A DNA stretch of 64,000 nucleotides, from the NCBI GenBank assembly GCA_014843695.1, contig CM026390.1, positions 11,541,890 to 11,605,889 on the forward strand. The letters are read 5' to 3'. Below are positions 1-64,000 of this stretch, piece after piece. Under the pieces are notes generated by a model. The model was not told the DNA's origin. It made no database searches and saw nothing but the letters and a program-made list of their open reading frames with translations. The translations under genes and the position numbers were made by a program. Numbering within the stretch: the stretch's first letter is position 1; every line of letters begins with the position of its first letter. The DNA is from Archivesica marissinica (Eukaryota > Mollusca > Bivalvia > Venerida > Vesicomyidae).

Positions 1-1078
1 AACCCGACTTATCTAGGTTAGAAACAGCTCACCGTTTCTGTGTGAAATTAACACAAGGCTTCAATAAATATACGAATACTGACTATGCATTGTGTACGCT
101 CAACATCGACTGCATTGAAGGAATCGTTGATTTGCGAAAACTAATTTTCTTTGGTCAATTGTGTAGATTACCATGCAATATATTAGCCAAGCAACTATTT
201 ACACATAGACTAGTACGATATATTAATCATGATAGACAGTATTCGGGACTCATGCAGGATATATATAGATTGCTTGGAAAGTACAGGTTGTTACATTTCC
301 TATCACAACGGGATATTTCCCTGCAAAATTAACTTGGAAAAGTGTACTCAAGAAGAGTGTATCAGCAGCTAACAAGCAAGAACGGTTCGTCAGAATTCAA
401 GCACAATTAACCATACCGCACATTATTAAATCGGACAGCCCATGTGTACTCTGGTCGGCGTGTAGAATGAGGCATGAGTTACTTCCCCTGTGTAAAATAG
501 CGGCGTCAGTCGTGGGTCAATTGGTATCGAGACAATTCTTAAGTACATGTTACAAATGCTCGCTATTGGCTATCAACAATGTTGAACATATAATGTGTTA
601 TTGCCATGCAATTGATCACATAAGGTGTAAAGTGTTGAACATTTTAGCTGACATTGTTAGTACTAAAGATTATATAGAATGCATGCATTTATCACCAATG
701 GACCAGTGCAATGCATTACTATCGTTAGCATTACAGGTAGATGATAATCTTGTTCCAAGGAACTTGTTGCTATTGAAGCTAATATGTAGAATGTTTTCCG
801 GGTAGTTGAAAGCAAACTGATTCTATGTTTTACTGGTGCACATTGTTATGTTCGGACATCATAACTGTTATATATTGCTAATTATGTATTCGTCCATAGT
901 CGAGGCCAATTGACTAAATACAAGGTTATATGTGCTGCGATTATTCAACTGATCATTTAACCCTGTTATTTGTGCATTGATATTATACTGTTTGTACATA
1001 TATATTAATATGATTTGTAAATATGTTATGCTCTTCAACAATGGAGGAAATAAAAGTATCTATCTATTTATCTATCTG
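1..1078 (+). pseudogene. Non-LTR retrotransposon, reverse transcriptase C-terminal part plus 3' tail
   Basis: Two ORF pieces (42-332 and about 305-805) joined by a frame change give the region after the RT core: IDCIEGIVDLRKLIFFGQL, then LAKQLFTHRLVRY, then FPAKLTWKSV, then a C-x2-C...H-x4-C knuckle (CYKC ... HIMCYC). An untranslated tail follows, ending in GGAGGAAATAAAAGTATC and TATC repeats at 1042-1078. The element is truncated by the window start. Clade not determined. Confidence 0.7.
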
Positions 1079-1383
1079 CTAATTTCAATTTAAATACTAT
1101 TTAAAACAAAAATGTTACAGAACACTGAATTGAAAAACAAGCATTAATGCATTATTAAGAAATATCTTACAAAATGAGATAGCATCCTGGGTCAGATCTA
1201 CAATGACCTAATTAGCTGCTGCTTCTTGTGTTATGTAAAATCATGGATATAAAATAATAAAAACATGAGGAAATTATTTACAATGGTAAATGTATCGACG
1301 CTGTGGTATATTAAAACAGGCTTTGGCACAAAGTCTTATCACTGACTGATTACTGAAGAGAAATATAAATTGATCACGATTTG

Positions 1384-2370
1384 TCATATTACAGAATTAT
1401 GGTCAACTAATATTGCTTTCTCAACGAGTACTGTTCTAATATCATTATACATTGCTTTCTCAACGAGTACTGTTCTAAGATCATTATATATTGCTTTCTC
1501 AAAGAGTACTGTTCTAATATCATTATACATTGCTTTCTCAACGAGTACTGTTCTACGATCATTATACATTGCTTTCTCAAAGAGTACTGTTCTACGATCA
1601 TTATACATTGCTTTCTCAAAGAGTACTGTTCTACGATCATTATACATTGCTTTCTCAACGAGTACTGTTCTAAGATCATTATCTATTGCGCATTCAAACA
1701 TAACATGATGTTCATCTTCTAACACATTACAAAAAGGACATTTATGATCGTCTATTCTTAAGTTCTCACCCCTTCCCGTTTCAATACGGATTGGTGCAAC
1801 ACCACATCTAAATGTACTGATTTTTCTTTGAATAATATATATCAGTTTCCCCATTGTTCATTAGTGTTTGGTTCGTTTTACCAATCAAAAATCCGTCATT
1901 TAGTTTAATTAAACGTTTGTGTAACAGTCTGGTGCGGGCCGATTACTAATGTTGGCAAAACTTGTGGCCCAAACTATTTGTTTGATCAATTTACATGATT
2001 TACAATCACCATTTATGTATTGTATCTATTGCTGTTGCATTACACATGTAATTGATACAATCAATAAAATATGATTAAACGAAATCTAAATTTACTAAAT
2101 GCCCACCGGTTTCGTGTAGATAAAATCATTTTACAACATGTTTCAGTTTGAAATACCTACTTAAATTTACAGTAAGTTATTAATTTGTTGCGACCTCGTC
2201 CAGTAGTACGAGTAATGCTATTTATTGAGACATGCCAATCTGTATGTGTTCATACCCGAGTTTTCCGCACGTTCGATACATAAAAGTTTAGGTATTGGAG
2301 CAGATAAGTTACACAATTCTGAAAAATCATGATTCGTAAAATGTTTCTTAACAATGTAGAACCAATCTTT
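1384..2370 (-). pseudogene. Non-LTR retrotransposon RT C-terminal fragment with in-frame minisatellite
   Basis: On the minus strand 1854-1384 reads KISTFRCGVAPIRIETGRG, then a zinc knuckle CPFCNVLEDEHHVMFEC, then a 13-residue segment of the type YNDxRTVLFEKAM repeated about seven times. Upstream (1860-2370) decayed coding remains, such as DWNSASWKDWFYIVKKHF at its start. The domain type is the C-terminal part of molluscan LINE reverse transcriptases. Broken by stops. Confidence 0.72.
1410..1690. repeat. 39-bp minisatellite, about 7 copies
   Basis: Unit begins ATTGCTTTCTCAACGAGTAC. Copies differ by a few substitutions. 39 = 13 codons, so the retrotransposon frame stays open through the array on the minus strand. 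Confidence 0.9.
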
Positions 2371-2726
2371 CCAGGAAGCAGAGTTCCAGTCAGCACAAAG
2401 TGCAACTTGAGTTATTTGTATTGGCTATTCCTTACCCAAAATGTAGTAACTGTATTCCATTGACGGACAATGGGAGACTACCAACCATTAAACCGGAAAT
2501 GACTGCATTGGTTGTGTACTTGCCAACACCAAGAAAAGACCCAATAGCATTATGTTGGACAGCATTTACACACGGACAGGTTGTATACCCTCATATAGAG
2601 CCACCATAAGCAACTACAGGTCAAACAACAGTGTCGTATAGACTTGCACTTTGAGTAACCATCTTAGCGTTATATTCTAGATGCTCATGAGGAACAACAT
2701 CGAGGTATGTATATCTATCAACAACG
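2371..2726. other. Unassigned stretch
   Basis: A 69-codon open frame at 2400-2609 (+) is present, but I recognise no domain in it. No RNA or repeat signal was seen. Confidence 0.4.
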
Positions 2727-2943
2727 GAAGTGATAGCTCAGTGGTAGCGCGTACGCTTCAGGTGCGAAATGCCTGGAGTTCGAGCCCTGCTGGAGCCGTT
2801 ACGATTGTGCCCTTAGGTAAAGCATTTAAATTCCACATTGCCTCTTCTCTCTCCCTCGTGACGATGGATTCCACTAGGAATGGGGTCTCGAGAGTGATTA
2901 ATAAAAGTTGAAAGGACTTGTTTCGCAATCGAACTAAAATAAA
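2727..2943 (+). mobile_element. tRNA-derived SINE, family A
   Basis: tRNA-like head with A box TAGCTCAGTGGTAGCGCG and B box GTTCGAGCCC, then a body (TTGTGCCCTTAGGTAAAG) and a tail GAGAGTGATTAATAAAAG ... CTAAAATAAA. Homologous copies lie at 54697-54918 (+) and 49560-49765 (-). Pol III promoter boxes are internal. Confidence 0.85.
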
Positions 2944-3067
2944 TGTGTATGAAAATATGTACCCAGACCTAGTCTGACTACCTGTACGCAAATACACTAT
3001 ATTACTGTAACTGGTATTAATTTTAATATCTTTAAGACAACACCAATCGTTCAGAGAATTTAGCACA

Positions 3068-3372
3068 GACGGATCTGTAGTCAAGTGGTAACACGCTGAA
3101 CTGGTAATCCGGGGATCGCAGGTTCGATCCCCCGTCTGGCCCTAATAAAATTAACAGTCTTTCAGGTGGGACATTAAACCGAGGTCTCGTGTCGGTGTTG
3201 TACACCGTGCACGTAAAAGAACCAGAGGAGACTCAGGAATGGGCCTCTGTCTGTATCATTGCACAATCCTCCACAAATCTAAAATGACTAATCTCTTCAG
3301 GAGGCGTCGCTCATATGGGTAACCGGTAGCGACGATAAATAAACGTAAAACACACGCACACACACGCATACT
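3068..3372 (+). mobile_element. tRNA-derived SINE, family B, with intact tRNA-like head
   Basis: The head at about 3066-3141 has a pairing acceptor stem (CAGACGG with CCGTCTG), A box TAGTCAAGTGGTAACACG and B box GGTTCGATCC. The loop CTGGTAA would put anticodon GGT (Thr-like). The body GGGACATTAAACCGAGGTCT ... GGCGTCGCTCATATGGGTAA ends in AATAAACG and a short CA-rich run. Two headless copies lie at 22428-22640 and 62938-63150. I call it a SINE rather than a tRNA gene because the body repeats. Confidence 0.82.
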
Positions 3373-3743
3373 TTAGCAAAACTTGTCATGTTCATCTTTA
3401 GCTAATAAATCAATATCATCAGCATATAGGAGTATGCATTTATTTACATATACATATAATAAACACAACAATTATAGATATATATTACTTTATAAAACAG
3501 TACATTGTTTTCTATCTCCAATCCAATATTATCAGAGCCAAGTGTAACTTGATATATATTTCGATTTTAATATCTTTTTCTCACATTCCAAAACTATTGA
3601 ATTACTCAATACATGTCTGTGATAATAATTTCGTTGCCTGATATAAACGGTGTGGTCTGTAAATGATTCGTAGGAAAGAGGTAACCATACAAGCAGGTTG
3701 CTTTAAAGCGACATTACATCGCAAAAAGCAAATAAAATGCAAT

Positions 3744-3905
3744 TATTTCATATATTATTATTATATATATATTATTTCATATATTATTATTATATATATA
3801 TTATTTCATATATTATTATTATATATATATTATTTCATATATTATTATTATATATATATTATTTCATATATTATTATTATATATATATTATTTCATATAT
3901 TATTT
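3744..3905. repeat. 29-bp AT-rich tandem repeat, 6 copies
   Basis: The C of TTTCAT recurs at 3749, 3778, 3807, 3836, 3865 and 3894. The unit is otherwise ATATATTATTATTATATAT-like. Confidence 0.92.
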
Positions 3906-4360
3906 CATTGCTACTACAAATTCTTCTGAATACATCGAACACTAACATTGAATCAATTTAACAGTGGTTTGTGGTATACACACTTTCAAACATGAAAGTA
4001 GGATTTCATATAACGGTCACCCAGGCTCCTGAATTGACATATGTTGTCATTGAAGTCAATAGTAAACACACGATACTTTCGCTTAGAGATAATTTAATTA
4101 AGATTAGTCTACAAATAAATATGCATAGGCACTCATGTGAGATATCACGGTAAATATGTAGCAAAACCCGTTTTATTCAGGATAAATGTCGACCCTATTT
4201 ATATTATTTTGTTATGTCAACAAACCTCGTATACGACGTTTGTTTATTTGTTGAAATACTCAGTTTTTGAGGCAAATATTTGGAAAAATTATTATACCAT
4301 ATAATAGCAAATTACATTCTGCAGACATTTGCATTTTCACTGATGTATTGTCGCTTTAAT
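3906..4360 (+). repeat. Dispersed repeat, copy 1 (uninterrupted)
   Basis: Matches 28226-28385 plus 29395-29700: both begin ATTGCTACTACAAATTCTTC and continue through GAAATGAC/GAATTGACA, TAGTCTACAAATAAATATGC and GACGTTTGTTTATT. Copy 2 is split by an inserted element, so this copy shows the empty site. Both copies border minisatellites. Nature unknown; possibly a Helitron- or MITE-like element. Confidence 0.7.
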
Positions 4361-4464
4361 ATATTGGTTAAACTAAAACAGTACATAGTCGTTTTGCAGT
4401 CACAATATTTAGGTTTTTATCACATGTACGATAGACAACACAAGTCTATCAACAAAGCTAGAAC

Positions 4465-5775
4465 CAATAAACAGTTGCTAATCGATGTACTAATATCGCG
4501 GTTGCTAATCGATGTACTAAAATCGTGGTTGCTAATCGATGTACTAAAACCGTGGTTGCTAATCAATGTACTAAATTCGCGGTTGCTAATCAATGTACTA
4601 AAATCGTGGTTGCTAATCGATGTACTAAAATCGTGGTTGCTAATCGATGTTCTAAAATCGCGGTTGCTAATCAATGTACTAAAATCGTGGTTGCTAATCG
4701 ATGTTCTAAAATCGCGGTTGCTAATCAATGTACTAAAATCGTGGTTGCTAATCGATGTACTAAAATCGTGGTTGCTAATCGATGTACTAAAATCGCGGTT
4801 CCTAATCGATGTATTAAAATCGTGGTTGCTAATCGATGTACTGAAATCGTGGTTGCTAATCGATGAACTAAAATCGTGGTTGCTAACCGATGTACTAAAT
4901 CGTGGTTGCTAATCAATGTACTAAAATCGTGGTTGCTAATCGATGTACTAAAATCGTGGTTGCTAATCGATGTACTAAAATCGTGATTACCAACCGATGT
5001 ACTAAAATCGCGGTTGCTAATCGATGTACTAAAATCGTGGTTGCTAACCGATGTACTAAAATCGTGGTTGCTAATCAATGTTCTAATATCGCGGTTGCTA
5101 ATCAATGTACTAAAATCGTGGTTGCTAATCGATGTACTAAAATCGTGGTTGCTAATCAATGTACTAAAATCGTGGTTGCTAATCAATGTACTAAAATCGT
5201 GGTTGATAATCAATGTACTAACATCGTGGTTGCTAATCAATGTACTAAAATCGTGGTTGCTAATCAATGTTCTAAAATCGCGGTTGCTAATCAATGTACT
5301 AAAATCGTGGTTGCTAATCGATGTACTAAAATCGTGGTTGCTAATCGATGTACTAAAATCGCGGTTCCTAATCGATGTACTAAAATCGTGGTTGCTAATC
5401 GATGTACTAAAATCGTGGTTGCTAACCGATGTACTAAATCGTGGTTGCTAATCAATGTACTAAAATCGTGGTTGCTAATCGATGTTCTAAAATCGCAGTT
5501 GCTAATCAATGTACTAAAATCGTGGTTGTTAATCGATGTACTAAAATCGTGGTTGCTAATCGATGTACTAAAATCGTGGTTGCTCATCGATGTACTAAAA
5601 TCGTGGTTGCTAATCGATGTACTAAAATCGTGGTTGCTAATCGATTTACTAAAATCGCGGTTGCTAATCGATTTACTAAAATCGTGGTTGCTAATCGATT
5701 TACTAAAATCGCGGTTGCTAATCGATGTACTAATCGATGTACTAAAATCGCGGTTGCTAATCAATATACTAAAAC
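4465..5775. repeat. 27-bp minisatellite, about 48 copies, with higher-order duplication
   Basis: Unit TTGCTAATCGATGTACTAAA plus ATCGTGG, with variants (C/T in ATCGCGG, CAATG/CGATG). 27 = 9 codons, so several frames stay open on both strands; none looks like a protein. A 26-bp variant at about 4894 recurs at 5433, and a TTCCTAATC variant at about 4799 recurs at 5365, showing a ~540-566-bp block duplication. Confidence 0.95.
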
Positions 5776-5897
5776 CGAACTAAATACCAAGGCGATATAA
5801 ATGCTGAAAGCGAAAATAAGCAATAAAAATGTACTTTAAGAATGTTTTTTGAATAAATAAGAATTTCAAAATAAATTATTATTCAACATTATTTTTG

Positions 5898-6068
5898 GTA
5901 AATATATTGGTGTTGCAGACGAAGTATATGTCATTTTGGAAAAATATATTGGTGTTGCAGACGAAGTATATGTCATTTTGGAAAAATATATTGGTGTTGC
6001 AGACGAAGTATGTCATTTTGGAAAAATATATTGGTGTTGCAGACGAAGTATATGTCATTTTGGAAAAA
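5898..6068. repeat. 42-bp tandem repeat, 4 copies
   Basis: Unit contains ATATTGGTGTTGCAGACGAA. Spacing is 42, 42 and 40 bp; the third copy lacks 2 bp. Confidence 0.92.
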
Positions 6069-6867
6069 GGTTTGCTGAATTCTTTCTTTATATGTGGACA
6101 CGAGTGGGACTAGTGAAATTAATCAACACTGGGGTAGGTTTGAAGTTTCTATCGTTTATTTACCTGTTTGATCTCTAGTATCAGCGAAATCGACACGAAA
6201 CGAAAAAAAGGTACATTGCCGATAACTGGAGCGTGAACTCGTGCGTGCTCTCTCGTGACTTGCTATTCCCACAATTAGCCGAAAACACGTTCTCACCGAC
6301 AACTCTTCACGCCGGGATATCAGTTGCACAGCTTGTCATCCCATTTGTTTTCGAATCTTCAGTGGTGAGGTGTAACCCACGGAGACCCCCGAATATATCA
6401 ATTTAAGACGACATTTCCAAATTTCCGCCGAAATATGTAGGTACAAATGTTCCTAATTCAGACGGAACTGGTAGGCCTACCATTCATTCCCAAACATGAG
6501 GGAATAAAATCAACCCGACTTTTAACAATGCTATTAAATCAGTATTCTAGGAAATAACCTGTATCTCTATAATCATGGTAATGAATGGGAACAAGAACAT
6601 GTTTCAAATTGAATGCAATATATCCTGCAAACAAAATATAATGGCCCCTCGTCTTAGGAGATAACGGTGTCTATTTCGTTAATACGTTGCCACTAAATCA
6701 GTGGCTTCTCTTTCGGTATGTCACAATAAATTGTCTGCCCGCCTCTTTTCTGAAACAAGGGTTTAGATGTATGCACGCGTCTTGCATCGTAAGAGATAAT
6801 CAATAGAGTTATTCATGTTTATGCCCCTGTCTTGAAAAGCTTCGGCTGTACATTGTGTTCGCGCGGA
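6069..6867. other. No recognisable feature
   Basis: No ORF with a recognisable domain and no tRNA-like or repeated structure was seen. Confidence 0.4.
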
Positions 6868-7273
6868 AGTATTCAGGGGCAATAACTGACCAATGTCGCT
6901 CATTATTCATTCATGTTCATATACATAAATACTCTACATTAAGCAACATTAATTTATTTTACATTTATTGTAACCTTCTCAACCAGTGAAATACGATGTA
7001 AATATGGCTAACCAATGAGAAGAAATCTATAAGACGTAGTCTTTCATTCGTGTCCTTTATTTTGTATTATTGGCATTTGATAAATAATAAATTGTAAATA
7101 ATTGAAAAATTAATTGTTTAAACTAAACAAACAACACAAACGTAGCCACATACAGTTGATGGATGTTCTGAAATCCCATAATGGTTGATAGACGTTGCAT
7201 AATGTAGAGTATTTATGTATATGAACATGTATGAATAATGAGCGACACCGGTCAGTTATTGCCCCTGAATACT
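6868..7273. mobile_element. Foldback/MITE with ~75-bp terminal inverted repeats
   Basis: The left arm starts AGTATTCAGGGGCAATAACT, and its reverse complement ends at 7273. The arms run through TGTCGCTCATTATTCAT and AAATACTCTACATTA with few mismatches. The interior (~260 bp) is AT-rich and noncoding. I could not identify a target duplication. Confidence 0.85.
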
Positions 7274-8082
7274 CCCTAAAAGTGTGTAGGTCCTCTTAAG
7301 TGGTTTCCTCTGCTTTTATCGCTATTTACTTTGCACAACGTGCTATCAATTTGCAAGCATGTTCTCATCTTATAATTATTATGTTACTATATATCGACAG
7401 ATATCCTACAGTATATCCAATGGGTACGTATCTGTACATTTGTTTTATCAGTTAATTAACATGAGCTGGACAAACTCACATTATGATAACGCCACATCTG
7501 GTTAGCGAACAACAGTAAAAACAAAGGATTCCAACTAAAATGTCCGATATACATTTCGGGATAAATCGGATTTTATCTGACAAGGGAGGTAATAGAACTG
7601 GCAGCGTGGTCCCTCATTACATTAAGATATAATAGGATGCTTTGACCCAAAGGCGATACAGAAGAAATACGAAAGGAGGTAGAAAGTATGCTGAGAGTAT
7701 GGATAGAGAGAATGTAAGAGATGGAGAACAGAAGGATAGTTCAACGTCTCAAGGAAATAATAATCGATGTTAAAATATCTTACTGTTCAGTATAGAAGTA
7801 TATTTGATGTAAATAGAAATGCATTTTCTAGATCCGTTATGCCAGAGTCACCACAGAGAATATTATTGAGATGAATGTGGAAGTTTCTAAAGGTATTAAG
7901 CATGATACCGCTGCTTATGCTATAAAATCTACATTCAAAGAAATATTGCCGAGAGCTGTAGGAGATAAGTTTAGCAAGAATATATGGTTATTTAAAGAAC
8001 TACATTTAGTGCGTAGACGTGTATGTAGTACTTGTAGTCTTATGTTACTCATGTAGTAGTAAATTCTCAATTATCTCCATAT
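7274..8082. other. Unassigned stretch
   Basis: A 61-codon open frame at 7871-8056 (+) may be a coding remnant, but I do not recognise it. Nothing else was seen. Confidence 0.35.
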
Positions 8083-8505
8083 ACATACATACAACGTATG
8101 TGCCCTGGTTGTATACAGTTTCGTATGCGGGATCCCAACTAATGATATGCAGCTGACATGCGCACTCGAAGTTACGGGCATGCGCATTCGCAGTGTTATG
8201 CAGCGTTCGTCGTGAGTAAAGGCGTGTCTTACAGCTTACGCTGTTCCAAGGATGATCTATGTACCTGTTCCAACACACGGTGCATTGCAAATCTGGACTA
8301 AAACATTTTTAAATGCAAAGTGTGCTATATTTTCTGTGTGTCATTGAAAAGAATAATTATTGTAAATATAAATAATGAATCGCGGGTTAATAGTTTCCAT
8401 CGGGGTATGAACTACATTGCCTTCGATCTCCACACACTTCACCACCACGTCCAATGTAGTTCATATCCCGATGGAAACTATTAACCCGCGACTCATTCAT
8501 TAAGA
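8083..8505. mobile_element. Small element with long terminal hairpin, copy 1
   Basis: Homologous to 33320-33417 plus 33740-34015. The right part is a hairpin: GCGGGTTAATAGTTTCCATC ... GTATGAACTACATTG, a ~33-nt loop, then the reverse complement ending at about 8500. The left part (ACGTATGTGCCCTGG ... GGGCATGCGCATTCGC) is noncoding. Confidence 0.82.
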
Positions 8506-8989
8506 AGAGCACAACTGAACAATATAATAATAACCATCATATATACAAAGTAATACAAACATACAATTATAGTTAGAAGCACTGACGTAACCATTAATAA
8601 TGAGCGTACATGTACACCGATCATCATATCTTGCCGAAACGAAATGCAAGGGAAATAGATGAAAGTTATAAAGACACATCTAGTACCTTGCATAAGCTTT
8701 TATAACAAACACACCTTTCTCCATGGTAGAGAGAAATCTTCAGTTGCCTAAATCTCAAACAAAATCAGATAAAAAAGAGATAAGCATATTTAGTTTACCG
8801 ACTTACAATGCTAATATTCAGTTTGTTTGGGATATTTTGCATAAAATATTTGCATAGCAAAGAATCATAATCAACAGCAGATGTATATTGGCATTCCCCA
8901 GACAAGATGTACGCTGATAGTTACATGTATACTCCATGTCGATTTGTACAACATTGTTATTTAAGTCTGGAGTAGTAGTCAACATGCCT
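8506..8989. other. No recognisable feature
   Basis: AT-rich; nothing supported on either strand. Confidence 0.4.
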
Positions 8990-10000
8990 TAAAACACATT
9001 GACATAAGCTTTCCATTGCGGTGTCTGTAATATCATGTTGCTCCAGTCCTGCAAACATATCAAACATATCACTGTCTCTGGTGTTTGTGAGATAGAATCA
9101 ATGTATGTTTTAATACTAGTCAAACAGCTTATGTTTTGCCATAAGCACGTTCTCAATTTTGGATTAGCCTTTTCGGTGTCAGAAATGTAGGCTGGAACGT
9201 AATAAGATATTGGAGTGATGGACTATAATCTTTACAGGTTTTAGACAAAAAAAACGATTTGAGACATTTCCACAAGTCTTTAGATGGCAGATTACCGTTG
9301 TTTCAGATTTTCCGAAGGGTTTGAAAAGTAGTCGGTTTTAGCCTCACGGAGTGTAGATATAATTTTGCTACGTAGATGTCTGAAACGATCCCATTGGTAT
9401 ATTTGACTGCACTCGTGATATTCCACTTTGTTATAAGTATGACCTGGTTAGTAATATTCGAAGCATATTTATCAATATCGGTATCAACGCAAGTTTTCCC
9501 AGTTACAATTTCTAATGTCGGAGATTAGTTAGCCATAGTTTCCACTATCATATCTGCACACTAACCGGTCATAGCACTTCCGCCTAGGTTTACGGAATTG
9601 TAGATTCCATAAATGGGTCAATGGTAACGTTGATCCTGTTCCAGAATGCAATCCGCGACTCTGGAATGAAGGAGATGACCACTATTGGAAACAAAAATAA
9701 GGTCTAGAAGAGATTGCGAGTGTTGAGCATAACGAGTGGGATTTGTTGTGACCTGTTGAAGATTGATATTGGTGTATAATGGACTTTAAGATTTAATCCA
9801 GGATTGAGAACATTGTAGTTGAAGTCACCAATGATAATTATATCTGAATTATTTGTATCAACCGCTAGTCCAATGAAGTCTGCAATTAAAGTGTTATAAA
9901 GTGTGGCTGAGTTAGGCGGACGATAGTAAGACAATGGGGGTACGTCTGTTATTACTGGCAACAATTTCAAGTCAGATGCATTCAAAACGATTCCTCCCAC
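8990..10000 (-). pseudogene. Non-LTR retrotransposon endonuclease-to-RT region
   Basis: The minus strand from 10000 reads YYRPPNSATLYNTLIADFI and then DIIIIGDFNYNVLN. GDFN is the hallmark of the APE-type endonuclease domain of non-LTR retrotransposons. Downstream (9700-8990) are decayed pieces of the linker before the RT, such as LWKCLKSF. Many stops and shifts. Confidence 0.68.
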
Positions 10001-10100
10001 CTTGTATTATACACATCAAATACTAGTGTGTAACACCGCCGTCCATATAGCCAAAGCTGATGCATGCGTAAACCCCAAGCAAACAAACAACCATTGTGTA

Positions 10101-10350
10101 GCATGTATACGAGAGCACATAGAAAACGCACACCTACATTATATGTATACGAGAGCACATAGAAAACGCACACCTACATTATATGTATACGAGAGCACAT
10201 AGAAAACGCACACCTACATTATATGTATACGAGAGCACATAGAAAACGCACACCTACATTATAGTTTTATGTATACGAGAGCACATAGAAAACGCACACC
10301 TACATTATATGTATACGAGAGCACATAGAAAACGCACACCTACATTATAT
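10101..10350. repeat. 40-bp tandem repeat, about 6 copies
   Basis: Unit contains GTATACGAGAGCACATAGAA and AACGCACACCTACATT. One junction carries a 5-6 bp insertion (AGTTTT) near 10263. Confidence 0.93.
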
Positions 10351-11345
10351 GATTAGTATTACATGAAAACGAAATACGAAGGATTCCATCAAAGATATAT
10401 CACATCTTTATTACAAAATGCAAACTGAACAACTAAAAATATTCCAAAATGTTTAAAACTATATAGTTATTGTTTTTCATGTAAAGTAGTTAGAAAAGCT
10501 TTAGCGAAACTGTTTTTAAAATGACAACGTTTCAAAGATAACGATGCAATGTAATACTGTCTATGTAATGTGTAACAATAACGTAAGCAACAGAAAATAA
10601 ACAACATAACGTTAATGCGTTAAGACATATCGACGTCGTTGTTTATAATGTCTTGGTGATGGACATGTACATGTTATGCCAAAATCTTTGACTTGACTAT
10701 AATTGTTCAAAATTGGCGAGCACCCACACATGGTCTAGATAACACACAGAATAAAGGACAAAGAAAACACAAGTTTAAAAACGAAATCTGTCTAGCCTGA
10801 ATAATTCCAACATTTACTGACGTTTATTCGATTGGGGAGACATTGAATTAAGTAACTTCCAATAAATAGAGTCAAGTCAAGTCAATATCTTTTATTCTCT
10901 CATTTCATGACATACATGAATAAATGAGGTATTACTATCAATACAATACATGAGGCTCATACTATTACTAACATAATTATACATATATAACAATGATAAA
11001 CCGTTGCATGACTATAGTTCAGTGTAGAATAGTATATATCCACTGCAAATGTACAATTGGCGTACCGGTAATCGGCCGTCTAATGTTATTCGGTGAATGT
11101 TTTCTAGTCAGTCTCTTTTACGGCAAGTGGTAAGTAAAATGATAATGTCTGCATTTAGTGCAATTGTCTAAACTGAGATTGCATAACAAATGTTCAAAAT
11201 AAAATATACGTTCACTTGCTTGTGATTTCAACATGGCGTCGAAAAAAGTACCTATTATCGGCTGACCTTGAAAATTCATGTAACAGAAATGTTGATTACA
11301 GTTAAGTTTCAAAAAGCTAATTAACATTGGACATAGTAATAATTG
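10351..11345. other. Unassigned stretch with a possible minus-strand LINE 3' tail
   Basis: At 10871-10905 the minus strand reads AATAAAAGATATTGACTTGA followed by TTGAC repeats, the look of a LINE 3' tail. No coding domain is recognised in the 69-codon frame at 11118-11327. Confidence 0.35.
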
Positions 11346-11678
11346 TTACTCGAAACGGAGGAATTTAGTACCCAACAAATTATGATTACTCTTCAATATG
11401 AGGTAAGTTGTGACATGGAGAGAAATGTCACTTAATGTGAAGAGTGGCACACCATACTGTCTTGCTGCCGATTTTACTGGCAAACCCATGTCTCTAACAT
11501 CATGACATGCATTTGTCAGTGCACTTGGTGAATAGACGCCAGGCTGGATTTGGGGGGAAATGGATGAAACTGAATTAGCATAAATAGTAAATATCTTGGA
11601 CAATAGTATTTTTGATGAAGGAATGTTAAAAATCTGTAAGAGGAACACTATATTTGAATTGACCTGTAAAATGCGCAT
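11346..11678 (-). pseudogene. Transposase-like fragment with HTH_psq motif
   Basis: Residues 49-82 of the open frame (about 11433-11534) contain YSPSALTNACHDVRDMGLP followed by VKSAARQYGVPLFTL. The pattern (A-x2-A-...-G-hydrophobic-x-VK-x-AAR-x-Y-GVP-x-x-TL) is the psq-type helix-turn-helix of pogo/Tigger-like transposases and relatives. The frame drifts after TLSD and no DDE core follows, so this is a fragment. It could also be exon debris of a domesticated gene. Confidence 0.55.
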
Positions 11679-12239
11679 TATGACATAACTATCACATGAC
11701 CTTCCTCATCAGATGATGCAGTTATTGACCTCTGTTTAGGGGATTTTTAGGCAACACATGAATGGGATTAATGAAAACATCAACATTTGCATACTTTCAA
11801 ATAAAATGTGAACATTTATCTGCTTTACGCGCAGTTTGCTCTTTGATAAGTGAAATCATAAGTACCAAAGCAGCTGTTTTAAATAGAAATGACGTCATTC
11901 GCGTTCCCGAGATCAGGGATGTTGACGTTATAAGTTAGCTAGCTAAACATGCCTAAGCGTCACCATGTTACGCTACGTTATAATGTGTGTACCATTCGTT
12001 CATACATAATATAACTGTTATATTTCCAAACGAACTAAGGTATAAGTAAAATTTACATTGCCACATTCTGCGTATTAACTGAGAAAAATAATGAAACTTT
12101 ATTTATTTTTTATTTTTACCTTTGCACATATATTATAGAAAGGTTTTTCCTATATTCTAAGTATACATTTGATGAATTTACATTAGTTTTATAAATTCAC
12201 CTTTATTATTCGTATTCATTAGCTGCTCAAATTTATACA

Positions 12240-12560
12240 TATTTGGTCTTCTGTAATAGTAAGGTTTGGTCAATGTTTTCTTTCGTTTCCCAAATGATCA
12301 CATTCAAATAAATAATGAAATTCGTCATCTATTTCATTTACACAATGGTTACAAAATTTAAGGTTACGTGGTACTATGTTCCAGTATCCTGTTTCAATTG
12401 GGAGTCTATGGTTTCTAGGAATAGAAAGTCCCACGTGTTTGATAACGAATTATTCAATCTTAACATAACATCGTATGCACTGATTATGTTAAGTCGACGT
12501 AATTTTGACATTTGGACAATTCTTGTTGCCACAATTCAGTGCTAATTAATTACAAATTGA
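12240..12560 (-). pseudogene. Non-LTR retrotransposon RT C-terminal zinc-knuckle fragment
   Basis: The minus strand around 12430-12250 reads RNHRLPIETGYWNIVPRNLK, then FCNHCVNEIDDEFHYLFEC: the typical basic stretch plus C-x2-C-x8-H-x4-C knuckle. Upstream is WQQELSKCQNYVDL, itself homologous to the start of the neighbouring 51-bp repeat unit. Confidence 0.72.
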
Positions 12561-12932
12561 GTTTCCATATTTTTGCCACCATTCAGTACTAATTTACCAA
12601 TTACAAATTGATTGTCCATATGTATGTGTGCTACCATTCAGTACTAATTTACCAATTACAAATTGATTGTCCATATGTGTGCCACCATTCAGTACTAATT
12701 TACCAATTACAAATTGATTGTCCATATGTGTGCTACCAGTCAGTACTAATTTACCAATTACAAATTGAGTGTCCATATGTGTGCTACCATTCAGTACTAA
12801 TTTACCAATTACAAATTGATTTTCCATATGTGTGCCACCATTCAGTACTAATTTACCAATTACAAATTGAGTGTCCATATGTGTGCTACCATTCAGTACT
12901 AATTTACCAATTACAAATTGATTTTCCACCAA
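12560..12932. repeat. 51-bp minisatellite, about 7 copies
   Basis: Unit contains CCATTCAGTACTAATTTACC and AATTACAAATTGATTGTCC. 51 = 17 codons, and the minus frame reads NQFVIGKLVLNGSTHMD repeatedly. The array continues from the adjacent RT fragment (TTAGCACTGAATTGTGGCAA matches the unit). Confidence 0.92.
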
Positions 12933-13494
12933 CTACACCGACAGCATTCATTTCCACATAGACGTTTCTCTCAATATGTTTACATTTCTTTACGACGGAG
13001 TTCAAAAATGAACACTATGTTTTAATCTGCGCATCAGTCATATTTGTTGTTCCTGTAAGCAAACACATTAAGTACTCATTAAAACATAAAACACATCAAG
13101 CAATCCGATAGAAATATAGAGAATACAGCACAGCAAGATAATCTAAACCCTAAACCAAAGTCGTATTAATTAAGAAATAATAAGTATCAACCGTGGTATA
13201 TCGCAGAATAACCCGAGTTTGAAGTTCTTATGCGTAGAAATATACCACGAAGGCCAAACAAAGGACAATGTACACCAAACATTGAAGAAGGTGCCAGTTA
13301 TTTCACCAGAGAAGAAGAGAGATGTCACGCATATGCTGGAGGAATACATGAGCACACTTGACATATTCTATTACAGAGCCATGAAATTAGTCGCTGATTG
13401 TAGACTAGCAGTAGTAGATGAACCTCCCAGATAAAGACAGAACAGATCATAGAGCACGAACAACTATTGAGTTGTTGAGTTAATAGTCTGGGCC
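12933..13494. other. Unassigned stretch
   Basis: A 71-codon open frame at 13219-13434 (+) contains ISPEKKRDVTHMLEEYM. It may be a coding remnant, but I do not recognise it. Confidence 0.35.
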
Positions 13495-15225
13495 TGTATT
13501 CATAAATCATCTTAAGTAAATTTTAGACTTAAGTCAAATTTTGATTTCCTATTTTAATACTAACCAGTGACAAGTTATATTTACATCAAGTGTGTGCCAT
13601 TGCATGCTTTACTTCAACTTGTACATTGCACATATGTTTTGATAATAATGCAACTTATATACTATACCAAAGTTCTAACGCAATTCTTATTTCATTAACA
13701 ACATTTTTACTGGCTTGTTGGCATAATATTCGCAATATATAACATGTACAATAATCGTAATAGACTCGTGTCACACTCGAATAAATCTGTTCACATTGTA
13801 ATGATGCACTGGCAATAAAGGTGTTTACTCTATCATGTATTGCACGTGCAGAACGTGTTACTCGTCGATTTAAAATCAATACCTGTTCATACACTGACAC
13901 CAGTCCTGTTATTCACTTTGACACATGTCTTACTGAACTTACTGCTGTACATAATGCCTAGATTACGCATTGAAGATCGCGGCCGTGCAGTTGGAATGGT
14001 TCAAGCTGGAGTACCAAAGCGACGGGTTGCACGTGCATTGAACCGCGCAACGTCTACAATTGGCAGATTATGGGAAAGATTTATCCTAACGGGTAAGGGC
14101 CATGTTTTGTTACTTTTGCTTCATTTGCATCAACTCTTGACACGAATACATTATACCGTTATTAACAATGTTATTGAGTTCCGTTACAGGTACCATCGCT
14201 GACCTTCCTAGACGTACGCGTGCACGTCGAGGCAGCAAGACAATGCAATCAGATCGAGACACCCGCGAGAAAGAACAGTTCCGGCTACGACTACCGCTGC
14301 TTTTATCATTGGCACACATAACCGGCCAATTAGCAGTCAGACAGTGCTAAACAGATTACGTGAGCACAGTACACGCCCTCGCTGTGCTTATGTCGGACCT
14401 GTTTTGACACGCATACAGCATCAGGCACGGGTACAATGGTGCACAGTACACAGAGCATGGGCAGCCAGGGTATGGAATCAAGTCATCTTTACTGACGAGT
14501 CCAGATTTACGCTCCAGAAGACAGATGGGCATGTACGTGTATTTAGGTATCGTGGGGAGATATAGCGACGCGTGCGTGATAGAGGCAGACATATTCCGCC
14601 GAGGATCTGTTATGGTGTGGGGTGGCATTAGCCATGGCGTGATATTCCAACAAGACAATGCACGCCCACATATATTACAATACCTGCGCAATAACAACAT
14701 TGATATACTGGACTGGCCGTCCCTTTCTGCTGATCTCTCGCTACTTGAGCACATCTGGGATGAGCTGGATAGGAGGGTACGTCGATGTATTGTGCAGCCG
14801 CGAACGTTACAGGAATTGACCGTTGCCATCCACCAGGAGTGGGCAAACATCCCCGTTGCCTTTGTCAGATGACTCATTAGATCCACGAGACGCAGATGCA
14901 TTGCCGTGATCAATGCTGCAGGAGGCCATACACGTTACTAAACTGTATTCAGATGTTCTGACATTTGCTTTGTTAGGTCCGTTGATATTGTTTTAAATCG
15001 CATCGACCGTCGACATCATTTGTTAAATTTTAATTTGTGCTGTACATAAGCAATGCATTATTTACATATGTGTTAAATTTCATTAACGAGTTGGCAATAT
15101 TAAATGATTTGTTTGTTGATTTATTAAGTGTTGCGTTAGTAATTTGGTATTGTATAGTTTATCTGTAATTCGAAAAACAAAAATGGATGTAAGTCTAAAA
15201 TTTACTTTAGGCCTTGCATTATAAC
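13495..15225 (+). mobile_element. Tc1-like DNA transposon T1
   Basis: Inverted repeats share the core AAGTAAATTTTAGACTTA (13514-13531 and its inverse at 15189-15210). It encloses a broken Tc1-type transposase. The exact outer ends are uncertain; GGGCCTGTATTCATAAATC at the left may be the true terminus. Confidence 0.75.
13954..14875 (+). pseudogene. Tc1-like transposase, broken, with a probable intron
   Basis: MPRLRIEDRGRAVGMVQAGV starts a homeodomain-like helix-turn-helix. After RFILTG a GTAAGG...TTACAG segment (14093-14189, 97 bp) interrupts the frame; joining across it gives TG-TIADLPRR, as expected for the family. The frame shifts near 14320, then RPISSQTVLNRLREH, the first catalytic Asp in FTDESRF, and GSVMVWGGIS follow. 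About 40 residues are missing before VIFQQDNARPH (second Asp), and four more are lost before LLEHIWDEL (Glu). It cannot be functional. Confidence 0.8.
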
Positions 15226-15248
15226 ATGAAATAATCAGTCACGTTTTG

Positions 15249-16787
15249 GTATATATACGCAAACGCAAAAGAAAGTGTGCATGTTTCTTTTTATGATAGC
15301 TATAGTTATATCGGTTATAAATCTTTCATATGTGTAGCACGTGAAGCACGCCTGTCACTGTGTTGAACAATGGCTACATCGGTCAGTATTGTGTCAGTAT
15401 TGTTACGTAACGTCCCTATACAAGCGTTTTGCATGATTTGCCCGTGCAATGTCTGGACAAATGTGAAATCGGTCAAATAATCTCTCATTACTTTCTTACA
15501 ACATCTAGGAGTAAGAAAAAACACACAGCAATTTGAATATTTTCAAAACTCGCCATGCCCCAGAAACTCTCAGCGTCAACGTATTGAAGCTTGATGATGC
15601 TTAGCAGAGGTGACTCCATCGATACTGTTTCACGGGCTTTTAATTGCCACAGAAACACAGTAAGTAAACTTCGTGCCAGGAACAGTTGCCGATCGTCCTC
15701 GAACAGACAGGCCTCGTGTAACTGACGTCAGATTAGATGTCATTTTGAACTGACGCACACCAGGCGTCGTTTCCAAAGTGCTAGCGCTACAGCGAGGCAG
15801 TACGGTATTAGCAGGAGCACAGTTCTGATGCGTCTGCGTCATTGTGTTCGGCCTATCGGACCTAGACGGGCTTACATTGGTAATGTATTCGAACGACGTC
15901 ATCGCGTTGCTCGTTTGAACTGGGCACAGCTTCATCTCCGTTGGCAAAGATGTCAGTGGGATAGAATTGTCTTTTCCGGTGAATCTAGACTTAACCTGAG
16001 TCATCATGATGGGAGGGTGAGGGTATTTAGGAGAGGGGAGCGATTTTCTGATGTAGAGAGAAACAGGTTTGGCGGAGGCACTGTTATCGTTTGGGGCGGG
16101 ATCATGGGAAACAGGAAAACTGATCTGGTTATTGTTAATGGCAATCTTAATGCAGTCGAGTACATTAACCAGGTGTTAAGACCAGTAGCTGTTCCATTCG
16201 TTAATCAGCATGCACCCGCCACATTGATGCACGTCCGCATACGGCACAGCTAATGCCGCAATACCTAAATGCAAATGGCGTTAACGCCTTGCCTTGGCCT
16301 GTCGTATCTCCTGACCTCAACCCAATCGAGCATATTTGGGATGTTCTTGGTCGTAGAGTTAGGTCAAGACATGTCGTTAACAATTTGCAGGACCTACAGA
16401 ATTCTCTGCAGATGTGGAACAACATACAGTACAACGTTATGTCCATTACATGAGATGCCGTATTGTACAGGTTATCCGACAAACTGGCAGCCATACCCGG
16501 TATTAATCAAATAATCAAAACATAACCATTAGGAGAGCTGCAAAACGTGATTATACTCACAATAACACCAATATCACAGTTTGTGTATTTTTCATTTTGA
16601 CCTTAAACACATGTAACCGAATTCTGTGCATCTATAGTAACCGCTATTTTTAAAAATATTATTTGGGTTTGTAGGCAATTGAATAAACTAAACAGTGGTA
16701 CCAAACATCATACAATTTCTATTATGGATATAAGGAATATTAAGAAAACCCTCTATGCACACTTTCTTTTGCGTTTGAGTATATATG
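15249..16787 (+). mobile_element. Tc1-like DNA transposon T2
   Basis: ~31-bp inverted repeats with core CAAACGCAAAAGAAAGTGTG (15260-15281, inverse 16754-16776), flanked by TATATA. It lies immediately after T1 in the same orientation and belongs to a different Tc1 lineage by sequence. Confidence 0.82.
15600..16453 (+). pseudogene. Tc1-like (DD34E-type) transposase, inactivated
   Basis: Pieces in several frames: RGDSIDTVSRAFNCHRNTVS, PGTVADRPRTDRPRVT, then a long frame 15828-16253 with RLRHCVRPIGPRRAYIGNVF and FGGGTVIVWGGIMGNRKTDL, and finally LNANGVNALPWPVVSPDLNP with IEHIWDVL. The first catalytic Asp is replaced (FSGESRL), and the second (D of DNARPH) is lost in MHVRIRHS. The terminal Glu is kept. 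Dead copy. Confidence 0.85.
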
Positions 16788-18452
16788 TACACGATAGTAC
16801 ATGCATAAGTCACTATTATCCACGAATACTAGTTGTGTTCAAGCACATACACTAACATACCTACCTCTGTGATTGCTAGGTAATGCTTCGATGTTGCTGT
16901 AGTTATATACATTTAGTTTATGCTTCCCTTATTCATATAATGTAGACTATTCTGAAGTCCATAGAGATAATTAGGACTTTTGAACTTGAACAAATGTTTC
17001 ATTTTTTTAATGTTACTAGCGAAATTGTTTAACAACCGAGTCAATTCGCATAAATTGAAATATACTTAATCCATTATAATTACTGTAAGCACAACATCGT
17101 AATGCGTGTAAATGACAAAGAGGAAAGCTGTCGAGCCCACAAACCAGGAAGATGAAGATGAGCCCGTTCTTTTAGATGACACAGGGATTGATTCGGCAAC
17201 ATGTGAAAATGGCCAAAGTCCAAACGGGCATTATTGACTTTGAGCAAATATTGTTTTCATCTTCGCTAATGTACTCTACAGTGGCTGTTAACAATACCTC
17301 AGCCGGGTGTGGGAGAATCGTCTGAAGAATGTGTACAGACACCACCAGTAACACCACCACAAACAACAACAAATACAATGATGAGAACAGCTGGTATTAC
17401 TAGTACTACTGCAACACAACCGGTTGTTACTAATGCACCGCGAGTTACCACCACTATTGCAAAGGTTGATGTCACAGCAGCACCATCGTGTTTGTGCACA
17501 CCACCCATCTATGACATGTCAACATCACATGCTATCTACCAGTGGCAATGTGCCCTGCTCTAAAGAAATTGTGAATTTTATCTTATTATTAGCGACTATT
17601 TTAGCAGATTTGACTAGGTTCCTTGTTCATTTCGAGCGATCACATTGTAGGAGTTTTCTACCTTTGATCAACGCTATTTATGGTTATTGTATCAGCGGAT
17701 ATCTGTGTAAATTGGCCTAAGGCAATAAAAGGCAATGAAGCACGAATTATGAAATTCGCGTTGATTCGTTTTTGCTGGGTAGATAATACCGTATAATGCT
17801 TGTATAGAGGATGTTGTTGCATACATAGACGTGTATTAACAAACAATATTATAGATAAGAAAACATTTCTATGGTCCGGGTCATTGAAGTTTTGATCTTT
17901 ATTTACCGCTCATCCATGTACATTACATAAATTAAAATACATACGTTTCACACACTGTAATTAAAAACAAATGCACTAGCCGATTAAAAAATATTTTAAA
18001 AGATCAATTATCAACCTCGATCAGATCGAGAGTGAACTAATTAGCAGCTGTTTTTTGTGATACTTAAAAAATAAAAACCGTATTATGTATTGGTAACGGT
18101 TATAAGAGATTGTTCATAATGCGCAAGGTAATGCCTATTAGTACATTGTACCAGTCTTACATAGTATATATTAATAATTTAATGCTCTATTTGTGCAATG
18201 ATAATTTTATAACAAGTGTGATAATTATGACCATAGTCTCTTGTAATTCTATCTAAGCATGGCTATGCACGTGTGCATATGTGAATATATGTTATATTTT
18301 GATATATTGTATTGTACATAGATCTATGAGACTGAAATAAAGATATAAATATTGTATATATTTTAATGTTTTTGTCACAAATTGTACGTAAAATTTGTAT
18401 ATTATGCAAATGTGCTACTTCTCTTTATAGTGGAGGAATAAAAGAATTTATC
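16788..18452. other. Mostly unassigned; one LINE-like 3' tail
   Basis: A short open frame from 17111 (TKRKAVEPTNQEDEDEPVLL) and a Thr-rich frame at 17309-17563 are seen, with no recognisable domain. At 18429-18452 the text GGAGGAATAAAAGAATTTATC matches the 3' tails at 1042 and 20263, so a plus-strand LINE 3' end probably occupies the stretch before it. Confidence 0.4.
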
Positions 18453-18633
18453 TACAGTCAAACCTGTGTTAGTGGTCACCTCTATTAAGCAGCCAACCTG
18501 CATTAAGCAGGCAGTTTTCAGATTCCCCATGTTACTTTATTCTATATTTAACATCTATTAAGCAGCCACCTGTGCTAAGCAGCCACTTTCTGTGATTCCC
18601 TTAGTTGGCCTCTTAATACAGGTTTGACTGTGT
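18453..18633. mobile_element. MITE with ACAGTCAAACCTGT ends, copy 1
   Basis: Terminal inverted repeats ACAGTCAAACCTGT / ACAGGTTTGACTGT, with internal repeats of TTAAGCAGCCA. A homologous copy lies at 60430-60610 and a fragment at 26089-26118. TA at the ends suggests a Tc1/mariner-type target. It sits directly on a LINE 3' tail. Confidence 0.85.
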
Positions 18634-18959
18634 ATCGAGGACAGCAGGTGCAGGAACGAAGCTGTAATTAACAAAGTCCGTTATGCATCCTGTCACCGAC
18701 ACAAGTAATAAAACAAATATATTTTATGACCATAATTAACGTACCCCAGTAGTTTCAACATTGACACAATACATTGATAATTATGTTTCCGGCGGAATTG
18801 GGGCCAGTTATGGCACTTTCAATGACTGGTTCTACAGGAAATGGGTCGACACGGGTAATTTAACACATCACTTTATAGATCTTGTTATCATTACACATCC
18901 ACATGTATTAATATGTCACGGTTAATGATTTTATACCTGATCAACCCAATAATCAATAT

Positions 18960-19920
18960 TGACATAACATGAATACAATATACAATACAAATATTTTATT
19001 CAGCATTAAACATTTCATATTAATGTTTACAAACATATAATATATAATACAGTGTGAACACAAGTTTTTTCAGAAGAGCATGGGTTTTTAACAGTGCAGA
19101 TTAACAATCACTATACAATAGGTAGATACAGTATTTACGGTACTTAGATAATGCGTATTTTGTTGGCAAAGTATATAAACTTTGATAGGTTACAAATAGT
19201 TTTATTAGACGTAGCGGACATTAGAGCATCGAATTTATGCATTGTCGGCCAATGACAATAATAGCGTTTAAAGTATTTCTTTCTTATATCGCGATAATGT
19301 GGACATACAAGTAGAAAATGATATTCACTTTCAATTGTTGTCATAGTACAGGATTTACAAGTTCTCAGTTCACGAGCCACGTTGTTATATCTCCCTGTTT
19401 CAATAAAAAGGTTATGTGATGAAGTTCTAAATCATTTTTGTAGATATGTATCGATTATCCGTTGCTTAATAATGTCCAGAGGGATGTCATGGGTGAACTG
19501 TTCATTCCAGATATTGTTAAATCCGTGATCTGATAGTATTGTTTTTATTTCAAACGCCCAATTTTTTCGGTTATAAGTGTGACCTAAATCAACGTCCGTT
19601 TTTAATAATAGATAAAGTTGTTTTGTTAAACTTGAATCTTCTTGTTTTAATATCTTAATCCAATACTTAAGTAGTTTAATTTTTCGATAGATATGGAGCG
19701 GTAATCGACCTAATTATCCGTATAGCGCAGTTAAATTTGTTGATATTTTTACTCCGAGCATTCTGGGCAAGAATTTTGTATGGACAAGTTCGATGTCCGT
19801 GGCTTTATGTGTTCTCCATATTTCGGCACTAAAATTGAGGATCGAACCTACTAAAGAATCAAATAGCTTTATTTTTTGCGAAGTTGGTAAACACACACTT
19901 AGATCAATGCAACCCATGTA
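18960..19920 (-). pseudogene. Non-LTR retrotransposon RT C-terminal region, nearly continuous
   Basis: The minus strand from 19917 reads LFDSLVGSILNFSAEIW, then DIELVHTKFLPRMLGVK, GRLPLHIYRKIKLLKYWIKI, then CKSCTMTTIESEYHFLLVC (zinc knuckle) and CPHYRDIRKKYFKRYY, ending at 19144. Only a few stops interrupt it. The 3' end near 18960 has an AATATTTTATT-like (+ strand) tail. Confidence 0.75.
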
Positions 19921-20300
19921 GCCCTCTAAAAATATTCTTATTGTAATTTTAATTCTTTATTAATTATGTTTAGATTGTTTAATCTTCTTAGAAAATAATT
20001 TAGTCGCCCAAATGAATTTATGCGGTGAACACAATGTTTCCAAATGAATGTATGGGTGAACACAATGTTTCAACACAATCTAGATAATGTATATGATTTA
20101 CGGATGTTTCGTCAACCTACAATTTCGTCAAACTGGTGTTATGTACTACCTGGACTGGATGTTTCGTCTGATATACAGTATATCACACATTTTAATAAAA
20201 CATAATTATTTCAGAATAGTCAATAAGAGTATTTTAAATCATTTTATCACAAAACAAACAAAAATGGAGGAAATAAAAGTATCTATCTCTATCTATCTAC
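19921..20300 (+). other. LINE 3' untranslated tail (ending 20263-20300)
   Basis: ATGGAGGAAATAAAAGTATC followed by TATC repeats is identical in style to 1042-1078. The preceding 340 bp hold no recognisable coding domain. Confidence 0.55.
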
Positions 20301-20352
20301 CAATCCAATCATAATTGTATTTTTAATAATAGGCATAATTGCTATTGTTTGT

Positions 20353-20457
20353 GTTTCGTCTATTAATTTATATAGTAGTTTGTTCTGTAAGGCAGAGGTG
20401 ATAAAACACCTCCGCGACCACAATAGTAAACTACTATACAAATAAGGTTGACGAAAC
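20353..20457. repeat. Nested foldback hairpin, ~105 bp
   Basis: Three nested inverted pairs: GTTTCGTC/GACGAAAC, ATAGTAGTTT/AAACTACTAT and GAGGTG/CACCTC around ATAAAA. Confidence 0.75.
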
Positions 20458-21469
20458 TACTACTATATCGTGTATGGATCATCAGGAACATAGATAAATA
20501 AATTAAAACGATCCTGGTATCAAATATCATATTTAAGGCATCATGTGCAATTTCATACTGATACTGATTTTGTCAGAAGCTATACCAAAGACAATTGAAG
20601 GACGAATACGGCTATAACAGGAATGCTTTGTAACAATGAAGATATTATTTAGAGTTTACTATGAAAGTTATTGGTCTGTCATGGATACCAGTTTCAGCTT
20701 ATTTTTCATATTCTCAGGATGCATATTTGCAAATTATCGTTGAAGATAACAACTTATTTTATTATACTTTGCATCATTAAAAAGATCTTGAAAATATGAA
20801 GAATGTCATATGTGGTAATAGATTGTCAACGAACAACAAAATAAAACTATTTGAGCACAAAACAGGTACATATCAGTGTTTTCTAAATTTTACATAGTAG
20901 TATATAGGCGAAATATGACGTGATGGTCTATGTATATTTGCTTAATTATACTGTACAAGACATATACTTATTTTAAAATGAAAACAACGTCTTGAAAGTA
21001 CAGAAAATTATCTATCTTCGTATATGTGGTAATAGATTGTCCTATGATGAAATAATGACTTTATTGCAATTTATATATCGAGTTACTATATAACTCTATG
21101 GAAAACACGCCAGAGATTCTCTATCGATATCTGCTTATCGGGTAATTTACAAGGGGGACAACTTTCTCGATTTTCCATGCACTTGGAGTGAAATAGTCAC
21201 TAATGGCTACAGATTATTTTGGATCTCGAAGCCAATCAATAATTTGGTAAATTCATCACACCAACCTTCAATGTCATACAACAGCAACAGATGTTAAGGA
21301 TCAGTAAAAAGAAAGGTTACCAACAGCAAGAAGATGACGTTTACGCATAAAACAAAAGGTAATTTGGCAATTTTTATTGAGTGATTGAGTTTTTGATATA
21401 ATTATATCGAATATTCTAATACCTTCACGACTAAATAGCAAAATCCCTAATTAAAACTTATCTTTACAG
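20458..21469. other. No recognisable feature
   Basis: AT-rich, no supported coding or repeated structure. TATGTGGTAATAGATTGTC occurs twice (about 20809 and 21023). Confidence 0.4.
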
Positions 21470-22230
21470 GTGGAGTGCAATACCTGAACCTCGAAGCTAT
21501 CCAGTCGGAACTACCAGAGGATGGATAGAAGTTTGTGGAAATTATAGAAAAAGCAACAAAGTTTGTCAAAGAATTCTGTATTCCTAAAGTTCCTGAAACT
21601 GATATGGGGTGCAGCAGTTCGACTGTACATTGTGTAACCGTCTGTATGTGAGGAACGGAAATTTGGTGTGACACAATTTAAAACAGCAAGCCATCTGTCT
21701 TCAAAGTTGTACATAACTGAGCTCGTCCAATATTGATGTTGCTTTGGAACTACAATGATGCTATACGATTCTGTGATGGAGACAGATTGGAAATATGCAA
21801 TAAATTTCTAATCCCATATTACAAAGCCAAAGGTTGCCCCCAAGAAGGATTTGAAAACCTTGAATACTGAGCACAACTGGAATTCCTCATGTCAAAGCGT
21901 CAGACAACAGCCGTGGAACAATTGACAGCAATTTCCAATTGGACCTCGATGTTGAGCATGAGAACAGTGTTCAAGGAACACATAACAACATATCATGGAT
22001 AGGTGACCACAAATAGCGTAGCCGAAGTGTTGATACTTCAGAAAGCATTAATCAGCAATCTGGATGACATAATAAAGGAACAGTGAAGTGTGATGTTGAC
22101 ATTTTAGCACAGAAGTATATACAGACTTGTCCACGACACAGGCTGGAAGAAGACATGCATCATTCCCTGAAAAAAGTTCTAATCCATTCAGCTCTATAAA
22201 TGTAAGACTTTAAGAAATGGACCAAATACC
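21470..22230 (+). pseudogene. Decayed coding remnant resembling DUF6589-type mobile gene
   Basis: Translating with frame changes gives EIIEKATKFVKEFCIPKV, then DGDRLEICNKFLIPYYKAKG, AQLEFLMSKRQTTAVEQL, LDLDVEHENSV and FKEHITTYHG. The GDR...LL-P-x-(Y/F)K-A-x-G, S-x-R and D-x-EH-x-N-x-x-(F/C)K order is what I know from DUF6589 proteins, which are numerous and transposon-like in cnidarians and molluscs. Several stops and shifts make it a pseudogene. Assignment from memory of the family pattern only. Confidence 0.5.
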
Positions 22231-22427
22231 GTGTGAGAAAGCACCATCAAAAAAAATATAACAGATAAGAAATAGCTGAAAATGTGCTGACATTTCTTAG
22301 GTTATGCCAAATTAATGATTGGATTATTTGTGCCAAAATACTATGGCCTCTATACATGGGAACTAATATTCGACTAATTTGAACTTTTTACGAATTGGAT
22401 CATGAGATTTGAGAACTCTTGTTTGTT

Positions 22428-22640
22428 TTATGTTTATTTATCGTCACTACCGGTTACCCATATGAGCGACGCCGCCTGAAGAGATTAGACATTTTAGATT
22501 GTTGGAGGATAGTGCAATGATACAGAGACAGACCCATTCCAGAGTCTCCTCTGGTTCTTTTATGTCCACGGTGTACAGCACCGACACGAGACCTCGGTTT
22601 AAAGTCCCAATTGAAAGACTGTTAATCTTATTAGGGTCAG
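22428..22640 (-). mobile_element. SINE family B, headless copy
   Basis: Reverse complement of the body of 3068-3372, from TTATTTATCGTCACTACCGG to TTATTAGGGTCAGACGG. It stops at the tRNA/body junction. Confidence 0.85.
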
Positions 22641-22844
22641 ACGGAGGAACGCTACCTCGTGAGTTGAGGTACTTGTATGAACTCTATTACGAGGCTTGCT
22701 ATTACGGCTTTCCGGGCCTCGTGAATGCGGTAATCAGTGCCAATGTGATGGCATTGGTTGCACATTGAATTGAATAATATGGTTTGTGAAGCTGGGTTAA
22801 CTATAGGTACTATTAATGTGTATTAAATATGTTGGCTTTAACAA

Positions 22845-24360
22845 ATGTATTTTCAGTTACTCAGAAACAATCCGAAAATCAATGGTGTCCGTATTAATGG
22901 AAAAGAATATATTGTGTCGCAATATGCTGATGATACAAGTTTATTTTTAGATGGTACAAAAGAATCTATATTAACCACCATGTCTGTTTTAAAATTATAT
23001 GGAACATTATCAGAACTTAATGTCAATACAGATAAAACTAAAGTAATTTGGTTTGGTTCGCGAAAACATAGTCAGATTATCCTGTGCCCGGAACTGAACC
23101 TTTCCTGGGAAAAGAATATTTTTACTGTATTAGGTGTTCAATTCTCTACTAATCTGTCAGACATTGTAGAACTTAATTATACATGCTAAATTGAGGAAAT
23201 CAGCAGACTTTTGTCCAGTTGGTCAAAAAGGTTATTAACTTCATTTGGGAGAATAGTGGTAATTAAATCCCTGGCTCTGGCAAAGCTTAATCATTTAATA
23301 CTTAGAAGACTTTTATATATGAACAACAAGTTCAGTCACTGTGCAGAAAGTGTGTGTGTTACATTAAAATATATTTATAACTATGGTAATGACTACATTA
23401 AAAGAAGTTTAAAAAAAGAACAAAACCTTTTCTGGAAAGATGTCCTACAAAGTCTAATATGTTTAAATTTAAAGATCACTCCTACAGATGGCAAACAATC
23501 CTTTTCGGTACATTTATGGTTTAATCCAGATATAAGAGTGGGTAATTCGAGTATTTGTTATAAAAGATGGCTATCAGCTGGAATTGTGTTCATTGGAGAC
23601 CTATTAAATGCACAAGGGGATTTTTATTCTTATAGAAAATTCACTGCAATATTTAGTGTAAGAACACATTTTTTAGAATATAATGGGTTAATCTCAGCTG
23701 TAAAACAGTATCTGGATTTAAAAAACATACGTAATACTCCAAATAAAAACATATTTTTACCTATACCACTTTCCGTGACGGTTATAAGCAAAGATAAAAA
23801 AGGCTGCAGATCAATTTATAGAAGGCTGTTGGAAGCCGCAATCTTACCAAAAGCATTTACAAAATTTACGAATTAAATAATATGCAAGATCAAAATATTG
23901 TATTAAATTTTGATAATATATTCTAATGTACAAATCATCCTAAGCTCTTATGGTTGCAGTATAGAATTAATCATAGAATATTAGAAGTATTTGCTTAAGA
24001 AAATGAATATTGTTTTAGAAGACGCGTGTACATCTGGGTAAATCTATCTAGATATATAAATAACACATGTAATTTAAATCAAAATGAATGGAATACAAGA
24101 GATATTCTATTTGGAAACAAAACTTTAGACAATGTTACTAACAAACTTTTAATCTAAGCAAAGCAATATGTATATAAATGCAAAATGAAAGAACAGACAC
24201 CATTGCAATGTATTTTTCGGTTTGGTACACTGATTTTATTTGGTGTTTAAACCCTGCAAGCAATATGAACACTTTTAAATTTGATGTTTCATGGGAAAAG
24301 TATATGTACCTGACTGGGTAAGAAGAAGACAATATATGTGTCTCCTAGTTATAAGAGTAC
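22845..24360 (+). pseudogene. Non-LTR retrotransposon RT fragment with YADDT box
   Basis: Frame 22845-23189: NGVRINGKEYIVSQYADDTS is the RT catalytic box, followed by LNVNTDKTKVIWFGSRK. After a frame break, 23211-23876 carries SWSKRLLTSFGRIVVIKSLA and WFNPDIRVGNSSICYKRW. Decayed coding (HPKLLWLQYRINHRILEV) continues to about 24350. The upstream half of the RT is missing. Confidence 0.8.
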
Positions 24361-26085
24361 TGAATAATATATCTACACTAGGTATATATACTCTACAGGC
24401 TTTTGAAAAAAGAAAATAACGATATACAATATAGCATATATAATAAACTCACCATCCCCTTTCCTCCGGCAGACCATAGTACTCATGTCCCTTTTTAGTT
24501 TTTTTTGGTTTCTTTTTAATTGTTTGTTTCTTTAAGAATGCGAGTAAGTACCAGTTTCGAACCGACGATCTCTCTCTATCCTATTGTCCCTTTCATTCCA
24601 TCTTTTCCTTTTTTCAAAATTCTCTTCCCAATAATATTTTCAAAGTAAGTTTTTTTTTGTTGCTATAAGCTTTATTAAGGTTAGTTGCCTTTTTATAATA
24701 TATAGTTGCCTTTTTATAATATATATATGTCAAATCTTGAAATCAGAAATGAATAATTGCAGCTCAGATGGCATAGAGTATGTAGCCTTAGCTTTCGAAA
24801 GCTACATTGCATAAGTTATGATTTTGAACCTACTTTTCATATATAAGCTAGGTTTCATTCACCTTTAAATGGGCTATTGTGTCATACTTTCAGCATTGTG
24901 GTTACTATTATCAAAACGGCTAATCCTATTTTTGGTAACTAGTGGTAAACATACTTTTCAGTACTTAAAACTATACAATAACTCTTGTAGTAAAACATAA
25001 AGTGAATTTTTACCTATCCTCACAATAACTTTACTACTTTACATTTGAACATAAGGTAATGTTCATTTAGTTAAAGCTTCCATATTATTGTATGTACTAG
25101 TATTCACTATTATAAAATAGGCAACATGAATAGTTCATTTGATTGATTTTTTCTATTATCACATGTAACCCAATATTTTGCGCCCATAAGTTCTTGCTTA
25201 AATGTATATACTTAATCCTTATCAATGTATAGGACCTTTGACTATCTTTATGTCTGACCTCTTTTTTTTTAAGCGACAGTCATAACCGTATACTGTAGAT
25301 CTATATCTTAAAACAGGTAAAACATATAGTATACAAACCGAATTTGAAACATAATGATCATCCCTGAAATCTTACTTCTAAGAATATTTTTGATTATCTT
25401 ACTGGTACCAATATTTATAATTTTTATACATTTATAGCCTTATGCTTAGAATCAATCCCCATGTTCCTTTGGTATAAAGATATTGGAAAATCATTATTAA
25501 ATCATATCTGTTATAATAGCTCTTACTTAATTCTTGTTGAATTTTGATGGGGACATAATTAAAATACTCTCAGATTTACAAAATATTTGTCTATTAAAAA
25601 ACTTTGCAAACTTCCAACAACAAATCACTTGAACTTTCTCAATCTTCCCTTAAAACAAAAATTCCCGTCATATTATAATATTCATATCAATATACAGGGA
25701 ATTACGCATACACTGTAAACGGTTAAATAACCTATGCTATACTCTCCATGAAGCTTTATTAACTAGCAAACTAGATATTATATATTACATTTTAGTGACT
25801 ATATACTACCGTCACCATCTGTGTGGTTATTTAACCTGTAACATGCTCACTAACAACACTGTAATATTATGTGTTATTTGCAATATGTGTTTTATTGTAA
25901 GGTACAATGGGGGATGGCTCCCCGACCCCCTTGGTACCTATGACGGGGAAAATAAATAAACAATTACAAAAAAAATAATGTATTTTCATGGTATCTGTAA
26001 CAGTCAGAATTACTATCAATATCGAAATATTTTAATCAGCATTTTCCATAGTCCCAATTTGTTTTATTATAGATTTTTATTAATC
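24361..26085. other. Noncoding, probably LINE 3' UTR and debris
   Basis: T-rich tracts, no recognised domain. 25890-25977 ends GGGGAAAATAAATAAAC plus poly-A, like a LINE 3' end. GTTAAATAACC and GGTTATTTAACC are short inverted words at about 25720 and 25823. Confidence 0.4.
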
Positions 26086-26088
26086 AGT

Positions 26089-26118
26089 TGCCTGTGCTAA
26101 GCAGCCACTTTCTGCGTT
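26089..26118. mobile_element. Fragment of the ACAGTCAAACC MITE
   Basis: CCTGTGCTAAGCAGCCACTT matches the interior of 18453-18633. It is cut off directly by the foldback element at 26113. Confidence 0.7.
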
Positions 26119-26215
26119 GAAACGAGAGTTCTGATTGGATTATTAGAATGTAACAAGATGTTTTTTTATATATGAAGAATAATCATAATCCAATCAGAAC
26201 GCTCGTTTCAACGCG
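26113..26215. repeat. Foldback element, ~33-bp arms
   Basis: Arms CGTTGAAACGAGAGTTCTG + ATTGGATTAT and the inverse at 26185-26214 with one or two mismatches; loop ~35 bp, T-rich. Confidence 0.85.
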
Positions 26216-26939
26216 AATTGCGCCGCTTTAGAATTTTTCAAAACAAATTGAAAATGCTACGAAATCTCTTTTTGACGTACATTTTTGCCAAATAAACCTA
26301 CACGTTAGTGGAAACACATTTTATTGATAATGTTATTCACAGTTAAAACTCTCCCGACGAAGATTTTTTTTGTTGCTGACAGAACCCGTGTCCTAGTACG
26401 GAAATGTGACCTGCTATGGCCAATGTTTGTGGCAATTGTTTGCAAAGTATACATGCATGCAGCTTAAAGTTGTGTTTTATTTGAAGAACAATATAAAGAC
26501 TCGGGATAGGCGTTATATTTGGACAGCTTTGTACAAAATTGTCTCAGATAGGGCCATTTTACTGATCGATGCGAAATCTGACGGCCCACAGAGTAGAATC
26601 CCTGTACTTAAATATATATACTAGTACCCCCAAACGTGCCGAATCCCTGTGGATCCGATGGCAGGATTTCTGACCAATATTTTGAAGCTTTTCGGACATG
26701 AACAGTTATAAATGTGTGCATTGGTGTTAAGAATAATCCTAAATATAAATATTAAGAACGTTAAAAATATATTGTATTACCGTTGTGCATGTCATTTAGC
26801 TGTTTGAAGTCGACAGGTGAAATTCTCCGATTTTTTCTGCGCAGTCTTCACAAAAAAAATCCGAATGATTTATTATTTAGTACATTTCATGCGTATGAAC
26901 AATTGGATATTAAACGAAATCTTATTTGGTTCACAGTAA
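26216..26939. other. No recognisable feature
   Basis: Short open frames only (26406-26624, 26783-26980). No domain recognised. Confidence 0.4.
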
Positions 26940-27340
26940 TGGCACGGAGAGGTCAAAGAGGCTTATCACCAATATCTTGAAAACATCCTAAATCTAAACA
27001 GTGCTGATGCCTCCCATCCTTACAGACCAAACACCAAGAAACTTTATTCCCACCTTAAGCATTCCAAGCAACACTCCAAGTCAATGCCACACCTAAAGCA
27101 TGAAATTTCATCATGAAGAAGCTGCTAAAGCCACATCACTGAACAAACAGTTTCAGTCTGTCTTCAGCTCCAAATCCCCACTAAGACTTACCTTCATTTG
27201 TAAAATGAAAATTCAGGACACAAATGGAAACCTGAACGGTCAATCCACGCCTAACATGAATGAGATCACAATAAAAACCACCCCATAAGCCTGGTGGTAT
27301 TGACCAAATTTAGCAAATCATACTTAAAACCCTGTCTAAA
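26940..27340 (+). pseudogene. Non-LTR retrotransposon linker between endonuclease and RT
   Basis: RPNTKKLYSHLKHSKQHSKS then LNKQFQSVFSS and TPNMNEITIKTTP form the typical block preceding RT motif 1 (HPYR-x-N-x-KKLYS ... LN-x-QF-x-SVFS). The frame shifts near 27100. It is ended by the SINE insertion at 27352. Confidence 0.72.
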
Positions 27341-27351
27341 GAACTCTCACC

Positions 27352-27790
27352 TAGGAAGCTTAGGTCATATAGCGACTCTCCAGCTAGTATTGGTGGAGGA
27401 AGCTTAGGTCATATTGCGACTCTCCAGCTATTATTGGTGGAGGAAGCTTAGGTCATATAGCGACTCTCCAGCTAGTATTGGTGGAGGAAGCTTAGGTCAT
27501 ATTGCGACTCTCCAGCTATTATTGGTGGAGGAAGCTTAGGTCATATAGTGACTCTCCAGCTAGTATTGGTGGAGGAAGCTTAGGTCATATTGCGACTCTC
27601 CAGCTATTATTGGTGGAGGAAGCTTAGGTCATATTGCGACTCTCCAGCTATTATTGGTGCAGGAAGACCCCGGGTGCTTGTCCGAGCAGTATTTCAGTCA
27701 CAGATTGTCACACGGGTAAAACCACGACCTTCAAGCCAGATGAGGGGCAAGTGATTTGAAGTCTACAATATAACCACTCAGCCATGGAGG
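27352..27790 (-). mobile_element. SINE family D with 44-bp tail expansion
   Basis: The minus strand from 27790 starts with a tRNA-like head CATGGCTGAGTGGTTATATT ... GACTTCAAATC (Ser/Leu-type A box), then CCCGGGGTCTTCC and the tail AATAGCTGGAGAGTCGC. At 27352-27660 the tail is repeated seven times with a 44-bp period. Copies alternate two subtypes (CTAGTATTGG with CATATAGCG, CTATTATTGG with CATATTGCG), so an 88-bp dimer was amplified. Confidence 0.8.
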
Positions 27791-27908
27791 ACCCCTCCGT
27801 TCTTTTCAATGAACTTTTCAGAGCAAAGACATCATATTAGTATGGGGTATGGTGATCAGTGTATCACAGATATATATAACAAGCCTATATCCCATCGACA
27901 GCTTGGCT

Positions 27909-28084
27909 TCAATCATCATCCTCAAACTGTTCATTGCGGGCTCGACGTTCTGTGTAATCCAGAGTCAGTGACCGTATCCTCTCCAACAACGTTACAAGCT
28001 CATCTCTCAGACAGCCACGTTGAAGCACAGCCTTCACCTTCATCAAACCATCTTCACATTCTAGCATGTCACAATATGTCTGAG
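27909..28084 (-). CDS. ZYG11B-like: Terminal exon 12 of ZYG11/ZER1-like gene
   Basis: Acceptor ACCATATGCAG. Encodes QTYCDMLECEDGLMKVKAVL through RIRSLTLDY and ends NEQFEDDD, then TGA at 27909-27911. The P-x-x-YC-x-ML-x-x-E-x-G block is the conserved end of the ARM domain. Downstream in the sense direction lies a SINE at 27352-27790; I did not find a convincing polyadenylation signal between them. Confidence 0.83.
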
Positions 28085-31000
28085 CTGCATATGGTATAAA
28101 AGAAATAAAAAGGCTGTCAACATTATATTTGTACACTCAAAAATGGCTTTACATGCATGCGACAATTGCTAAAACGTGAATACATCGCAAAAAGTAAAAT
28201 AATGCATCTTTTACGTATAAATAGTATTGCTACTACAAATTCTTCATCAAACTTTCTATCGATAAACAACGTGTCTACAAACATGTCGAATTCTAACTTT
28301 CAATCAATAAACAAATTCTCAAAAGTAAAAGTTGGTTTCATATAATGGTCAGCCACACTCCTGAAATGACGTTTGTTTATTATTGCAGGGTTTTCCCTTA
28401 GATTTTAATTTTGAGGGACATGTGTCAAAAATTTGGGGGACAATTGCAATCATTGGGGGATATAACATGTGTTGCATATCAATAACATTATAATAACAAT
28501 ACATGCGTAACTGTGAACTGTGAATTTTAACATTAAACAATAAAACACTGAAAACTAGCGAGAGACTCTCTGTCTCATTTGTTAGTCAATCAATGTACAT
28601 ATGCATCATGCAAGCAGAAGCTGTTGCTACAGCTAGAACATTTGGTGCCAAGCAGTTCACTTTTTTTCTTTTCTTCATAACACCAAATGCTCTAGTTGCA
28701 CTGACAAAGTCCACTTCTTTTCGTCATAACACCAAATGCTCTAGTTGCACTGACAAAGTCCACTTCTTTTCATCATAACACCAAATGCTCTAGTTGCACT
28801 GACAAAGTCCACTTCTTTTCGTCATAACACCAAATGCTCTAGTTGCACTGACAAAGTCCACTTCTTTTCGTCATAACACCAAATGCTCTAGCTGCACTGA
28901 CAAAGTCCATTTCTTTTCTTCATAACACCAAATGCTCTAGCTGCACTGACAAAGTCCATTTCTTTTCTTCATAACACCAAATTTCTAGTTTCAACCTTTA
29001 GCATCATGCTTTTCATTGGGACTCTGGCTTATTGATTCATCCGAGTCGCTTTTCTCCATAGCAGATGATGCAGATATGAAGTAGTGTGACACCTTCGACT
29101 GTGCCATGACTAATAATAACATCTTCAGACTGGTTTACAATAATCCGAGAAATATATTGTTTCGTACTATAGTGGATTTGTACTCACAAATTGATTGTAA
29201 TTTTCAATGTCAGTCTTTAATGATTTTTGCACATAAAATTGAACGTACCTGCAGTGGATTCGTACTCAAAAATATTACCCTCGGTGCGTTCATTATTTTA
29301 TTCAAAAGTTGCGACACAATAGAAATAATTTAGCGGATCAATTGCTGAAAATCTGCGGCAAAATCGCAGGTTTCCTGTGCCAGGGGAAACCCTGTTATTG
29401 GAGTGCATACCAAACATGTGATACGGTTGTTTAGGGATAATTCAAATCAGATTAGTCTAAACAATCAATATGCATAAGCACAAATGTGAGATATAACTGT
29501 AGATCTGTAACATAGATGTTGTTACTCGGGATACACGTGTGGTAATACGCATGTATATTGTTTTGTCAACATAATTTATGACGTTTGTTTATTCGTTGAA
29601 AACTCAGTTTCTGTCACAAATATTTAGTCGAGAAAATACAACATAGCCGGAAATAAAATGCTGTAGAACTTTTTTCGCCGATGTAGTGTCGCATTAAATA
29701 TAATACACACAGGTAATAATATGATCAATGCACTCAATGAGTACATACAAACAAATATAACTACAATAGGAACATTATACGACTTGTGCACTTGAAAATG
29801 CCCTGAAATAGAAGCCAGCATATTTCAAGTCAGCATTATTAAATTGGTAATATAAACCCTTCAAATATGGTTTTACAAGCCAGCATTGATAAATATAACT
29901 ACACGAGTGTCAACATTATACCACACTTGATGTCGACCTACAACCCAGCATTAATTAATATAACTACACGAGTGTCAACATTATACCACACTTGATGTCG
30001 ACCTACAACCCAGCATTGATAAATAGAACTACAGGAGTGTCAACATTATACCACACTTGCTGTCGACCTACAACCTAGCATTGATAAATAGAACTACACG
30101 AGTGTCAACATTATACCACACTTGATGTCGACCTACAAGCCAGCATTGATAAATAGAACTACACGAGTGTCAACATTATACCACACTTGATGTCGACCTA
30201 CAACCCAGCATTGATAAATAGAACTACACGAGTGTCAACATTATACCACACTTGCTGTCGACCAGCATTGATAAATATAACTACACGAGTGTCAACATTA
30301 TACCACACTTGATGTCGACCTACAACCCAGCATTGATAAATATAACTACACGAGTGTCAACATTATACCACACTTGATGTCGACCTACAACCCAGCATTG
30401 ATAAATAGAACTACACGAGTGTCAACATTATACCACACTTGATGTCGACCTACAAGCCAGCATTGATAAATATAACTACACGAGTGTCAACATTATACTA
30501 CACTTGCTGTCGACCAGCATTGATAAATATAACTACACAAGTGTCAACATTATACTACACTTGCTGTCGACCAGCATTGATAAATATAACTACACGAGTG
30601 TCAACATTATACCACACTTGATGTCGACCTACAACCCAGCATTGATAAATAGAACTACAGGAGTGTCAACATTATACCACACTTGATGTAGACCTACAAC
30701 CCAGCATTGATAAATAGAACTACACGAGTGTCAACATTATACCACACTTGATGTCGACCTACAACCCAGCATTGATAAATAGAACTACACGAGTGTCAAC
30801 ATTATACCACACTTGATGTCGACCTACAAGCCAGCATTGATAAATATAACTACACGAGTGTCAACATTATACTACACTTGCTGTCGACCAGCATTGATAA
30901 ATATAACTACACAAGTGTCAACATTATACCACACTTGATGTCGACCTACAACCCAGCATTGATAAATAGAACTACAGGAGTGTCAACATTATACCACACT

Positions 31001-34000
31001 TGATGTAGACCTACAACCCAGCATTGATAAATAGAACTACACGAGTGTCAACATTATACCACACTTGATGTCGACCTACAACCCAGCATTGATAAATAGA
31101 ACTACACGAGTGTCAACATTATACCACACTTGATGTAGACCTACAACCCAGCATTAATTAATATAACTACATCACTGATGGTCACGGGTTCGAGCCCCCC
31201 TCAGGCCGTGTCTCATTTATATGAAAAAGTTGGCAGTTTCTTACGTAGGTTGGTGCACCTAAGTACTGGTTAACCGCTGGAGCCTGCCCAGGAAAGGTGT
31301 TATTAAGTAAACAGCCCGCCGGCGTTATAGCCCGAAATGGTGCTGATGCAGGCGTAAAACCCGAAATATAACATAACATAATATAACTACACAAGTGTAT
31401 CATCTTATTGTGTTATTTATTTAGATGGCTGGGTTATACAACATACTTTAACAATGATGCCATCTGAAGGACAGCTATATCCCGCTGAGCCACATCGTGA
31501 CATGAAGGTCCAAACATGTACCTTGTAGGACACAGGCACAAATCTTTTTATTTTGCCCTATGGTCATATAGTAAATAATGTTTACTGAAGGCAACCAACA
31601 GAAATAAAACATGCATGCAGAAACATCGACGAGAAACTACGTAAAATTGACCAGATCACTGATTCTTGTGGTCCCGACCGGAAGACCTTTTTCTATCAAC
31701 AAAAGCTTTTTATTTCATGGAGATCGGTCTAATAACACCAGAATGACACATTGTTTCATCTTGAACAGCAGGAAATGCAATGTTGTCGATTTCACTGGGC
31801 AAAAAAAAAGAAGATTTGTGTCTTGTGCCTGTGTTGTATGACAATAATAGTTCATGCACAGAATGCACAACTATTGAAATCTGTACAATTGCTAATATAA
31901 TACAGCATCAAACCGGTCATCATGGAGACACGTTGTGAAAGCTGGGGTCAGACGAGCCGAAGCTGATCGAACTCGGCTTCGTGAGCAGAAACGACAGAAG
32001 CGAAAGGCATCAACCAAACTGGATGACTCGATCTTCACCTGCGATGACTGCAACAGAGACTGCCACTCAAGAATAGGCCTACTCAGTCACCACAGAAGAT
32101 GTTCCTCAACAAGAGCGCAATCCATCGTCTCATAAGATGGACGGAGGCTGATGATAAGTTCCATGTTATGTCAAACCACCTGCGATGACATAGACATGTT
32201 TTCCTGGGCAGACTTAGCCGATCTAAGCAGTTAGCCTGTACTAATCAACGTGTGGGAGGTGTCTTGCTCAAAAATACTACATGTGTGCCATGACCGAGTA
32301 TCGAATCCGGGACCCTTTGAATCCAAATCTGGCACTCTACCACTGGACCATGCAACAACATGGTTAGAACATCGGTTCTGAACATCATTTCATGAACATT
32401 TGTCTCAAGCTTCACAAATATTCTTAACACTTAACCTGCCCAATAAATTGGATGATCTGTGCAAACAACATAGATCCAGATACGCCGTGTCTCATCAGGA
32501 TCTACGTTGATTGCTATTTAGACAAGTGTTTTAGCTCCACTATCTGAATTGCAAACAGCATAGAGCCTGATCAGACGGCACAAAATTGGAGGCCATGGGA
32601 GCTACACACAGATGTAGGGAGACCATGGCTAAACACAGATGTAGGGAGGCCATGGGAGCTACACACAGATGTAGGGAGACCATGACTAAACACAGATGTA
32701 GGGAGGCCATGGGAGCTACACACAGATGTAGGGAGGCCATGGGAGCTACACACAGATGTAGGGAGGCCATGTGAGCTACACACAGATGTAGGGAGGCCAT
32801 GGGAGCTACACTCTGATGTAGGGAGGCCATGGGAGCTACACACATATGTAGGGAGGCCATGGGAGCTACACACAGATGTAGGGAGGCCATGGGAGCTACA
32901 CACAGATGTAGGGATGCCATGGGAGCTACACACAGATGTAGGGAGGTCATGGCTACACACAGATGTAGGGAGGCCATGGGAGCTACACACAGATGTAGGG
33001 AGGCCATGGGAGCTACACACAGATGTAGGGAGGCCATGGGAGCTATACACATGGGGTGTGTGGGGGTGGCTACACACAGATGTAGGGAGGCCATGGTGTG
33101 TGGGGGTGGTGTGTGGGGGTGGCTAACACAGATGTAGGGAGGCCATGGGCATAAAACTTACGTTTAGTAATGATCAGATTACATATGAGCCAGGCTCCCC
33201 AGAGCTGAGCAACAGGTGTACTGTAATTTTCAATCTGTGACAGCATTGGACTTAATGACCTGAAAATAAACATCCAGTCTTCAAATACTAATATGTACAT
33301 AGCTATTGCATTTCCTTCGATGAACGTATGTGCTCCAATTGTATACAATTTCGTATGAAGGTTTCCAACTAATGATATGCAGATGACGTGTGCTCTCGAT
33401 GTTACGGGCATGCGCACCAGGGATCATTCTATAGGGCGATGTGGGCGAAATTGTTGCCCTAGGGACCCTGACTTCGCCCTCTGGGGGCCCCACTTCTCCC
33501 TAATAAAAAAAAATGTAAAAACATTATTTTTTGGTTTTTACGATTTTCAAACAAAATTTTGTCTAGTAAGATACACTGGCCCATTATAAAGCACTCCGTC
33601 TATTCAAATGTTGTATTTAATGGTTGTACTACTGTGCATTTTAACCCTATTTTGCAGAAGTATATTAAAGAACACCATTTAAGGAAGCGATCACGCACTT
33701 TCTCACTTCTCCCAAAAATTCTGACCTAGAATGAACCCTGCGCATTCGCAAAGTTTGTTACGTGAAAAGGCGTGTCTTACAGTGTATGCTGTAACAATAA
33801 TCTAGTTATCACGATAAGTCGCAAAGTTGGACTAAATACATTTTAATTGGAAAGTGATATTTTTTCTTTGTCTCATTGAAAAGAATAATTAATGTAAATA
33901 TAAGAAATGAATCGCGGGTTAATAGTTTCCATCTAGGTATGAACTACATTGGGTGTGTTTAAAGTTACCGTGGATGACACAGATTTGTTCAAGCTCACTC

Positions 34001-37000
34001 AATGTAGTTCATACCCCAATAAGCATTGACAACTTATATTAAATCATTCTCATTGGTGCGAATGAATGCGTATTTTTATGTGTGTTATTGGATTGTTGAC
34101 ATGGTATATGAACAGTGCCAGCGAGTAGTGATTGTTCCAAGCCGCAGGTAAATTCAGCTTAAAAACAACGTTTTTCAGTCATTATTTGTTTACGGGTTGT
34201 CATCGATTTTGTTTTATCATTTTTACCCTATGGACTGCCTCCACTGAGTAACTTCATGATTGGGTGATTTTTATCTTGACACCGACACATCCCTTATTTG
34301 GAATCCCGTAAATGTCCAGGCTTCCCGCTAATGGCGCCAAAAAAACAAATACTAGCGCTAAAGTTTGTGAATTGGCGAAAATATTTGGTGCAACGTTTTA
34401 TTTTCCAAATACATGGCTTCAAATATTTATTTGTGAACTATATGGCTATATAAGTTATTTTTAATTGGCTCCAGTGTTTTTCAATTGGCGACAGAAGTGG
34501 CGCAGACAAACATTCAGACAGAGGGAACCCTGAATGTCCAGTAGATTTACATATCCTCTCTCGCTGTAGTCTTGCAGGGTGTTAAGAAATTCAACATATT
34601 TAAATGGAGAAAAATATAGAAGTATAACGTTCGTCGAGTTGTACAGATGCATTGCGCACAGTTCACCCATATACGCAGCATTCGTTCTTATTTTGAGAAT
34701 CGTGAGGCATGCGAAAGGTATGCATTTTAATATGCATATATATACCCTGGCTGAGGACACTGGTATACCCGGAGAAAATCCACTTGTCCGATCTTGTGAC
34801 CACCATACAATCTCACATATTTCCCGGTCAGAGGATCGAACCCAGGATGCATTGGTGAGAAGCGACCACGCTAACCATTGCGCTACAGTAGCAATGCTGC
34901 ATACACAACAGCCAATCTTACACAATACAATGATAAGTAACTAATTGGGTCAATATAAAAAGAAACAACACAGCATGGAAATCATTTCCACCTAAATACT
35001 GGCCATAAACTATCCACTTCGGGCGTGAACTATCCACTTCGGGCGTGAACTATCCACTTTGGGCGTGAACTATCCACCATTTTGCTGTGGATTATTCTCC
35101 ATAAACACATGCTCTATCCCCATTTGGCCATAAACTATCCCCCTGCAGCATGTGAGTTACCCACTTGGTCCATGATAGTCGTGATCTATCCCCAGCTATG
35201 CCCTCTCAGCCATGAACTATCTCAGCCGTGAATGATTCCCCTTCAGACATGAACAATCTCCCTTCAGCCGTCAGCTATGCCCTCTCAGCCATGAACTATC
35301 TCCCTTCAGCCATCAACCATCTCCCTACAGCCGTGAATTAATTCCCTTCAGACATGAACTATCCCCGTTCAGCCATCAACCATCTCCCTACAGCCGTGAA
35401 TTAACTCCCTTCAGACGTGAACTATCCCCCGTCAGCCATCAACCTTCTCCCTACAGCCGTGAATTAACTCCCTTCAGCCGTCAACCATCTCCCTACAGCC
35501 GTGAATTAACTCCATTTAGACATGAACTATCCTCCTTCAGCCGTGAACTATCTCCCTTCAGACAGGAACTATCTCCCTTCAGACAGGAACTATCCCCCTT
35601 CAGACATGAACTATCTCCCTTCAGCCGTGAACTATCCCCCTTCAGCCGTCAACCATCTCCCTACAGTCGTGAATTAACTCCCTTCAGACATGAACTATCT
35701 CCCTTCAGACATGAACGATCTCCCTTCAGACATGAACTATCCCCCTTCAGGCATGAACTATCCCCCTTCAGCCTTGAACTGTCTCCCTTCAGCTGTGAAC
35801 TTTCTAGCTCCAGCCATGAACCATCTCCCTTCAGCACGGAACTATCCCTCTTCAGCCCGGAACTATCCCTCTTCAGGTATGAACTATCTCCCTTCAACTG
35901 AGAAATAACCCCTAGCTGGGAACTACACCCCTTAAACTGTAAACTACCCCCTTCAGCTAGGAACTACTCACATTCCAGCATTGAACCGAAAATCAATTTT
36001 TACACAACATTTATTGTACATAAATTTGCTCACCATCCAGTTACGTCATTTATAATTTGTAGATCATACAAACCACTATGACTAACCCAAGTAAACCAAC
36101 GCAGACCCAGTGTTCACAAAAAGATCACATATCGTGTAGGAACAGATCATTTCAATACAAGTAATACATTATTTATAATCAGTTTCTGTAGGTACATTTC
36201 AGAAATAATTACTTACTGGCTAAGATTTGCTTCTAGTTAACCCCTGCAATGTCAGCAAAGTTCCAGGAAAAGTTACCTGAATTTCACTCCTTTTGATTTA
36301 TGTATGTCCCATTTCTTCATGACCTGGTCCACCTCCTCCAGTATGATCTCTCTGGAAGGGTTCACCAGGGTCCAGGCCTGGGTTCCATGCGACGCAAGCA
36401 TGACTAGGAAACCAGCCGCATGAGAACTTGCATCATAATCCTCTTCACCATAGTACAATAACATCTCCCTGAAAACACCCCCGTAGTATAATGACATACC
36501 CTGTAGTATAATAACCTACCCTGTAGTATAATAACCTACCCTGTAGTACAATAACATACCCTGTAGTATAATAACATACCCTGTAGTACAATAACATACC
36601 CTGTAGTATAATAACATACCCTGTAGTACAATAACATACCCTGTAGTATAATAACATACCCTGTAGTATAATAACATACCCTGTAGTACAATAACATACC
36701 CTGTAGTACAATAACATACCCTGTAGTACAATAACATACCCTGTAGTACAATAACATAATATGTAGTATAATAACCTACCCTGTAGTATAATAACATACC
36801 CTGTAGTATAATAACATACCCTGTAGTATAATAACATACCCTGTAGTACAATAACATACCCTGTAGTATAATAACATACCCTGTAGTATAATAACATAAT
36901 ATGTAGTATAATAACCTACCCTGTAGTATAATAACATACCCTGTAGTATAATAACATACCCTGTAGTATAATAACATACCCTGTAGTATAATAACATACC

Positions 37001-40000
37001 CTGTAGTATAATAACATACCCTGTAGTACAATAACCTACCCTGTAGTACAATAACATACCCTGTAGTATAATAACATACCCTGTAGTATAATAACATACC
37101 CTGTAGTACAATAACATACCCTGTAGTATAATAACATACCCTGTAGTATAATAACATATGTAGTATAATAACCTACCCTGTAGTACAATAACATACCCTG
37201 TAGTACAATAACATACCCTGTAGTACAATAACATACCCTGTAGTACAATAACATACCCTGTAGTATAATAACATACCCTGTAGTATAATAACATACCCTG
37301 TAGTATAATAACATACCCTGTAGTACAATAACATACCCTGTAGTATAATAACATACCCTGTAGTACAATAACATACCCTGTAGTATAATAACATACCCTG
37401 TAGTATAATAACATATGTAGTATAATAACCTACCCTGTAGTATAATAACATACCCTGTAGTACAATAACATACCCTGTAGTACAATAACATACCCTGTAG
37501 TACAATAACATACCATGTAGTATAATAACATACCCTGTAGTATAATAACATACCCTGTAGTATAATAACATACCCTGTAGTACAATAACATACCCTGTAG
37601 TATAATAACATACCCTGTAGTACAATAACATACCCTGTAGTATAATAACATACCCTGTAGTATAATAACATAATATGTAGTACAATAACATACCCTGTAG
37701 TACAATAACATACCCTGTAGTATAATAACATACCCTGTAGTACAATAACATACCCTGTAGTACAATAACATACCCTGTAGTACAATAACATACCCTGTAG
37801 TACAATAACATACCCTGTAGTATAATAACATACCCTGTAGTACAATAACATACCCTGTAGTATAATAACATACTATGTAGTATAATAACATACCCTGTAG
37901 TACAATAACATACCCTGTAGTATAATAACATACCCTGTAGTATAATAACATACCCTGTAGTACAATAACATACCCTGTAGTATAATAACATACCCTGTAG
38001 TATAATAACATACCCTGTAGTATAATAACATACCCTGTAGTATAATAACCTACCCTGTAGTATAATAACATACCCTGTAGTATAATAACATAATATGTAG
38101 TATAATAACATACCCTGTAGTATAATAACATACCCTGTAGTACAATAACATACCCTGTAGTATAATAACATAATATGTAGTACAATAACATACCCTGTAG
38201 TACAATAACATACCCTGTAGTACAATAACATACCCTGTAGTATAATAACATAATAAGTAGTACAATAACATACCCTGTAGTACAATAACATACCCTGTAG
38301 TATAATAACATACCCTGTAGTATAATAACATACCCTGTAGTACAATAACATACCCTGTAGTATAATAACATACCCTGTAGTACAATAACATACTATGTAG
38401 TATAATAACCTACCCTGTAGTACAATAACATACCCTGTAGTATAATAACATACCATGTAGTACAATAACATACCCTGTAGTACAATAACATACCCTGTAG
38501 TATAATAACATAATATGTAGTACAATAACATACCCTGTAGTATAATAACATACCCTGTAGTATAATAACATACCCTGTAGTACAATAACCTACCCTGTAG
38601 TACAATAACATACCCTGTAGTACAATAACATACCCTGTAGTATAATAACATACCCTGTAGTATAATAACATACCCTGTAGTACAATAACCTACCCTGTAG
38701 TACAATAACATACCCTGTAGTACAATAACATACCCTGTAGTATAATAACATACCCTGTAGTACAATAACATACCCTGTAGTATAATAACATACCCTGTAG
38801 TATAATAACCTACCCTGTAGTACAATAACCTACCCTGTAGTACAATAACATACCCTGTAGTATAATAACATACCCTGTAGTATAATAACATACCCTGTAG
38901 TATAATAACATACCCTGTAGTACAATAACATACCCTGTAGTACAATAACATACCCTGTAGTACAATAACATACCCTGTAGTACAATAACATACCCTGTAG
39001 TATAATAACATACCCTGTAGTATAATAACCTACCCTGTAGTACAATAACATACCCTGTAGTATAATAACCTACCCTGTAGTACAATAACATACCCTGTAG
39101 TATAATAACATACCCTGTAGTATAATAACATACCCTGTAGTATAATAACCTACCCTGTAGTATAATAACCTACCCTGTAGTACAATAACATACCCTGTAG
39201 TATAATAACATACCCTGTAGTACAATAACATACCCTGTAGTATAATAACATACCCTGTAGTACAATAACATACCCTGTAGTATAATAACATACCCTGTAG
39301 TACAATAACATACCCTGTAGTATAATAACATACCCTGTAGTATAATAACATACCCTGTAGTACAATAACATACCCTGTAGTATAATAACATACCCTGTAG
39401 TACAATAACATACCCTGTAGTACAATAACATAATATGTAGTACAATAACCTACCCTGTAGTATAATAACATACCCTGTAGTATAATAACATACCCTGTAG
39501 TATAATAACATATCCTGTAGTACAATAACATACCCTGTAGTACAATAACATACCCTGTAGTATAATAACATAATATGTAGTATAATAACCTACCCTGTAG
39601 TATAATAACATACCCTGTAGTATAATAACATAATATGTAGTATAATAACCTACCCTGTAGTATAATAACATACCCTGTAGTATAATAACATACCCTGTAG
39701 TACAATAACCTACCCTGTAGTACAATAACATACCCTGTAGTATAATAACATACCCTGTAGTATAATAACCTACCCTGTAGTACAATAACCTACCCTGTAG
39801 TACAATAACATACCCTGTAGTACAATAACATACCCTGTAGTATAATAACATACCCTGTAGTATAATAACCTACCCTGTAGTACAATAACCTACCCTGTAG
39901 TACAATAACATACCCTGTAGTATAATAACATACCCTGTAGTACAATAACCTTCCCTGTAGTATAATAACATACCCTGTAGTACAATAACATACCCTGTAG

Positions 40001-43000
40001 TATAATAACATACCCTGTAGTATAATAACCTACCCTGTAGTATAATAACATACCCTGTAGTACAATAACCTACCCTGTAGTATAATAACATACCCCTGAA
40101 AACATCCTGTAGTATAATAACGTACTTCTGACTTATGAGACACCTCATATGAACATGAACATCAGTACTTCCCGACTTTCCTATCCTTGCAGGCCCTATG
40201 CCAGGCTGACCATTATCGGCTATATCAGAATGAACCATAGACAAGGTTCGAACCTTCGACCTCATGCTCCGTAGGCAGACGCTTTAATCCCGTAACCACT
40301 AGGCCACAGAAACACAACACTTTTTCCTAACAAACCAAAAAACTTCTCTGATTGTTGGTATGTATCAGTATGTGCATTTTACATGCATTAGGCATTATTG
40401 ATTAAAAGACTACTTTTCAGTTTATTAAATCAAAGATTACCTAAACATAATGACCAGGTCAGAAGTCATTAGCCATTGAATCAAGCTGGCATTTTCTGAC
40501 ACATTGTTCTGAAAACAAAACAATTTGCTGTTGGCATTAAATACATTCAAGAGAACAGCTAACTTCAATATGAGATATTCCCATAATAAACTTACTTATA
40601 CATTCTCACTAAATAAATCTAACAAGAGGAATGCCAAGATTACATACAAAACACCCATACGTGATTCTGGTGATGAATATTCAATTAATTCCATAATTCC
40701 ATAGTTCACTACACCCATACATGATTCTGGTGATGAATATTAAATTAATCCCTTAATTCCATAGTACACTACATGATGCTGGTGATGAATATTCAATTAA
40801 TTCCATAATTCCATAGTTCACTACACCCATACATGATTCTGGTGATGAATATTCAATTAATTCCATAATTCCATAGTACACTACATGATTCTGGTGATGA
40901 ATATTCAATTAATTCCATAATTCCATAGTTCACTACACCCATACATGATTCTGGTGATGAATATTAAATTAATCCCTTAATTCCATAGTTCACTACATGA
41001 TGCTGGTGATGAATATTCAATGAATTCCTTAAATCCACAGTTCACTACACCCATACATGATGCTGGTGATGAATATTAAATTAATTCCTTAATTCCATAG
41101 TACACTACAGGATTCTGGTGATGAATATTCAATGAATTCCTTAAATCCATAGTTCACTACACCCATACATGATTCTGGTGATGAATATTAAATTAATCCC
41201 TTAATTCCATAGTTCACTACATGATGCTGGTGATGAATATTCAATGAATTCCTTAAATCCACAGTTCACTACACCCATACATGATGCTGGTGATGAATAT
41301 TAAATTAATTCCTTAATTCCATAGTACACTACAGGATTCTGGTGATGAATATTCAATGAATTCCTTAAATCCATAGTTCACTACACCCATACATGATTCT
41401 GGTGATGAATATTCATTTATTTGTATGTACAATAGCACTGCAGATCTTCCTGCATAACAAGTACTGATGATAGTTTAATGTGTCGTGTTGCTGTTATTAG
41501 CTACATCATAAATTAGTTACGTACCATAGCACTGCAGATCTTCCTGCATAACAAGTACTGATGATAGTTTAATGTGTCGTTTTGCTGTTATTAGCTACAT
41601 CATAAATTAGTTACGTACCATAGCACTGCAGATCTTCCTGCATAACAAGTACTGATGATAGTTTAATGTGTCGTGTTGCTGTTATTAGCTACATCATAAA
41701 TTAGTTACGTACCATAGCACTGCAGATCTTCCTGCATAACAAGTACTGATGNNNNNNNNNNNNNNNNNNNNNNNNNNNNNNNNNNNNNNNNNNNNNNNNN
41801 NNNNNNNNNNNNNNNNNNNNNNNNNNNNNNNNNNNNNNNNNNNNNNNNNNNNNNNNNNNNNNNNNNNNNNNNNNNNNNNNNNNNNNNNNNNNNNNNNNNN
41901 NNNNNNNNNNNNNNNNNNNNNNNNNNNNNNNNNNNNNNNNNNNNNNNNNNNNNNNNNNNNNNNNNNNNNNNNNNNNNNNNNNNNNNNNNNNNNNNNNNNN
42001 NNNNNNNNNNNNNNNNNNNNNNNNNNNNNNNNNNNNNNNNNNNNNNNNNNNNNNNNNNNNNNNNNNNNNNNNNNNNNNNNNNNNNNNNNNNNNNNNNNNN
42101 NNNNNNNNNNNNNNNNNNNNNNNNNNNNNNNNNNNNNNNNNNNNNNNNNNNNNNNNNNNNNNNNNNNNNNNNNNNNNNNNNNNNNNNNNNNNNNNNNNNN
42201 NNNNNNNNNNNNNNNNNNNNNNNNNNNNNNNNNNNNNNNNNNNNNNNNNNNNNNNNNNNNNNNNNNNNNNNNNNNNNNNNNNNNNNNNNNNNNNNNNNNN
42301 NNNNNNNNNNNNNNNNNNNNNNNNNNNNNNNNNNNNNNNNNNNNNNNNNNNNNNNNNNNNNNNNNNNNNNNNNNNNNNNNNNNNNNNNNNNNNNNNNNNN
42401 NNNNNNNNNNNNNNNNNNNNNNNNNNNNNNNNNNNNNNNNNNNNNNNNNNNNNNNNNNNNNNNNNNNNNNNNNNNNNNNNNNNNNNNNNNNNNNNNNNNN
42501 NNNNNNNNNNNNNNNNNNNNNNNNNNNNNNNNNNNNNNNNNNNNNNNNNNNNNNNNNNNNNNNNNNNNNNNNNNNNNNNNNNNNNNNNNNNNNNNNNNNN
42601 NNNNNNNNNNNNNNNNNNNNNNNNNNNNNNNNNNNNNNNNNNNNNNNNNNNNNNNNNNNNNNNNNNNNNNNNNNNNNNNNNNNNNNNNNNNNNNNNNNNN
42701 NNNNNNNNNNNNNNNNNNNNNNNNNNNNNNNNNNNNNNNNNNNNNNNNNNNCATAACAAGTACTGATGATAGTTTAATGTGTCGTGTTGCTGTTATTAGC
42801 TACATCATAAATTAGTTACGTACCATAGCACTGCAGATCTTCCTGCATAACAAGTACTGATGATAGTTTAATGTGTCGTGTTGCTGTTATTAGCTACATC
42901 ATAAATTAGTTACGTACCATAGCACTGCAGATCTTCCTGCATAACAAGTACTGATGATAGTTTAATGTGTCGTGTTGCTGTTATTAGCTACATCATAAAT

Positions 43001-46000
43001 TAGTTACGTACCATAGCACTGCAGATCTTCCTGCATAACAAGTACTGATGATAGTTTAATGTGTTGTGTTGCTGTTATTAGCTACATCATAAATTAGTTA
43101 CGTACCATAGCACTGCAGATCTTCCTGCATAACAAGTACTGATGATAGTTTAATGTGTCGTGTTGCTGTTATTAGCTACATCATAAATTAGTTACGTACC
43201 ATAGCACTGCAGATCTTCCTGCATAACAAGTACTGATGATAGTTTAATGTGTCGTGTTGCTGTTATTAGCTACATCATAAATTAGTTACGTACCATAGCA
43301 CTGCAGATCTTCCTGCATAACAAGTACTGATGATAGTTTAATGTGTCGTGTTGCTGTTATTAGCTACATCATAAATTAGTTACGTACCATAGCACTGCAG
43401 ATCTTCCTGCATAACAAGTACTGATGATAGTTTAATGTGTCTTGTTGCTTGTGTTATTAGCTACATCATAAATTAGTTACGTACCATAGCACCGCTGATC
43501 TTCCTGTGAAGACTCTTGGAGCCGGGGTATTTCTGAAACATTACATTATATTCAAGTATATTCTTCTAACCTTGATTACGGCAGATCAGAACTAAATGCA
43601 CAGAATGTGATCTATCTATACCCCACCACAGAGTTGGTAAGAAATAAGTCAGTCAAGTTTAAACAAAGTCCAATGCGACCCGGGTTTGATCCTCGGACCG
43701 GGAAGTATGTGAGATGGTATGATGGTTGCCAGATCGGACAGGTGGGTTTTCTCCGGGTACTCCGGCTTCCCCCCACACAAATGACCACATTTACGCTTTC
43801 ATCCATGCCATTGAGAGCGATTAATATAAGTTATTAAAACTTGCTTCGCAATCATTGTAAAATAAATAGTTTTTAAAAAAAAAAAGTCCAATAAAACAAA
43901 TAGACTAAAATAAAAAATATTTAATTTTACATTGGGATTTTTTTATTATCAAAAACGACTATAAAATCAACTAAAAACAACCCCTGTTTTTGCATTGCTT
44001 TGACTGACAAACTTTAATTTCCTAAGTATTTATGACATCACAAACTTTTAACAAATATTCCATAAATGTGCATGAAATCCGATGACAAAGTGATGAAACA
44101 CGACTGCAAAGATCTCTTAAATGTTCAACACTACAGACGTCTAAATAGGCTTACAAAAAGAGTAGATCCAGATGAGCCGGATCATAACAAGCCGTCTCAT
44201 CAGGATCTGCACTTGTTGCCAGTAATATTAATATTTTTAGACAAAGATAGCCATTTTGATAAATGGAACTGGTCCAAATGTAATTTTCTTATTCATTTAT
44301 AGGTCTATAAATATCATGCACAAGTCAATGTCAGTTACTTGGTGTTGAATGGGTTAAATATCATGCACCAGTCCATGTCAGTTACTTGGTGTTGAATGGG
44401 TTAAATATCATGCACCAGTCCATGTCAGTTACTTGGTGTTGAATAGGTTAAATATCATGCACCAGTCCATGTCAGTTACTTGGTGTTGAATGGGTTAAAT
44501 ATCATGAACCAGTCCATGTCAGTTACTTGGTGTTGAATGGGTTAAATATCATGCACCAGTCCATGTCAGTTACTTGGTGTGGAATGGGTTAAACAAATTT
44601 AAACGCCGTTGCTCATTGCTGAAGCCATGAAATTGCAACATAATGGTGATCGCATGTAGATGCAGCAGTGTAGAATGTACATTTTCATTCATTCAGCACT
44701 TACATCAATGCACGTCTTGGCTAGCTGACATCCACCATGCTGCACAAATAGCTCACAGTTTCCCGGCACTTCATCTGTCAAAACAAAGTTTGGTAATGAT
44801 CTAAATGTCCCAACATACAATTGCTTTCTTAAGTTGAAAATTTATTTCAAAACAGATTGTCTAAAACGATACGGATCATTTATTCAACAAGTGTGACCTT
44901 GACCCACATTTATTACTAAAATCCTTGAAGAATTTGTCTAGTGCACAGTATACATGGATACAGTCTTCAGGACATTCTTTTTCCGGACAATATTGACATG
45001 GCAGATGTTGAAACTTGATTATATAGATTGGTCTATCCTCGTACGTTCTTGCACCATATCATGCAAAATGATCGGAGATACTGGGATAACGTATCGGAGA
45101 TATTGGGATAACGTATCGGAGATATTGGGATAACATATCGGAGATATTGGGATAATGTATCGGAGATATTGGGATAACATATCGGAGATATTGGGATAAT
45201 GTATCGGAGATATTGGGATAACATATCGGAGATATTGGGATAACGTATCGGAGATATTGGGATAATGTATCGGAGTTATTGGGATAATGTATCGGAGATA
45301 TTGGGATAATGTATCGGAGATATTGGGATAACATATCGGAGATATTGGGATAACGTATCGGAGATATTGGGATAATGTACCGGAGATACTGGGATAACGT
45401 ATCGGAGATATTGGGATAATGTATCGGAGATATTGGGATAATGTATCGGAGATATTGGGATAATGTATCGGAGATATTGGGATAATGTATCGGAGATATT
45501 GGGATAATGCATCGGAGATATTGGGATAATGTATCGGAGATATTGGGATAATGTATCGGAGATATTGGGGATAATGTATCGGAGATATTGGGATAATGTA
45601 TCGTATGTTTTAAATATATGTTATATGCTTCTTTTAAAAGAAATAATACACAAAGCACCGATTGGTAAACCGCTACGGTTAGTTAGATATAGGCCTTTAG
45701 AAGTTTGAATAGGTGTGGAGAAATATGAGCAGGTGTCGAGGAGCTTGAGAAATTAATCATCGCTCAATGTGTATTTTACGGTGCATGGTATACACAAGAA
45801 CACCGTTCCCCCCCTTGATTTTAGTACCAAAATGTAGGTACACGTTATACATGATAGCGCATTACACATCGATAAATACGGTACATTATGTTCCATGTTC
45901 ACATTTGGTCCTGTTTGCTGATCTTGTTACCTGTCAATGTCCATATTATACTCCACACTTTCTCCAGGACCTCGTCAACCTCGTCTTCTTCTGCAACTTT

Positions 46001-49000
46001 GTCCATGATCACCATAAATAGTTTCTGAATCAAATCATTAGAGGATATGTGTTTGTTTCATTGGATGCTGGAATTATGATGTTGTAAAGAACAACACTGA
46101 AAACGTTGACTTTGATGTTATCTTTAACTATATTGCCTGGGCAACATAAGCGCAAAATGGTGCAAACTAGCAAATTCGATGAATCCATATCCCACCCCCA
46201 TCCCCCCTCGCCGAACTGGAGCTGGACTGTGGGTTTATAGTCAATTCAAGGGCTACAAGGGCTGGTGCTACTAAGCCGATCCCCACAAAAAGTGCACGTG
46301 CACGGCGCCAAATCATTATCCCTCGAAGCAATGGCTGGGGATAATAACATGTTATTTCCTAACTTTCAAAACACGAGATACCATTTTTATTTCATATTTC
46401 ATTGGAAAGCAAAGAATAAATGAGCATTAACCCATTCACCACATGGTATTTAACCCATTCAACATCCAGGTAACTGACATGGACTGGTGCATGATATTTA
46501 ACCCATTCACCACCAAGTAACTCACAAGGACTGGTGCAGGATATTTAACCCATTCAACACCAAGTAACTGACAAGGACTGGTGCAGGATATTTAACCCAT
46601 TCACCACCAAGTAACTGACAAGGACTGGTGCATGATAGTTAACCCATTCAACACCAAGTAACTGACATGGACTGGTGCATGATATTTAACCCATTCACCA
46701 CCAAGTAACTGACAAGGACTGGTGCATGATAGTTAACCCATTCCACACCAAGTAACTGACATGGACTGGTGCATGATATTAACCCATTCAACACCAAGTA
46801 ACTGACATGGACTGGTGCATGATATTTAACCCATTCAACACCAAGTAACTGACATGGACTGGTGCATGATATTTAACCCATTCAACACCAAGTAACTGAC
46901 ATGGACTGGTGCATGATATTTAACCCATTCAACACCAAGTAATTGACATGGACTGGTGCATGATATTTAACCCATTCAACACCAAGTAACTGACATGGAC
47001 TGGTGCATGATAGTCAACCCATTCAACACCAAGTAACTGACATGGACTGGTGCATGATATTTAACCCATTCAACACCAAGTAACTGACATGGACTGGTGC
47101 ATGATATTTAACCCATTTAACACCAAGTAACTGACATGGACTGGTGCATGATATTTGACCCATTCAACACCAAGTAACTGACAAGGACTGGTGCATGATA
47201 TTTAACCCATTCAACACCCAAGTAACTGACATGGACTGGTGCATGATATTTAACCCATTCAACACCAAGTAACTGACATGGACTGGTACATGATATTTTA
47301 CGCATTCAACACCAAGTAACTGACATGGACTGGTGCACGATATTTAATCTATTCACCACCAAGTAACTGACATGGACTGGTGCATGATATTTAACCCATT
47401 CAACACCCAAGTAACTGACATGGACTGGTGCATGATAGTTAACCCATTCAACACCAAGTAACTGACCTGGTGCATGATATTTTATGCATTCACCACCAAG
47501 TAACTGACATGGACTGGTGCATGATATTAACCCATTCACCACCAAGTAACTGACATGGACTGGTGCATGATATTTTAGACCAATAAACTAATAAGAAATT
47601 TGCATTTGGACCAGTTCATTTATCAAAATGGGTAATTTTGTCTAAAAAATAGTAATATTACTGGCAAAAAATGCAGATCCTGATGAGATGGCTCATCTGG
47701 ATCTACACTTTGTGTAAGCCAATTTAGAGGTCTGTAGTGTTGAAAGGGTTAAAAATATGTCATTGTTACAATTATAATATGCTTACTACCTACAGAATAT
47801 TCTGAGCTGTAGAGGGACCTGGAAATAAATCATGTCCAAAAGGCACAAAATATAGAGTATAAAGTAGACATACACCTTTACATACAACGAGTTATATTGT
47901 ATGCAACTGACCTTGAAATGTTGCATCTGACATTGACATGTTGCATCTGACCATGACGACTTGTATCTGACCATGACATGTTGCATCTGACCATGACAAG
48001 TTGCAACTGACCATGACAAGTTGTATCTGACCATGACAAGTTGCAACTGGCCATGACATGTTGTATCTGACCATGACAAGTTGCAACTGACCATGACATG
48101 TTGTATCTGACCATGACATGTTGCATCTGACCATGACATGTTGCATCTGACCTTGACAAGTTGTATCTGACCATGACATGTTGCATCTGACCATGACATG
48201 TTGTATCTGACCATGACATGTTGCATCTGACCATGACATGTTGCATATGACCATGACATGTTGCATATGACCTTGACAAGTTGCAATTGACCTTGACATG
48301 TTGCATATGACCTTGACATGCTGCAGATGGCATTGACATAACTGACCACGATATGTTGCACTAACCACGACACTTCGTACTAGACCAGACAAGTTATATC
48401 AATCCTTGACATGTTGCAACTGACCTAGACAAGCTGAATCTGACAGTGACAAGCTGAATCTGACCATGACAAGTCCAACGTGACAAGCCCAAATCTGACA
48501 GTGACAAGTCCAATGTGACAAGCCCAAATCTGACCGTGACAAGTCCAAATCTGACTGTGACAAGCTGAAACTAACTGTGACATGTTATAATTGACCGTGA
48601 CAAGCTGAAATTGACCTTGAAAAGTTATCACTGACCTTGAAATGTTACAACTAAACATGACATGATGTAACTGATATAGACAAGTGTATCTGACAAGCGG
48701 CATAGATTCCTATAGGCACTGTAGCCTACATATTTTCTTACATAATTGAAAATGCGAAAAACGCATTAAAATAATGGTATGGGGATGGAGGTGTATGATG
48801 TACAGCAAACCCGACGAATAGGAAAATAAGTCGGTATTTCATAACTTTTAAATCGATAAAATTAGATTTTTATAATTGCAAACATGTACCTTATTTCTCG
48901 TCAAAACATGCCTTACAATGCCCCAGAATGCAGCTGCGGTGATACTTTCAAAGCATTCCATGCGAGATATCCACCCCCAGACCCCCTATTCTAATGGTGC

Positions 49001-52000
49001 ATACACATATATCAAGTCCAAGCTACGCCCCTGTGGACAATTACAGGATATAACTGACCTTGACATGTTAAAACTGACCTTGACATGTTAAAACTGACCT
49101 CGACATGTTACAACTGACCTTGACAAAAGGTATCTAACGCAGAACAAATTATAGCTGACCTTGAAGAGTTGCGGCTACATTGATAAACTGCAACTGACTG
49201 TGACAATTTTCAAGTGACCATGATATGTTGCAACCAACCTTGATAAGTTGTAATTTTCCACCAACGACAGCCTTGTATTCCTGACTGACCCTGCATGCCG
49301 AGTGTAATAGACGTAGTGATAGCATTTTTTGCGTCCATTTAGCTGGACTGTGGAAAATGCCAACCAGAACTTGCACATACTGCTCAAACCTGTAGCTGTA
49401 CACCTGAAAACAGCCATTCAGTACTGTATGTATCTATGTATAACACGCTAAAATATATAACGCACATTGGGGTGGGAGAGGGGGCAGTATTTTTCATGAC
49501 TATTAACAAAACAATGAAAATCTAAAGTTATAGTTTATATAAATTTATTTTAGCTCAATTGCGAAACAAATTCTTTCAACTTATATTAATCACTCTCGAG
49601 ACCTCATTCCTGATGGAATCCATCACCACGAGGGAGAGAAGAGGCAGCGTGGAATTTAAATGCCTTGCCTAAGGGCACAATCATAACGGCTCCAGCGGGG
49701 CTCGAACTCCGGACCTTTCACACATGAAGCGAACGCGCATCCACTGCACTATCACGACTTCCACAATGAAAATCTAGAAAATTGCAATCCTCTACATAGT
49801 AAATGACTGTACACTGACCAGTGTCCTTCCAAAGATTTCAAAATGCGAGAACATTAGTCTCATTGAGTAGAAGAAAAACACAGTTTAACTGTTTTATTTG
49901 TGGTACTTGGAAATGTAGACATACCAGAGCATCTAATTGTTAATATTACTTATTTAGAATTACTTTAGGAATTCGCTTGGTTAATTTCTATCTAAATTTG
50001 TTTCCCTAAATTATTAATGTTTTTCAGGTAAAACCTTTCAAAAGAGGAATCAAGTTTATTTCATGGCAAACACATGCATCATGTTGGCTTTCTGTCCAGT
50101 AGCTGGATTTCACTGAAATGTAAGCTGTTACAAATGTGTACTATGCACTGTCAGTGATGTATTGTAAACTATACATACTTAATATTGTCGGTAAGGCATA
50201 TTGAATCAGTCTGTCATAATTATCGTTTACAGCATAAATCATTTCAGTAGAATTGTGTAAATTTGTATTGCAAGATTTATCTTATTGTCAGTTTTACTTT
50301 TTTTCCAGGATGGATGGGATGGGATGGGATGGGATTGGATGGGATGGGATGGGATGGGATGGGATGGGATGGGATGGGATGGGATGGGATGGATGGATGG
50401 ATGGATGGATGGATGGATGGACGGAAACATAATTGTATATTAGGCGGCTATTCCTTTGATCCCTATAGCCACATCCGATGGGAATTGATAGCCACATCAA
50501 AGTTTTTATAGCGATATAAACACTAATTATATAGTTCTAGTCAAGTAAGTACAACTTTATGCGGTTGGATGGGTAGGTGGATGGACGGACATGTGAACAC
50601 TGCCAAAAACACTATCCATCCACCATTAGGATGGACGGACATGTGAACACTGCCAAAACGCTATCCATCCACCATTAGGATGGACGGACATGTGAACACT
50701 GCAAAAACACTATCCATCCACCATTGGGATGGATGGACATGTGAACACTGCCAAAACACTATCCATCCACCATTGGGATGGATGGACATGTGAACACTGC
50801 AAAAACACTATCCATCCACCATTGGGATGGATGGACATGTGAACACTGCAAAAACACTATCCATCCACCATTGGGATAAACAGACATGTGAACACTGCCA
50901 AAACACTATCCATCTACCATCGGGATGGACGGACATGTGAACACTGCAAAACACTATCCATCCACCATTAGGATGGACGGACATGTGAACACTGCCAAAA
51001 CACTATCCATCCACCATTAGGATGGACGGACATGTGAACACTGCCAAAACACTATCCATCCACCATTGGGATGGACGGACATGTGAACACTGCAAAAACA
51101 CTATCCATCCACCATTGGGATGGGACATGTGAACACTGCCAAAACACTATTCATCCACCATTGGGATGGACGGACATGTGAACACTGCAAAAAACTATCC
51201 ATCCACCATGGGATAAACAGACATGTGAACACTGCCAAAACACTATCCATCCACCATTGGGATGGACGGACATGTGAACACTGCCAAAACACTATCCATC
51301 CACCATTGGGATGGACGGACATGTGAACACTGCCAAAACACTATCCATCCACCATTGGGATGGACGGATGTCTGAACACTGCCAAAACACTATCGATCCA
51401 CCATTGGGATGGACGGATGTCTGAACACTGCCAAAACACTATCGATCCACCATTGGGATGGACGGATGTCTGAACACTGCCAAAACACTATCCATCCACC
51501 ATTGGGATGGACAGACATGTGAACACTGCCAAAACACTATCCATCCACCATTGGGATGGACGGACATGTGAACACTGCCAAAACACTATCCATCCACCAT
51601 CGGGATGGACGGACATGTGAACACTGCCAAAACACTATCCATCCACCATTGGGATGGACGGACATGTGAACACTATCCATCATCGGGATGGACGGACATG
51701 TGAACACTGCCAAAACACTATCCATCCACCATCGGCAGAGTATAACAAGACTATTTTTGTGGATTACGTGAACCTTGTTAGGGGCAGAACGCCGAGGGCA
51801 AGGAATGGCGCTCTTTGATTTATGCCTACCTGGAGCTCTGCAGCAAAGTTTTTAGATATTGTTCATAGCAGATAGTAAGCATGCAACTTACAACAACAGT
51901 TTCCAAGTCTAGAATTAGGACCAGCAACATTGCAATTCTCACAATCTGTAAAATACACAACACCACAGTACATATATTTGAAATGTTATGGGTTTCTCTC

Positions 52001-55000
52001 TAAGCTGACTGAAAGGATGATTCCCATGGATGGAAACTACAGCTATCACTGAATATGAATAATGACCCCCCCCCCCACACACACTTCAGTGCTGGTATTC
52101 AGAAGACAGAAACTTATTCACACATCAACAAATATAAGATGTGGGATAGTTTAAACATTATTTATTTCAGTAATTGGACATGTAATCAAGAAATGAACAT
52201 TTTACATATAATTTAACAGCAGTAGACTGAAAGGCTTAGAACGAAAGAAAACTGATATAGTTCTTCTCCCTAGGATAGCATAGAGTGACTCCTGTACTGA
52301 CATTATATATCTGACTGTTTTGATGCTTGTAGCATTTACATAAATAATATTACTAACGCACAAAAAATAACCACCTTAGTTTATAAAACATTAGCGCTAA
52401 CCAGGGTTCCTGCTCGCGGTCGTCATTTTTGCAATTGTCAAAAAAAGAAGGAATTGGCGGTAAAAATAATGATTCAGAGAATCATTAAAAAAAAATGTTC
52501 AGCTGTTAAATATATATAATATTCAATTTGCAACCGTAACTATCTCCAAGTTAAGTTCTGTTTCACACCTGCCAGTAAATTCCTAAATCCTGGACAGGAT
52601 GTTAATTAGACTACACCCCACATGTGACACCTGAAATATGCCAAAGCGGTATTGGCAAGGACTTAAAAAATTTATTTTCTCCAATGGAAACCCTGGCTAA
52701 CTAAACATCTTAGTATGCTCATCCAGATGGTTTGCCAGTGGTGAGTGTAAATAAACCTGGTGAGGGTAAATAAACCTGGTGAGTGTAAATAAACCTGGTG
52801 AGGGTAAATAAACCTGGTGAGGGTAAATAAACCTGGTGAGGGTAAATAAACCTGGTGAGTGTAAATAAACCTGGTGAGGGTAAATAAACCTGGTGAGTGT
52901 AAATAAACCTGGTGAGGGTAAATAAACCTGGTGAGTGTAAATAAACATGGTGAGTGTAAATAAACATGGTGAGGGTAAATAAACCTGGTGAGGGTAAATA
53001 AACCTGGTGAGTGTAAATAAACCTGGTGAGGGTAAATAAACCTGGTGAGGGTAAATAAACCTGGTGAGGGTAAATAAACCTGGTGAGGGTAAATAAACCT
53101 AGTGAGTGTAAATAAACCTGGTGAGGGTAAATAAACCTGGTGAGGGTAAATAAACCTGGTGAGGGTAAATAAACCTGGTGAGTGTAAATAAACCTGGTGA
53201 GGGTAAATAAACCTGGTGAGTGTAAATAAACCTGGTGAGGGTAAATAACCCTGGTGAGGGTAAATAAACCTGGTGAGTGTAAATAAACCTGGTGAGGGTA
53301 AATAAACCTGGTGAGGGTAAATAAACCTGATGAGGGTAAATAAACCTGGTGAGTGTAAATAAACCTGGTGAGGGTAAATAAACCTGGTGAGGGTAAATAA
53401 ACCTGGTGAGGGTAAAAAAACAAATAAACCTGGTGAGGGTAATAAACCCATCATTATCTCATTATCAGCGCTGGTAGTAAGAATGGGGAAAGCGGACAGT
53501 GCATTCTAGTAGACCTATCACGGAACAGAATTCATAAACGCCACTAGTAGTAAGGGGGGGGGGAGAAAGAGTCAATGGAATCATTGTTTTCTGAAATGAT
53601 TATAAGACCATCATTCCTGTCAAGTTTCAGCAAGATTTATCAAGCGGAATTCAGAGATGTCATTTGAAGCAAATCTGGAATCCAATATCAACACACAGAA
53701 TTAGGAATCAAGCATCAATTTGCACAATGTTTGTACAGGGTCACGATATATCAATGGTGTAAAAAATGTTATTCCAAATCAACCAATCTTACCTTATTTT
53801 TCTCGTTTTGATTTGAACTGAGCCAGCTGGTGTTTACATTGAGGGCATGACAAATGATCAATATTTGCTCCATTAACATTCTGAAAAATATAATACATCA
53901 ATCAAATGAAGAACACAGTTTTGTGGCGCTAAAAATGTCTTGATAGTTTGACAGTAAATAAAGCTATGTGAAAAAAACATGTGAAAAATACCATAGGAAA
54001 CCAGTGCAAAACTCCATTCAACAGTAAGCAATTGGTGCTTTTCAGTATAGATCTCTAGTGGCTGTCCGATCCTCGCACAGGGAAGTATGTGAGATGGTAC
54101 AGTGGTCTCCAGATCGGACAGGTGGGTTTTCTCCGGGTACTCCGGTTTCCTCCCACATGAATGACCACATATACGCTTTCATCCGAGCCAACGAGAGTGA
54201 TTAATATAAGTTGTTAAAACTTGCTTCGCAATCGTTGTAAAATAAATAGTGTAAAAAACAACAGTAATCAAAATGGCAGCAGCACACGATGCAACCTGAT
54301 ACAACAAATTGTCCTTACTGTAGACAAAGGTGATACACAGAAACAGGAAAATTAAGTAAAATAACTACACTACTACTACTTCAAATAATTTAGCCTTCAC
54401 TGCTGTAGGTTGGAATCTCACTGGGGGCATTGACTTCTTTCATGCGAGGTAGCTATCCAATTGACTTGCAGAAGGTCGGTGATTCTACCTGGGTGCCAAT
54501 CCGTGCCTGGAATACTGCTCAGAGGGGCACCCAGGGTCTGCTCGGAGGGGCACCCAGGGTCTGCTCGGAGGGGCACCCAGGGTCTGCTCGGAGGGGCACC
54601 CAGGGTCTGCTCAGAGGGGCACCCAGGGTCTTCCACCTTTAGGCAACTTATATTAATCACTCTCGTTGGCTCGGATGAAAGCGTATACATGTATGTGGTC
54701 GTGATAGCTCAGTGGATGCGCGTTCGCTTCAGGTGCGAAAGGTCCGGAGTTCGAGCCCCGCTGAAGCCGTTACGATTGTGCCCTTAGGCAAGGCATTTAA
54801 ATTCCACGTTGCCTCTTCTCTCTCCCTCATGGCGATGGATTCCATCAGGAATGAGGTCTCGAGAGTGATAAATATAAGTTGTAAGAACTTGTTTCACAAT
54901 CGAGCTAAAATAAATTTGTATAAACTAAAGGATCTAAATTGTTGGTGCGACTTTAAAATCCCAAAACACACAAACAAATTTTAAGTTTCTCGTCCTTCTA

Positions 55001-58000
55001 GTTTAAATAAACAGATATATCTCTATAATGTTAGAACTCAAGAGTATATCAAATGTAACTGTAATATGGTGATATTGTATTTATGGTTCTGTGTATGTAA
55101 ATATGAAAAAACAAATAAACGGGTAACTCCATGGCAACTCAAAAATGAAAAACAAAGGGTTTTTACAGTAATGACAAGTTGTATATGTATCGGGTTTAAT
55201 AGGGTGTAGATATTCATACCTCTGTTGTTTGATAGTGATGTATTTCTTCACTTCATCATTCCTCAACACAAAATACAGGCAGTGTCTGAAACATACATGC
55301 AGAAAACATATATATATGGCCGCTGCTATGCGAAAATGGTCGCTCGGGACACTTTGTCAGAAAAATGGGATGAAAGTGTTAAAATTAGGCTAAAATTACA
55401 CATTATTCCCACCTCGTTACAGTACAAGGGATTATTAGTTAAAGCTATGCCGTTTAAATTTCGATACCAAATAGCGTTAAAAACATTCGAAACTGTTGCC
55501 ATAGGAACAATGTTTCCAAGCCCATCACTTTGTAAAATGATAATAGCATATTTGATAAAATCACAGGGCCCGCGCTGCCAGTCGCCAGAGTCGCTAAAAT
55601 ATGGCAAAATTGGCTAATAAAAACTCAGTTTGGCGAAAATGATAACATCGGCGAATATCTGTAAAATATCTGATACATCCCCCCCCCCCCAATCTATTTG
55701 TGGAAAATTACTCGGGTCAAAGTAAAATCGTGTCAACAAACATTTGCATGCTTATCATATATCTATAAATAGCAATGATCTCCCTGGCCTATGGAGTACA
55801 ATTAAACATGTTCATGCTTATCATGTATCTATAAATAGCAAGAATCTCCCTAGCCTATGGAGTACAATTAAACATTTGCATGCTTATCATGTATCTATAA
55901 ATAGCAATGACCTCCCTAGCCTATGGAGTACAATTAAACATTTGCATGCTTATCATGTATCTATAAATAGCAATGATCTCCCTAGCCTATGGAGTACAAT
56001 TAAACATTTGCATGCTTATCATGTATCTATAAATAGCAATGACCTCCCTAGCCTATGGAGTACAATTAAACATTTGCATGCTTATCATGTATCTATAAAT
56101 AGCAATGATCTCCCTGGCCTATGGAGTACAATTAAACATGTTCATGCTTATCATGTATCTATAAATAGCAAGAATCTCCCTAGCCTATGGAGTACAATTA
56201 AACATTTGCATGCTTATCATGTATCTATAAATAGCAATGACCTCCCTAGCCTATGGAGTACAATTAAACATTTGCATGCTTATCATGTATCTATAAATAG
56301 CAATGATCTCCCTAGCCTATGGAGTACAATTAAACATTTGCATGCTTATCATGTATCTATAAATAGCAATGATCTCCCTGGCCTATGGAGTACAATTAAA
56401 AAATCAATAACTAGCTGGAGAATCATACTTCTTCTTTGTAATTTTGTTTATAGTCGCCACCGCATAAATGCATTTGGGCGACTGTATTTTCTAAGATGGT
56501 TATGTCCTAAGGTGATTCTTCTTGTCTAAGGTGATTCTTCTTGTCCTAAGGTGATTCTTCTGTGGTGGTTATTCGATGATGATTATACGTGTTCTGTGAT
56601 GATTATTCCTATGCTTCTATGATGATTATTCCTGTTCTTCTACGTTGATTAGTTCGGTATTCTCTGAAGGTTCTGTATTCTGTGTGGCTTATGAAGACGT
56701 CATCAGGTGGTTACTTCTTTCTGTGCCGGCCAGGTTGACAAGGCCTGGTCTGTACGTGGTCCTTTGTAGGGCCGCACTACTCACTGTTGGTCACCCAGCA
56801 GCAGCATTAATACGGATCTGACAGTTAAACATCTGGTCGTCGATTGTCACTCAGGGGAGCGTGGATGCCACGACTGTTGCCGCTCCCTCAGGTCCGCCGT
56901 CTCGTCTATCCGCCGGAGAAGTAGAAGAAGAAAGAGAAAGTGTCGAAAAAAGCCGGCGAAGATATAGTGTTTCATTAGCACTATCTAGAGTGTCTACTAT
57001 CTAGAAGAGCTGGTGGATCTGTCCTGATGTGCCGTAGCCATGGATCCACATGCTGGCGAGCCTCCCCTTCACAAGATCGACGACCAGAAGATCCCAGAAT
57101 CCTACGCTGCTGCTGCGGGATGTGCCCCGGTCACGACGTGCACGTCGTGAGGAGATCGACCGGGGAGAATCATACAAGCTGTTGTTTATTTATTTAATGG
57201 GGCATAATGTTTGATTAGTGTGCAAACACGTGACACACTATGAATGGTTATTATACCTGTTTGTCTTATTTATGAGCATCTTAATCAGGAATGCAGGGTA
57301 ATGCGATCCCGCCATCCCGAGGAAACCAACAATTGTGGAGGGATTCCTAAGCTTCAGTCAGGTGTTCCGTCGGGACTGTTGATTTTTCCAGAAAAAAATA
57401 ACTATTCCAATGAAAAAATTATCCAATAAACTTAATACCACTAATATGCATAGCCAATCAGCTACGTCGAATCGAGCATATTTACATAATTCACAGCATA
57501 ATTAATATGAATAGAAAGCTGGATGATATATTATGTAAATTATCGATGTTGTATCACACAATATATCAATTGATAAAAATCAATATTCAAATACAGGAAA
57601 GTGCTAAAATGGAATCGCCAATTTAGCCATTGTAGAAAATATGTGTGAATATTGACTAATAAATATATTGATTATCATGATATCAACCTTAAAGAGTTGT
57701 GGACTCTTAGCTGTGAATAATGATGTGAACAATAGGAATTTCTTATATATATATGTGAGCATTTCTTAAATTCATAGTAAAAAATACTTACATTATAAGC
57801 GACCAAAATTACAGATTATATAACATCATTAATATTGGGGCGACGTTTCAAATGTTCTTTCAAAACCATCTGATTAAGCATGTCACAAAACAAGCCATGA
57901 CTTTATCAATTGATAAGAAAATGAGTTGAAATGTTGAGGATTTGAGACATTGTGGTATTATCAACTTTAGTTAATATGTCCGAGTATCCCTGTTTGTGTG

Positions 58001-61000
58001 TTGCCAGCCATAGTATTGATAACAAACTGAACTCTAGCCTGTCTCCCTCAGCTCTCACTTCTCCCTATATTGAGCACAGGGAGAAGGGGTTTCCATATAG
58101 AATACATCAGGGCTTCTAAAATTGCCGGTCTCCCAGTCCAGGACAGAATGGACCAGTTGTAGAACCAAAAAGAAAAAAGAAAATTGTTTAAAAAGCCAAG
58201 AAATTCGTCAAATACATTTTTCTAACGAACCTAAATTGGTAAATATAATCTCTCGATAAGGTGTATAAATGTTCACACATGTTTCCGGTCTAAAATCGAT
58301 ATGCGACCTTCTTGACTATTGTCCGATAATCCCAATACCATACATTACCAATCTGAGATATGTTTTGCCCGATGCACTAAATTGTCAATAAGATTATAGT
58401 CTATAAGGGAAGTAACTGCTACGGAGCTTCTTCAAATTACAACAGGTCTGTGTCTAAATATATCTAAAAATAGATATGGAATTTTGTTTGTAGAAAATTG
58501 ATTTTGCTACACAGTGCAATGTCGATTTCGGCTTGGATCGATTTGGTTTTGAACATTTTAGAAGCCCTGGAATACATGTACATGTATAATAGAGAGGACA
58601 AAACCTGTTCTAGTTCCCGGCGTGTTTGTACTCATCAATAACGTGTTGTGAGCTCAGTACGAACGAACGATGTAATTTTGTTTATAGTCGCCACCGCATA
58701 AATGCATTTGGGCGACTGTATTTTCTAAGATGGTTGTGTCCTAAGGTGATTCTTCTTGTCTAAGGTGATTCTTCTTGTCCTAAGGTGATTCTTCTGTGGT
58801 GGTTATTCGATGATGATTATACGTGTTCTGTGCTGATTATTCCTATGCTTCTATGATGATTATTCCTGTTCTTCTACGTTGATTAGTTCCGTATTCTCTG
58901 AAGGTTCTGTATTCTGTGTGGCTTATGAAGACGTCATCAGGTGGTTACTTCTTTCTGTGCCGGCCAGGTTGACAAGGCCTGGTCTGTACGTGGTCCTTTG
59001 TAGGGCCACACTCCTCACTGTTGGTCACCCCGCAGCAGCATTTATACGGATCTGACAGTTAGACATCTGGTCGTCGATTGTCGCAAACGAGTCTACTAAA
59101 CTCCGGTGTAGCTCGGGGGAGCGTGGATCCACGACTGTTGCCGCTCCCTCAGGTCCGCCGTCTCGTCTATCCGCCGGAGAAGTAGAAGAAGGAAGAGAAA
59201 GTGTCGAAAAAAGCCGGCGAAAATATAGTGTCTCAATATCACTATCTAAAGTGTCCACTATCCAGAAGAGCTGGTGGATCTGTCCTGATGTGCCGTAGCC
59301 ATGGATCCACATGCTGGCGAGCCTCCCCTTCACAAGATCGACGACCAGAAGATCCCAGAATCCTACGCTGCTGCTGCGGAATGTGCCCCGGTCACGACGT
59401 GCACGTCGTGAGGAGATCGACCGGGGTGAGCTCAGTTTGAGAATTCTCACTATTTATACCCCCTGATGGTCGAATCAGTTTGAACCGGATACCCGATACA
59501 TGACGGGACGGTAGCTGGTTCTGTAACTGGTTCCATTTTACTGGCTATGTGTTCCTCCCACCATCATAAAGTTCTTGATGCCATTACCAATACCACATAC
59601 ATTGACAATGTAGTAGCCAAACCAATGTTCATAATATAATCCAGAATTTCATGTAGTCCCAGTAATATCTATGGAGGTGGGATAGATATGGTGACTACTT
59701 ATCCACTGCATGATAGCTAAATGGCTGTCGTTTGTATGGAGATATAATAGTATATTAACCTAAATCTCTATGTAGTCCCAGTACTATCTATGGAGGTGGG
59801 ATAGATATGGCGACTACTTATCCACTGCATGATAGCTAAATGACTGTCGTTTATATGGAGATATAATAGTATATTAACCTAAATTTCTATGTAGTTCCAG
59901 TAATATCTATGGAGGTGGGATAGATATGGCGACTACTTATCCACTGCATGATAGCTAAATGTCTGTCGTTTGCATGGAGATATAATAATATATTAACCTA
60001 AATCTCTATGAAGGAAAGAGTTAAGGACCTAGGGCTCATGTAATCTTCTACAAAATATTCTTGTGTTATGCGCAACGTCACATGTTACACCAAAATACCA
60101 ACAGAATGCACATAGCCGTACAATTTCTGTAAACTAATGGCAATTATATTTTAAATGCATTTCTCCTTATGAAAAATTACAAAAATTTCATTAATAGAAC
60201 ACATAATGAATCACAACATGAGCCACTAATAAAGCACAACTTATCATTTTAGGCGAAAGAAAGACGGAATCTTTATCTGAAAGGCAAATTTATGGTGGAT
60301 TTATGAACATTTGAATTGGGTAACTCATACTTTAAACTTCTAGCTTAAGATTAATTATACGTGTTCAATCTAGGTGTACATTGACAGGAAAATTGTGTAT
60401 CAACATATCGACAACATATCGTTTATTATACAGTCAAACAGGTCTTAAGCAGCCGGCCAAGGGAATCACAGAAAGTGGCTGCTTAGCACAGGTGGCTGCT
60501 TAATAGAGGTCAAATGTATAATAAGACAGCATATTGGGAATCTGGAATCTGGCTGCTTAATACAGGTTGGCTGCTTAATGGAGGTGACCACTAACACAGG
60601 TTTGACTGTACATTACACAGGTTCAAAGTGAAATAAAACTACCATAATCATCCTTCAACTACTATCGGTATATACAAACAACACTTACAAGACATGGCTA
60701 ACATTTCGGTATATACAAACAACACTTACAAGACATGGCTAACATTTCGGTATATACAAACAACACTTACAAGACATGGCTAACATTTCGGTATATACAA
60801 ACAACACTTACAAGACATGGCTAACATTTCGGTATATACAAACAACACTTACAAGACATGGCTAACATTTCGGTATATACAAACAACACTTACAAGACAT
60901 GGCTAACATTTGGTATATACAAACAACACTTACAAGACACGGCTAACATTTCGGTATATACAAACAACACTTACAAGACACGGCTAACATTTCGGTATAT

Positions 61001-61628
61001 ACAAACAACACTTACAAGACACGGCTAACATTTCGGTATATACAAACAACACTTACAAGACACGGCTAACATTTCGGTATATACAAACAACACTTACAGG
61101 ACACGGCTAACATTTCGGTATATACAAACAACACTTACAGGACACGGCTAACATTTCGGTATATACAAACAACACTTACAGGACACGGCTAACATTTCGG
61201 TATATACAAACAACACTTACAGGACACGGCTAACATTTCGGTATATACAAACAACACTTACAGGACACGGCTAACATTTCGGTATATACAAACAACACTT
61301 ACAGGACACGGCTAACATTTCGGTATATACAAACAACACTTACAGGACACGGCTAACATTTCGGTATATACAAACAACACTTACAGGACACGGCTAACAT
61401 TTCGGTATATACAAACAACACTTACAGGACACGGCTAACATTTCGGTATATACAAACAACACTTACAGGACACGGCTAACATTTCGGTATATACAAACAA
61501 CACTTACAGGACACAGCTAACATTTCGGTATATACAAACAACACTTACAAGACATGGCTAACATTCTTTTCCTCGATATAGTCTGAATCACCACAGCCAG
61601 ATAACTTAGCCATGAAGGTTATCAAGCC
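27909..61628 (-). CDS. ZYG11B-like: ZYG11/ZER1-family gene, ARM-repeat half, 12 exons (5' end outside window)
   Basis: Known family role: ZYG11/ZER1 proteins are substrate receptors of CUL2-RING ubiquitin ligases and recognise N-terminal glycine degrons through C-terminal armadillo repeats; the N-terminal half has a VHL box and leucine-rich repeats. Seen here: twelve minus-strand exons (61549-61628, 55220-55285, 53793-53880, 51892-51945, 49239-49403, 45931-46024, 44704-44774, 43485-43532, 40441-40508, 36277-36468, 33162-33259, 27909-28084), all with GT donors and AG acceptors and compatible phases, total 1200 nt = 399 codons plus TGA. Family landmarks appear in the right order: IWTLTDEVPGNCELFVQHGG (exons 6-7), SHAAGFLVMLASHGTQAW (exon 10), QLWGAWLICN (exon 11) and YCDMLECEDG (exon 12). 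The length fits the ARM half of a family of roughly 750 residues. The LRR half is not in the window. No frameshift or premature stop was seen, so the gene looks functional. I cannot tell ZYG11 from ZER1 orthology by eye. Confidence 0.8.
28386..29394. mobile_element. Non-autonomous DNA element, CAGGG ends, 6-bp target duplication
   Basis: Ends CAGGGTTTTCCC and GGGGAAACCCTG; TTATTG flanks both sides (28380-28385, 29395-29400). No transposase inside. It contains a 49-bp tandem repeat at 28664-28992 (CACCAAATGCTCTAGTTGCA). Probably hAT-like by ends; the 6-bp duplication is shorter than the usual 8. Confidence 0.82.
28664..28992. repeat. 49-bp tandem repeat, about 6-7 copies
   Basis: Unit contains CATAACACCAAATGCTCTAG and TTGCACTGACAAAGTCCA. 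Internal to the element at 28386-29394. Confidence 0.92.
29870..31171. repeat. 65-bp minisatellite, about 20 copies, with 57-bp variants
   Basis: Unit contains CCCAGCATTGATAAATAGAA and CTACACGAGTGTCAACATT. The shorter variants lack TACAACCC (CTGTCGACCAGCATTG). Variant order recurs (for example 30457-30780 against 30817-31080), indicating block duplication. It lies in intron 11. Confidence 0.94.
31172..31378 (+). mobile_element. SINE family E inserted in the 65-bp array
   Basis: B box GGTTCGAGCCC at the start (head truncated), body TTACGTAGGTTGGTGCACC and CCGAAATGGTGCTGATGCAG, tail AACATAACA. TAATATAACTACA (13 bp) flanks both sides at 31159-31171 and 31379-31391, so the insertion site is a repeat unit. 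Confidence 0.85.
31400..31915. other. Unassigned intronic stretch
   Basis: No recognised domain or repeat. Confidence 0.4.
31916..32140 (+). pseudogene. C-terminal end of a LINE ORF with C2H2-like finger
   Basis: WRHVVKAGVRRAEADRTRLR then FTCDDCNRDCHSRIGLLSHH with final RRC. A C-x2-C ... S-R-I-G-L-x-S-H finger after a basic stretch is a known terminus of some animal non-LTR retrotransposon ORFs. Antisense to the host gene, inside intron 11. Confidence 0.62.
32275..32370 (-). mobile_element. tRNA-like SINE fragment
   Basis: The minus strand reads A box TGGTCCAGTGGTAGAGTGCC and B box GGATTCGATACTC with tRNA spacing. No second copy was found in the window, so it may be a pseudo-tRNA. Confidence 0.55.
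32461..32500. repeat. Palindromic word shared with the 47-bp-array elements
   Basis: AGATCCAGATACGCCGTGTC followed by TCATCAGGATCT. The same imperfect palindrome occurs at about 44161-44206 and inverted at 47674-47706. Confidence 0.6.
32587..33150. repeat. 30-bp minisatellite beside exon 11 donor, about 18 copies
   Basis: Unit GAGCTACACACAGATGTAGG + GAGGCCATGG; some copies are 25 bp and lack GAGCT. The array starts about 12 nt after the exon 11 donor (sense strand) but does not copy exon sequence. 30 = 10 codons, so frames stay open; I treat these as noncoding. Confidence 0.93.
33162..33259 (-). CDS. ZYG11B-like: Exon 11 of ZYG11/ZER1-like gene
   Basis: Acceptor GTTTATTTTCAG, 98 nt, donor GTAAGT. 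Encodes SLSPMLSQIENYSTPVAQL then WGAWLICNLIITK (residues 310-341); Q-L-W-x-x-W is a family hallmark. Ends in phase 1, and the C is completed by exon 12 to Pro. A 30-bp array begins about 12 nt after the donor. Confidence 0.85.
33320..34015. mobile_element. Small hairpin element, copy 2, with a nested insertion
   Basis: Matches 8083-8505: GAACGTATGTGCTCCAATTG ... GGGCATGCGCA, then (after 33740) CGCATTCGCAAAG ... GCGGGTTAATAGTTTCCATC. It is interrupted by the element at 33418-33739. The right hairpin arm is truncated, and a SINE C tail fragment lies at 34027-34087. Confidence 0.8.
33418..33739. mobile_element. CAGGG-ended non-autonomous element nested in the hairpin element
   Basis: Ends CAGGGATCATTCTATA and CCTAGAATGAACCCT; flanks GCGCAC (33412-33417) and GCGCAT (33740-33745) are a 6-bp duplication with one mismatch. 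The final G of the right end overlaps the duplication. No ORF of note. Confidence 0.72.
34317..34532. mobile_element. CAGGG-ended non-autonomous element, AATGTC duplication
   Basis: Ends CAGGCTTCCCGCT and AGAGGGAACCCTG; exact 6-bp duplication AATGTC at 34311-34316 and 34533-34538. 216 bp, intron 10. Confidence 0.8.
34744..34898 (-). mobile_element. SINE family C with tRNA-like head
   Basis: The minus strand from 34898 has A box TAGCGCAATGGTTAGCGTGG, B box GGTTCGATCC, body GACCGGGAAATATGTGAGAT and TTTTCTCCGGGTATACC. It lacks the 3' tail found in copies 43660-43875 and 54066-54255. Confidence 0.82.
34988..35955. repeat. 21-bp degenerate minisatellite, 40+ copies
   Basis: Consensus near CATGAACTATCTCCCTTCAG A. 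Copies vary (CCGTGAATTAACTCC, CATCAACCATCTCC), so the array is older than its neighbours. Intron 10. Confidence 0.9.
35956..36276. other. Intronic, no recognisable feature
   Basis: Nothing seen beyond the exon 10 donor at 36276. Confidence 0.4.
36277..36468 (-). CDS. ZYG11B-like: Exon 10 of ZYG11/ZER1-like gene, acceptor seeds 20-bp array
   Basis: Acceptor GGTGTTTTCAG, 192 nt, donor GTAACT. Encodes residues 246-308 including EMLLYYGEEDYDA and the strongest family block SHAAGFLVMLASHGTQAW, then a W at the end of VMKKW. The 3.6-kb array directly upstream in the intron is built from units that look like this acceptor and exon start. Confidence 0.85.
36482..40094 (-). repeat. 20-bp array built on the exon 10 acceptor, about 180 copies
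   Basis: Sense-strand unit TACTACAGGGTATGTTATTG (C/T variable at one site; occasional ATATTATG and 18-bp variants). The exon 10 start reads CAGGGAGATGTTATTGTACT, nearly the same. Each unit has an acceptor-like TACTACAGG and a donor-like GGTATGT. Both array edges carry TGTTTTCAGGG (36467-36477 real, about 40093-40103 copy). Because 20 is not a multiple of 3, three units make a 20-residue period, and long open frames (up to 612 codons) arise by chance. Confidence 0.95.
40128..40312 (-). mobile_element. tRNA-derived SINE, single copy
   Basis: The minus strand has A box TGGCCTAGTGGTTACGGG, CTGCCTACGGAGCATGAGG (ACG-like anticodon, Arg-type) and B box AGGTTCGAACCTTG, then body GGGCCTGCAAGGATAGGAAA. 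Intron 9, in the sense orientation of the host gene. Confidence 0.68.
40313..40440. other. Intron 9 segment after exon 9
   Basis: No feature besides the donor. Confidence 0.4.
40441..40508 (-). CDS. ZYG11B-like: Exon 9 of ZYG11/ZER1-like gene
   Basis: Acceptor TTTTGTTTTCAG, 68 nt, donor GTAATC. Encodes NNVSENASLIQWLMTSDLV and on to IMF plus AG. It corresponds to the family segment N-x-x-E that follows the exon 8 helix; phase 2 matches exon 10. Confidence 0.78.
40645..41425. repeat. 60/51-bp minisatellite, about 13 copies
   Basis: Unit contains GATTCTGGTGATGAATATTC and CATAATTCCATAGTTCACTA. Long units add CACCCATAC, and short ones go straight to CTACATGAT. A 224-bp block recurs (41017 and 41241), so the latest growth was by multi-unit duplication. 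Confidence 0.93.
41430..43500 (-). repeat. 94-bp array built on the exon 8 donor, contains assembly gap
   Basis: Sense-strand unit: TTGTTATGCAG, then GAAGATCTGCAGTGCTATG (copy of the exon 8 end), then GTACGTAACTAATTTATGAT (copy of the donor and intron start). Roughly 3.4 units lie left of the gap and 8 right of it, nearly identical. The right-most unit merges into the real exon 8 (AAGATCAGCGGTGCTATG). Confidence 0.95.
41752..42751. other. Assembly gap, 1000 N
   Basis: Exactly 1000 N inside the 94-bp array, with the same unit on both sides. The length is a placeholder and the true array is probably longer. Confidence 0.98.
43485..43532 (-). CDS. ZYG11B-like: Exon 8 of ZYG11/ZER1-like gene, donor seeds 94-bp array
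   Basis: Acceptor TAATGTTTCAG, 48 nt, phase 0 at both ends, donor GTACGT. Encodes KYPGSKSLHRKISGAM (residues 207-222). Its last ~21 nt plus the donor recur in every unit of the 94-bp array that fills the next intron. Confidence 0.78.
43660..43875 (+). mobile_element. SINE family C, head truncated
   Basis: GGGTTTGATCC (B box remnant), CGGGAAGTATGTGAGATGG, GGTTTTCTCCGGGTACTCC, tail GATTAATATAAGTTATTAAA ... AAAATAAATAG and poly-A. Confidence 0.85.
43876..44140. other. Intron 7, A/T-rich, no feature
   Basis: Nothing recognised. Confidence 0.4.
44141..44595. repeat. Element with 47-bp array, copy 1 (6 units)
   Basis: Flank TTCAACACTACAGACGTCTA ... palindrome at 44161-44206 ... GATAAATGGAACTGGTCCAA, then 47-bp units TTAAATATCATGCACCAGTC + CATGTCAGTTACTTGGTG. 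An inverted homologue lies at 46428-47735. Confidence 0.85.
44704..44774 (-). CDS. ZYG11B-like: Exon 7 of ZYG11/ZER1-like gene
   Basis: Acceptor TTGTTTTGACAG, 71 nt, donor GTAAGT. Encodes EVPGNCELFVQHGGCQLAK and on to TCID (residues 184-206), the conserved DE-x-P-x-x-C-x-x-F segment. Ends in phase 0. Confidence 0.82.
45073..45603. repeat. 22-bp minisatellite, about 24 copies
   Basis: Unit CGGAGATATTGGGATAATGT AT; main variants are AACGT, AACAT and AATGT. Intron 6. Confidence 0.94.
45931..46024 (-). CDS. ZYG11B-like: Exon 6 of ZYG11/ZER1-like gene
   Basis: Acceptor TTTGATTCAG, 94 nt, donor GTAACA. Encodes KLFMVIMDKVAEEDEVDEVL and on to VWSIIWTLT, with a final G completed by exon 7 to give Asp. 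The WTLT-D join reproduces the W-N/T-L-T-D-E signature of the family ARM core. Confidence 0.82.
46026..46427. other. Intron 5 segment, no recognisable feature
   Basis: Includes C-rich runs near 46195; nothing else. Confidence 0.4.
46428..47735. repeat. Element with 47-bp array, copy 2 (about 24 units), inverted relative to copy 1
   Basis: Units TTTAACCCATTCAACACCAA + GTAACTGACATGGACTGGTG + CATGATA at 46428-47578. Then a flank containing the palindrome GATCCTGATGAGATGGCTCA (47674) and ending CTACAGACCTCTAAATTGG when reversed. It is the reverse complement of 44141-44595. Confidence 0.88.
47905..49238 (-). repeat. 20-bp array related to the exon 5 donor
   Basis: Plus-strand unit TTGCATCTGACCATGACATG. 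The core is 47905-48700, with diverged units again at 49040-49238 up to the exon 5 donor. The sense strand gives GTCAAGGTCAGTTGCAAC-like units, matching the exon end and donor ATCAAG-GTTGGTTGCAAC. The interval 48720-49030 is unrelated sequence. Confidence 0.85.
49239..49403 (-). CDS. ZYG11B-like: Exon 5 of ZYG11/ZER1-like gene
   Basis: Acceptor GGCTGTTTTCAG, 165 nt (55 codons), donor AAG-GTTGGT. Encodes residues 97-151, starting VYSYRFEQYVQVLVGIF and ending VVGGKLQLIK. It continues directly into exon 6 KLFMVIMDK, as in the family. The exon end and donor resemble units of the 20-bp array in the following intron. Confidence 0.75.
49560..49765 (-). mobile_element. SINE family A
   Basis: Reverse complement of the 54697 copy. 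On the minus strand it has a degenerate A box (ATAGTGCAGTGGATGCGCG), B box GTTCGAGCCCC, CTTAGGCAAGGCATTTAAAT and tail GAGAGTGATTAATATAAG. Confidence 0.87.
49766..50310. other. Intron 4 segment, no recognisable feature
   Basis: No supported feature. Confidence 0.4.
50309..50422. repeat. GGGAT/GGAT microsatellite
   Basis: GGGAT repeats (50311-50390) pass into GGAT repeats (50388-50420). Confidence 0.97.
50575..51735. repeat. 49-bp minisatellite, about 23 copies
   Basis: Unit contains GGATGGACGGACATGTGAAC and CAAAACACTATCCATCCACC. The unit ends are partly self-complementary (GGATGG ... CCATCC), so each unit can fold. Upstream GGATGG microsatellite shares this word. Intron 4. Confidence 0.93.
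51892..51945 (-). CDS. ZYG11B-like: Exon 4 of ZYG11/ZER1-like gene
   Basis: Acceptor TGTATTTTACAG, 54 nt (18 codons, phase 0 at both ends), donor GTAAGT. Encodes IVRIAMLLVLILDLETVV, a hydrophobic helix at the place where family members have a leucine-rich ARM helix. Confidence 0.68.
52402..52695. mobile_element. CAGGG-ended non-autonomous element, GCTAAC duplication
   Basis: Ends CAGGGTTCCTGCTC and CCAATGGAAACCCTG; exact 6-bp duplication GCTAAC at 52396-52401 and 52696-52701. 294 bp, intron 3. Confidence 0.82.
52739..53447. repeat. 18-bp minisatellite, about 39 copies
   Basis: Unit AACCTGGTGAGGGTAAAT with G/T at one site. The sense strand of the host gene reads TTTACCCTCACCAGGTT, an acceptor-like pyrimidine-CAG word in every unit. 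Intron 3. Confidence 0.95.
53793..53880 (-). CDS. ZYG11B-like: Exon 3 of ZYG11/ZER1-like gene
   Basis: Acceptor ATATTTTTCAG, 88 nt, donor GTAAGA. Encodes MLMEQILIICHALNVNTSWL through NEKNK (residues 50-78) and ends in phase 0. One other frame is open almost to the donor, but only this frame joins exons 2 and 4 in phase. Confidence 0.68.
54066..54255 (+). mobile_element. SINE family C, head truncated
   Basis: GATCCTCGCACAGGGAAGTA, TTTTCTCCGGGTACTCCGG, tail GAGAGTGATTAATATAAG and AAAATAAATAG. Close to the 43660 copy. Confidence 0.86.
54405..54640 (+). mobile_element. SINE family D with 23-bp expansion
   Basis: Starts in the tRNA-like head (CTGTAGGTTGGAATCTC), body CATGCGAGGTAGCTATCC and GATTCTACCTGGGTGCC. 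Then GGGGCACCCAGGGTCTGCTC is repeated five times with a 23-bp period (54518-54640). The repeat comes from the part of the SINE just before the segment amplified at 27352. Confidence 0.78.
54641..54696 (-). mobile_element. SINE family C 3' tail fragment
   Basis: AACTTATATTAATCACTCTC followed by GGATGAAAGCGTATAC, the reverse complement of the family C tail. Confidence 0.75.
54697..54918 (+). mobile_element. SINE family A
   Basis: A box TAGCTCAGTGGATGCGCG, B box GTTCGAGCCCC, body TGTGCCCTTAGGCAAGGC, tail GAGAGTGATAAATATAAG ... CTAAAATAAAT. It lies directly against the family C fragment. Confidence 0.88.
55220..55285 (-). CDS. ZYG11B-like: Exon 2 of ZYG11/ZER1-like gene
   Basis: Acceptor TGTATGTTTCAG, 66 nt, donor GTATGA. 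Encodes HCLYFVLRNDEVKKYITI and on to KQQ, with AG left over for an Arg codon finished by exon 3. This fits an ARM-type helix pair upstream of the conserved core. Confidence 0.7.
55286..55740. other. Intron 1 segment; possible truncated CAGGG-ended element
   Basis: CAGGGCCCGCGCTGCCAGTC at 55565 resembles the left end of a hAT-like element, but no matching right end was found. Also a C10 run near 55680. Confidence 0.35.
55741..56400. repeat. 66-bp minisatellite, 10 copies
   Basis: Unit contains CATTTGCATGCTTATCATGT and TCCCTAGCCTATGGAGTACA. 66 = 22 codons, giving a 261-codon open frame by periodicity. A block of five units appears duplicated, because the CATGTTCATG variant (with AATCTCC in the following unit) occurs twice, 330 bp apart. 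Intron 1. Confidence 0.94.
56429..57163. mobile_element. ~740-bp retroposon, copy 1
   Basis: Flanked by GGAGAATCATAC at 56417-56428 and 57164-57175. 95%-like identity by eye to 58659-59425, apart from a ~27-bp deletion. It has a hairpin word AGTCGCC ... GGCGACT near one end next to a simple-repeat tail (TTCTTCTT). It contains MDPHAGEPPLHKIDDQKIPE (36 codons, +), function unknown. Confidence 0.75.
57176..58099. other. Intron 1 segment, no recognisable feature
   Basis: AT-rich; a 61-codon frame at 57244-57429 is not recognised. Confidence 0.4.
58108..58569. mobile_element. hAT-like non-autonomous element, 8-bp duplication
   Basis: Ends CAGGGCTTCTAAAATTG and CATTTTAGAAGCCCTG; exact 8-bp duplication GAATACAT at 58100-58107 and 58570-58577. 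No ORF. Confidence 0.88.
58659..59425. mobile_element. ~740-bp retroposon, copy 2
   Basis: Flanked by GTGAGCTCAGT at 58648-58658 and 59426-59436, different from copy 1, so each copy is its own insertion. The simple tail here is ACGAACGAACGA. A 141-codon minus frame (59025-59450) overlaps it but is not shared intact in copy 1. Confidence 0.78.
59570..60022. mobile_element. MITE with internal ~121-bp triplication
   Basis: The right end TCTATGAAGGAAAGAGTTAA is the inverse of TTAACCCTTTCCCTCATAGA at 62140. Inside, GTAGTCCCAG(T)A ... ATTAACCTAAATCTCTAT occurs three times. Confidence 0.75.
60430..60610. mobile_element. MITE with ACAGTCAAACC ends, copy 2
   Basis: Inverted relative to 18453-18633. 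Ends TACAGTCAAACAGG and CAGGTTTGACTGTA; internal GGCTGCTTAATAGAGG words. Confidence 0.86.
60666..61560 (-). repeat. 41-bp array built on the exon 1 donor, about 22 copies
   Basis: Sense-strand unit: AATGTTAGCCATGTCTT (copy of exon end) + GTAAGTGTTGTTTGTATATA (copy of donor and intron start) + CCGA. The exon-proximal unit carries CATGTCTT like exon 1. A middle block has CGTGTCCT, and the far units have CATGTCTT again. Confidence 0.96.
61549..61628 (-). CDS. ZYG11B-like: Exon 1 (first in window) of ZYG11/ZER1-like gene
   Basis: Acceptor TTTGTTTCAG, then residues 1-26 beginning GLITFMAKLSGCGDSDY and ending VSHV plus TT; donor GTAAGTGTTG. Phase 2 matches exon 2, whose first A completes a Leu codon. 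Reading through the donor meets TAA at once, so this donor must be used. The last 17 nt and the donor are the seed of the 41-bp array that follows in the intron. Residue-level similarity to the family is weakest here; the assignment rests on phase, spacing and position. Confidence 0.65.
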
Positions 61629-61629
61629 C

Positions 61630-62139
61630 TGAAACAAAATGAAATTGAATTAATATGCGTCACGGCGTGAATTTCCAGGCTGTCAAATGACAAAACGTAT
61701 TACCATTAATTAGCAATTTTATCCTCCAGAAATAAGGCAAAATGGATGTTGCCCCGATGTCTATTGTGGGCGAAGTGGCGGAAAATAAAGCGACCACTTC
61801 GTCGAATCACCCTCTAGCTTGAGCCCTGTAATACTAATAAGTGACATAGTTACCAAGTTTGAACACATCTGTGTCAAAAATAACGTATCGGGAGCAAGTG
61901 TTAGCAAGGGTTTTCAACAATTTGACAAAGTGACAATCTTTTTACCGTATATGTAGCACCGATGCATGGCACTTTGATTTAAAGTTCTTGGTATTATTAT
62001 GGATCAAGGGTGAGCATTCTTGCTTTATGGTCCATCACTGTACAACTGGCCATGATAATACGAAAACACAACAAGGGGTTCAAGAATCAACTCAATTCAA
62101 ATTCCTGTCTCAAACAGCAAGTCCAATCGGATAATTGAT
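61630..62139. other. Noncoding; possible degenerate CAGGG-type element 61656-61830
   Basis: CCAGGCTGTCAAATGAC and TCTAGCTTGAGCCCTG look like weak inverted ends. No target duplication found. Confidence 0.3.
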
Positions 62140-62440
62140 TAACCCTTTCCCTCATAGAAGCACCTCTCGACGCCATTACCAATATGACATACAATGTACA
62201 GTAGTAGCCAAACCAATGTTCATAAACCCTTTCCCTCATAGAAGCACCTCTCGACGCCATTACCAATACGACATACATTGTACAGTAGTAGCCAAACCAA
62301 TGTTCATAATTAAGGCCAGAATCTCGTGTAGTCCCAGTAATATATATGGAGGTGGGATAGATATGGCGACTACTTATCCACTGCATGATAGCTAAATGGC
62401 TATCATTTGTATGGAGATATAATAGTATATTAACCTTAGG
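62140..62440. mobile_element. MITE with internal 78-bp duplication
   Basis: Same family as 59570-60022 (TATGGAGGTGGGATAGATAT, ATAGCTAAATGGCT). Here a different part, AACCCTTTCCCTCATAGAAG ... CCAATGTTCATA, is doubled. Confidence 0.78.
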
Positions 62441-62511
62441 AAAGGATCAAAGCAATTAAAATAAGTGTGATTAGAACTGTTTGTTTGTTAGTGGGGTTGA
62501 TAGTCGCACCA

Positions 62512-62725
62512 ACACCGTAGGTCATACAGCGACTCTCCAGCTAATATTGGTGGAGGAAGAATATGGACGGACACCCGGGAATAACAACCAACCTACACCA
62601 AGCCAGCTGGATTGCTTCCTCACATGAAAACATTCTGACACCCCCAGTGGGATTCGAACCTACAGCAGTGAGGAACCATGATTTGAAGTCAACAACAATA
62701 ACCACTCGGCCACCTTTTAGCAATG
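62512..62725 (-). mobile_element. SINE family D, without array
   Basis: Minus strand: A box GTGGCCGAGTGGTTATTG, GACTTCAAATC, B box GGTTCGAATCC, body CATGTGAGGAAGCAATCC, CCCGGGTGTCC, tail TAGCTGGAGAGTCGCTG. It gives the unexpanded form of the units at 27352 and 54518. Confidence 0.85.
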
Positions 62726-62937
62726 TAGATTCCATGTTCGACGATGACAAATAGCATACACGTGCAATCCATGGCAGCGGCAGTCGTGTAATCACGGCTA
62801 CGCTGTTTTATCGGAAAGCTACACATAGATCTGCGAGTCCAAGAAATGCTGTGAATCAGTCGTTACTCAGTGACCAGGATGAATTTCTGCAATCATTGTA
62901 ACACATTTTCCCGTAACCTGTCAAGAGTGTATGTGTT

Positions 62938-63150
62938 CTACGTTTATTTATCGTAACTACCAGTTGCCCATATGAGCGCCGCCTCCTGAAGAGATTAGTC
63001 ATTTTAGATTTTTGGAGGATAGTGCAATGATACAGACAGAGACCCATTCCAGAGTCTCCTCTGGTTCTTTTACGTGCACGGTGTAAAGCACCGACACGAG
63101 ACCGGTTTAAAGTCCCATCTGAAAGACTGTTAATTTTATTAGGGTTAGAC
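62938..63150 (-). mobile_element. SINE family B, headless copy
   Basis: Reverse complement of the 3068 body, ending at TTATTAGGGTTAGACAG. It breaks at the same head/body junction as the 22428 copy. Confidence 0.85.
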
Positions 63151-63220
63151 AGATATACATACCTATTTATGTGGCAAGTAGATTTGTCATGTCACTTGAT
63201 CTACAGGAGGGAGTAGCTCT

Positions 63221-64000
63221 GAAATAATACTTAACCACTGCAGAGGGAAATAATACTTAACCACTGCAGAAGGAAATTATACTTAACCATTGCAGAAGGA
63301 AATTATACTTAACCACTGCAGAAGGAAATAATACTTAACCACTGCAGAAGGAAATTATACTTAACCATTGCAGAAAGAAATAATACTTAACCACTGCAGA
63401 AGGAAATAATACTTAACCACTGCAGAAGGAAATAATACTTAACCACTGCAGAAGGAAATAATACTTAACCACTGCAGAAGGAAATAATACTTAACCACTG
63501 CAGAAGGAAATAATACTTAACCACTGCAGAAGGAATAATACTTAACCACTGCAGAAGGAATATACTTAACCACTGCAGAAGGAAATAATACTTAACCACT
63601 GCAGAAGGAAATAATACTTAACCACTGCAGAAGGAAATAATACTTAACCACTGCAGAAGGAAATAATACTTAACCACTGCAGAAGGAAATAATACTTAAC
63701 CACTGCAGAAGGAAATAATACTTAACCACTGCAGAAGGAAATAATACTTAACCACTGCAGAAGGAAATAATACTTAACCACTGCAGAAGGAAATAATACT
63801 TAACCACTGCAGAAGGAAATAATACTTAACCACTGCAGAAGGAAATAATACTTAACCACTGCAGAAGGAAATAATACTTAACCCTGCAGAAGGAAATATA
63901 CTTAACCACTGCAGAAGGAAATAAATTAACCACTGCAGAGAAAAAACAACCACTGCAAAGGAATAATACTTAACCACGCAGAAGAAATAATACTACCACT
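63221..64000. repeat. 26-bp minisatellite, about 30 copies, runs off the window
   Basis: Unit AATAATACTTAACCACTGCA + GAAGGA. The sense strand of the host gene reads CCTTCTGCAGTGG in each unit (acceptor-like). The array becomes irregular at the right edge. Confidence 0.95.

Follow-up and report, generated by a model that had tools for sequence, protein, structure and literature searches.

Intronic minisatellites resembling the adjacent exon edges in a ZER1-like gene

A ZER1-like gene on the minus strand of the DNA analysed here carries intronic minisatellite arrays whose units resemble the edges of the adjoining exons 1, 5, 8, and 10, and in comparisons within the window (the whole stretch of 64,000 nucleotides) each of these unit families is confined to its own intron. 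Tandem repeats of a similar kind are known from amphioxus as “mirages,” i.e., minisatellite-like repeats that lie across exon-intron boundaries, at both 5′ and 3′ boundaries (PMC3087553). We consider it quite likely that the arrays of the ZER1-like gene are mirage minisatellites that were born by slippage, became homogenised, and are tolerated without having a function. The sequence under study represents one haplotype and includes a gap of 1000 N.

The secure part of the gene consists of exons 5–12 (Table 1), which have canonical AG/GT edges throughout and, when joined, form a single frame of 912 nt (303 codons plus the stop). The joined exons match the Pfam family PF22964 (ZER1-like_2nd) with 205.2 bits (cut-off 27), which bears out the ZYG11/ZER1-like gene proposed in the initial annotation and places the product with the C-terminal domain of the ZER1/ZYG11 family. 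With a preliminary version of the joins, matches were obtained to solved human ZER1 (E = 1.9e-36) and to ZYG11B (best E = 7.8e-32).

Upstream of this part, exons 1, 3, and 4 are predictions. They are in frame, have good splice sites and share one open frame into exon 5. Their addition brought no gain in the PF22964 score (203.1, 204.9, and 204.6 bits with them, respectively, versus 205.2 bits without), and their comparison with the human ZER1 and ZYG11B sequences was not significant, as shuffled sequences score about equally. The codon log-odds of the three exons are only suggestive of coding status: among background windows free of stops, 5.7, 23.3, and 6.4%, respectively, do as well. Exon 1 is probably an internal rather than the first exon, because an acceptor-like TTTTGTTTCAG stands before it. 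A reading frame at 55.4–55.6 kb was also considered as an upstream exon and was rejected, with no PF22964 match in either of the two constructs containing it.

Table 1. Exons of the ZER1-like gene and the arrays at their edges. Positions are those of the window; a slash marks the exon-intron boundary.
Feature	Positions	Strand	Remarks
Exon 1 (predicted)	61549..61628	-	donor CTT/GTAAGT; open frame into exons 3, 4, and 5; without homology support
41-bp array, exon 1 donor	60665..61565	-	22 copies, one of them exon-borne (17 bases of exon, 24 of intron)
Exon 3 (predicted)	53793..53880	-	frame and splice sites only
Exon 4 (predicted)	51892..51945	-	frame and splice sites only
Exon 5	49239..49403	-	donor AAG/GTTGGT; splice sites, frame, and Pfam match
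20-bp array, exon-proximal diverged part	49052..49250	-	about 12 bases into exon 5; TRF row is 49052-49125 only
20-bp array, distal part (intron 5)	47902..48640	-	
Exon 6	45931..46024	-	splice sites, frame, and Pfam match
Exon 7	44704..44774	-	splice sites, frame, and Pfam match
Exon 8	43485..43532	-	donor ATG/GTACGT; splice sites, frame, and Pfam match
94-bp array, exon 8 donor type	41427..43506	-	1000 N at 41752-42751 inside
Exon 9	40441..40508	-	splice sites, frame, and Pfam match
Far-end copy of exon 10 acceptor	40078..40104	-	TTTTCAG at 40096-40102
20-bp array, exon 10	36479..40095	-	about 181 units like the 20-base start of the exon
Exon 10	36277..36468	-	acceptor TTTTCAG/GGAGATG; splice sites, frame, and Pfam match
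Exon 11	33162..33259	-	splice sites, frame, and Pfam match
Exon 12, stop codon included	27909..28084	-	splice sites, frame, and Pfam match

The likeness between arrays and exon edges was assessed on the exon side only: the 20 exonic bases at each of 21 exon edges were compared with 20 arrays that had been trimmed back from the exons, which makes 420 tests; the background was formed by 1500 random 20-mers. The four best of the 420 pairs are exactly the four that had been claimed, each with an array in the intron adjoining that edge. The donor edges of exon 8 (94-bp array, 18/20), exon 1 (41-bp array, 17/20), and exon 5 (20-bp array, 16/20) were each equalled by 0 of 1500 random 20-mers, and the head of exon 10 (20-bp array, 16/20) by one of the 1500. 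The fifth-best pair, the exon 7 donor with a 30-bp array (p = 0.0027), is non-adjacent and at chance level for 420 tests, and it was set aside. Because the four best pairs are the claimed ones, we regard the copying of exon edges into arrays as real, and the seeding of some arrays at exon edges as supported. The initial annotation had described all four units as copies of the exon-intron junction. Likeness was found at all four edges and units that truly span the junction occur at exons 1 and 8, whereas the unit at exon 10 corresponds to the head of the exon and the case of exon 5 is weak.

Copies spanning a junction were counted with 70-base junction probes. At exon 1, itself a predicted exon, 21 intronic copies span the junction, so that the unit crosses the boundary as mirage units do. 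These copies are 0 to 3 bases off the exon copy. The six farthest from the exon are equal to the exon copy except for a one-base phase shift and the nearest ones carry private changes; thus, the far end of this array is not its diverged end.

The junction of exon 8 is spanned by 10 copies, and here too the unit extends across the boundary in the manner of a mirage. Apart from two single changes, the complete intronic copies are all alike; relative to them, the exon copy has two different exon bases and a small indel in its intronic part. The gap, which measures exactly 1000 N (41752-42751), probably has a placeholder size rather than its true length, and since it lies inside the array the number of 94-bp copies is not fixed by this assembly. 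Within each unit, an acceptor-like TTATGCAG is followed by 19 bases and then by the copied donor GTACGTAA, and from this order of signals the 19 bases form a possible pseudo-micro-exon. Such repeat-borne acceptor/donor pairs could turn into exons, as proposed for the amphioxus globins in a published model (PMC3087553), and the arrays might then be on their way to becoming new exons or introns; however, they are intronic, with ZER1-aligned exons on both sides, and we give this route very little credence.

At exon 10, the array unit is GGGTATGTTATTATACTACA, which also occurs in a frequent variant, and it is similar to the 20-base start of the exon, GGAGATGTTATTGTACTATG, at 16 of 20 positions. 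The acceptor is spanned by only one of 244 similarity hits, so that the units do not extend across the boundary as those of a mirage would. The sole acceptor-spanning copy (40078-40104) covers 27 bases with 88.9% identity (E = 0.003), and the motif TTTTCAG occurs only twice in 36400-40160, once per array end, as the true acceptor and at 40096-40102. The earlier figure of “about 180 decoys” of this acceptor is therefore wrong as stated: the unit resembles the exon head, and the real acceptor recurs once, at the far end. The map of unit variants lost phase at 37415, and its counts thus refer to part of the array; the copy number is taken from separate listings. The arrangement is as if a first duplication had taken in the acceptor and the exon-head part alone had multiplied afterwards.

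The array at exon 5 is old and strongly diverged and makes a weak case. Its 20-bp periodicity continues 11–12 bases inside the exon. When the exon side was compared with two consensus units the result was not significant, being equalled by 153 and 76 of 400 shuffles and by 180 and 86 of 400 window 30-mers. The comparison with actual copies was significant, with the best match in the distal part of the array and p = 0.042 for the near part alone. Two copies span the junction, the better one with 86.8% identity over 38 bases.

As regards the direction of copying, the alignment with human ZER1 takes in the edges of exons 5, 8, and 10, and these exons are therefore likely to be the source and the arrays the derivative, i.e., the three exons would be older than their arrays. 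The direction is less sure at exon 10, because the aligned residues there fall in a variable stretch.

The initial annotation knew of no described system of this kind; amphioxus mirages (PMC3087553, PMC3902484) and human IFI6 (PMC4526556) are in fact already in print. Mirages were first found in Adh3 (units of 10–72 bp) and then in the globin genes BflGb6 and BflGb9 (150–160 bp); they show concerted evolution inside the array, with boundary units excluded from homogenisation and splicing apparently undisturbed, and they have been proposed as a source of new introns (PMC3087553). Further amphioxus cases are PGBD5 and troponin C (PMC3902484). Tandem repeats across exon-intron boundaries are common to these genes and the ZER1-like gene, and the amphioxus units, which range in length from tens of bp to about 160 bp, in many cases contain splice signals (PMC3087553, PMC3902484). 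The arrays described here most likely belong to this known kind. They differ from the amphioxus mirages, as far as the cited excerpts describe these, in their number per gene (up to four), in their copy number (up to about 181 units), and in including one array made of an exon head only. In the same excerpts, normal splicing of Adh3 and the globins is backed by RT-PCR, whereas the ZER1-like gene was analysed at the level of DNA. A related process is intron gain by tandem genomic duplication (AGGT), in which the duplication takes place around splice signals (PMC3443670); there, a single duplication gives a new intron inside an exon, whereas the ZER1-like gene has many copies inside existing introns. 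A uniform interior with differing end copies is seen at exons 8 and 10; in the array of exon 1, the copies at the far end match that of the exon.

A minisatellite with multiple splice donors was reportedly described in human IFI6 (also called 6-16 or G1P3) by Turri, Cuin, and Porter in 1995. Minisatellite repeat units at an exon end of this gene serve as splice donors, with two downstream units in use (PMC4526556), and the presence of repeated splice donors in a minisatellite is a feature that it shares with the ZER1-like gene (PMC4526556). By analogy, selection could maintain the copies in the ZER1-like gene as spare or regulated splice sites, a possibility that gains from the IFI6 precedent (PMC4526556) and from the density of donor-like sites: using a donor scoring matrix, those of at least 3 bits number 191 in 6507 bases of the junction arrays versus 1 in 8461 bases of other arrays. 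That density, however, follows from the copying of the donor itself and carries no sign of selection. With the same matrix, 31 sites in the arrays of exons 1, 5, and 8 reach or exceed the score of the real donor of their exon, and none of the 31 would leave an open frame to the normal stop; 30 hit a stop inside the retained intron. For exon 1 this frame test covers the 10 decoys whose score is not below that of the real donor, with the other copies (CCT/GTAAGT) outside it, and upstream of exon 5 it is built on the predicted exons 1, 3, and 4. Likewise, none of the 166 decoy CAGs in 36469-40110 keeps the frame, the 167th CAG being the true acceptor. Since all 31 decoy donors and all 166 decoy CAGs break the frame, use of a decoy would be harmful rather than selected, and while IFI6 uses its repeat donors, decoy use in the ZER1-like gene would break the frame at every donor examined (31/31). 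Selection for splice-site redundancy, one of the origins suggested initially, thus finds no support in these frames, and we regard it as very improbable.

We favor reading the arrays as slippage-born mirages because the four best of 420 matches are adjacent to their arrays, 21 and 10 copies span the junctions of exons 1 and 8, and the unit families are restricted to their own introns, and also because of the variant maps and the broken frames of the decoys. A further reason is that the mirages described in the cited excerpts share traits with these arrays, including boundary units that are excluded (PMC3087553). Under this reading, the arrays would start by ordinary local tandem duplication, through slippage during replication or through unequal exchange, and the first duplicated segment would have straddled or touched an exon edge; minisatellites are unusually abundant in the introns of this gene. 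Selection would keep the exon-side copy of the junction intact and in use, so that duplications could be tolerated, and the remaining copies would spread and homogenise without function. Both the mutational step and the tolerance of the arrays by the spliceosome are what we infer from these patterns. Replication slippage remains the simplest of the three ideas initially put forward, the other two being splice-site redundancy and splicing-coupled DNA damage. Two features speak against the mirage reading: the far-end copies at exon 1 equal the exon copy, and the exon 10 unit is an exon head only.

Another point against it comes from the placement of the arrays. When 22 arrays were shuffled along the gene, using our own array limits (partly extended beyond those of TRF at exons 5 and 10), an average of 0.66 overlapped exon ends, as compared with the 4 actually seen (P = 0.0025; 0.69 and P = 0.0033 in another run). 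Chance is thus insufficient as an explanation unless the reader's choice of the window accounts for the excess. Counting also arrays within 45 bp of exon ends gave 5 versus 1.89 (P = 0.028), restriction to exons 5–12 gave 3 versus 0.58 (P = 0.017), and cutting the exon 5 array to its TRF row gave 3 versus 0.67 with all exons (P = 0.025) and, under the strictest choices, 2 versus 0.57 with exons 5–12 only (P = 0.11). The excess at exon ends would fit a process linked to splicing or transcription (e.g., R-loops or breaks at exon edges) that targets junctions and seeds arrays there beyond chance. Such a process would also fit the load of the gene, where, by our own listing, tandem arrays make up 16603 of 33720 bases of the span 27909-61628 (49%, with the 1000-N gap counted in) as compared with 3000 of 27908 bases (11%) in the left part, 1-27908. 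On the other hand, many arrays are remote from exon edges, and because the data come from one gene in a window picked for its oddness, with P = 0.11 under the strictest choices, a claim of junction preference cannot be carried. We therefore regard a junction-targeting process as unlikely.

Several other features of the window were recorded. Minisatellite density is about 4.6 times higher in the gene span than in 1-27908. Two 47-bp arrays (44308-44593 and 46442-47575) belong to one family and are inverted relative to each other, with 97.2% identity over 286 bases; they sit in introns 7 and 5, respectively, and flank exons 6 and 7 as a bracket. Inverted repeats that bracket exons form a geometry that favors back-splicing or exon skipping. 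A direct duplication of about 760 bp with 93.6% identity joins 56437-57168 and about 58671-59429. Near the exon 11 donor, a 30-bp array (32588-33122) starts about 12 nt into intron 11; it was rejected as a further junction array, as its units match intron bases and not the exon. Slippage driven by hairpins was likewise dismissed, since none of the four units folds better than shuffled sequence (z 0.43 to 1.59). Rfam returned only one marginal tRNA, at 3071-3143.

A wider interpretation is that minisatellites of this genome arise preferentially at exon-intron junctions, by a process coupled to splicing or transcription, with several independent mirages per gene, including the exon-head array of about 181 units, and that, the host not being a lancelet, this process would be wider than reported; we think this quite unlikely. 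A host other than a lancelet would widen the range from which mirages are known. Mirages bear on how the spliceosome picks the right site among near-identical neighbours, and on whether tandem duplications at splice junctions contribute to intron gain. For both questions, a gene carrying several mirages of different age, from the exon 1 copies that are 0 to 3 bases off to the strongly diverged array at exon 5, would be a good natural test object.
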